DNA from: Erythrobacteraceae bacterium
Lineage (GTDB): Bacteria; Pseudomonadota; Alphaproteobacteria; Sphingomonadales; Sphingomonadaceae
Assembly: GCA_024642545.1 (NCBI GenBank)
Contig: JAHEAW010000009.1
Coordinates: 1-36,555 of the forward strand
Direction: 5' to 3'
DNA length: 36,555 bases
Shown: positions 1-36,555 of the stretch, in pieces
Layout: every line of letters begins with the position of its first letter
Position numbering within the stretch: the first letter of the stretch is position 1
Notes under the pieces: generated by a model
What the model saw: only the letters and a program-made list of their open reading frames with translations
Database searches by the model: none
Told to the model about the DNA's origin: nothing
Translations under genes and position numbers: made by a program

Positions 1-170
1 AGCCGCAGATAGCGCACCTGGTCCTTGATCAATTGATCGGAGGGGGCTTACGTGCCTTCACTTAAAGGCTGGAATTACACCTGATCGACTGCGCATCCAC
101 ACACCGGTCAAGTGCTTTGTCGATACTATCTTCCGGGCATTCCCGGTACCTTGTGTTGTCGGAGCGCAAA
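1..170. other. Left edge, no recognisable gene
   Basis: I see no convincing coding sequence in this edge segment. A short plus-strand open frame enters from outside and stops at a TAA at 63-65; it could be the last 20 codons of a gene lying to the left, but the peptide matches no family I recognise. The palindromic GATCAATTGATC near 27-38 is the only clear local symmetry and I can give it no function. Confidence 0.3.
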
Positions 171-318
171 TTCCCTAAACGGCGGAAAATATTCCCTAAA
201 TGTCACCACGGGAATTTTCTGACGTAATGCTCTGTCTTCAGTATATTTTTTACGCCAAACAGTGCAGTCTAAGCCAGATTTGGTAAAATTCCCTAGAATT
301 TTCCCTAAACACGGGAAA
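171..318. repeat. Cluster of TTCCCTAAA-type short repeats
   Basis: Four direct copies of TTCCCTA(A/G) lie at 171-179, 192-200, 289-296 and 301-309. The decamer TTCCCTAAAC is identical at 171-180 and 301-310. Inverted versions (GGGAA) occur at 210-214 and 313-317. The open frame over this stretch on the minus strand reads as low-complexity peptide rich in REF/NF units, which I recall as a product of dispersed intergenic repeats in sphingomonad genomes and not as a real protein. The block sits beside a decayed gene, so it may be the scar of an insertion or recombination event. Function unknown. Confidence 0.45.
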
Positions 319-477
319 TCCGACGCTAAGAGCGCTCCGCTCCGCACTGCGCCATGCACCACTCACTCCCAAAATCGCCAGACTTCTGGCGCGCTCAGCC
401 CAGAGCGCCTGTGAGGCCCGCCTTTCTGCGGCCTTTGGCGCGCGCAACAATTCGTGTGGGGGCTTATCGTGGCACTG

Positions 478-701
478 CTGATGAGCCGGGTGCAAGACTA
501 GGCCAGGCAGCCTTCGGCAAATGGTTCGCCCAGTTACATGCTGCCGGGCGGCTGGAAGAATTGTTCCTGCCGGTGACTGTGTCAGACCGCAGCGATGGCA
601 AGATTGCCCATCTTGACGCGTCAATGCCACATATTGGCGGGAACTATATGGGAGAACCCTGGCTCGCCTCTTTCGCCTTGCTGGCGCTGCTGGCTGAACA
701 A
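478..701 (+). pseudogene. Remnant of a DUF2891 gene (C-terminal part, internally deleted)
   Basis: The plus-strand frame encodes a peptide with two blocks typical of the C-terminal half of DUF2891 proteins: a VSDRSDGKIAHLD block (codons about 579-617) and a GNYMGEPWLASFALLAL block (codons about 639-689). In the full-length proteins I recall, these blocks are separated by some 40 residues that begin LNLSRAW; here they are joined almost directly near base 618. The N-terminal two thirds of the roughly 330-residue family are absent and no start codon with a ribosome binding site fits. The frame stays open past 701 only because it runs antisense into the helicase gene. I read it as a decayed fragment. 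Family assignment is from memory of the motif. Confidence 0.55.
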
Positions 702-2513
702 TCATCCGCGCGGCTTGCGGGCACCCTTGAAAGGCTTGGGTTTGACTTTCGCGCCAGCATTGCCGCCTGCATTATCATACCGGGCCGCGTCAGGGCGATG
801 CTTCTTGCGCGGCGGTCCATCATGATGTTGGCCCTTGCGGCCCTTGTCACCATGCGGCGCGCCTTTGCGGTGGGGCTTGCTGTTCTGCCGCGCCTGTTCA
901 CGCGGGCCGCCTTCGTCGCGCGCGATCAGAACCGGTTCGCCGTCTTCGTCAGACTGCGCAGTTCGCTGCACGGCCTGATCAAACTTATCGGCAATGGCGC
1001 GAGGAACCTGAAAATAGGTCTCGCCAGGGCCGATCCGGATCGCCCCTATTTCATTGCGGGTAATGTGGCCGCGGCGGCATAGCAGCGGGAGGATCCAGCG
1101 CGGATCCGCATTCTGGCGGCGGCCAAGATCCATTCGGAACCATACCGTATCCTCAAACCCGGGACGGTGGCGTTCCTGCTGCGCAGCCTTACGCGCTTCG
1201 GGCGTATTCTCGATCAGCTCTTCCGGCCGGGGCATGGCCGCGCGGTGGGCATTGACCAGCGCCGCAGCAATATCTTCAGGTGAGCGTTGTTCCATCAGCC
1301 GGGCGGCAAGTTCGCGGTCTTCATCGTCCACCTCGATTGGCGCGAGCAAGGCTGCCAGCAACCGTTCGCGGTCCTGCTGGCGGATCTGTTTGGGTGTTGG
1401 TGCAGAAATCCAGTCAGCATTGATCTTGGCCCCGCGGAGCATGGATTCGACCCGCTTGCGGCGCGGGTAAGGCACCAGAATAACCGCCGTCCCCTTCTTG
1501 CCCGCGCGGCCGGTGCGGCCGGAGCGGTGCTGCAGTGCCTCGGCATCACGTGGAATTTCGACATGAATGACCAAGCTCAGGGTCGGCAGGTCGATGCCGC
1601 GCGCGGCAACATCTGTGGCCACGCACACCCGGGCGCGCCGGTCACGCATTGCCTGCATCGCCTGATTGCGTTCCGACTGCGAATGTTCGCCCGACAGCGC
1701 AACCACAGCAAAACCGCGTTCCTGCAAGGTGGCGTGCAAGCGGCGAACATTGTCGCGTGTGGCGCAAAACAGCATGGCAGTTTCCGCTTCGTGGAAACGC
1801 AGCAGATTGACCACCGCATTTTCTATTTCGGACGGAGAAATGGTGACTGCCTGATAGGCAATATCACCGTGGCCGCGATCATCACCTACGGTTGAAATGC
1901 GCAGCGCATCGCTTTGATAGCGGCGGGCCAGTGCAACAATCTGCTTGGGCATGGTCGCAGAAAACAGCAGCGTGCGCCGCCTATCGGGCGTGGCGTCGAG
2001 AATTTCTTCCAGATCTTCGCGAAAGCCCATGTCGAGCATTTCGTCAGCCTCATCGAGCACCACTGCGCGCAAGGCGGATAGTTCCAGCGCGCCGCGTTCA
2101 AGATGGTCGCGCAAGCGGCCCGGCGTGCCGACCACGATCTGCGCGCCGCCGCGCAGCGAGCGCCGTTCTTTCGAGGCATCCATGCCGCCAACACAAGTGG
2201 CTATGCGGGCACCGGCTTTGCCGTACAGCCACATCAGCTCGCGGCTGACTTGCAGCGCCAGTTCACGCGTGGGGGCAATGACAAGCGCCAGCGGTGTATC
2301 GGTTTGTGGCACGCTGCCGCCTGCATCCAGCAGCTGTTCCGCCATGGCGAGACCAAAGGCGACTGTTTTGCCCGAGCCGGTTTGGGCAGATACGATCAGA
2401 TCGCGTGTGCTGGCCTCTGCTTCTATGACGGCGGCCTGAACAGCTGTGGGTTCATCATAGCCGCGCTCGGCCAGTGCTGCGCCGAGAAATGGCGGAAGAT
2501 CGGAAAACTTCAT
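702..2513 (-). CDS. DEAD-box ATP-dependent RNA helicase with DbpA-type RNA-binding domain
   Basis: A 603-residue cytoplasmic RNA helicase of the DeaD/CsdA type, which unwinds structured RNA during ribosome assembly, mRNA decay or cold adaptation. All core motifs are visible: Q motif near residues 3-26, motif I AQTGSGKT at 43-50, PTRELALQ at 81-88, TPGR at 130-133, DEAD at 154-157, SAT at 185-187, and HRSGRTGRAG at 329-338. After the two RecA-like domains comes a DbpA/CsdA-like domain (about 465-540, with GHITRNEIGAIRIG) and a long Lys/Arg/His-rich tail that probably adds nonspecific RNA binding. The ATG at 2513-2511 starts directly before the Q-motif region. It is transcribed alone, divergent from the LacI gene, and its stop lies against the DUF2891 remnant. 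The exact paralogue (deaD, csdA or rhlE-like) cannot be fixed from sequence alone. Confidence 0.93.
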   Translation of the reverse strand: MKFSDLPPFLGAALAERGYDEPTAVQAAVIEAEASTRDLIVSAQTGSGKTVAFGLAMAEQLLDAGGSVPQTDTPLALVIAPTRELALQVSRELMWLYGKAGARIATCVGGMDASKERRSLRGGAQIVVGTPGRLRDHLERGALELSALRAVVLDEADEMLDMGFREDLEEILDATPDRRRTLLFSATMPKQIVALARRYQSDALRISTVGDDRGHGDIAYQAVTISPSEIENAVVNLLRFHEAETAMLFCATRDNVRRLHATLQERGFAVVALSGEHSQSERNQAMQAMRDRRARVCVATDVAARGIDLPTLSLVIHVEIPRDAEALQHRSGRTGRAGKKGTAVILVPYPRRKRVESMLRGAKINADWISAPTPKQIRQQDRERLLAALLAPIEVDDEDRELAARLMEQRSPEDIAAALVNAHRAAMPRPEELIENTPEARKAAQQERHRPGFEDTVWFRMDLGRRQNADPRWILPLLCRRGHITRNEIGAIRIGPGETYFQVPRAIADKFDQAVQRTAQSDEDGEPVLIARDEGGPREQARQNSKPHRKGAPHGDKGRKGQHHDGPPRKKHRPDAARYDNAGGNAGAKVKPKPFKGARKPRG

Positions 2514-2755
2514 GGGACTCGCAATTCAGAGGAAACGGGCCGGTCTTGCTGCATACAGCGGGCGCTGGCGCGCCTGTGCCAACCGGTTTATTTTTCCTTC
2601 TACACTGTTTTACATGCTTTGGCTTCCCCTCATTTGTGCAGCTGCGAAATGAATGCGGAGACCGCAGGAATTCAAGAGAATAATGCTGCCGATTGCAAGC
2701 GCTCGCCGCGCAAGGCATATATAACGGTCAGAGGCTCGCGGGGAGGCAGCCAATT

Positions 2756-3802
2756 ATGACTGAAGTCAAGACGCGGTCCCGATTGCGCGCCCGCGTCACA
2801 TCGTTCGATGTTGCCGAGCATGCCGGCGTGAGCCAGTCGACCGTGTCGCGCGCGCTGGCTAATTCGAGCGCGATTACCGAGGTGACCCGCGCCCGGGTAA
2901 TCAAATCGGCCGAGGCGCTGGGTTATATGGTGGATACGCGCGCTGCGCAGCTGCGGCAGGGCCGCACTGGCACGCTGGCAGTAGTGGTGATCTGCCGTCC
3001 GGGCGAAGCGGCTAATGACATCAACCCATTCTACTTCTCGCTGCTGGGCAGCGTGTGCGCCGCAGCTTCGGCGCAAGGTCACCAGACACTGGTTTCGTTT
3101 CAAACCTCCTCCGAACAATTCTTTGGCAAATATGAAGAAAGTGGTCAGGCCGATGGCGCGATCGTGATTGGCACTACTGCCAATGATGCGGCATGGGACT
3201 ATTTCCGCCAGCTGAGCGGTGATGAACGATCAATGGTCTTTTGGGGCTCCCCATTCGATGATCTGGAGTGGGTCCGGTCGGACAATTACGAAGGCGGCCT
3301 GATTGCCACGCGCAAGCTGATTGGCGCAGGGTATCGCAACATCGTGCATCTTGGCGCTGTCGATTCGCCGCAGCGTCAGTTTCGTGAGCGGTATGAAGGT
3401 TATTGCGCCGCGATGGAGGAGGCCGGTTTGGTGCCGCGCCTGCTGCAAGTTGATTACGAAGCAGACCGAGAGACGCAGGGCCACAATGCTGTTGCCCAGA
3501 TGATTGCCACGGAAGAGCGCTTTGATGCGCTGTTTGTCGCTTGCGATTCGATTGCGCTGGGCGCGATGGAGGAACTGCGTGAACGCGGTATATCGGTGCC
3601 CGACCAATGCGGATTGATCGGCTTTGACGGAATTAGGGCTGGCACTCACACCAGTCCGCCGCTGACCAGCATCGAACCTGACTTCGAAGTTGCAGGCGCT
3701 ATGCTGGTAGCAGCGGTGCTGAGCGAAGCAGGCCTTTCTGCAGCAGAGCGCCGGGTGCCGGTGCGGCTGCTTGAACGCGGCAGCGTGAGGCGGTCAGGAT
3801 AG
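2756..3802 (+). CDS. LacI-family transcriptional regulator
   Basis: A 348-residue DNA-binding regulator. The N-terminal helix-turn-helix (about 16-37, FDVAEHAGVSQSTVSRALAN) is a textbook LacI/GalR head, followed by the hinge helix and a periplasmic-binding-protein-like effector domain with the usual VACDSIALGAMEELRERGISVP and IGFDGI blocks. The ATG at 2756 is chosen over one at 2693 because it is preceded by a GGGGAGG ribosome binding site at 2740-2746 and begins just before the HTH. Members usually sense sugars or nucleosides, but no transporter or catabolic gene adjoins it, so ligand and targets cannot be named. The 242-base gap to the divergent helicase gene would hold both promoters. It may be an orphan regulator. 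Confidence 0.9.
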   Translation: MTEVKTRSRLRARVTSFDVAEHAGVSQSTVSRALANSSAITEVTRARVIKSAEALGYMVDTRAAQLRQGRTGTLAVVVICRPGEAANDINPFYFSLLGSVCAAASAQGHQTLVSFQTSSEQFFGKYEESGQADGAIVIGTTANDAAWDYFRQLSGDERSMVFWGSPFDDLEWVRSDNYEGGLIATRKLIGAGYRNIVHLGAVDSPQRQFRERYEGYCAAMEEAGLVPRLLQVDYEADRETQGHNAVAQMIATEERFDALFVACDSIALGAMEELRERGISVPDQCGLIGFDGIRAGTHTSPPLTSIEPDFEVAGAMLVAAVLSEAGLSAAERRVPVRLLERGSVRRSG

Positions 3803-4058
3803 AATTATGCGCGGTGCTGCCGATGGTCAGATCCCGCATATAGCATGGCTCAAAATTGGTAGTTTGAATGGTCAACCGCCGGTTTACGCCTCCAATTCGC
3901 TATTGGACTGAAATTCCGGCGCGCGGAGCAATGGTTTTATGTAGGCCGATGATATTGATAAAAACATATAAAATGCAATGATATAGCTTTCATGTTTTTG
4001 TAAGTATAGCCGTGTTGACAAGCCCTTGACATCATCAGTCTCTCAAGAGCTCGCTTGC
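3803..4058. other. AT-rich intergenic region with one upstream half-site
   Basis: This stretch between the LacI gene and the methionine operon becomes clearly AT-rich from about 3930. It contains ACATATAAA at 3964-3972, identical to the left arm of the inverted repeat at 4059-4082, about 95 bases upstream of it. Two overlapping-spaced TTGACA hexamers stand at 4015-4020 and 4026-4031 and resemble -35 boxes, but neither has a convincing -10 box at 16-18 bases. No small ORF with a plausible ribosome binding site was seen. Confidence 0.4.
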
Positions 4059-4082
4059 ACATATAAAAATATCTTTATATGT
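4059..4082. promoter_or_regulatory. Perfect inverted repeat, probable operator of the ArsR-type regulator
   Basis: ACATATAAA (4059-4067) and its exact complement TTTATATGT (4074-4082) are separated by six bases, giving a 24-base dyad that ends only seven bases before the ATG at 4090. AT-rich dyads of this kind are typical ArsR-family operators. The position, overlapping any likely promoter or start of transcription, suggests autorepression of the downstream regulator-metF-metH operon. The arm sequence recurs at 3964-3972 as a lone half-site. TATAAA at 4062-4067 inside the left arm could double as the -10 box. Binding is inferred. Confidence 0.65.
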
Positions 4083-4089
4083 TACTCGG

Positions 4090-5079
4090 ATGCGGATCGA
4101 ATCCATCATGCGGGCGCTTGCGGACCCAACCCGGCTGCGGATCATGCGTTTGCTTGGTGCGATGGAACTTGCCGTTGGCGAACTGGCGCAAGTTCTGGGC
4201 CAAAGTCAGCCGCGCGTTTCGCGTCACGTCGGCATCCTTTGTGATGCCGGATTGGCAGAACGCCACCGCGAAGGAAGCTGGGTATTCTTGCGCACCCCGG
4301 CTCTGACAGGGCTGGGCGGCAACCCCATTGGCGAAGCAGTTGGCCGATTGTTGGCGATTGCCCAACGCGAAGACGTGCGTTTTTCTGCGATCTGCGAGGA
4401 AGATCGCCGTCATCTTGCGGCCATTCGTGCGGCGCGCGAAGATGGGGCAGCCAATTATTTTGCCGCCCATGCTCAGGACTGGGACCAATTGCGCAGCCTG
4501 CATAGTCCAGACCAGCAGGTCGAGGCAGCTCTGGCGAATGCGCTTGGTGATGCCCCGCTGGGCGATATGCTTGATATCGGTACCGGCACGGGCCGCATGG
4601 CGGAACTTTTTGCGCCGCGCGCCGATGGTGTCGTGGCGCTGGACAAGAGCCTGGACATGCTCCGCGTGGCTCGCGCCAAGTTACAGCATTTGCCTGCATC
4701 GGGTGTCGAACTGGTTCAGGGGGACTTTCTCGCCCTTCCGTTTGCCGCTCAGAAATTTGATACGGTCCTGCTGCATCAGGTGCTGCACTTCGCGCAGGAT
4801 CCCGCCGCTGCACTGGCAGAAGCAGCCCGCGTCACCAAGCCTGATGGCCGGATTGCGATTGTCGATTTTGCGGCACATGACCGGGAGGAACTGCGCACAC
4901 GGTATGCCCATGCCAGGCTTGGCTTTACTGATCTGTCGATTGCCACGCTCTTGTCAGAGGCGGGTTATATGCCGCTCGATCCGGTCGCACTAACCGGCGG
5001 CGAGCTGGTGGTCAAAATTTGGCTGGGCAAGCGGGCTGCCGCTCCGGCACTGAAAAGCGTGAAAAAGGCCGTCCGATGA
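4090..5079 (+). CDS. ArsR-type winged-helix regulator fused to a SAM-dependent methyltransferase domain (SahR-like)
   Basis: A 329-residue fusion. Residues about 5-75 form an ArsR winged helix (ADPTRLRIMRLL near 11-22; recognition helix QPRVSRHVGIL near 40-50). Residues about 125-310 form a class I SAM-binding Rossmann domain with motif I DIGTGTGRM at 162-170 and an acidic VVALDKS strand. The metal-binding cysteines of arsenic sensors are absent. It heads an operon with metF and metH, which matches SAH/SAM-responsive ArsR regulators of the methionine cycle (SahR type), where the methyltransferase-like domain is thought to be the ligand sensor. The start is uncertain: ATG 4090 lacks a good Shine-Dalgarno site, and ATG 4108 is an alternative. 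The TGA stop overlaps the metF ATG, so the two are translationally coupled. Ligand and target are inferred. Confidence 0.85.
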   Translation: MRIESIMRALADPTRLRIMRLLGAMELAVGELAQVLGQSQPRVSRHVGILCDAGLAERHREGSWVFLRTPALTGLGGNPIGEAVGRLLAIAQREDVRFSAICEEDRRHLAAIRAAREDGAANYFAAHAQDWDQLRSLHSPDQQVEAALANALGDAPLGDMLDIGTGTGRMAELFAPRADGVVALDKSLDMLRVARAKLQHLPASGVELVQGDFLALPFAAQKFDTVLLHQVLHFAQDPAAALAEAARVTKPDGRIAIVDFAAHDREELRTRYAHARLGFTDLSIATLLSEAGYMPLDPVALTGGELVVKIWLGKRAAAPALKSVKKAVR

Positions 5080-6005
5080 CACAAACGCTCGATCCTGCGG
5101 ATGAAGTGAATACAGCCTCAGGCGAGCCGCTGTTTGCCTCGCTTCCCGGCGATATTTCTGCTTCTTTCGAGTTTTTTCCGCCCAAGACCGAGAAGATGGA
5201 AGCACAATTATGGGACGCGGTGCAGCAGCTCGCGCCGCTCAATCCGGCCTTTGTCTCGGTAACATATGGTGCCGGCGGTTCAACCCGCGAACGGACTCAC
5301 ACCACTGTTGCGAGGATCATTGCCGAGGCCAATCTGCCTGCTGCAGCGCACCTGACTTGCGTTGCTGCGTCCAAAGCCGAAATTCGCGAAGTGGCAGAGC
5401 ATTATTGGGAAGCAGGAGTACGCCACATAGTGGCCTTGCGCGGCGATGCGGGGGAACCAGGCGCGCCGTTCGTGCCGCATCCTGACGGCTATGCCAGCGC
5501 TGCTGATCTGGTCGCGGGACTCAAGGACATTGCCGATTTTGAAATTTCGGTCGCCGCCTATCCTGAAACGCACCCAGATGCCGCTTGCGCAGATAGTGAT
5601 ATCGACAATCTGAAACGCAAGCTGGATGCAGGCGCAACCCGCGCGATCAGCCAATTCTTCTTTGCGCCGGAAATCTTCTTTCGGTTTCAGGAGAGTTTGG
5701 CTGCCAAGGGGATAACCGCACCGGTGTTGCCGGGCATCCTGCCATTGACCAATGTTGCGCAGGCGCGCAAGTTTGCCGCAGCTTGCGGTGCGCAAATTCC
5801 AGCGTGGATGGACGGCCTGTTCGAAGGCCTGGACGCACACCCCGCTGCGCGCCAGCTTGTTGCTGCCACCGTCGCCGCTGAATTGTGCCGCCGGCTCTAT
5901 GCAGGCGGCGTGCGCGATTTCCACTTCTATACTTTGAACCGCGCAGAGCTGGCTTATTCGATCTGCCATTTGCTCGGCATGCGTCCGGCTGGAGACACTG
6001 CATGA
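5076..6005 (+). CDS. metF: Methylenetetrahydrofolate reductase
   Basis: A 309-residue flavoprotein that reduces 5,10-methylene-THF to 5-methyl-THF, the methyl donor for the methionine synthase encoded next. The TIM-barrel family signature is clear: FEFFPP near 31-36 with the catalytic Glu32, SVTYGAGGSTRERT, the LRGD segment and the QFFF strand. The ATG at 5076 overlaps the upstream TGA (ATGA) and gives the usual family length; an ATG at 5019 would add 19 residues lying inside the upstream gene and is unlikely. The end again overlaps the next gene by ATGA. Its place between the regulator and metH makes a compact methyl-cycle operon. Confidence 0.96.
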   Translation: MTQTLDPADEVNTASGEPLFASLPGDISASFEFFPPKTEKMEAQLWDAVQQLAPLNPAFVSVTYGAGGSTRERTHTTVARIIAEANLPAAAHLTCVAASKAEIREVAEHYWEAGVRHIVALRGDAGEPGAPFVPHPDGYASAADLVAGLKDIADFEISVAAYPETHPDAACADSDIDNLKRKLDAGATRAISQFFFAPEIFFRFQESLAAKGITAPVLPGILPLTNVAQARKFAAACGAQIPAWMDGLFEGLDAHPAARQLVAATVAAELCRRLYAGGVRDFHFYTLNRAELAYSICHLLGMRPAGDTA

Positions 6006-7048
6006 ATTCGCGCACCAAACTTCAGGCCGAGGCTGCCAAGCGGCTGCTGATATTTGATGGTGCGTTCGGTACCCAGATCCAGAACCGCAAATTGGCTGAA
6101 GCAGACTATGCCGGTAGCCTTGAGCTTGGTTTTGACCAGAAGGGCAATAATGACATTCTGGCGCTGACCCGCCCAGATGTGATTGAGGATATTACCCGTT
6201 CCTATCTTGATGCAGGATCGGATGTGATTTCGACCAACACGTTTTCCGCCAACAGCATCAGTCAGGCAGATTACGGCGCGGAAGGGCTGGTTCGCGAAAT
6301 CAACCTTGCATCGGGCCGGATCGCGCGGACACTGGCGGATGAATTTGCTGCGCGCGATGATCGACCGCGCTTTGTCGCAGGTGCTATCGGCCCCACCAAT
6401 AAAACGTTGTCGCTCAGCCCCGATGTCGAAGACCCCGGCTTTCGCGAGATTACGTTCGATGCTCTGGTCGATGTCTATCATGAACAAGCAGCAGCGCTGG
6501 TTGAAGGCGGGGTGGACTTCATCCTGATCGAAACGATCTTCGACACGCTCAATGCCAAGGCGGGGATCTTTGCGGTCCGCAGGCTTGCCCGCGAATTGGG
6601 CCGCGATGTGCCGATCATGCTGTCGATGACGCTGACCGATCTTTCCGGTCGTAATCTTTCGGGCCATACGGTCGAGGCCTTCTGGTATGCGGTGCGTCAT
6701 GCCAATCCAGTCACCATCGGGCTCAATTGCAGCTTTGGTGCAGAACAGTTGCGGCCGCATATCCAGCTTCTGAGCCGGATCGCCGATACACTGCTGATGG
6801 CCTATCCCAATGCCGGCCTGCCCAACGAGTTGGGCGAATATGACGAAGCGCCTGCAACCACCGCTGCGCTGGTGCGCGAATGGGCAGCGCAGGGCCAGGC
6901 CAACATTCTGGGTGGTTGCTGCGGGTCGACGCCCGATCATATCGCGGCCATCGCCAATGCCGTTGTCGGCTTGCAGCCGCGCGCGGTGCCGGAAGCGCCC
7001 GCACTTACTCGCCTCGCGGGCCTTGAACCTTTCACTATGGCCGCCTGA
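6002..7048 (+). CDS. metH: Methionine synthase, homocysteine-binding subunit (N-terminal half of MetH)
   Basis: A 348-residue protein equal to the first module of B12-dependent methionine synthase: the Zn-dependent homocysteine S-methyltransferase barrel. Visible hallmarks are [10 protein letters not shown] near 18-26, the zinc ligand Cys243 in GLNCSFG, and Cys306-Cys307 in GGCCGSTP. The protein stops after this domain, and the pterin, cobalamin and activation modules are encoded in the next ORF, 18 bases downstream. Together the two chains total 1222 residues, close to the 1227 of the single-chain E. coli enzyme, so this is a clean gene split at a linker and not a truncation. Such two-gene MetH is common in Sphingomonadales. 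Confidence 0.93.
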
Positions 7049-7066
7049 CGGCGGCGGAATTCTGCA

Positions 7067-9691
7067 ATGACCACAAAGTCCAGTTCCCAATTCGTCAATA
7101 TCGGCGAACGTACCAACGTCACCGGCTCTGCCCGGTTCAAAAAGCTGATTATGGCCGATGATTATGCAGCAGCGGTGGAAGTCGCACGGCAGCAGGTGGA
7201 AAACGGCGCGCAGATCATCGATGTGAATATGGACGAGGGGCTGCTTGATGCCGTCCATGCAATGACCACTTTCCTCAAACTGATCAATGCTGAACCTGAC
7301 ATCGCCCGTGTTCCAGTGATGATCGACAGTTCCAAATGGCATGTGATTGAGGCAGGTTTGAAATGCGTGTCGGGCAAACCGATCGTCAATTCGATCAGCA
7401 TGAAGGAAGGTGAGGACGCTTTCCTGGAGCAGGCCCGAAGCTGCATGGATTATGGCGCTGCAGTGGTGGTGATGGCGTTCGATGAAACCGGACAGGCGGA
7501 CACCAAGGCGCGCAAGATCGAAATTTGCAGCCGCGCCTATGACCTGCTGACCGGCATCGGCTTTCCGGCAGAGGATATAATCTTCGACCCGAATATATTC
7601 GCAGTCGCGACCGGAATTGAGGAGCACGACCGCTACGCGCTCGATTACATCGAAGCGGTGCGCGAGATCAAGGTCCGCTGCCCGCATGCCAAAACCTCTG
7701 GCGGGCTAAGCAATTTGAGCTTCAGCTTCCGCGGCAATGAAACCGTGCGCCGGGCAATGCATTCGGTCTTTCTCTATCATGCGATCCCGGCCGGTCTCGA
7801 CATGGCGATTGTCAATGCCGGGCAGCTCGACATTTATGACCAGATCGACCCGGCTTTGCGCGCGGCGTGTGAGGATGTGATCCTGATGCGTCCCGTCGCG
7901 GGTGACCAGTCTGCGACAGAGCGGCTGATTGCGCTTGCCGAAAGTTACAAGGGACTGGACCTGGTAGCGGAAAAGCAGGCTGCTGAATGGCGCGGCTGGC
8001 CGGTGGAAAAGCGGCTTGAACATGCGCTGGTCAAGGGCATCGATGCCGATATCGTCTCCGATACGGAGGAATTGCGCCTGACGATTGCCAAGCGCGGCGG
8101 GCGGCCGATCGAAGTGATTGAGGGTCCGCTGATGGACGGGATGAATGTTGTTGGCGATCTGTTTGGCAGCGGCCAGATGTTCCTGCCGCAAGTGGTCAAA
8201 TCAGCTCGGGTGATGAAGAAGGCAGTTGCCCATCTGATCCCCTTCATCGAGGCAGAAAAGGAAGCAGGCACCACTGCCAAGGGCAAGATCATCATGGCGA
8301 CGGTGAAGGGCGATGTGCATGATATTGGAAAGAACATCGTCGGCGTGGTGCTGCAGTGTAACGGCTATGAGGTCATCGACCTTGGCGTCATGGTCCCATG
8401 GCCGAAAATCCTCCAGACTGCCAAGGCCGAAGGGGCTGATATCATCGGCCTGTCCGGCCTGATAACTCCCTCGCTTGATGAAATGGTCACCGTGGCTGAG
8501 GAGATGGAGCGTGCAGGGCTGGCGCTACCGCTACTGATTGGCGGCGCGACCACCAGCAAGGTCCACACAGCCTTGCGGATTGAACCGGCCTATAGCGGAC
8601 CAGTAATCCACGTTCTCGACGCCAGCCGCGCCGTTGGTGTGGCTTCGCGGCTGTTGTCCGACACTTTGCGCGACGATATTGTAACTCAGACCGCTGCCGA
8701 TTATGCCCATATCCGCGACGTCCGAGCGGGCAAGGGGCAGAGCGAATTGCTCAGTCTGGAGGATGCGCGCGCCAATGCCTTCAACGCCGATATGAGCGAT
8801 AAAGCTGCCCCGCCGATGCAGCCAGGCCGCCACGTCTTTGCCGACTGGCCGCTGGCAGACCTGCGCGAATGTATCGACTGGACGCCATTTTTCCGTGCGT
8901 GGGAGCTGCACGGGACTTACCCTGCCATTCTGGATGATGGGGTGGTTGGTGAAAGTGCGCGCTCGCTGTTCGCCGATGCGCAGGCGATGCTTGATAGGAT
9001 TATTGGTGAGAAATGGCTCACTGCCACGGGGGTATGCGGATTTTGGCCTTGCGCCCGGGACGGTGACGATGTGACCATTCACCTTGAAGATGAAACGCAT
9101 GTCCTGCTGCCGTTTCTGCGCCAGCAAGTGAAGAAATCACGCGGCAGGGCCAATTATTGCCTCGCTGATTTCATTGATCCGGCGGGCGACTGGATTGGCG
9201 GCTTTGCAGTCGGTATTCACGGAATTGACAAGCATTCAGCCCGGTTTCAGGCGCAAAATGATGATTATTCGGACATTTTGCTCAAGGCGCTTGCGGACCG
9301 ATTTGCCGAAGCCTTCGCCGAACGGCTGCACCAGCACGTCCGCTCTGACCTGTGGGGCTATGCGCCAGGCGAGCAATTGACCAATGAAGCGCTGATCAAG
9401 GAACAATACCGCGGAATTCGGCCGGCCCCTGGTTATCCCGCGTGCCCGGATCACAGCCTCAAGCCAACCCTGTTCGACCTGCTCGATGCGCCCGCCAATG
9501 CCGGGCTGACGCTGACAGAAAGCTTCGCCATGTGGCCAACCGCAGCCGTGAGCGGGTTTTATTTCGCCCATCCTGCCAGCTCCTATTTTGGTGTCGCACG
9601 GGTCGGGCGTGACCAGTTGGAAGATTATGCCGTGCGCCGCAAACTGGAGCTGTCCACCGCAGAACGCTGGCTGCGCCCTAATCTTGATTGA
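7067..9691 (+). CDS. metH: Methionine synthase, pterin-, cobalamin- and SAM-binding subunit (C-terminal part of MetH)
   Basis: An 874-residue chain holding the remaining MetH modules in order: pterin-binding barrel (about 1-290, opening with [11 protein letters not shown]), cobalamin cap and Rossmann domain (about 300-545, with the lower-ligand His418 in DVHDIGKN), and reactivation domain (about 570-874, with SAM-binding [12 protein letters not shown] from Arg785). It transfers the methyl group of 5-methyl-THF through cobalamin to homocysteine held on the partner chain. The ATG at 7067 begins directly at the pterin domain. The large minus-strand open frame over 5954-7687 is only a shadow of metH codon usage. 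No sign of damage. Confidence 0.95.
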
Positions 9692-9745
9692 CCGGGCCTG
9701 CGTTATCGCCCAAGGTTTCCCGGTCGCCGGGGAAGTGATTCACCG

Positions 9746-9840
9746 GCCAAATCGCGGGAGAGATCGATGGGCCAGCCAGCCCTCGGCGCCGAAGGAGCAA
9801 CCGCCCCGGAAACTCTCAGGCAAACGGACCGCGATTTGGC
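9746..9840 (+). promoter_or_regulatory. Glycine riboswitch, first aptamer
   Basis: The leader of the gcv operon starts with a standard glycine aptamer. P1 is a perfect 12-base-pair stem between 9746-9757 and 9829-9840. Between the arms lie the conserved core pieces GGGAGAG (about 9756-9761), GCCGAAGGAGCAACC (about 9788-9802), CCGGAAACTCTCAGGCAAA (about 9806-9824) and GGACCG. It binds glycine and, with the second aptamer, switches on glycine cleavage genes when glycine is plentiful. Identification is by core motif and stem pairing. Confidence 0.93.
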
Positions 9841-9842
9841 AG

Positions 9843-9950
9843 ACACTCTGGAAAGCGAGCAGCGGCTGGTTGCTCCACCGAAGGGGTAATCCTGTGTGCT
9901 CAGCGTGAGCGTTCAGGGCGAAGCTCTCAGGTATTCCCGACAGAGGGGGC
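9843..9950 (+). promoter_or_regulatory. Glycine riboswitch, second aptamer
   Basis: A second aptamer follows two bases after the first, giving the classic tandem arrangement. Core pieces are ACACTCTGG (about 9843-9851), CCACCGAAGGGGTAA (about 9875-9889), GCTCTCAGGT (about 9923-9932) and CGACAGAGGGGGC (about 9938-9950). CTCTG pairs with CAGAG to close P1. The internal arm carries CCTG/CAGG and a GCTCA-GCG-TGAGC hairpin (9898-9910). There is no obvious intrinsic terminator between 9951 and the gcvT start, so control of translation initiation seems more likely than attenuation; this is inference. Confidence 0.88.
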
Positions 9951-10000
9951 GCGGTGAAAATGTCTTTGCGGGCATTGCCGTGTCTTTCGGGAACTGTGAT

Positions 10001-11143
10001 TTGAGCGAAGAATTAACCGATACCCACCCTGATGATTTGCCAGATAAAATGGTGCTGCCGCTCGATGGCTGGCACCGGGCTCTGGGTGCGCGGATGGTCG
10101 AATTTGCCGGCTATCAGATGCCGATCCAATATGACGGAATCGTTGCCGAACATGAATGGACACGCAGGTCGGCCTCGCTGTTCGATGTCAGCCATATGGG
10201 CCAACTCGTGCTGTCGGGCGATAACGTTGCGGCAGAGCTGGAAAAGCTGTTGCCCAGTGCGATTGCGGCGCTCAGGCCGGGGCGGATGCGCTATTCGCTG
10301 CTGCTCAATGTAGAGGGCGGTATTCTTGATGATCTGATGGTGACCTGCGCAGGCGATGGTCACTATTTTCTGGTAGTCAATGGCGCGATGAAATGGGACG
10401 ATATCGCCCATCTGCGCGAACATCTACCCGATGAAGTTACGCTGCAGCTTGGCGATGATCGCGCACTCCTGGCGCTGCAAGGACCGCAGGCTGCTGCTGC
10501 ACTGGAGGCCGTTGTTCCGGGCGTGAGCGCGCTCGTGTTCATGCAGCATGGGCTGTTCGATTGGGGCAATTACCGGCTGGGGATCAGCCGATCTGGCTAT
10601 ACCGGTGAAGACGGCTATGAAATCTCCGTCCGGGAAGAGGATGTGGCCGCACTGGCTGATGCGCTCTGCGCTGATGAGCGGGTCAAACCCGCTGGGCTTG
10701 GTGCGCGCGACAGCTTGCGGCTGGAAGCGGGACTGCCGCTTTACGGCCATGACCTCGACACATCGACCGATCCAGTATCCGCTGGCCTGCAATTCGCCCT
10801 CAGCAAGGCGCGGCGCGAGACGGGCGGCTGGATGGGGTATGATGCAATTGCCAGGATCCTGGCCGAAGGCGCACCAACTCAGCGGATCGGACTGGCGCTG
10901 GATGGCCGATTGCCAGCCCGCGAAGGTGCATTGGTGTTCGCTGGTGATACGCAGGTCGGCCGGGTCACTTCGGGTGGTTTCTCGCCCACGCTCGGCTACC
11001 CGATCGCGATGGCTTATGTTGCAGCGGAGTACGCCGCAGACGGTACCAAATTGCAGATCGAAGTGCGCGGCAAACGGCTCGATGCCGCCGCCGTTCCGAT
11101 GCCCTTTGTACCCCATAATTACTATCGAGGAGACGCCCAATGA
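10001..11143 (+). CDS. gcvT: Glycine cleavage system T protein (aminomethyltransferase)
   Basis: The T protein moves the aminomethyl group from lipoylated GcvH to tetrahydrofolate, releasing ammonia and 5,10-methylene-THF, which feeds metF just upstream. Family blocks are clear: [44 protein letters not shown] and [17 protein letters not shown]. The start is uncertain. A TTG at 10001 gives 380 residues; a GTG at 9980 and an ATG at 10049 (364 residues, as in E. coli) are alternatives, and none has a strong ribosome binding site, which fits a riboswitch-gated start. An in-frame GTG at 9896 lies inside the second aptamer and is rejected. The stop overlaps the gcvH ATG (ATGA). Confidence 0.93.
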
Positions 11144-11511
11144 GCCGCTATTTTACCGAAGAACACGAATGGATCGATGTCGAAGGTGATACCGCCACGG
11201 TCGGCATTACCGATTACGCGCAGGAACAATTGGGCGATATCGTGTTCGTCGAAGTGCCCGATGTTGGTACCATGGTCGACAAGGGCAAGGATGCCGCAGT
11301 GGTCGAAAGCGTCAAGGCTGCCAGCGACGTCTATGCGCCAATTTCGGGCGAAGTGAAGGAAAGCAATGCCGCGCTCGAAGAAGACCCGGCGCTGGTCAAC
11401 ACGTCGCCGGAAGAAGACGGCTGGTTCTTCAAGCTGACCATTGGTGACAAGTCGCAGCTCGAAGGGTTGATGGATGCCAAGGCCTATGCGGCGTTTGTGG
11501 ACGGGCTGTAA
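11140..11511 (+). CDS. gcvH: Glycine cleavage system H protein
   Basis: The 123-residue lipoyl carrier that shuttles the aminomethyl intermediate between the P, T and L proteins. The lipoyl-accepting residue is Lys59 in the ESVKAASD block, flanked by the [19 protein letters not shown] strand region and the hairpin loop VYAPISGEV. Length and sequence are standard for the family. The ATG at 11140 overlaps the gcvT stop, so the two are translationally coupled. Lipoylation depends on LipA/LipB or LplA encoded elsewhere; no gcv-linked dihydrolipoamide dehydrogenase is present in the window. Confidence 0.97.
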
Positions 11512-11531
11512 TCAGCCTTGGCAAATTAGGG

Positions 11532-11547
11532 TCCGGCCCGCGCCGGA
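11532..11547 (+). other. GC-rich hairpin in the gcvH-gcvPA spacer
   Basis: TCCGGC (11532-11537) and GCCGGA (11542-11547) form a perfect six-base-pair stem with a CCGC loop in the 54-base gap between gcvH and gcvPA. It is not followed by a T tract, and an AAGGA ribosome binding site for gcvPA comes five bases later, so it is not an intrinsic terminator. It may set relative levels of GcvH and GcvP by blocking 3' decay. Function is inferred. Confidence 0.5.
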
Positions 11548-11565
11548 TAGCAAGGAATACACTTA

Positions 11566-12927
11566 ATGCGTTATTTGCCCCTGACTGACACTGATCGTTC
11601 GGCCATGCTCGAAGTGATCGGCGCTCCCGATGTCGATGCGCTGTTCGTTGATGTCCCGCCCGAAGCGCGGCTTGACGGCCCGATCCCAGGTTTGCCGCTT
11701 CATGCCAGCGAGATGGCGGTGGAAAAACACATGCGGGGGCTATCCAAGCAGAATTTGGCTGCGGCGGATGCGCCGTTTTTCTTGGGGGCCGGTGCTTATC
11801 GCCATCATGTACCGGCATCGGTTGACCATATCATTCAGCGCGGCGAATTCCTGACTGCATACACGCCCTATCAGCCCGAAATTGCGCAGGGCACGCTGCA
11901 GATGCTGTTCGAATTTCAGAGCCAGGTTGCCCTCCTGTATGGCTGCGCGGTTGCCAATGCGAGCATGTATGATGGCTCGACCGCGTGCTGGGAAGCGATC
12001 AGCATGGCCAGCCGGATCACCCGGCGGAACCGCGTGGTTCTATCGGGGGCGCTCCATCCCCACTACGTCGAAGTTGTCAGGACAATGGCGAAGTTCACCG
12101 GTGACAGCATTGCCGACGCGCGCCCCGCTTTGCAGGCACAGCCCGACAATGCCGGGCTGATTGCGCGGATTGACGATCAGACCGCCAGTGTGGTGGTGCA
12201 ATATCCCGATATTCTGGGGCGCTTGCCCGATCTTGCCGAGATTGCCGAAGCGGCGCATCGGCATGGCGCGCTACTGGTTGTGGTCAACACCGAACCAGTC
12301 GCGCTGGGTGCGATCAAATCTCCCGGCGAATTGGGCGCCGACATCGTAGTGGGTGAGGGCCAGTCGATTGGCGTCGGCCTGCAATTCGGGGGGCCTTATC
12401 TCGGCCTGTTCGCTGTGCGTGATCCCAAACATGTGCGGCAAATGCCCGGACGTTTGTGCGGTGAGACGGTGGATGCGGACGGAAAGCGCGGCTTTGTGCT
12501 GACGCTCAGCACGCGCGAGCAGCATATCCGGCGCGAAAAAGCGACCAGCAATATCTGCACCAACTCAGGGCTCTGCGCGCTCGCTTTCAGCGTACATATG
12601 ACCTTGCTGGGGGAGGCAGGTCTGCGCCGCTTGGCTGCGCACAATCACCAGCTTGCCTGCCGTGCAGCCGATGTGCTGTCGCAGGTACCCGGTGTGACAT
12701 TGCTCAACCCCGCTTTCTTCAACGAATTTACCGTGCTGCTTGAAGGGGATGCGCGCAATATTGTCCGCGAACTGGCCGATGAAGGCGTGCTGGCAGGTGT
12801 GTCGCTTGGGCGGCTTTACCCCGATCTTGGTGATCTTGCAGGCGGCCTGCTGGTTGCGGTCACCGAAACCACCACCGAGGAAGACATTCATGCGCTGGCT
12901 GCGGCGCTGACGGAGAAACTGGCATGA
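11566..12927 (+). CDS. gcvPA: Glycine dehydrogenase (decarboxylating), subunit 1
   Basis: A 453-residue subunit of the two-subunit P protein, corresponding to the N-terminal half of single-chain GcvP. Typical blocks are [44 protein letters not shown], the [14 protein letters not shown] segment and [14 protein letters not shown] near the end of the core. It forms the active-site dimer with gcvPB but does not carry the PLP lysine itself. AAGGA at 11552-11556 lies nine bases before the ATG. Its last bases overlap the gcvPB start by ATGA, which suits equal production of the two subunits. Confidence 0.96.
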
Positions 12928-14489
12928 ACGCGCCGAACAAGAGCGGGTGGAAGCCCGCAATGAATGCCGAAGGCGAAATGATGGCGGTTTCTGCCACTTA
13001 TACCGGCAATCGTGCGCTGATGCTGGACGAACCGCTGATCTTCGAGATTGGGGGCACAGACACTACCGGCGTCGATCTGCCTGACATTGATACGCCTGCG
13101 TCCAGCCGACTGGGCAATCTGGCGCGCACCGCCGAAATTGGCCTGCCAGGCCTGTCCGAGCCGGAAACGGTGCGTCATTATACGCGCCTCAGCCGCCAAA
13201 ACTACGCGATCGATCTGGGACTGTTTCCGCTCGGTTCGTGCACCATGAAGCACAATCCGCGCCTGAATGAGAAAGTCGCCCGGATGCCCGGCTTTGCAGA
13301 TGTGCATCCGCTGGCTCCGCTGCCCACAATCCAGGGCGCGCTCGGCGTCATTTACGAACTGGCTGAATGGCTAAAGACGCTGACGGGCATGCCTGCGGTC
13401 GCAATGAGCCCGAAGGCGGGCGCGCATGGTGAATTATGCGGTATTCTGGCGATCCGCGCTGCACTTGAAGCGCGCGGCGATGCGCGCAAAGTGGTGCTGT
13501 GCCCGGAAAGCGCGCATGGCACCAATCCGGCAACCGCCGCCTTTGCCGGTTACGAAGTGGAAGATATCCCTGCGACGCCTGAGGGCCGCGTTGACCTGGC
13601 TGCATTGACGGCCCGGCTGAGGCCTGATGTTGCGGCGGTGATGATCACCAATCCCAATACTTGCGGCCTGTTCGAACGGGATTTCCGCAAGATTGCTGAT
13701 GCAGTCCATGCAGCGGGCGCGTTCGTTTATTGTGATGGTGCCAATTTCAACGCGATTGTTGGCCGCGTGCGCCCAGGGGACCTTGGCGTTGATGCGATGC
13801 ATATCAATCTGCACAAGACTTTCTCCACCCCACATGGCGGCGGTGGGCCCGGTTCTGGTCCGGTGGTGTTTTCGCAGGCGCTTGCGCCGTTTGCGCCGCT
13901 GCCCTTCGTCGAACGGACCGAAGACGGGTTTATGCTGGTTGAAGAAGAAAATCTGGCTGACCATCACCGGCACAGCTTTGGCCGGATGACTGCATTCCAC
14001 GGCCAGATGGGCATGTTCACCCGCGCACTGACCTATATGCTCAGCCACGGCGCTGACGGGCTCAAACAAGTGTCCGAAGACGCCGTGCTCAATGCCAATT
14101 ACATTCTGCGCAGCCTGGAAGATGTGCTCCACGCCCCCTTTGCTGACAGCGGGCCATGCATGCATGAGGCACTGTTTGGCGACCGCGGCTTTGCTGAAGG
14201 CATGTCGACGCTTGATCTGGCCAAGGGCATGATTGACGAAGGCTTCCACCCAATGACGATGTATTTTCCGCTAGTGGTGCACGGGGCCATGTTGGTCGAG
14301 CCAACCGAAACCGAAAGCAAGGCGGCGCTGGACCAGTTTATCGGGGCGCTGCGCAGTGTGGCGAAGCGAGCAATCGCTGGTGACGAGAGCTTGAAGAGCG
14401 CACCCCACTTTGCGCCGCGCCGCCGACTTGATGAAACTTTGGCGGCCCGCAAACCCGTTCTGGCATGGAACTCGCCGCCGCAGGCCTGA
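12924..14489 (+). CDS. gcvPB: Glycine dehydrogenase (decarboxylating), subunit 2
   Basis: A 521-residue PLP subunit of the P protein. It decarboxylates glycine and hands the methylamine group to lipoyl-GcvH. The PLP-binding lysine is Lys298 in [16 protein letters not shown]; upstream family blocks include [33 protein letters not shown] and [12 protein letters not shown]. Length is normal for bacterial GcvPB. Translation is coupled to gcvPA. The gene ends the gcv block, but only 60 bases separate it from the adenylate cyclase on the same strand and I see no intrinsic terminator, so read-through is possible. Confidence 0.97.
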
Positions 14490-14549
14490 CCCTGCGCACT
14501 TGATTAAACCTGCCTAAAGCGCTTTCATCGCACAAAGGGGTGGAGCGTA

Positions 14550-16565
14550 ATGCCAAGCAGCAGTTCAGGCAGTTTCATTCGCCGCGGCTGGCGCAATGTC
14601 CGCGAGGCGGGGCCGCAACGGCTGGTGCTGACAGTTCTGCTGGTGATCGCAGCGCTGGTGCTGGCGCGCTTTAGCTGGTTCCTGCCCATTAGCGGCGATG
14701 CTGAGCGGGCGATGTATGACCTGCGCAGCTTTGTGAATGCGCCGCATGTCGGGCAGGACAAACGCATCCTGCTGGTGGTCTATGATGACAAGACGCTGAT
14801 CGACGCGCGCAAACGCTCCCCGCTTGATCGCGGCCTGTTGGCCCGGGCGCTCCAGAACCTTGACACCATGGGGGCCAAGGCAATCGGGATCGATATTCTC
14901 TTCGACCAGCCGCAAAATGAAGATCCGCAACTGATCAGCGCCTTGCGGGCGATGAAAACGCCGGTCGCGGTCGCTTATGCAGAACAAGCGACCAACGCAT
15001 CCGACATCGTTTACGAGCAGCAACAATATTTGAAACAGTTCATGACGCAGCTGCGTGGCAGCAATGCGCACCCTGCCAGCATCCGGCTCGACAATGCATT
15101 TGGCGTGACGCGCAAATGGCCCTCGATAGAGGCGGGATTGCCCCCGCTGCTGGGCCGCGAAATGCTGATAGAAGCCGGGCAAGGGTCCAAGGCAATGCCC
15201 GGCTATCAGGGCTCGCTGCGTTTTCGCCAGCCTGAGTTTGAAGGTCAGCCAGTCTTTTCCGAATTGCGGATCGACTTGTTTGCTGACCCGGAAATGGCCC
15301 CGTTATTGGCGTCGCAAGTCAAGGGCCGCTATGTGCTGATCGGGGGCGATCTGGTCGATGTCGACAGGGTTGAAACGACCTTTAGCGCCAGTACCGGAAT
15401 CCAACCGCCAGGTCTGGCGGTGCATGCCTCCATGCTGGCGCAAATGCTCGATGGGGCTGCCTTGCCCGCACCTTTGCCAGCCAGTTTGTGGATTTTGGCA
15501 ATACTGGTGGTGGCGCTGGCGGTGCTTACCGGTCTGCTCGAATGGGGCAATTGGCGGATCTATCTGCTGCTGCTGGTGCAATTCGTCATGATGCTGGGCG
15601 TGCCCTTTGCCATGCAGGCGCGCGGGGTTGATACATACGGTGTTCCTGCTGCCGGGTGGCTGATCGGTTGGGTGGTTGCCTTCGCCTCGGTCACCTCGGC
15701 TGCGCGCGCGGCTGGCGCGGTCCAGCGTAATTTCGCGCAAGGGGCATTGGGTAAATATCTGCCGCGCGAAATGGCCCGCGAAATCATCGACAAGCCTGAA
15801 CTGCTCTCGCTGCACGGCGAAAAGAAGGCGATTTACGTGCTGTTCAGCGATCTGGAAGGCTTCACCAAGATGAGCCATGCGCTGGAGCCGGAAATGGTTG
15901 CCAAGTTGCTCAATCGATATCTTGAAAGTTTGAGCCAGGTGGTGCTTGATCATGGCGGCGTCATTGATAAGTTTGTCGGCGATGCAGTGGTTGCGTTCTG
16001 GGGCGCGCCCATCGCCAAGCCCGATGATGGACGCCGCGCGGCGCAGGCAGGTTATGCGATCTGGAAAGCCGGTGAGGCGTTTCGTACTGAGGTGGCTCAG
16101 ATGGGACGCAAATTGCCGCCCGTGGGCAAGACCCGGGTTGGCCTCCATTACGGGGAAGCGGTGGTTGGCAATTTCGGCGGGGAAACGCGCATTCAATATA
16201 CCGCGCTGGGGGACAGTATGAACACTGCTGCACGGCTCGAAGCGGCCAATAAGGCACTCGATTCCAGTGTGATGGCCAGCCGCGAATTTGCCGAACGGTC
16301 GGGCCTCGACTGGTGGCGTCCAATGGGCCGGGTGGTCCTGCGCGGCCGTGCCAAGCCAGTTGAAATCATGGAGCCGACACCGGGGTTTCCGGACGATGAC
16401 CGCAAGTTGCTGATCAAGGCCATGATCCTGGCTGACAGCGATATTGCAGCTGCGATTTCGGTGGTGGCAGAAGTCGCTGCCAAACATGGCGATGACAAAG
16501 CGATCGCAAATCTGCTACACCGACTGGCAAATCTCGGCGGAGGGAATGCATATGTCTTGGGTTAG
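14550..16565 (+). CDS. CHASE2-domain class III adenylate cyclase
   Basis: A 671-residue membrane signalling enzyme predicted to make cAMP. Layout: TM helix at about 25-46, extracytoplasmic CHASE2 sensor at about 50-305, three TM helices at about 311-332, 335-355 and 364-385, then a cytoplasmic class III cyclase domain at about 424-610. Metal-binding Asp434 (FSDLEGFT) and Asp478 (VGDAV) are present, as are transition-state residues Asn558 and Arg562 (NTAAR). Lys474 and Thr551 occupy the positions that favour adenine over guanine. GGGGTGGAG stands before the ATG. The following gene overlaps its end by 14 bases. Its ligand is unknown. The neighbouring locus contains two cyclic-nucleotide-binding domains and a CpdA-like phosphodiesterase, so a local cAMP circuit is plausible. 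Confidence 0.93.
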   Translation: MPSSSSGSFIRRGWRNVREAGPQRLVLTVLLVIAALVLARFSWFLPISGDAERAMYDLRSFVNAPHVGQDKRILLVVYDDKTLIDARKRSPLDRGLLARALQNLDTMGAKAIGIDILFDQPQNEDPQLISALRAMKTPVAVAYAEQATNASDIVYEQQQYLKQFMTQLRGSNAHPASIRLDNAFGVTRKWPSIEAGLPPLLGREMLIEAGQGSKAMPGYQGSLRFRQPEFEGQPVFSELRIDLFADPEMAPLLASQVKGRYVLIGGDLVDVDRVETTFSASTGIQPPGLAVHASMLAQMLDGAALPAPLPASLWILAILVVALAVLTGLLEWGNWRIYLLLLVQFVMMLGVPFAMQARGVDTYGVPAAGWLIGWVVAFASVTSAARAAGAVQRNFAQGALGKYLPREMAREIIDKPELLSLHGEKKAIYVLFSDLEGFTKMSHALEPEMVAKLLNRYLESLSQVVLDHGGVIDKFVGDAVVAFWGAPIAKPDDGRRAAQAGYAIWKAGEAFRTEVAQMGRKLPPVGKTRVGLHYGEAVVGNFGGETRIQYTALGDSMNTAARLEAANKALDSSVMASREFAERSGLDWWRPMGRVVLRGRAKPVEIMEPTPGFPDDDRKLLIKAMILADSDIAAAISVVAEVAAKHGDDKAIANLLHRLANLGGGNAYVLG

Positions 16566-17277
16566 AGGCCTCTCGATTTCGGCGGCAGCGACAGGGGCAT
16601 TGTTCGCGTTAGTCCCTGCCGAAGTCTCTCATGCAGATGTGGTGGTTGCCGCCAGCGGGCCTTCAGCAGCGCAGTTTCCAACCGGCAAGAAGCTGGGCAG
16701 CGCGGATGAAATAACGCTCAAGGTGGGCGATTCCGTGACCGTGCTGGGCGAGACAGGAACACAAGTGATCTCTGGTGCAGGCATTCACCGGGTCGGTGCG
16801 CGCGGGATCGCGAAACGGTCCACCTTTGCCTTGCTTACGCGGCAACGCGCGGCGTCCCGGGTCCGCACCGGGGCGGTGCGCGGCACGCTGACTGACCAGC
16901 CTGTGACACAGCCTAATATCTGGTATGTCGATGTCGCAAAATCGGGCACCATCTGCGAACCGGTCGATACTGCGGTACAATTGTGGCGGGCGAACACCAT
17001 TGGTGCGCCGACCTATGATATCACCGGCGATGCATCGCCGGGGCAGATGCATGTCGCCTTTGCCGATGGCGCGATGACCACTGACTGGGATCTGGCGGGT
17101 ATGCCGCTGGCAAATGGCGCCACCTATTCGATTGCAGCACCGGGCGATGGACCGGCCAGCAAAGTGACCTTCGCTCTGATTGATACCGCACCAGCCACAC
17201 CGGAAGAATTGGCCGAGGCGCTGATCAGCAGGGGCTGCACTGGCCAGCTTGATCTGCTGGCCGCTGCGATGAAGTAG
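16552..17277 (+). CDS. Secreted protein of unknown function, FecR-like segment
   Basis: A 241-residue exported protein. A signal peptide is evident (MSWVRGLSI then a hydrophobic run, likely cleavage after SHA at residue 28). A beta-rich segment at about 50-90 (KVGDSVTVL, TGTQVISGAG) resembles FecR-type domains, but the match is weak. Two cysteines, Cys135 in ICEPVDTAVQLWR and one in RGCTG near the C terminus, could form a disulfide. The ATG at 16552 is preferred because GGCGGAGGG ends eight bases before it; an ATG at 16546 is in frame. It overlaps the cyclase gene by 14 bases, so it is probably co-translated and may work with the CHASE2 sensor in the periplasm. No firm function. Confidence 0.78.
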   Translation: MSWVRGLSISAAATGALFALVPAEVSHADVVVAASGPSAAQFPTGKKLGSADEITLKVGDSVTVLGETGTQVISGAGIHRVGARGIAKRSTFALLTRQRAASRVRTGAVRGTLTDQPVTQPNIWYVDVAKSGTICEPVDTAVQLWRANTIGAPTYDITGDASPGQMHVAFADGAMTTDWDLAGMPLANGATYSIAAPGDGPASKVTFALIDTAPATPEELAEALISRGCTGQLDLLAAAMK

Positions 17278-17378
17278 CAAAGGCGGAGAAATAACCGGCC
17301 CGGCCTTATTGGCAAACCGGCCTTTTGTCTGCACAGTGCAGGCCGGATCCGGGGTTACCCAGCGGGGAGGGGTGACGC

Positions 17379-18752
17379 ATGAAGCTGATCGCTGGAAGAA
17401 CCTTTGCATTGGCAGTGCTGCTGTTTGCGGCGCTTTCGCTGGCCGACACGTTCGCCACCAGCGGCGCCAATGCGGCGAGCAGTCACGGTCAATATGAAGG
17501 GGTGGCGACGTGTGCGGGATCGACCTGCCACGGCCGTGCAGAGGGCAATGGCGCAGTTGTCCGGCAGGATGAAATTGCCAGCTGGCAGGACCCATCGTCA
17601 TTAAGCGGCGCGCACAGCCGTGCCTTCGCGGTCCTTTCCAGTCCGCGGGGCAGGACTATTGCGGCCAATCTTGGCCTGGGTTCAGCTGCGGATGCCCCGG
17701 CCTGTCTGGGCTGTCATTCCACCAATGTGGCGCAGACGGATCGTGGGCCGCGGTTTCTGACCAGTGACGGGGTTGGCTGCGAAAGCTGCCATGGACCCGC
17801 ATCCAGCTGGATCGCCGGCCATTATGCAAAGGGGACGACCCATGCAGGTAATGTGGCCAATGGGCTGGTCCCGCTCGAGCGGCCGCAAGTGCGCGCGAAG
17901 CTCTGCCTAGATTGCCATTTCGGCAGCACCAATGCGGGCCAGTTTGTGACGCATGCGATGATGGCTGCCGGACATCCGCGTGTGTCGTTCGAACTTGATC
18001 TGTTTTCTGCGCTGCAGCAGCATCATGATGTCGATAGAGACTATATCGCGCGCAAAGGGCGACCTGACAGTGTGCAGCTATGGGCGGTGGGGCAGGCAGA
18101 AGCTGTGCGGCGTTCCACCAGTCTGTTCGCCAAGCCGAATTATGCCGTGACGGGCGTATTTCCCGAATATTACTTCTTCGATTGTCACAGCTGCCATCGC
18201 GAAATTCAAGATGGGCCGGACGCGCAGCGCACCTTTGTGACCAATCCGGGGCGGCCGATCACTTTCGGACAGGCACCTTATAATGACGAAAACATGATCA
18301 TGCTTTCGGCAGTGTCGCACGCGCTTGAACCTGCACACGCCGCCAGCTTTGATGCAGCGAGCGTGGATTTCCACCGCTCTATGAGCATTGGCCGCGATGC
18401 AGCGGTGCAAGCCGCTGGCAGGTTGCAGGCGCAAGCAGGCGCGCTGTCCGATGCACTCGCCAGCCGCCCATCTGACAGGAATGATGCCTTTACTGTGATC
18501 GCTGCGATTTCAGGCCATGCGACTGCGCCGCGCTTCACAGATTATGAGGGTTCGTCACAGGCCGTAATGGCGGTGGATACGCTGCTCAATGCGCTGGTGC
18601 GCGAAGGGCGCGTCACAGTGGGTGCGGCGGCGGGCATCCGGGCGAATATAAACCGGGCCTATGCCGCAGTCAAAAGCCCGCAGACTTACCGTCCGGCTGC
18701 CTTTCGTGCGGCTCTAGCGCAGGCAACCGGCGCGATTGAGGCGCTGAAGTAA
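17379..18752 (+). CDS. Periplasmic multiheme c-type cytochrome (c554-like)
   Basis: A 457-residue exported cytochrome with an N-terminal signal peptide (about 1-33, ending GANAAS). Four canonical heme sites CXXCH start at residues 109, 134, 176 and 269, and a fifth, unusual C-X4-CH site (CAGSTCH) spans 45-51. The spacing and the TCHG start resemble the cytochrome c554 family, which accepts electrons in periplasmic chains. The C-terminal 170 residues lack heme motifs and are helical. A strong GCGGGGAGGGG precedes the ATG. A 101-base gap separates it from the preceding gene, leaving room for a promoter, whereas its TAA shares a base with the next ATG (TAATG). It likely passes electrons within the cytochrome cluster; partner unknown. 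Confidence 0.9.
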   Translation: MKLIAGRTFALAVLLFAALSLADTFATSGANAASSHGQYEGVATCAGSTCHGRAEGNGAVVRQDEIASWQDPSSLSGAHSRAFAVLSSPRGRTIAANLGLGSAADAPACLGCHSTNVAQTDRGPRFLTSDGVGCESCHGPASSWIAGHYAKGTTHAGNVANGLVPLERPQVRAKLCLDCHFGSTNAGQFVTHAMMAAGHPRVSFELDLFSALQQHHDVDRDYIARKGRPDSVQLWAVGQAEAVRRSTSLFAKPNYAVTGVFPEYYFFDCHSCHREIQDGPDAQRTFVTNPGRPITFGQAPYNDENMIMLSAVSHALEPAHAASFDAASVDFHRSMSIGRDAAVQAAGRLQAQAGALSDALASRPSDRNDAFTVIAAISGHATAPRFTDYEGSSQAVMAVDTLLNALVREGRVTVGAAAGIRANINRAYAAVKSPQTYRPAAFRAALAQATGAIEALK

Positions 18753-20752
18753 TGCCGCGCAACCTGGGCCATTATTTATGCCTTGCCGCCGCACTCTCTC
18801 TGGCTTCGTGTGGGGGCGGCGATAACAGCAACGGTTATGGGCCGCCCACCACCGGCGCAACAGCCGCCCCGCCGCCTGTGGGCGGGGTCTTTACGGTTCC
18901 CGGACAAGAATCTCTCTCCGCAGCGGATGTCCAGCAGCTGCTGGCGCAAGCGATTGGTGAGGCCAAGGCCCGCAATCTTCCTTCGACCATTGCTGTCACT
19001 GACCGGGTCGGCAATGTACTGGCGGTATTCGTCATGACCGGAGCCCCGGCTTTGACCAAGGTCAGCAGCCGCCAGATTGGCGGCATGGCGGCAGCCGGAC
19101 AGACAGTTGGGCTGCAAGGCGCGATGATTCCATCAACCACAGCGGCCATCGCCAAGGCAGTGACGGGGGCGTATCTGTCGAGCGGCGGCAATGCCTTTTC
19201 GACCCGTACCGCCAGCCAGATCGTGCAGCAGCATTTCCCGCCTGCGCCGACCACGATCGGGCTTGAAAGCGGGCCGCTGTTCGGGGTCCAGTTCAGCCAG
19301 CTTCCCTGTTCGGATTTGAGCCAGCGGTTCACTGGCAGCGGCACGGGCGCGTTTATCGGACCCAAACGCTCTCCACTTGGGCTGGCCGCAGACCCGGGTG
19401 GATTTCCGGTTTACAAGAACGGTGTGCTGGTCGGCGGAATTGGCGTGGCGGGGGACGGCGATTACGGATTTGATCCTAACACGCTCGATATCGACAATGA
19501 TGCCGAAGAAGCCATTGCCCTGGCTGGCACGCAGAATTTCACCCCGCCGGTGGAAATCCGTGCGGACCGCATCCCAGTCGATGGGACCAGCTTGCGCTAT
19601 AGCGATATGACCGCCGCCGATCTTGCCCCGCTGGCAGCCAATTTTGCCGCAGTGAATGGCGCAGCGGGCGGGCTGGTGGCGGTGACCGGCTATACCGACG
19701 GCACCTTGCGGCCAGGGACCATTTACGGAACCGAAGCGTCGGGCATCCGCCCGAGCAAGCCGAGCGAATTTGCCAATCCTGATGCCTTTGTGCTGTCCGA
19801 TGGAATGGGCAATGACCGTTATCCGATCAGGGGCGGCACCGATGGGGCGTCGGTCGGCCAGCCACTGACCGCTACTGAAGTGCGCGGCATTCTGGAGGAA
19901 GCTTTTGCGGTCCTGTCGCATGCGCGCGCGCAAATTCGTCGCCCGCTCGACAGCCGGATGCAGGCGTCGGTCAGCCTGGTTGATACCAATGGCCAGATAT
20001 TGGGGGTCTTGCGGTCCCCTGATGGCCCGATCTTCGGCACCGATGTGTCACTGCAAAAAGCACGTACGGCGACCTTTTTTTCCAGCAAGACCGCCGGTGA
20101 TCAGTTGCTTGCCACACCGGTGCTGTCGGGCGTGACAAATATTCCTGCCTATGTCAGCCGGGTGCGCAATTTTCTGCATGATCCTAACGCGCTGACGGGC
20201 ACTTTTGCCTTTGCAGACCGTTCCGGCGGCAATCTGTCCCGGCCCTATTTTCCTGATGGCGAGGTTGGGCCGATTTCGGGGCCGCTGTCTGTTGCCAGTC
20301 CCAATCTGTTCAGTCCCTTTGCGGTCGGCTTGCAGACCGATCTGGTGACCCCCAACATATTGGCGCATCTGGCTTATGTGCAGAGCAATGGCGCAACGGC
20401 GGATACACCCAAAGGCTGCACTCAGCTGCCCGATGCACCGACCGGCAACAAGCGGATTGCCAATGGCATTCAGGTGTTCCCCGGTTCGGTCCCGATTTTT
20501 CGCGGCGACCAACTGGTTGGCGGCATCGGCGTATCAGGGGACGGGATTGATCAGGATGACATGGTCAGCTTCCTTGGTCTCAACAATGGCGGTTTGCGCG
20601 TGGGCGGCGGGATCGGCAATGCGCCCAAGGCGATCCGCGCGGACCAGATTGTGATCAATGTGAATGGGCGGCTGGTACGGCTGCGGTTCGTCAATTGCCC
20701 GTTCGCACCGTTTCTCGACACTGCTGATCAGAATGTGTGCGAAGGGCTGTAA
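18752..20752 (+). CDS. Lipoprotein with two GlcG/HbpS-like (haem-binding) domains
   Basis: A 666-residue lipoprotein: lipobox LSLASC with Cys20 as the acylation site, followed by a Gly/Pro-rich linker. Two related halves (about 55-300 and 370-650) each carry the GlcG/HbpS/DUF336 pattern: SAADVQQLLAQAIGEAKA with IAVTDRVGNVLAVF in the first, and TATEVRGILEEAF with VSLVDTNGQILGVLRS in the second. Both halves also repeat GGIGV(A/S)GDG. HbpS-type domains are known to bind haem, and such a protein amid cytochromes may scavenge or sense haem or dock on them. It starts and ends with one-base TAATG overlaps, so it is translated with its neighbours. Membrane face cannot be told; Gly at +2 does not suggest inner-membrane retention. 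Confidence 0.82.
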   Translation: MPRNLGHYLCLAAALSLASCGGGDNSNGYGPPTTGATAAPPPVGGVFTVPGQESLSAADVQQLLAQAIGEAKARNLPSTIAVTDRVGNVLAVFVMTGAPALTKVSSRQIGGMAAAGQTVGLQGAMIPSTTAAIAKAVTGAYLSSGGNAFSTRTASQIVQQHFPPAPTTIGLESGPLFGVQFSQLPCSDLSQRFTGSGTGAFIGPKRSPLGLAADPGGFPVYKNGVLVGGIGVAGDGDYGFDPNTLDIDNDAEEAIALAGTQNFTPPVEIRADRIPVDGTSLRYSDMTAADLAPLAANFAAVNGAAGGLVAVTGYTDGTLRPGTIYGTEASGIRPSKPSEFANPDAFVLSDGMGNDRYPIRGGTDGASVGQPLTATEVRGILEEAFAVLSHARAQIRRPLDSRMQASVSLVDTNGQILGVLRSPDGPIFGTDVSLQKARTATFFSSKTAGDQLLATPVLSGVTNIPAYVSRVRNFLHDPNALTGTFAFADRSGGNLSRPYFPDGEVGPISGPLSVASPNLFSPFAVGLQTDLVTPNILAHLAYVQSNGATADTPKGCTQLPDAPTGNKRIANGIQVFPGSVPIFRGDQLVGGIGVSGDGIDQDDMVSFLGLNNGGLRVGGGIGNAPKAIRADQIVINVNGRLVRLRFVNCPFAPFLDTADQNVCEGL

Positions 20753-22629
20753 TGTCGGCGGGCATTCTCCTTCCGCTGATCTTGCAAGCGACCCTGCCGG
20801 CCGAAGTTCCGCCCGCGCCGCCACCCGCGCCGCCACCCGCTTTGCCATCTGCTGAAACCAGCGCGCAACCTCCGGCTGCCGATCCGGGCGATGTGCCGCC
20901 GGTTGACAATCAAGTGATCGATGGCCGCCGCAGGCCAGGCTATGTCGAACTGCTGCCCGAACCGGTTACGCAGACCAATACAGGCGCAGTTCGGGCACCG
21001 CCACCTGAAGCCTTTCCTACGGATCAAATTCCGATCCCTGATCGCTGGCGGCTGATTCAGTCGCTGGGGCTGGTCACTGAACATTGGTGGGACCCTTACC
21101 ATCAGAACACTTATAAGGGTGACCGCCCGATCAACCGGGCCAAGGTGCCGTGGCTCCCGATCAAGGGGGACGACTGGTTCTTCATTGCCAATGCCATCAG
21201 CGATACAGTGGTCGAACCGCGCAGTTTCCCGATTCCGGTGGGGGTTCAGACCACGCAGGATCCGGGCCGAACAGACGTGTTCGGCAATACGTCCAGTCTT
21301 GCCTTGTCGCAGACCTTCATCATGGGAGCAGCGCTGGTCAAGGGCAGCACCACCTTTATGCCGCCGCATGTCGAATATCGCGCGACGCTGGCGTTCAACG
21401 TCAATTATGTTGATGTGCCGGAAAAACGGGTACTGTTTGTCCAGCCGAGCAAACCGTCACAGCGGCTCGACCATTTCGTGGGCGTGCAGGAATTGTTCGT
21501 CGATTACCATATTCGCAACACATCCGAGCGGTTCGATTTCGATTCTGTGCGGGTCGGGATTCAGCCGTTTCAGGCCGATTTTCGTGGCTTTCTGTTTCAG
21601 GATCAGCAGCTGGGCATCCGTTTGTTTGGGACGCGCGATGACAATCGCTTCCAGTATAATCTCGGGGCTTTCTGGCGGCTGGAGAAAGATACCAATTCCG
21701 GCCTCAACGATATCACGCAGTCACCGCGCAAGGATTTCCTGTTTGTTGCCAATGCCTATCGGCAGGACTTCCTGATCCCTGCGCTGACCAGTGAAGTGGT
21801 GTTTGCGTATAACCGCAACCGTGAACGCAATGATATCCAGATCGACAAGAATGGTTTTCCTGTGCGCCCGGCATTGCTCGGCACGTTGCGCGGGCGCGAA
21901 TATGATGTGTTTTATCTTGGCTATAATGTCGATGGTCGGATCGGCCGGATCAACCTGACCGCCAGCGCGTATGGCGCGCTGGGGGAAGACCGGAACAGCT
22001 TTTTTACCGATCGCCCGGCCAAAATCCGCGCTTTCTTTGCTGCTGCTGAAGCCAGCTATGATCGGGATTGGATGCGCTTTCGCTTGTCCGGCGCGTGGGC
22101 CAGCGGCGATGGCAACCCATACGATAATACCGAAGGCGGCTATGATGCGGTGCTGGAAAACCCGATCTTTGCCGGGGCTGACACATCATACTGGATTCGC
22201 CAGACTATCCCCTTTGCTGGGGGCGGGCGGGTTATCAGTGTCAATGGCCGCAACGGTATCTTGAATTCGCTGCGCAGTTCCAAGGAACAGGGGCAGTCCA
22301 ACTTCAACAATCCGGGCCTGATCCTGGGCGGTGCGGGGGCCGATTTTGATCTGACGCCTGAATTTCGCCTGTCCGCCAATGCCAATCATCTGTGGTTCGA
22401 AAATACTGCCACGCTGCAAGTGCTGCGCAATGAAGGAAGCATCCCCAAGGATATCGGATGGGACCTGTCTGCCGCCGCCATCTGGCGGCCCAGGGCGACG
22501 CAGAATATCGTCATGCGCTTGTCAGCTGCCACGTTATTATCGGGGGATGGATTCCGCGATCTGTTCGACAATCTTGGGCACAGGCGCAATTATTATTCCG
22601 TGCTTGCCAATGTGATCCTGACGTACTGA
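20752..22629 (+). CDS. Predicted outer-membrane beta-barrel protein (porin-like), cytochrome-associated
   Basis: A 625-residue exported protein. The N terminus is a short signal-like hydrophobic stretch followed by a Pro/Ala-rich linker. From about residue 95 onward the sequence shows alternating hydrophobic and polar residues rich in Tyr, Phe, Arg and Asn, typical of beta-barrels (for example LAFNVNYVDV, FQYNLGAFWRLEK, LSANANHLWF). It ends ...VILTY, an aromatic C-terminal residue expected of a BAM-recognised beta-signal. No heme motif is present. It sits between a c554-like cytochrome and a decaheme cytochrome with one-base overlaps on both sides, the arrangement expected for the barrel of a porin-cytochrome conduit. 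It does not look like the MtrB family by any motif I know. Role is inferred. Confidence 0.8.
   Translation: MSAGILLPLILQATLPAEVPPAPPPAPPPALPSAETSAQPPAADPGDVPPVDNQVIDGRRRPGYVELLPEPVTQTNTGAVRAPPPEAFPTDQIPIPDRWRLIQSLGLVTEHWWDPYHQNTYKGDRPINRAKVPWLPIKGDDWFFIANAISDTVVEPRSFPIPVGVQTTQDPGRTDVFGNTSSLALSQTFIMGAALVKGSTTFMPPHVEYRATLAFNVNYVDVPEKRVLFVQPSKPSQRLDHFVGVQELFVDYHIRNTSERFDFDSVRVGIQPFQADFRGFLFQDQQLGIRLFGTRDDNRFQYNLGAFWRLEKDTNSGLNDITQSPRKDFLFVANAYRQDFLIPALTSEVVFAYNRNRERNDIQIDKNGFPVRPALLGTLRGREYDVFYLGYNVDGRIGRINLTASAYGALGEDRNSFFTDRPAKIRAFFAAAEASYDRDWMRFRLSGAWASGDGNPYDNTEGGYDAVLENPIFAGADTSYWIRQTIPFAGGGRVISVNGRNGILNSLRSSKEQGQSNFNNPGLILGGAGADFDLTPEFRLSANANHLWFENTATLQVLRNEGSIPKDIGWDLSAAAIWRPRATQNIVMRLSAATLLSGDGFRDLFDNLGHRRNYYSVLANVILTY
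20812..20840 (+). repeat. Short tandem repeat encoding a Pro-Ala linker
   Basis: The 12-base unit GCGCCGCCACCC occurs twice in tandem (20815-20826 and 20827-20838) with a partial unit at either end. It encodes the APPP-type linker of the barrel protein, just behind the signal peptide. Such in-frame repeats can change copy number by slippage and so alter linker length. Confidence 0.7.
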
Positions 22630-25600
22630 TGCGTAGTGGCCGCCTTTATCTGTTCTGGGCCGCGCTGCTGCTGGCCAGTCTGGTGATGCTGCACGGACAA
22701 AGCACCAGCGCATCCGAAGCGGAAAAGCCGATCAAACGCGATTATGCAGCAGCGGGGGTAATTGCTCCGCCGGCACCGGCCAAGCAGACCGCCGCGCAAA
22801 TGGCGGCCAAGTCGCTCGGCTGTGTCTCATGTCACACGGCCAGCGACGCGCCGACGATGCATGAAACACCTGCGGTCCGGCTGGGCTGCGTCGATTGCCA
22901 TGGCGGCAATCCTACGGTGTTTGGCAATGCCCGGCTCAGCCATGATGACATGGCCTATGTCACTGCGCGCGATGCGGCACACGTGCTGCCGACCCTGCCT
23001 CAAAGCTGGCACTACCCTTCTTCGGCCAATCCGAAACGCAGCTATACTTTGCTCAATAAGGAATCGCCCGAATTCGTGCGCTTCGTGAACCCGAGCGATT
23101 ACCGTGTGGTGCGCGAAGCCTGCGGGGCATGCCATATCGACACGATTGAGGCGGGCGAACGCTCGCTGATGGCGACCGGCGCGATGCTGTGGGGCGGGGC
23201 GGCCTATAACAACGGAATTGCTCCGTATAAGAACTATGTCTTTGGGGAGGCGTTTACCCGCGACGGTAAGCCCGCCAAGATCGTGTCGCCCGGGGTCAAG
23301 CCGGGCACGGTGACGGCCGCGGAAAAGGCACGCGGCGCGCTGGCGGAACTCTACCCGTTGCCAGCTTGGCAAGTCACCCCGCCGACCGATGTATTCCGCG
23401 TGTTTGAGCGCGGTGGGCGGGTCATCGGCACCCAGTTTCCTGAAGTCGGGTTGCCCAACCCATCGGGATCGATCCAGCGGCTTGATGAGCCGGGGCGTCC
23501 CGACCTCAAGCAATCCAGCCGCGGGCCGGGAACGGGCTTGCGTATTGCCATTGCGGTACTCAATGTTCACAAGACCCGGCTCAACGATCCGTTCATGTGG
23601 TTCATGGGAACCAATGATCAGCCGGGCGACTATCGCCATTCAGGCTGCGCGGGCTGTCACGTGATTTATGCCAATGACCGCGAACCGCGCCATAGTTTGA
23701 TCTACGCCAAATATGGCCGTGACGGGCAGACCATTACCGATGATCCGACTATCAAGGACAAGATGGAGCCTGAAGGCGACGAGGAGCATGGTGACGGGCA
23801 TGGCGCCCTCAAGCAGCCGGGCGATCATTATGGCGGCGCTTCGGATGCGGTGGGGGACGAGCCCTTGCATATGGTCAAGGAAAAGGGCCATCCGCTGCGG
23901 CATGTCTTCACCCGGTCAATCCCGACTTCGCAATGCATGAATTGCCACATGCACCAGCCCAACATCTTCCTCAATTCCTACCTCGGTTATACTATGTGGG
24001 ATTACGAGGCGGATGCGCCCAAGATGTGGCCTGAGAAGCAGAAATATCCGACCGCAGAAGAAGTTCGCAAAGTACTTGACCGCAATCCCGAAGGGGCATC
24101 CCCCAAGGGCAAGTGGGCGGACCTCAATTTCCTACGCAATGTCTATGATCTCAACAAGGATATGAAGGACACGCAGTTTGCTGATTACCACGGCCACGGG
24201 TGGAACTTCCGCGCCGTATTCAAGCGCGACCGGGATGGCAATCTGCTCGATGAGGATGGAAACATCGTCAAGAATGACGATCCTGAAAAATTCCGCAGGA
24301 AAGGCGAGGGCGAATTCGTCGAAGTTGGCAAGAACCCGGGCAAAGCGGTCCACATGATGGATATTCACGCCGAAAAAGGCCTGCAATGCGCCGATTGCCA
24401 CTTTGGGCAGGACAGCCATGGCAACGGGCTAATCTATGGCGAGGTAGCCAATGCGATCGAGATCGGGTGCAAGGATTGCCACGGCACTGCCGATGCTTAT
24501 CCCACACTGTTGACCAGCGGCCCTGCTGCCCCGCCCAAGGGGCACAATCTGGCCTTGCTGCGCAATCCCGATGGTCAGCGGCGGTTTGAATGGCGCACCG
24601 GCGCTGATGGACGGCAAGAACTCGTCCAGCGATCGATCGTCGATCCCAAACTGCAATGGATCATCCATCTGACCAAGGACAGTGTCGATCCGACTTCGGT
24701 GCATTTCAACGCCAAATCCGCCCGCGCCAAACTGATGAGCCGAGCAGGCGGGGAAACGGGCAAGTTTGAATTTGGAACAGGCATTGCGGAAAGGGACCGC
24801 GCGCATCCGGACAAGGAGATGGCTTGTTTCACATGTCACCTAAGTTGGACCACTAGCTGCGGAGGGTGCCATTTGCCGATCGAAGCCAATTGGAAAACCA
24901 AGGACCATCATTACGAAAACGAGGAAACGCGCAATTTCGCGACCTATAATCCACAAGTCGCGCGCGACCAGATGTTCCAGTTGGGCCGGCATATGACCAC
25001 CAAGGGAAATGAGATTACACCGGTCCGCTCTACCAGTGCGCTGGTGCTGTCTTCCACCAATATCAACCGGGAGCGCATCTATTCGCAGCAGCCGCCGATC
25101 AGCGCGGTCGGTTTTTCTAGCCAGGCCTTCGCGCCGCATTTCCCGCACACGGTGCGGACCACGGAGACCAAGACCTGTTCGGATTGCCACTTGTCCGACA
25201 AGGACGATAATAATGCGATCATGGCGCAATTGATGCTGCTGGGGACCAATTATGTGAACTTTGTCGGGCTCAATGCCTGGACTGGTCTGCAAGATGGTTT
25301 CGAGGCGGTGCGGGTGACCGAATGGGATGAACCGCAGGCGGTGCTCGGGTCTTATCTGCAGAAATATGCCTATCCCGACTATTACCGCGAATTTGTGGAG
25401 CAGAATGGTCGCGAATTGAAGCATTGGGTGCGCGGCAAGACGTTTGACAAGAACCTGTCGGGCGAAACGCACCCGTTCGAAGAATTCGTCAATGTAACGA
25501 AGGGCACTTCTGACCGAGTCGGCTGCCTGCAACTGCGCGGCGAATATATGTTTGTGGCAGAAGGCAAGGGCGGCTTGCGCGTCTATGACGTCGCCTCCAT

Positions 25601-26702
25601 CGCCAATAAGGGCGTGTCCGAGCGCATTCTTACCGCGCCTTTCTCTCCGCTCGGCCATGATACGCATGTGGCCAGCAAGGATGCGACTTGCTTGGCGCTG
25701 CCGACCGATCAGCCAATCGCGCCCACACGCAACACAGCAGCCATGCGCGAGATGAACCAGGAACAGGCCTTCCTGCCGATCTATTCCTATGCCGCGGTAA
25801 CCGATTCAGTCGAGGGGTTGATCCTGGTCAACGTCAACACCTTGGCCGACGGCGAATTTCGTAACAATTTCCTGAAGCGCGCAGTGACGTGGAATCCGGA
25901 CGGTGTGCTGGACGGTGCGCGCCACATCATTCTGGCGGGAGAAATTGCCTATATCACCGCCAAGCGCGGGCTGGTGGTGGTCGATTTGAGCGATCCTCTG
26001 CACCCTAAACTGGCAGCTGTGCGCCCGCTCAAGGATGCGCGCGCCAGTGCCATCCAGTTCCGCTATCTATGGGTCACTGACGCTGACGGTGTGAAGCTGT
26101 TTGACGTAACCAATATGCGCGATCCGGTGGCGGTCCCAGGCGCGACGGTTAAGCTGATCGACGCGCGCCGACTCTATGTCGCGCGCACCTATGCCTATGT
26201 TGCCGCCAAGCAGGACGGGCTGGTTATCCTCGATGTGAAGAACCCGACCAAACCGAAGGTATATCAGCGCGTGACATTTGACGGGAAGCTGAATGATGCA
26301 GAAGATGTAGTGGTCGGGTCAACCAATGCCTCGCTGTTTGCCTATGTCGCAGACGGGGTGAACGGGATGAAAGTGCTGCAATTGACCAGCCCGGACAGTC
26401 AGCCCAATTTCTACGGCTTCAGCCCGCCGCCCAAGCCTGAACTGATCGCCTGGGCTAAAACCGGCAGCCCGGCACTGGCGATGTCCAAAGGTCTCGACCG
26501 TGACCGTGCAGTTGATGAAACAGGCGGACAGATTGCGGTGTTCGGGCGGCTCGGTGCGCGGCCATTCACGCGCCCCGAAATGGAACAGCTGTTCCTGACC
26601 AGCAAGGGTGTGCCGTGGAAGGTAAGCGATACCCCCGACATGAGTGCGTGGGTCGGCGGGGGGCCGTGGAAGAGCGGCAGGCAGGTGCGCGGTGATCAGT
26701 AA
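22629..26702 (+). CDS. Decaheme c-type cytochrome with C-terminal LVIVD repeats
   Basis: A very large exported cytochrome of 1357 residues. A signal peptide (about 1-29) leads to ten CXXCH heme sites starting at residues 65, 87, 165, 340, 436, 587, 614, 733, 744 and 850. Residues about 960-1258 then form LVIVD-type repeats (YMFVAEGKGGLRVYDV, IAYITAKRGLVVVDLS, AYVAAKQDGLVILDV), predicted to make a beta-propeller as found on surface proteins. Such a domain could bind a partner, mineral or polymer. The ATG at 22629 shares its A with the TGA of the barrel gene; a longer reading from 22458 lies in that gene and is rejected. Its position next to a barrel suggests an outer-surface or barrel-bound cytochrome, but localisation is not proven. 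Its end overlaps the GNAT gene. Confidence 0.9.
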   Translation: MRSGRLYLFWAALLLASLVMLHGQSTSASEAEKPIKRDYAAAGVIAPPAPAKQTAAQMAAKSLGCVSCHTASDAPTMHETPAVRLGCVDCHGGNPTVFGNARLSHDDMAYVTARDAAHVLPTLPQSWHYPSSANPKRSYTLLNKESPEFVRFVNPSDYRVVREACGACHIDTIEAGERSLMATGAMLWGGAAYNNGIAPYKNYVFGEAFTRDGKPAKIVSPGVKPGTVTAAEKARGALAELYPLPAWQVTPPTDVFRVFERGGRVIGTQFPEVGLPNPSGSIQRLDEPGRPDLKQSSRGPGTGLRIAIAVLNVHKTRLNDPFMWFMGTNDQPGDYRHSGCAGCHVIYANDREPRHSLIYAKYGRDGQTITDDPTIKDKMEPEGDEEHGDGHGALKQPGDHYGGASDAVGDEPLHMVKEKGHPLRHVFTRSIPTSQCMNCHMHQPNIFLNSYLGYTMWDYEADAPKMWPEKQKYPTAEEVRKVLDRNPEGASPKGKWADLNFLRNVYDLNKDMKDTQFADYHGHGWNFRAVFKRDRDGNLLDEDGNIVKNDDPEKFRRKGEGEFVEVGKNPGKAVHMMDIHAEKGLQCADCHFGQDSHGNGLIYGEVANAIEIGCKDCHGTADAYPTLLTSGPAAPPKGHNLALLRNPDGQRRFEWRTGADGRQELVQRSIVDPKLQWIIHLTKDSVDPTSVHFNAKSARAKLMSRAGGETGKFEFGTGIAERDRAHPDKEMACFTCHLSWTTSCGGCHLPIEANWKTKDHHYENEETRNFATYNPQVARDQMFQLGRHMTTKGNEITPVRSTSALVLSSTNINRERIYSQQPPISAVGFSSQAFAPHFPHTVRTTETKTCSDCHLSDKDDNNAIMAQLMLLGTNYVNFVGLNAWTGLQDGFEAVRVTEWDEPQAVLGSYLQKYAYPDYYREFVEQNGRELKHWVRGKTFDKNLSGETHPFEEFVNVTKGTSDRVGCLQLRGEYMFVAEGKGGLRVYDVASIANKGVSERILTAPFSPLGHDTHVASKDATCLALPTDQPIAPTRNTAAMREMNQEQAFLPIYSYAAVTDSVEGLILVNVNTLADGEFRNNFLKRAVTWNPDGVLDGARHIILAGEIAYITAKRGLVVVDLSDPLHPKLAAVRPLKDARASAIQFRYLWVTDADGVKLFDVTNMRDPVAVPGATVKLIDARRLYVARTYAYVAAKQDGLVILDVKNPTKPKVYQRVTFDGKLNDAEDVVVGSTNASLFAYVADGVNGMKVLQLTSPDSQPNFYGFSPPPKPELIAWAKTGSPALAMSKGLDRDRAVDETGGQIAVFGRLGARPFTRPEMEQLFLTSKGVPWKVSDTPDMSAWVGGGPWKSGRQVRGDQ

Positions 26703-27201
26703 CGGCTCACTCGTTACCGTGCGTTTGGAAATTCGGCCATTCAGGACAACCGACATTGCGGCTTTGGTCGTGATGTTCAGCGATCCGATGGTCGCCCGAT
26801 ATGTCGGCGATGGCGGACCCTTGCCGCAAGATGACGCAGCGCTGTGGGTCAAGCGGTCGAACGAAAATTTGCAGCACTATGGTTATGGTACCGGGGCAGT
26901 CATCGAGCGCGCGAGCGGCATACTGATCGGCTGGGCAGGTTTTGCCAGGCCACAGGATGGGCCGGAACAAATCATCTACGGACTGGCTAAAGCATATTGG
27001 CGACAGGGATTTGGAACCGAGATTGTCGAAGCGCTTGTGCAGTTCGCCGGAAGGCGGGGACTTGACTGTGTTCTGGCAACGGTTGACGCGGCGAACCGCA
27101 ACTCAATCCATCTGTTGCGCAGCCAAGGGTTCGCACTGTTCGAACAGGATTTTGGCGGGGAAGATGGCTGCGACCTTTACCGGCGGAGTATGGCGCAGTG
27201 A
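26692..27201 (+). CDS. GNAT-family N-acetyltransferase (RimJ/RimL type)
   Basis: A 169-residue acetyltransferase that moves acetyl from acetyl-CoA to an amine of a protein or small molecule. The opening VRLEIRPFRTTDI, the strand IERASGILIGWAGFA and the acetyl-CoA loop YWRQGFGTEI (Arg104-Gln-Gly-Phe-Gly) are typical of the RimJ/RimL branch. The likely start is a GTG at 26692, which overlaps the decaheme gene by 11 bases. Substrate unknown. Co-translation with the cytochromes may be incidental or may mark one of them for acetylation. It closes the plus-strand operon; the next gene is convergent. Confidence 0.85.
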   Translation: MISNGSLVTVRLEIRPFRTTDIAALVVMFSDPMVARYVGDGGPLPQDDAALWVKRSNENLQHYGYGTGAVIERASGILIGWAGFARPQDGPEQIIYGLAKAYWRQGFGTEIVEALVQFAGRRGLDCVLATVDAANRNSIHLLRSQGFALFEQDFGGEDGCDLYRRSMAQ

Positions 27202-27238
27202 TTACGCAGACAGAGCAGGATCAGGGTCAAAACTTTGC

Positions 27239-28087
27239 TTATTCCCGCTCGGCAAACATACTCTGGATCATTGGTTGCAGGTTCTGGGTATAGGATGCCA
27301 GCACGTGCCACTTGTGAACCATTTCGTAATGGGTCACGAGTGATTTGCCGTCCCATCGGTGGACTGCGTATGTCGCCGGTTCGGTCGTGATCAAATTGCG
27401 TCCGTCGGGCGTGTCGGGATCAATATCGCGCAGGTCCAGCGCCACTAGCGGGGCAACCGAAGGCGTCACCGACAGCGGGATGCCGTGAATGGAGGTATGC
27501 ATCGGCCGGTGCAGATGACCGCAGTGGATCGCAAGGATCTGGCGGTGCCCTGCGACCGCCTTACCAAAACGCAACATCCAGTCCTCATCCTCACCCGGGT
27601 CCATCCAGCCGATCCCTGCAACCACGGGCGGGTGGTGCATGAATATCAGCGTTGGCGTGTCGGGATGCGCGTCAAGCTCAGCGGATAGCCAATCGCGGCG
27701 GTGTTCGCAAAACGCGCCCCCGTGCCGCCCCGGCTCCAGCGTATCGAGAAAAATGATCCGCAGGCCCTCGCGCTCGATCGCATAATGGACAAAGCCGCCC
27801 TCCGTCGGCGTAGCGGGAAAGGCATTGAGCAACTCTTCACGTGTGTCGTGATTGCCAACCATCGGGTAGACCGGGAAGGGACAGTCCGCCAATAATGCGG
27901 CGGTCTTCTCGAAACTTTCGCGGTCACCGTGGTCGGTCAGATCGCCTGACAGTACCAGCATATCGATTGGGTTGGGGCCGGCAATGATCCGATCAAGCGT
28001 GCTGCGAAAGCGGATACGGTTCAGCTCCTCCGGCAGTTCATCGGGATCGAAACCGATATGAATATCGGTCATCTGTGCGATCAGCAC
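27239..28087 (-). CDS. CpdA-like metallophosphoesterase (possible 3',5'-cAMP phosphodiesterase)
   Basis: A 282-residue calcineurin-like phosphoesterase. Dinuclear metal-site residues are all present: Asp8 and His10 (MTDIHIG), Asp49 (SGDLTDHGD), Asn79-His80-Asp81 (VGNHDTR), His151 (MHHPP) and His188/His191/His193 (HCGHLHR). The GDLTDHG and HCGHLHR forms and the length fit the class III cyclic nucleotide phosphodiesterase (CpdA) branch, although relatives act on other phosphoesters. The GTG at 28087 is chosen because it falls one base after the stop of the upstream cytochrome gene and directly precedes the LIAQMTDIH strand. As last gene of the minus-strand operon that also encodes cNMP-binding domains, it may hydrolyse cAMP made by the nearby cyclase. 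Substrate is inferred. Confidence 0.87.
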   Translation of the reverse strand: MLIAQMTDIHIGFDPDELPEELNRIRFRSTLDRIIAGPNPIDMLVLSGDLTDHGDRESFEKTAALLADCPFPVYPMVGNHDTREELLNAFPATPTEGGFVHYAIEREGLRIIFLDTLEPGRHGGAFCEHRRDWLSAELDAHPDTPTLIFMHHPPVVAGIGWMDPGEDEDWMLRFGKAVAGHRQILAIHCGHLHRPMHTSIHGIPLSVTPSVAPLVALDLRDIDPDTPDGRNLITTEPATYAVHRWDGKSLVTHYEMVHKWHVLASYTQNLQPMIQSMFAERE

Positions 28088-28088
28088 G

Positions 28089-29876
28089 TCAGGGACCCTT
28101 GCGCCAGAGCATGGCAACTTTGTTCATGGCGTCATGGCCGTTCTTGGCCGGTAGCATGCGCTGCGGATCGCCCATCGTGCCGGGGTGATAGGAATGGCAC
28201 ATGGCGCAGCTGGAAGGCACTTCGGCGGCGGCATCATCGGGGCCCATATGACAGGTGCGGCAGGTCTTTATTCCGGGCAGCAGGACATCGGTCGCGGACT
28301 TGGAGAGATTGGCCTGGTGGCAGGTGGTGCATTTTTCCTGCTTATGCGCGCTATGGTCAAACCAGCTATGGACCAAATAATGGTCAGGGATATTGACCGG
28401 CATCACATCCAGCTTGCCATTGGTAGTGACCGGGATGTGGCATTCTCCGCACACGCCGTCAGGCTGCATCGCGCGGTTGATGGCCACCAGTGAACGCACT
28501 GGCGGGCCGAAATTCTGGCGGTAGAGACCGCTCTGGCCGTAAACACCCGGCGCGCGCCGCCCGGCGATCAGACCATTGCTTGCCTGCTGATGCGGCGCCC
28601 GGTCCATCGCCATCAGATCCGCCCGCATTTGTTCGACATCGCCGTGGTGGAGCGTGCGGAAAGTTGACCCGACCTTGTCATAGACCAGACTGTGGCAGGC
28701 CCCGCAGTCCTGCTCCATCGAAATCGGTTTGAAGGCGGTGCCATCAGCGGTGGGCTTGTGGCAATCAGAGCAATCCAGCGCTGCGCCATAGCCTTTGGCC
28801 GCACTCAAAGTGCCCGCCATCTGGGCCACCGCGTTGGTCTTCGACAGATGCATTTCATGCGGGAAACGCAGCCCATTAAATTCCTTCGGCTTGCCGTCCA
28901 GCGATACGCGCTGCGGCTTGATCTGGCCGGGGGCAGTAAACAAGACCGGCTCGAACTGCGGATGAGCGGTACCAAAATCAGCGGCATTGCCAAGCGAAGT
29001 ATCAGTCAGCCGGGTATCGAGCGTGCCATGACAATCGGAACAGAACTTTTGCGGCGTCGGCTCCATCCGGCCAGCGCCTTCATGTTCGCGGTGGCAAGTG
29101 GTGCAAGCCTGTGGGCCTTCCTTGCCGAAGGCTTCGGCCACGTTCCATTGCAGCTTGTCTCCCAGTGACATTGGCCCCTCAGCAATACTCAGCTTTGACT
29201 TGGCGGCATGATGGCCAATATCCTTGTGGCAGCTGAGGCAAGTGGTATCGCGCACCGATTGGAACGGCTTGACGTGGCAGGCTTGGCAATTGTCTTCCAA
29301 GCCGTGATGCGCCAGACTCAGCGCACCTGGGCTCCAGCTTGCATCCATCAGGACGCCATCGGAAATTCCTGCCTTGGGCGGTGTGGGAGGATGGCTGAGG
29401 TTGGACGTAATCGGCACGATCAGGAACGCGAGCAGAACAAGGCCCAGGCCAATCCATGCCATCGCCCGTTTGCCAGGCAATTTGCCGCCCAGCGAAAAGC
29501 CGCTCAGCGCATCGCTGGAAACCACTTGCTCGCTTGCTCGCTGCACGGTGATGGTAATGACGCCGCCGCCGCCTTGCGCAATTGCCAGGCGGTAGGAGCC
29601 AAAGCCAAGCTCAGCCCCTGCTTCAGGGTGGAACTGGGCCGCTCGGATGGTTTTGCCATCGAGCGTGAAACCCAGCGTGCCGGCAGAATCGATTCGCAGC
29701 TTGCCGGTCGCGAGCCGGTCGATCCGCGCGTGATATTGCTCCACGGCAAGATCGGGCAGGTGAATGTCATTATCGGACCTGCGGCCAATGGTGATGGTTT
29801 CTTCAGCAACTTCCCGGTCGCGCACGATCTCGCGCCCGTCTGCGGTGGTGTCGATAGTGCGGATGAGGAAAGTCAT
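28089..29876 (-). CDS. FHA-domain, membrane-anchored decaheme c-type cytochrome
   Basis: A 595-residue fusion. Residues about 20-105 form an FHA fold (GRRSDNDIHL at 31-40, then YHARI at 48-52), presumably cytoplasmic. One TM helix at about 138-157 follows, then a periplasmic part with ten CXXCH sites starting at residues 197, 213, 258, 279, 369, 391, 476, 516, 539 and 557. FHA domains normally bind phosphothreonine through a conserved Arg and Ser; Arg32 is kept, but the Ser of the usual SRxH motif is replaced (VEQYHA), so phosphopeptide binding may be lost or altered. It follows the cytochrome b-like gene by 10 bases in one operon and probably takes electrons from it into the periplasm. The orientation and route are inferred. 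Confidence 0.92.
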   Translation of the reverse strand: MTFLIRTIDTTADGREIVRDREVAEETITIGRRSDNDIHLPDLAVEQYHARIDRLATGKLRIDSAGTLGFTLDGKTIRAAQFHPEAGAELGFGSYRLAIAQGGGGVITITVQRASEQVVSSDALSGFSLGGKLPGKRAMAWIGLGLVLLAFLIVPITSNLSHPPTPPKAGISDGVLMDASWSPGALSLAHHGLEDNCQACHVKPFQSVRDTTCLSCHKDIGHHAAKSKLSIAEGPMSLGDKLQWNVAEAFGKEGPQACTTCHREHEGAGRMEPTPQKFCSDCHGTLDTRLTDTSLGNAADFGTAHPQFEPVLFTAPGQIKPQRVSLDGKPKEFNGLRFPHEMHLSKTNAVAQMAGTLSAAKGYGAALDCSDCHKPTADGTAFKPISMEQDCGACHSLVYDKVGSTFRTLHHGDVEQMRADLMAMDRAPHQQASNGLIAGRRAPGVYGQSGLYRQNFGPPVRSLVAINRAMQPDGVCGECHIPVTTNGKLDVMPVNIPDHYLVHSWFDHSAHKQEKCTTCHQANLSKSATDVLLPGIKTCRTCHMGPDDAAAEVPSSCAMCHSYHPGTMGDPQRMLPAKNGHDAMNKVAMLWRKGP

Positions 29877-29886
29877 GCTGCCGCCC

Positions 29887-30768
29887 TCACCAGTAGAAAA
29901 AGACGCTGACTATGTGCGCGGTCAACGCAGCCAGCAAAGCGATGGTTGCAGGGATATGGATGTAGAGCCACACTTCGAGCAGCGCCTTGATCCGCATATG
30001 ACGGCGGATCTGATCAAGCTGTGTCTTGCGTTTGCCCAGCAGTGCGCGAACCTTGTCACGCGGGTCGTCACTGCCAACCGGGCGCGACCAGTCGGATGCG
30101 AAATGGGCCAGCGCCGTAGTGGTGGTGCAGCCGCGATAACGCGCCAAAAGCCGTGCACCGAGGCCCCAGCCAAACGTATCCTGGTCCAGCGCCGCAATGA
30201 CCAGATCCGCTTCTTCGCGGTTCAGAGGCTGAGCCGCGCTGTGCAACTGCCGGTCAATCGCGGCGAGCGCTTCGACCATTTCCTTGCGGGTCATTTCACG
30301 GGAATTATTGCTGAGGGCCGCGGGCAGGCTGGCGTAGACCGATATGCCGTATATGCCCGATAGGATCACCACCATCATCAGCCCGTATGCGAGCGTGTGG
30401 ACGTTCCAGCCGAATTGGAAGCCGGTATGCAAAGTGCCGATCACGATCAGTGCCAGCCCAAGATAGACGTGCGCAGAAGTCCACGCCTTGAGCGACCAGC
30501 GGCCTTCAGTCATATTGCGTTTGCGGATGCCGAGCAGGGCCAACCACACAATCAGCACTGCGCCGATAGTCCCCAGCGTATAGCCATACCAACTGCCGCC
30601 ATTGGGGTGCGGGGTCACATCGGACCAGAAATAGCCAAGGATTGCGATCAGGCACACCGCCCCAGCAATCTTGAGCCAGCGGAACCGCTTATGCGCCAGG
30701 AAACCTTCATGGTCCGAGCTTTGGCGCCGTTCGCGAAAACCTTGGTCCTGTCCGGGCACACTCGCCAT
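29887..30768 (-). CDS. Cytochrome b-like membrane protein
   Basis: A 293-residue inner-membrane protein with about five TM helices (30-48, 62-81, 99-119, 124-146, 267-290). Histidines at 100, 114, 124, 271 and 285 sit near helix ends in positions suited to ligate b hemes across the membrane. A long soluble loop (about 150-265) separates helix 4 from helix 5. No domain beyond a general ferric reductase/cytochrome b fold can be named. Its ATG overlaps the TAA of the FAD/FeS gene by one base and the FHA-decaheme gene follows, so it is well placed to carry electrons from a cytoplasmic flavin/FeS partner to a periplasmic cytochrome. Confidence 0.82.
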   Translation of the reverse strand: MASVPGQDQGFRERRQSSDHEGFLAHKRFRWLKIAGAVCLIAILGYFWSDVTPHPNGGSWYGYTLGTIGAVLIVWLALLGIRKRNMTEGRWSLKAWTSAHVYLGLALIVIGTLHTGFQFGWNVHTLAYGLMMVVILSGIYGISVYASLPAALSNNSREMTRKEMVEALAAIDRQLHSAAQPLNREEADLVIAALDQDTFGWGLGARLLARYRGCTTTTALAHFASDWSRPVGSDDPRDKVRALLGKRKTQLDQIRRHMRIKALLEVWLYIHIPATIALLAALTAHIVSVFFYW

Positions 30769-33221
30769 TATTCAACATCCTCCGCCAGCTTGGTGAAGGT
30801 CAGGAATTTTTCGGGTGACACGCGGATGGCAGCGCCAGTCGGGCAGGCGCGCACGCAGGCTGGCCCGCCTTCAATCCCCGAACACATATCGCATTTGATC
30901 GCCGACTTGCCGGTTTCCATCCCCCGCTTTGCAGCTTCATGCTTGCGCCAGCTATAGCTCGCCTCACCCGGGCCAGGTCCTTTGCCGAACAGCAGCCAGC
31001 TGAGCAAAGATGGCTTGGGCGGCGGGGCTGCATCCATCCGGATCACGCCGTAGGGGCAGTTGCGCTGGCAATTGCCGCAGCCGATACACGTATCATCGAT
31101 AAAGACTTCGCCGTCCGGGCCGCGCTTGATTGCATTAGGCGGACAATCGGCCATGCAATGGGGATGTTCGCAGTGACGGCATGACGTCGGTACATGCAGA
31201 TGGGCGTAAGTCCGCCCAGCCTCGCGGTCGAGCCGGGACAACCCCTCATGGCTGTCGGCGCAGGCTTTTTCGCAATTGTCGCAGCCGACACACAGCTTTT
31301 CGTCGATCAACAGCACATCGGTTGCCTCGCCAATACCATTGTCGATCAGGAACCGCGCGGTTTCCGAATACATATCAACCACGCTGCCGAAGCTGTCCTT
31401 GCGGCTTTCAATGAAGGAATTGATCTCGCGGCGAGATGCCATTTCCGCCATCGCCTTTTCGCGCAAGGCAGGCTTGCGGGCGAGCAACCGGACGAATGCC
31501 TCGCCCGGGAACCGGACAACCTCGCTCTTGATGGCGGCCTTCACTGTCGCGGTCCGCGCGGAGCCGTCAACCACGGCCATTTCGCCAAAATAGGTCCCTG
31601 CTGGCAGATAGGAGAGGAACACGGGCGCGCCGCCGATCTGCTTTTCGACGATCATCGAACCGCGGCGGATCACATAGACGTCCTTATCATCGGCGCCTTC
31701 TTCGATCACGACTTTGCCAGCGCGGACATCGACCACTTCGGCAGCGGCAACCAGTTCAGCCACATCATCGCGCATCAGGCCAGAGCCGAACATTTGCAGC
31801 AATTGCCGCTCGATCGAGATCGCATTGACCGCGCGCGCGGCGCTGGGGGTGGTCGCGATCAGTTTAAGCGCGGCGGTCCGGCTCAATTCAATCACGATCG
31901 TCGGTTCAGCCGCACGGATGGTCGAGCCCCGGCGACGGCCTGAAATAAGCCCGACTTCACCAAAGATGGAGCCTTGCTCGATCGATACAGTCACTGACGG
32001 GTCGTCAGGATTGACTTCGACCAGCACCGACCCTTCGGCAATACCGAACATTGATGAGCCCGGATCGTTGCGTTCGAAAATCTCTTCGCCCGCTTCATAA
32101 CCACTAACCGTGCTGTCAAGCATCAGCTCGCGCATTTGCAGCGGGGAAAGGTCCTGCAGGATGACCACATTCGCGCGGAAGGTTTCGAGCCACTGATCAA
32201 CCGAGCGCACACCGGGCAAAGCGTCAAACTTCTGGGCCAGTATGGGTTCGTCAGCCGGTTTGAGATCTAGGTTCCCATTGAGGAACTCGATCACATCATA
32301 GCCCTGGTTCATGCAATGCTTGATCAGCGGGTAACCCGCCAGCGCGCCAATGACATGAATGCCCTGCTTGGTGGTTTCAAAGCTGGGGGACAATTTGGGG
32401 AATGCGCCTCGATCCCCGCCTGTAAATTCGATCCCGCAAGCTTCGACAAAGCCGCGCGGGGGCTGCGAGCCGGTGCGCGCGATGATCCGGTTGCACGGGA
32501 TCGTCTCCTGCCCGTCGCGGGTGTCGAGCACCAGTTCATCAGCACGCACTTCAGCCGGAGATGTTTCGCGCCGGACAATGATCCGGCCGGCTGCCTCTGC
32601 TTCTTCGAGCAGTGTGACATTGGCCGCCTTGGCGCGGGCAAAGTCAGACCCGCGATTGAGGATAGTGACGATGTTGTTCTGCTTGGGATCAGCGGCGAGG
32701 CCAAGCGCGTTTTCGATCCCGGCATCGCCTGAACCGACCACGGTGATATGTTCGTCGAAATATTCGCCCGGATCGTCCAGCTGATACTGGATCAGCGGCA
32801 AATCGGCACCGGGGCAGCGCAGCTTGTTGGGGTTGCCCTGCGTGCCGATGCCCATGACCACCGCCTCGGCATGGATCGGTTCGCCGCCCTTGATCTCGAT
32901 CACGAATTTGCCGGTTGTGCCGCTGATGGCGGTCACTTCGGCGTTGAGCCTTACGTTGATCTTGCCCGCAGCAACCTGCTCGTCCCAGGTATCAAGGATA
33001 AACTCCCGCTTGCCGGCGTCAAAATCCAGATCCGAGCGCAGCACCAGATTGCTGGGCGTCGCCATCACATGCTTGCCCTTCTGGTATTTGAAGATGGTAT
33101 CGCTGAGGTGATCGGTCTTTTCGATCAGAATATGGGTCATGCCCACCTTTGCCGCGCGCGCCGCTGCGCTCAGGCCCGCTGGGCCTGAACCGATAACGGC
33201 GACACGGTACTGTTCTGGCAT
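30768..33221 (-). CDS. FAD oxidoreductase fused to two cyclic-nucleotide-binding domains and a 4[4Fe-4S] ferredoxin module
   Basis: An 817-residue cytoplasmic fusion. Residues about 5-315 are a thioredoxin-reductase-like pyridine nucleotide oxidoreductase: FAD motif GSGPAGLSAA at 11-20 and NAD(P) motif GSGDAGIE at 163-170. No redox-active CXXC is seen in this part. Two CRP-type cyclic-nucleotide-binding domains follow at about 355-470 and 480-595, with phosphate-cassette motifs FGEVGL (420-425) and FGEMAVVDGSARTATV (545-560); the second is the more canonical. Residues about 635-805 carry ferredoxin cysteine motifs beginning at 644 (CVGCDNCEKAC), 681 (CRHCEHPHC), 712 (CIGCGNCQRNC) and 777 (CDMC...C...C), as in NrfC/DmsB-like subunits. 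GGGGGG lies before the ATG. It leads the operon with cytochrome b and decaheme partners. Cyclic-nucleotide gating of electron transfer is inferred. Confidence 0.92.
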   Translation of the reverse strand: MPEQYRVAVIGSGPAGLSAAARAAKVGMTHILIEKTDHLSDTIFKYQKGKHVMATPSNLVLRSDLDFDAGKREFILDTWDEQVAAGKINVRLNAEVTAISGTTGKFVIEIKGGEPIHAEAVVMGIGTQGNPNKLRCPGADLPLIQYQLDDPGEYFDEHITVVGSGDAGIENALGLAADPKQNNIVTILNRGSDFARAKAANVTLLEEAEAAGRIIVRRETSPAEVRADELVLDTRDGQETIPCNRIIARTGSQPPRGFVEACGIEFTGGDRGAFPKLSPSFETTKQGIHVIGALAGYPLIKHCMNQGYDVIEFLNGNLDLKPADEPILAQKFDALPGVRSVDQWLETFRANVVILQDLSPLQMRELMLDSTVSGYEAGEEIFERNDPGSSMFGIAEGSVLVEVNPDDPSVTVSIEQGSIFGEVGLISGRRRGSTIRAAEPTIVIELSRTAALKLIATTPSAARAVNAISIERQLLQMFGSGLMRDDVAELVAAAEVVDVRAGKVVIEEGADDKDVYVIRRGSMIVEKQIGGAPVFLSYLPAGTYFGEMAVVDGSARTATVKAAIKSEVVRFPGEAFVRLLARKPALREKAMAEMASRREINSFIESRKDSFGSVVDMYSETARFLIDNGIGEATDVLLIDEKLCVGCDNCEKACADSHEGLSRLDREAGRTYAHLHVPTSCRHCEHPHCMADCPPNAIKRGPDGEVFIDDTCIGCGNCQRNCPYGVIRMDAAPPPKPSLLSWLLFGKGPGPGEASYSWRKHEAAKRGMETGKSAIKCDMCSGIEGGPACVRACPTGAAIRVSPEKFLTFTKLAEDVE

Positions 33222-33362
33222 GCGTGACCCCCCTGTGATCGCGCGACCCTTGCAAAGTCACTGCACCATACCCAATCGCCGCCAATTCGCCAGCCCCTGC
33301 CCGTGCTTTATTAAACCAAGCGGATCATTGCCCGGGGGTGCGGGCGCTGCTAGCTGCGCTGC
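33222..33362. other. Divergent promoter region between the FAD/FeS operon and the TPR gene
   Basis: The 141-base gap separates oppositely directed genes and must hold both promoters. A lone TGTGA half-site at 33234-33238 lies about 15 bases from the FAD gene start but has no matching TCACA arm, so I do not call a CRP/FNR site. A CTTTATTAAACC stretch near 33307-33318 is the only AT-rich element. No convincing -35/-10 pair was found. Confidence 0.35.
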
Positions 33363-34307
33363 ATGAACGACGCTCCTTCTGCTGCAAGCCCACCGGTTAA
33401 AACGTCGCGAGTCGGCCTGATTGCGTTTCTGGCGGGCACCGGGCTGATTGTGCTGGCGATTGGTTACCGTGCGTTCCATCCGGTCGAAACGCCAGAAATG
33501 ATCGCAGCAGCACAGCATGCCCGGCCAACGATTGATCAATTGCAGGCACGGGCAGACAAGGACCCAAGGGATGCCAAGGCGTGGCAGGAACTGGCCTATG
33601 CGCAGTTTTCAGGCGGCGCATATGAACAGGCCGCCAAATCCTATCGTCAGGCGATCGAGGGCGATCCGAAAAACGCGGTGCTGTGGTCGGCGATGGGCGA
33701 ATCGCTGGTCATGGCAAGCGTCCGCGATCCCATGCCGCCCGCTGCGGTCAGCGCGTTCGAGAAAGCATACTCGCTCGACCCGGGTGATCCGCGGGCACGC
33801 TATTTTCTGGCCGTTCGCAAGGACCTTTCTGGCGACCATAAAGGCGCGCTTGCGGACTGGCTGGCGCTGCTCAAACAGACCCCTCCCGGCGCTGTGTGGG
33901 AAGGCAATTTGCGCCGAACGATTGAACAGGTCGGAACTATTAACAAGATTGATACTGCCGCAATGATGGCCAAGGTTGATCAGGAACGGGCCGCATCAGC
34001 TCCGGGCGCGCCGCCAGTGCTTACAGCCGGTGCTGCAATTCCAGGGCCCACGCAAGATCAGATCACTAGCGCTCGGGGCATCGCCCCAAGCGATCAGCAG
34101 AAAATGGCTGAAGGCATGGTGGAACGGCTCGCCAGCCGCCTGAAGTCTGAGCCTGGTGATGTCAATGGATGGGTCATGCTGATGCGCAGCCGGATGACAT
34201 TGGGCCAGCCAGACCAGGCATCGCAGGCGCTAAGCGATGCGATTGCCGCTAACCCGCGTGAGGCAACCCGGCTGCGGTCTGAAGCGGATATTCTGGGCGT
34301 TCATTAA
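33363..34307 (+). CDS. TPR protein, CcmI/CycH-like cytochrome c maturation factor
   Basis: A 314-residue protein with one N-terminal TM helix (about 17-36) and a periplasmic TPR region (about 55-165), followed by a Pro/Ala linker and another short helical repeat near 230-310. The phrases ADWLALLKQTPPGAVW and the AKAWQELAYAQFSGGAYEQAAKSYRQAI-type TPRs resemble the periplasmic C-terminal half of CcmI/CycH, which hands apocytochrome c to the heme lyase. It is divergent from the multiheme operon, so it may be a dedicated maturation helper for these heme-rich proteins. The remaining ccm genes are not in the window. A generic TPR protein is the alternative. Confidence 0.75.
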   Translation: MNDAPSAASPPVKTSRVGLIAFLAGTGLIVLAIGYRAFHPVETPEMIAAAQHARPTIDQLQARADKDPRDAKAWQELAYAQFSGGAYEQAAKSYRQAIEGDPKNAVLWSAMGESLVMASVRDPMPPAAVSAFEKAYSLDPGDPRARYFLAVRKDLSGDHKGALADWLALLKQTPPGAVWEGNLRRTIEQVGTINKIDTAAMMAKVDQERAASAPGAPPVLTAGAAIPGPTQDQITSARGIAPSDQQKMAEGMVERLASRLKSEPGDVNGWVMLMRSRMTLGQPDQASQALSDAIAANPREATRLRSEADILGVH

Positions 34308-34315
34308 CGCGCGTC

Positions 34316-35098
34316 TCATTCCATGAACCAGCCGTGGCTGGCGATCAGCGACTGGCCGGTCAGCGCGTTGCTTTCAAACGCGGCGAACAGGAATGCGACT
34401 TCGGCGATATCATCGACCGTGGTAAACTCCTGATCTACCGTCTGGCCCAGCATTACCCTGTTGACGACCTCCTCTTCCGAAATGCCCAGGTCACGCGCCT
34501 GTTCGGGGATCTGCTTGTCGACCAGCGGTGTGCGCACAAAACCGGGACAGATCACGTTCGAGCGCACCCCATGCTTTGCGCCTTCCTTGGCAATCACGCG
34601 GGAGAGGCCCAGCAGGCCATGCTTGGCAGTGACATAGGCTGATTTGAGTGGCGAGGCTTCCTTTGAGTGAACCGATCCCATGTAGATGATCGAGCCGCTA
34701 CCTGCCGTGTACATATGCGGAATGCAGGCCTTGGTGGTCAGAAACGCCCCATCGAGATGAATGGCGAGCATCTTTTTCCATTCGTTAAACGGAAAATCTT
34801 CCACCGGGTGGACAATCTGGATTCCGGCATTGGACACCAGCACGTCGATCTTGCCCCAGGCCCCGATCACCTTCTCGATACCGGCATTTACCTGCTCTTC
34901 GCTGGTTACATCCATCGCCACGGCCATGGCCTGATCTGGATGAGCGGCATTAATTTCCGCTGCGGCCGCGTTTGCGGCATCGATATTGAGGTCGGCAATC
35001 ACTACCTTGCCGCCGTCCCGGGCGTAGCGGCGAGCAATTGCATTGCCGATCCCGCTGGCGGCCCCGGTTACGATGCAGACTTTATCCAAGAGGGTCAT
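34316..35098 (-). CDS. bdhA: 3-hydroxybutyrate dehydrogenase
   Basis: A 260-residue short-chain dehydrogenase that interconverts 3-hydroxybutyrate and acetoacetate with NAD. The cofactor motif TGAASGIG is at 11-18, SNAG at 89-92, and the catalytic triad is Ser142, Tyr155 and Lys159, at the same numbers as in characterised bacterial enzymes. Length and the C-terminal HGWF close fit the 3-hydroxybutyrate dehydrogenase family. The ATG at 35098 has AAGGAATT nine to ten bases upstream on the minus strand; an earlier ATG at 35128 lacks this and falls in the patatin gene. It lies 26 bases after the patatin gene and was probably co-transcribed for polyhydroxybutyrate or ketone-body use. Confidence 0.92.
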
Positions 35099-35124
35099 TT
35101 TTCGAATTCCTTTTTGCGATCTTG

Positions 35125-36243
35125 TCACGATTTGGCGGGGCCAAGGTCAAGCACGGTAATCTGTTGCGGCTGTGCCTTATGGCTGGTCCAGTGTTTATCC
35201 TGCAAGGAATGGAGCGTGTCGCCATAACCAGCATCCCAATGGCCGTTCACAGTGACGCGGGAAAATTCGTAATCTTTCGACTGCGTTTCATACTCTTCGC
35301 CGCGGTTGATCAGATGCATGATCGTGACGGCGCCGTCGCAATGCCCTTCAACCAGCTTCCTTGCGTCTACGTCCTGCTTCAGCGCATCGGGCAGTTTGTC
35401 ATATAACCGCTTGGCGCGGTGCTGCATTTCCAGTGCCGCCCGGCTGCTATCGGTCCCCAGTCTTGTCCGGCTGGAAAAGCGGATGTCCTTTTCGCGCTGG
35501 GCCACATCCCCCATGGTCTTTGGCATCCGCCCCCGGGCGCTGAACAGATCAACCTGAAAGATGGTCATGTCATCGCTCTGTTCGCGGTTGTCGAGGACAT
35601 ATTGCAGTGGTGTGTTCGACACGATCCCGCCGTCCCAATAGGCTTCACCATCAATATAAATCGGGGGAAAGCCGGGCGGCAACGCGCCGCTTGCCATCAC
35701 ATGGTCAGGCGTGATTGTGTCAAGGTGATTGTCAAAATAGCGAAAATTGCCGGTTGTGACCTGCACTGCTCCCATGCTCAGCCGGACATCGCCTGCATTG
35801 ATCCGGTCAAAATCAACCAGTTCGAGCAAGGTCTGACGCAGCGGCGCGGTATCGTAATAGCTGATTGCCGCATCCTCATCGGTCAGAGCGAAAGGTAGTT
35901 CGGCGGTGCGCGGAGTGAAGAACCCCTCGACACCGGCCAGGGCGACTGTGGCGGCTGACATTTCATTAAACAGCCGCCGCCCGGCTCCGCCCATGAACCA
36001 CGGGTCAGCGGTAATGCGCGAAGAAACGAGGTCCCAGAACTTGCGTAGCCTGGCCACCCGTTCGGCGGGGGCATTTCCTGCAATAATAGCTGAATTGATG
36101 GCGCCGATGGAAATTCCTGCCAGCCAGGCCGGCGCAATATCGTGTTCAAACAGCGCGCGGTACACCCCCGCTTGATAGGCGCCCAGCGCGCCTCCTCCCT
36201 GAAGGACCAGTGCGGCGCTGGCAGGGTTTGTCGGGGTGGTCAT
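35125..36243 (-). CDS. Patatin-like phospholipase/esterase
   Basis: A 372-residue serine acyl hydrolase. The oxyanion-hole loop GGGALG is at 16-21, the nucleophile Ser45 in GISIG, and the catalytic Asp204 in the DGG motif (YWDGG). A C-terminal region (about 230-372) resembles the DUF3734 extension found on some bacterial patatins. No signal peptide is apparent, so it is likely cytoplasmic or at the membrane or granule surface. It precedes bdhA with a 26-base gap on the same strand; a link to lipid or polyhydroxybutyrate turnover is inferred. It could also act on phospholipids. Confidence 0.9.
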
Positions 36244-36372
36244 TGCGGTGGGTCAGCCTGCCTGAGTGCGTGTCTGATGATGCAATGCAGCATGGCCCCG
36301 ATTGTTCCATCCAGCAATGCAGGATTGACCGATGGCCACTAAGTCGGCACATGCGTTTTCCGCTGCTGATGC

Positions 36373-36446
36373 GCGGGTGTAGCTCAATGGTAGAGCAGCA
36401 GCTTCCCAAGCTGACGATGAGGGTTCGATTCCCTTCACCCGCTCCA
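36373..36446 (+). tRNA. tRNA-Gly (anticodon CCC)
   Basis: A complete 74-base tRNA with CCA encoded at 36444-36446. Acceptor arms are GCGGGTG (36373-36379) and CACCCGC (36436-36442). The D arm is GCTC/GAGC, the T loop TTCGATT (36424-36430), and the anticodon CCC is at 36405-36407 in loop TTCCCAA. The first anticodon-stem pair is a G-A mismatch (36398/36414). The sequence closely resembles tRNA-Gly(CCC) of other Proteobacteria. Confidence 0.97.
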
Positions 36447-36482
36447 ATAGCCGCCTTCCCAAAACATCCCGGAAACGCTATA

Positions 36483-36506
36483 AAACCCTTGGAAACCATA
36501 GGGTTT
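36483..36506. repeat. Inverted repeat downstream of tRNA-Gly
   Basis: AAACCCT (36483-36489) and AGGGTTT (36500-36506) form a perfect seven-base dyad with a ten-base loop, 36 bases beyond the tRNA. GGAAAC also recurs at 36471-36476 and 36491-36496. The stem is short, AT-flanked and lacks a T tract, so a terminator is only possible. Repeated motifs next to a tRNA 3' end also occur at integrase attachment sites. The window ends soon after, so neither reading can be settled. Confidence 0.4.
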
Positions 36507-36555
36507 CTGGCGTTCGGCTGTCCTGCATTTGCCCGCTTAGTCTCGCCAAATCTCG

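Follow-up and report, generated by a model that had tools for sequence, protein, structure and literature searches.

A class III cyclase, a class III cyclic-nucleotide phosphodiesterase (PDE), a redox protein with cyclic-nucleotide-binding domains (CNBDs; the protein is called REDOX below) and a surface decaheme cytochrome are co-inherited in Sphingomonadaceae, a large family of mostly aerobic bacteria. As revealed by sequence alignments, the catalytic and phosphate-binding residues of this module are intact and conserved. The best reading, held with a little more confidence than doubt, is that the module serves cAMP-regulated electron export, in which the messenger would act as an allosteric gate on electron flow driven by NAD(P)H toward the outer membrane; we infer nucleotide binding, the gating and its sign, and the direction of the electrons. 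A wider form of this reading is tentative and falls just short of even belief. According to it, the PKA-like tandem CNBD between flavin and ferredoxin would be a switch by which cAMP directly turns NAD(P)H electron flow across both membranes to the cell surface on or off, and class III cAMP signalling in Sphingomonadaceae would be kept essentially for that purpose, the cAMP circuit of the family being mainly an electron circuit rather than a transcription regulon. No description of this gene set was found among the literature matches listed, a scope outside which bioRxiv preprints and most subscription papers lie.

Organisation of the window

The window, i.e. the whole analysed stretch of 36,555 nucleotides, belongs to a genome of Sphingomonadales whose closest named relative is Allopontixanthobacter. 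It contains a CHASE2 class III cyclase, REDOX and a class III PDE among the following features.

14550..16565, + strand: putative CHASE2 adenylate cyclase (class III), the writer; exceeds the Pfam cut-offs for CHASE2 (89.1 bits) and Guanylate_cyc (50.4 bits)
16546..17277, + strand: FecR-like exported protein; presumed start at an internal ATG, named by eye and by position beside cyclase genes elsewhere
17379..18752, + strand: cytochrome c554-like multiheme protein with a signal-like hydrophobic N-terminus; four CXXCH motifs and one CX4CH
18752..20752, + strand: HbpS-like haem-binding protein of the conduit cluster
20737..22629, + strand: porin-like protein of the conduit cluster, presumably in the outer membrane; the assignment is based on its position and character
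22629..26702, + strand: surface decaheme cytochrome with LVIVD repeats; ORF 22458-26702, presumed ATG start at 22629; 10 CXXCH kept in 51/51 rows
27239..28087, - strand: class III cyclic-nucleotide phosphodiesterase (SpdA/CpdA/Rv0805-like), the putative eraser; Metallophos 56.5 bits, likely GTG start at 28087
28089..29876, - strand: FHACYT, an FHA domain (presumably on the cytoplasmic side), one hydrophobic segment and a decaheme part; 10 CXXCH kept in 75/75 rows
29887..30768, - strand: CYTB, membrane cytochrome b; weak b561 similarity, four hydrophobic segments, six invariant His in 79/79 rows
30768..33221, - strand: REDOX, the reader, comprising a YpdA/TrxR-type NAD(P)H flavin domain, tandem CNBDs and a four-cluster ferredoxin; Pfam Pyr_redox_3, cNMP_binding twice, 4Fe-4S
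30822..31313, - strand: ferredoxin part of REDOX, residues 637-800; 16 ferredoxin-type Cys, corresponding to four [4Fe-4S]
31407..31796, - strand: CNBD2 of REDOX, residues 476-605; Arg556 invariant in 81/81 rows, Glu547 present in 79/81
31797..32159, - strand: CNBD1 of REDOX, residues 355-475; phosphate-binding Glu422 and Arg431 invariant in 81/81 rows
33363..34307, + strand: divergent CcmH/CycH-type TPR protein, a possible accessory; adjoins REDOX in 76/80 loci

A convergent porin/decaheme cluster separates the cyclase from the REDOX-CYTB-FHACYT-PDE run. On the minus strand, REDOX is followed by CYTB, FHACYT and, as the final gene, PDE. The REDOX/CYTB junction is an overlapping stop/start TAATG, and a GTG sits one base past the FHACYT stop, which makes 28087 the likely start of the PDE in preference to the TTG picked mechanically at 28117. 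The PDE is, as the preliminary description stated, the last gene of the redox operon.

The FecR-like gene is probably translationally coupled to the cyclase gene and is found beside the orthologous cyclase at most of the loci retrieved together with flanking DNA; its product has no Pfam match of its own. None of the 10 terminator-like sites listed by consensus matching lies between the cyclase and c554 genes. The conduit may have its own promoter, since a promoter-like consensus match is located at 17180-17209, ahead of the c554 gene. At the gathering score, Rfam finds just a tRNA and a glycine riboswitch in the window, both outside the module.

The module is a candidate porin-multiheme conduit, with two decahemes and a porin-like protein that has no Pfam match. 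The alignments of FHACYT (75 rows), the LVIVD decaheme (51 rows) and CYTB (79 rows) follow a rule of at least 85% coverage.

Cyclase and REDOX

The cyclase, which is the sole class III cyclase of the window genome, has hydrophobic segments at about residues 25-43, 312-330 and 337-355. Asp 434, Lys 474, Asp 478, Thr 551, Asn 558 and Arg 562 show no substitution in any of the 35 rows of the alignment (the window, 32 of the 36 other orthologues, G016 doubled, and one 30% homologue from G017). We take Asp 434 and Asp 478 to be the metal residues, Lys 474 and Thr 551 the purine-selecting pair of adenine type, and Asn 558 and Arg 562 the transition-state residues. The claim of intact catalytic and adenine-selecting residues is thus borne out, and the enzyme is predicted to make cAMP.

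The assignment of two cyclic-nucleotide-binding domains to the redox protein is likewise upheld by two Pfam cNMP_binding stretches over the cut-off, with 106.4 bits in all. The phosphate-binding Glu and Arg of the CNBDs are also present in 8/8 distant REDOX proteins of 42-66% identity. A structure search with the whole REDOX model listed flavoproteins alone, so the CNBD pair was modelled (pLDDT 89.5) and searched by itself. The best structural matches were cGMP-bound MloK1 (Z 19.0; 1.6 A, 119 residues), the top match for CNBD1, cGMP-bound CNB-B of PKG II (Z 18.5; 2.1 A, 144 residues) and cAMP-bound SthK (Z 17.9; 1.8 A, 132 residues); the top Foldseek rows for the pair were tandem domains of PKA/PKG. 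By modelled fold and pocket motif, the CNBDs are candidate cAMP-binding domains, a structural match to ligand-bound CNBDs not amounting to binding. The flavin domain matched 7a7b with Z 26.4 (rmsd 7.1, 308 residues), and the ferredoxin half was modelled with low confidence (pLDDT mostly <50). The fusion of flavin domain, tandem CNBD and ferredoxin was absent from the solved-structure and family matches listed.

Phosphodiesterase

All seven metal ligands of the PDE are invariant in 70/70 rows; besides the window, the alignment takes in 69 loci out of the 72 at which a PDE match was seen (at least 85% coverage). The enzyme scored 135 bits against NCBIfam SpdA (NF050112; cut-off 400) and 80.3 bits against CpdA (PRK11148; cut-off 225), and SpdA was the better match, with 122-145 bits, in 8/8 PDEs scanned. 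The earlier label 'CpdA-like' is imprecise: the protein is a class III PDE by its domain and metal ligands, but it is closer to SpdA than to CpdA and passes neither model. Its nearest solved relatives are Rv0805 and the 2dxl phosphohydrolase, which we take to be GpdQ. According to the accessible part of one report (PMC4222275), the specificity of class III PDEs is not readable from sequence, and SpdA of S. meliloti cleaves 2',3'-cAMP and has no detectable activity on 3',5'-cAMP. The PDE of the window probably breaks down cAMP. The preliminary description had seen a complete write-read-erase set; of this set, the parts for writing and reading are indeed there and intact, and the erase part is qualified by the nearness of the PDE to SpdA, a family without detectable 3',5'-cAMP activity.

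Co-occurrence of the genes

Among the 119 sampled family genomes, all at least 90% complete, the 42 that encode REDOX are exactly those that encode the surface decaheme (Fisher 4e-33; this and the following Fisher values ignore kinship), and the two genes are less than 15 kb apart in only 20 of these. PDE was found in 42/42 REDOX-positive and 4/77 REDOX-negative genomes (Fisher 6e-28), and any class III cyclase in 42/42 and 6/77, respectively (Fisher 4e-26); a cyclase is present in 46/46 genomes with PDE vs 2/73 without it. The orthologous cyclase is absent from seven REDOX-positive genomes, all seven of which possess another class III cyclase, in five of them no more than 10 kb away from REDOX, PDE or the decaheme. 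In G092 and G050, non-orthologous cyclases directly adjoin PDE. Co-conservation across genomes, named earlier as a check, is observed, and the refuting outcome foreseen there, genes that do not occur together, did not arise: the cyclase and PDE genes go with the redox genes much more often than chance would allow, also where a non-orthologous cyclase takes the place of the usual one.

The independence of this co-occurrence is suggested by the spread of REDOX over 33 of 91 genera and by four within-genus contrasts, all concordant when any class III cyclase is counted: G136+/G056-, G137+/G057-, G007+/G114- and G019+/G121- (absence taken from complete match lists; the membership of G121 in the sample is presumed). 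In all 14 REDOX-positive genomes with a single cyclase, no more than 40 kb separate it from a gene of the cluster, a cut-off that was chosen after the data were seen. PDE was seen at 72 of 80 REDOX loci, and in the remaining eight the contig ends before or inside the expected PDE place. The DNA of the loci L003-L082 extends no farther than 10 kb past REDOX and hence cannot show a cyclase in the arrangement of the window; the three cyclases at L062, L068 and L074 are other cyclases, on the far side of REDOX. The best decaheme matches of 14/42 genomes cross at least one in-frame stop; each lies in an open frame 1315 aa long or longer, and the stops may be due to a query frame starting about 57 residues before the likely decaheme start. 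The orthologous cyclase also occurs without REDOX, beside a FecR-like gene, in G016 and G102, with CHAT and ShlB genes adjoining in G102.

Outside the family, REDOX was found at eight loci of seven genomes, some on contigs that end close by. G393 is the only one of these genomes with PDE (>45 bits) near REDOX. A cyclase is close to REDOX in the same genome, where it has no transition-state Asn, and otherwise only at one of the two G142 loci. Distant REDOX operons are thus mostly without PDE and cyclase, which weighs against the best explanation. Among 72,556 plasmid records, the 12 with REDOX are the same 12 that carry the cyclase; all are from Sphingobium, mostly near-copies, and not independent. 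Named carriers of the module are Sphingobium herbicidovorans MH (REDOX WP_231568103.1, PDE WP_037469323.1, cyclase at pMSHV 789944-791971) and Allopontixanthobacter sediminis KCTC 42453 (L003).

Proposed mechanism and alternatives

The CHASE2 cyclase would sense something periplasmic and, if its intact residues mean activity, make cAMP, which would bind the two CNBDs lying between the NAD(P)H/FAD and ferredoxin domains of the REDOX chain. Much as happens in PKA regulatory subunits or cyclic-nucleotide-gated channels, binding might change the position of the ferredoxin with respect to the flavin and so open or close the flow. The electron route suggested by domain anatomy would run from NAD(P)H via FAD, four [4Fe-4S] clusters, membrane haem b and the FHA-anchored decaheme to the porin/decaheme conduit and outside; its sign and direction are presumed, the outward direction being favoured because it is downhill. 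The PDE, encoded in the reader's own operon, would reset the signal by destroying cAMP or guard against 2',3'-cyclic nucleotides. A gate on the protein itself, and not in transcription alone, seems plausible since an ungated NAD(P)H-to-outside wire would drain the cell.

It is unlikely that cAMP acts via a CRP-like transcription factor controlling the conduit genes, the CNBDs of REDOX being structural or binding without consequence. Transcriptional control would agree with the cAMP/CRP link to metal respiration in Shewanella, as given in the accessible part of that literature. It would also agree with the CRP-like proteins with a canonical pocket motif encoded in 4/7 other single-cyclase genomes (38/39 non-REDOX CNBD matches of these genomes examined, the domain being unplaceable in a few weak ones, e.g. 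L221, L225, L227 and L230), and with the distribution of relatives of L098, the CRP-like protein of the window genome, found in 12/42 REDOX-positive vs 3/77 REDOX-negative genomes (Fisher 2e-4, kinship ignored). However, 30/42 REDOX-positive genomes lack such a relative, and none of the three non-REDOX CNBD proteins of the window genome has a full canonical pocket: one is of FNR type without a pocket, one is degenerate, and L098 retains the Glu and Arg but lacks the Ser/Thr after them. The window has no excess of CRP-consensus sites (7 found vs 11.0 expected by chance), and both REDOX pockets are nearly invariant, which disfavours a vestige. Independence of CRP, as claimed in the preliminary description, thus fits the window genome, but the canonical-pocket proteins of other single-cyclase genomes and the modest enrichment of L098 relatives in REDOX-positive genomes keep it from applying to every relative. 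That the ligand of the CNBDs is cGMP, a nucleoside or a dinucleotide, with an indirect association with cAMP, is rather improbable: the top match of CNBD1 is cGMP-bound, and trypanosome PKA regulatory subunits, titled 'cAMP-independent' among the structure matches, show that the fold can change ligand, but both CNBDs have the canonical Glu/Arg pocket and the cyclase carries what we take to be the adenine-type Lys/Thr pair.

Equally improbable is hitch-hiking, i.e. that the cyclase is part of a CHAT/FecR/two-partner-secretion locus merely adjoining the conduit cluster on a shared mobile region. L107, without REDOX, has the cyclase together with CHAT, FecR-like and ShlB genes and a >2000-aa frame; CHAT and a >2000-aa frame occur in L127 and a run similar in frame sizes (sizes only) in L134, and both clusters share the Sphingobium plasmid records. 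Nevertheless, the cyclases beside PDE in G092 and G050 are non-orthologous, class III cyclases of any kind go together with REDOX whether or not the genes are linked, and no two-partner-secretion gene lies between the window cyclase and the conduit. A possible reading, though one to which we give clearly less than even weight, makes the PDE an insulator that removes 2',3'-cAMP of RNA decay, as proposed for SpdA, with 3',5'-cAMP removed otherwise; it alters the erase step alone and is compatible with cAMP gating of electron export. It is favoured by the SpdA-like scores and by the presence of SpdA, which spares 3',5'-cAMP, at a CHASE2-cyclase locus too (accessible part of PMC4222275). The same scores are far under the SpdA cut-off, so by that test these PDEs are not SpdA, and the seven intact metal ligands contrast with purified SpdA, described without metal in the accessible part of PMC4222275. 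The association of PDE with the cyclase is what an eraser would show, but is expected under both readings.

Comparison with known systems

Bacterial respiration is known to respond to cAMP through transcription factors. A cAMP switch within the entry enzyme of a conduit, if true, would provide fast, post-translational control of electron export, and it would explain why class III cyclases are nearly confined to conduit genomes (42/42 vs 6/77). Since the cyclase and PDE are inherited with the predicted electron wire, and its entry enzyme contains two cAMP-type sensors, the messenger may switch the wire directly. Such a switch would also draw attention to a little-studied surface electron-transfer route, present in 42 of the 119 sampled family genomes.

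MtrCAB and MtoAB are porin-decaheme conduits, and the window would resemble them in having a porin-like protein and decaheme cytochromes in one cluster. It differs in its own gene set with HbpS-like and c554-like partners and in the LVIVD decaheme, for which no PDB sequence match was found at E <= 0.01. The cAMP/CRP-Mtr system of Shewanella similarly ties cAMP to a porin-decaheme electron route, but control there is transcriptional according to the accessible literature. Electrons enter the Mtr route through CymA and are not known to enter through a CNBD flavoprotein.

PKA regulatory subunits, PKG, the MloK1 and SthK channels and the Rv0998 acetyltransferase, which include the closest matches of the REDOX CNBDs in sequence and fold, also have CNBD pockets gating an effector, in their case a kinase, channel or acetyltransferase and not an electron-transfer chain. 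The flavin domain of REDOX is similar to YpdA/Bdr and TrxR-type ferredoxin-NADP+ reductases, and its four-cluster ferredoxin to HycB/DmsB-type subunits; unlike in REDOX, these are not joined through tandem CNBDs among the matches listed. The CyaD1/D2/K-SpdA-Clr system of S. meliloti likewise combines alphaproteobacterial CHASE2 cyclases with a cAMP reader and an SpdA-type class III PDE, and spdA and clr are located at the cyaD1 locus (accessible parts of PMC4222275 and PMC13001267). The reader there is a CRP-type transcription factor, whereas the conserved putative reader of the window is a flavin/iron-sulphur electron-transfer protein accompanied by a predicted multiheme conduit.

Gene organisation

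The window is one contig (C51) of a genome of 2.48 Mb in 194 contigs, and the closest named relative of its redox protein belongs to Allopontixanthobacter sediminis (89% identity, L003). The region 14550-33221 comprises two convergent gene groups, listed in gene order.

Plus strand: CHASE2 cyclase
Plus strand: FecR-like exported protein
Plus strand: c554-like cytochrome
Plus strand: HbpS-like protein
Plus strand: porin-like protein
Plus strand: LVIVD-repeat decaheme cytochrome
30768-33221, minus strand: redox protein with tandem cyclic-nucleotide-binding domains (REDOX)
Minus strand: membrane cytochrome b (CYTB)
28089-29876, minus strand: FHA-decaheme cytochrome (FHACYT)
Minus strand: class III phosphodiesterase (PDE)

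The preliminary description correctly recognised the cyclase, the redox protein with two cyclic-nucleotide-binding domains (CNBDs) and the phosphodiesterase ending the redox operon; the key residues are intact. A TAATG overlap joins REDOX and CYTB, and the GTG start of PDE lies one base past the FHACYT stop, so the four minus-strand genes look like a single operon. Divergent from REDOX lies a gene for a CcmH/CycH-type TPR protein (33363-34307, plus strand), which adjoins REDOX in 76 of 80 loci and is perhaps an assembly factor for multiheme proteins. A glycine riboswitch precedes glycine-cleavage genes at 9745-14489 (plus strand); the P-protein there is encoded in two parts.

Predicted electron path and integrity of the cyclic-nucleotide parts

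Besides its two CNBDs, REDOX contains a YpdA/TrxR-type flavin domain (structural match 7a7b, Z 26.4, rmsd 7.1, 308 residues) and a ferredoxin part whose 16 Cys correspond to four [4Fe-4S] clusters. Six His of CYTB are invariant in 79/79 rows, and the protein shows four hydrophobic segments. FHACYT carries its FHA domain together with a single hydrophobic segment and ten CXXCH motifs (retained in 75/75 rows); the LVIVD protein also has ten (51/51 rows). Judging by this anatomy, electrons would pass from NAD(P)H to FAD, iron-sulphur centres, haem b, the decaheme and the outer-membrane conduit, in that presumed direction. The FHA domain retains Gly31, Arg32 and His49 in 75/75 rows. Its usual phosphothreonine-contact Ser is mostly replaced by Glu, Asp or Asn in these 75 rows. 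The domain is possibly a second, altered cytoplasmic input to the same electron wire.

All six key residues of the cyclase are retained in 35/35 aligned rows, as are the seven metal ligands of PDE in 70/70. In the REDOX CNBDs, Glu422, Arg431 and Arg556 are present in 81/81 rows and Glu547 in 79/81. The predicted model of the CNBD pair (pLDDT 89.5) resembles ligand-bound CNBDs, with Z scores of 19.0 for MloK1-cGMP (1.6 A, 119 residues), 18.5 for PKG II-cGMP (2.1 A, 144 residues) and 17.9 for SthK-cAMP (1.8 A, 132 residues), and the top Foldseek rows were tandem domains of PKA and PKG. Allosteric control of the electron flow by cAMP, as proposed earlier, is the best available reading, although its central step is a prediction; we modestly favour the full mechanism. 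The window genome encodes a further CHASE2 protein (G000:C23:23558-24010), which is not a class III cyclase.

Co-inheritance in Sphingomonadaceae

A single sample of 119 genomes from the family, with completeness of 90% or more, served for several queries. REDOX (E <= 1e-100) occurred in 42 of them, and the LVIVD decaheme (E <= 1e-60) in the identical 42. PDE (E <= 1e-15) was present in all of these and in G016, G058, G102 and G110. The orthologous cyclase (at least 47% identity) was found in 35/42 REDOX-positive vs 2/77 REDOX-negative genomes, and any class III cyclase (PF00211, E <= 1e-5) in 42/42 vs 6/77. Fisher values, which ignore kinship, ranged from 4e-33 to 9e-21. REDOX is found in 33 of 91 genera; four of them (g50, g51, g3, g15) include both a member carrying all of REDOX, decaheme, PDE and any class III cyclase, and a member absent from every one of these lists of matches. 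The seven REDOX-positive genomes lacking the orthologous cyclase all possess another class III cyclase, which directly adjoins PDE in G092 and G050, lies at most 10 kb from a cluster gene (REDOX, PDE or decaheme) in G007, G017 and G070, and is not near cluster genes in G019 and G124. Co-conservation of the cyclase, PDE and redox genes, whose absence the preliminary description had named as a refutation, is thus strongly borne out; PDE occurs in only 4/77 REDOX-negative genomes. In our judgement it is very probable that these genes form some kind of co-inherited electron-transfer module linked to cAMP.

Measured between match starts, REDOX and PDE lie within 7 kb in 39/42 genomes, and REDOX and the decaheme within 15 kb in 20/42. 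With a limit of 40 kb, set after the data were seen, 33/42 have a cyclase close to REDOX, PDE or the decaheme, including all 14 single-cyclase genomes. In the named loci the order REDOX-CYTB-FHACYT-PDE is retained on every contig of sufficient length; PDE was found in 72 of 80, and contig ends cut the remaining eight. REDOX was present on 12 of 72,556 plasmid records, the cyclase on the same 12, all from Sphingobium and mostly near-copies. The Sphingobium herbicidovorans megaplasmid pMSHV, whose type is conjugative, carries the cyclase and electron-transfer module (789944-837366; L224 from 794865) and so offers a route for horizontal spread.

Phosphodiesterase and cyclase surroundings

Rv0805 and the 2dxl phosphohydrolase are relatives of PDE, a class III enzyme. 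In 8/8 PDEs tested the score was closer to SpdA than to CpdA and below both cut-offs. S. meliloti SpdA cleaves 2',3'-cAMP, and its activity on 3',5'-cAMP was reportedly undetectable (PMC4222275). A cyclase is present in 46/46 PDE-positive vs 2/73 PDE-negative genomes, a co-occurrence that fits either an eraser or an insulator role. In the four REDOX-negative genomes with PDE, its scanned neighbours were unrelated (aldehyde dehydrogenase, DAHP synthase, MgtE, topoisomerase, DNA glycosylase, one without a Pfam match), except in G110, where a cyclase adjoins PDE and a FecR-domain protein lies beyond it.

The cyclase and FecR-like gene immediately precede the conduit genes in the window, and this pair may mark the input side of the module. 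In a genome without REDOX (L107, 4002-20000) the cyclase neighbours are CHAT, FecR-like and ShlB proteins and a frame of >2000 aa. CHAT and a >2000-aa frame also lie near the cyclase in L127 (57-12637), and L134 has a comparable series by frame sizes only. The series CHAT, CHASE2 cyclase, FecR-like protein, ShlB transporter and very large protein is complete in L107 only. S. meliloti CHASE2 cyclases reportedly respond through the outer-membrane barrel NsrA (PMC13001267).

Other putative cAMP readers

Support for the proposed independence of CRP is mixed. Of five PF00027 matches in the window genome, two lie within REDOX and three in other proteins. The latter comprise an FNR type carrying N-terminal cysteines, a degenerate protein and the CRP-like L098, in whose cassette, read by eye, Glu and Arg are retained and Val replaces the following Ser/Thr. 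Thus no full canonical pocket lies outside REDOX there. However, L098 relatives are enriched in REDOX-positive genomes (12/42 vs 3/77, Fisher 2e-4), which argues against complete separation from CRP. Among seven other single-cyclase genomes, with 38 of 39 CNBD matches outside REDOX examined and some weak ones unplaced, a CRP-like protein with the canonical cassette motif is encoded in G042, G062, G105 and G136; none was seen in G005, G053 and G085. CRP independence is thus plausible in the window's clade and less certain elsewhere. A 617-aa non-REDOX protein with the canonical pocket motif (L203, G105:C3, ~226469) is a possible further cAMP reader in a single-cyclase genome.

REDOX outside the family

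A phylum search (E <= 1e-60) found REDOX in 15/398 genomes: eight from the family, two from elsewhere in the class and five from other classes. Outside the family, both CNBD cassettes are retained in 8/8 distant REDOX proteins, CYTB and FHACYT follow REDOX at 7/8 loci, and G497 has the entire conduit in one gene run. Of these loci, only that of G393 has PDE near REDOX; a nearby cyclase occurs there and at one of the two loci of G142. As these operons mostly have no cyclase or PDE nearby, the CNBDs probably predate the local partnership. G142, from another class, has two REDOX loci (L184, 7472-10789 and 12455-14959), one with a cyclase ~2 kb upstream and no CYTB or FHACYT match after it. In G505, a Na+/H+ antiporter-like protein (L182, 4126-6759, minus strand; family assigned by eye) with a C-terminal CNBD directly adjoins the LVIVD gene.
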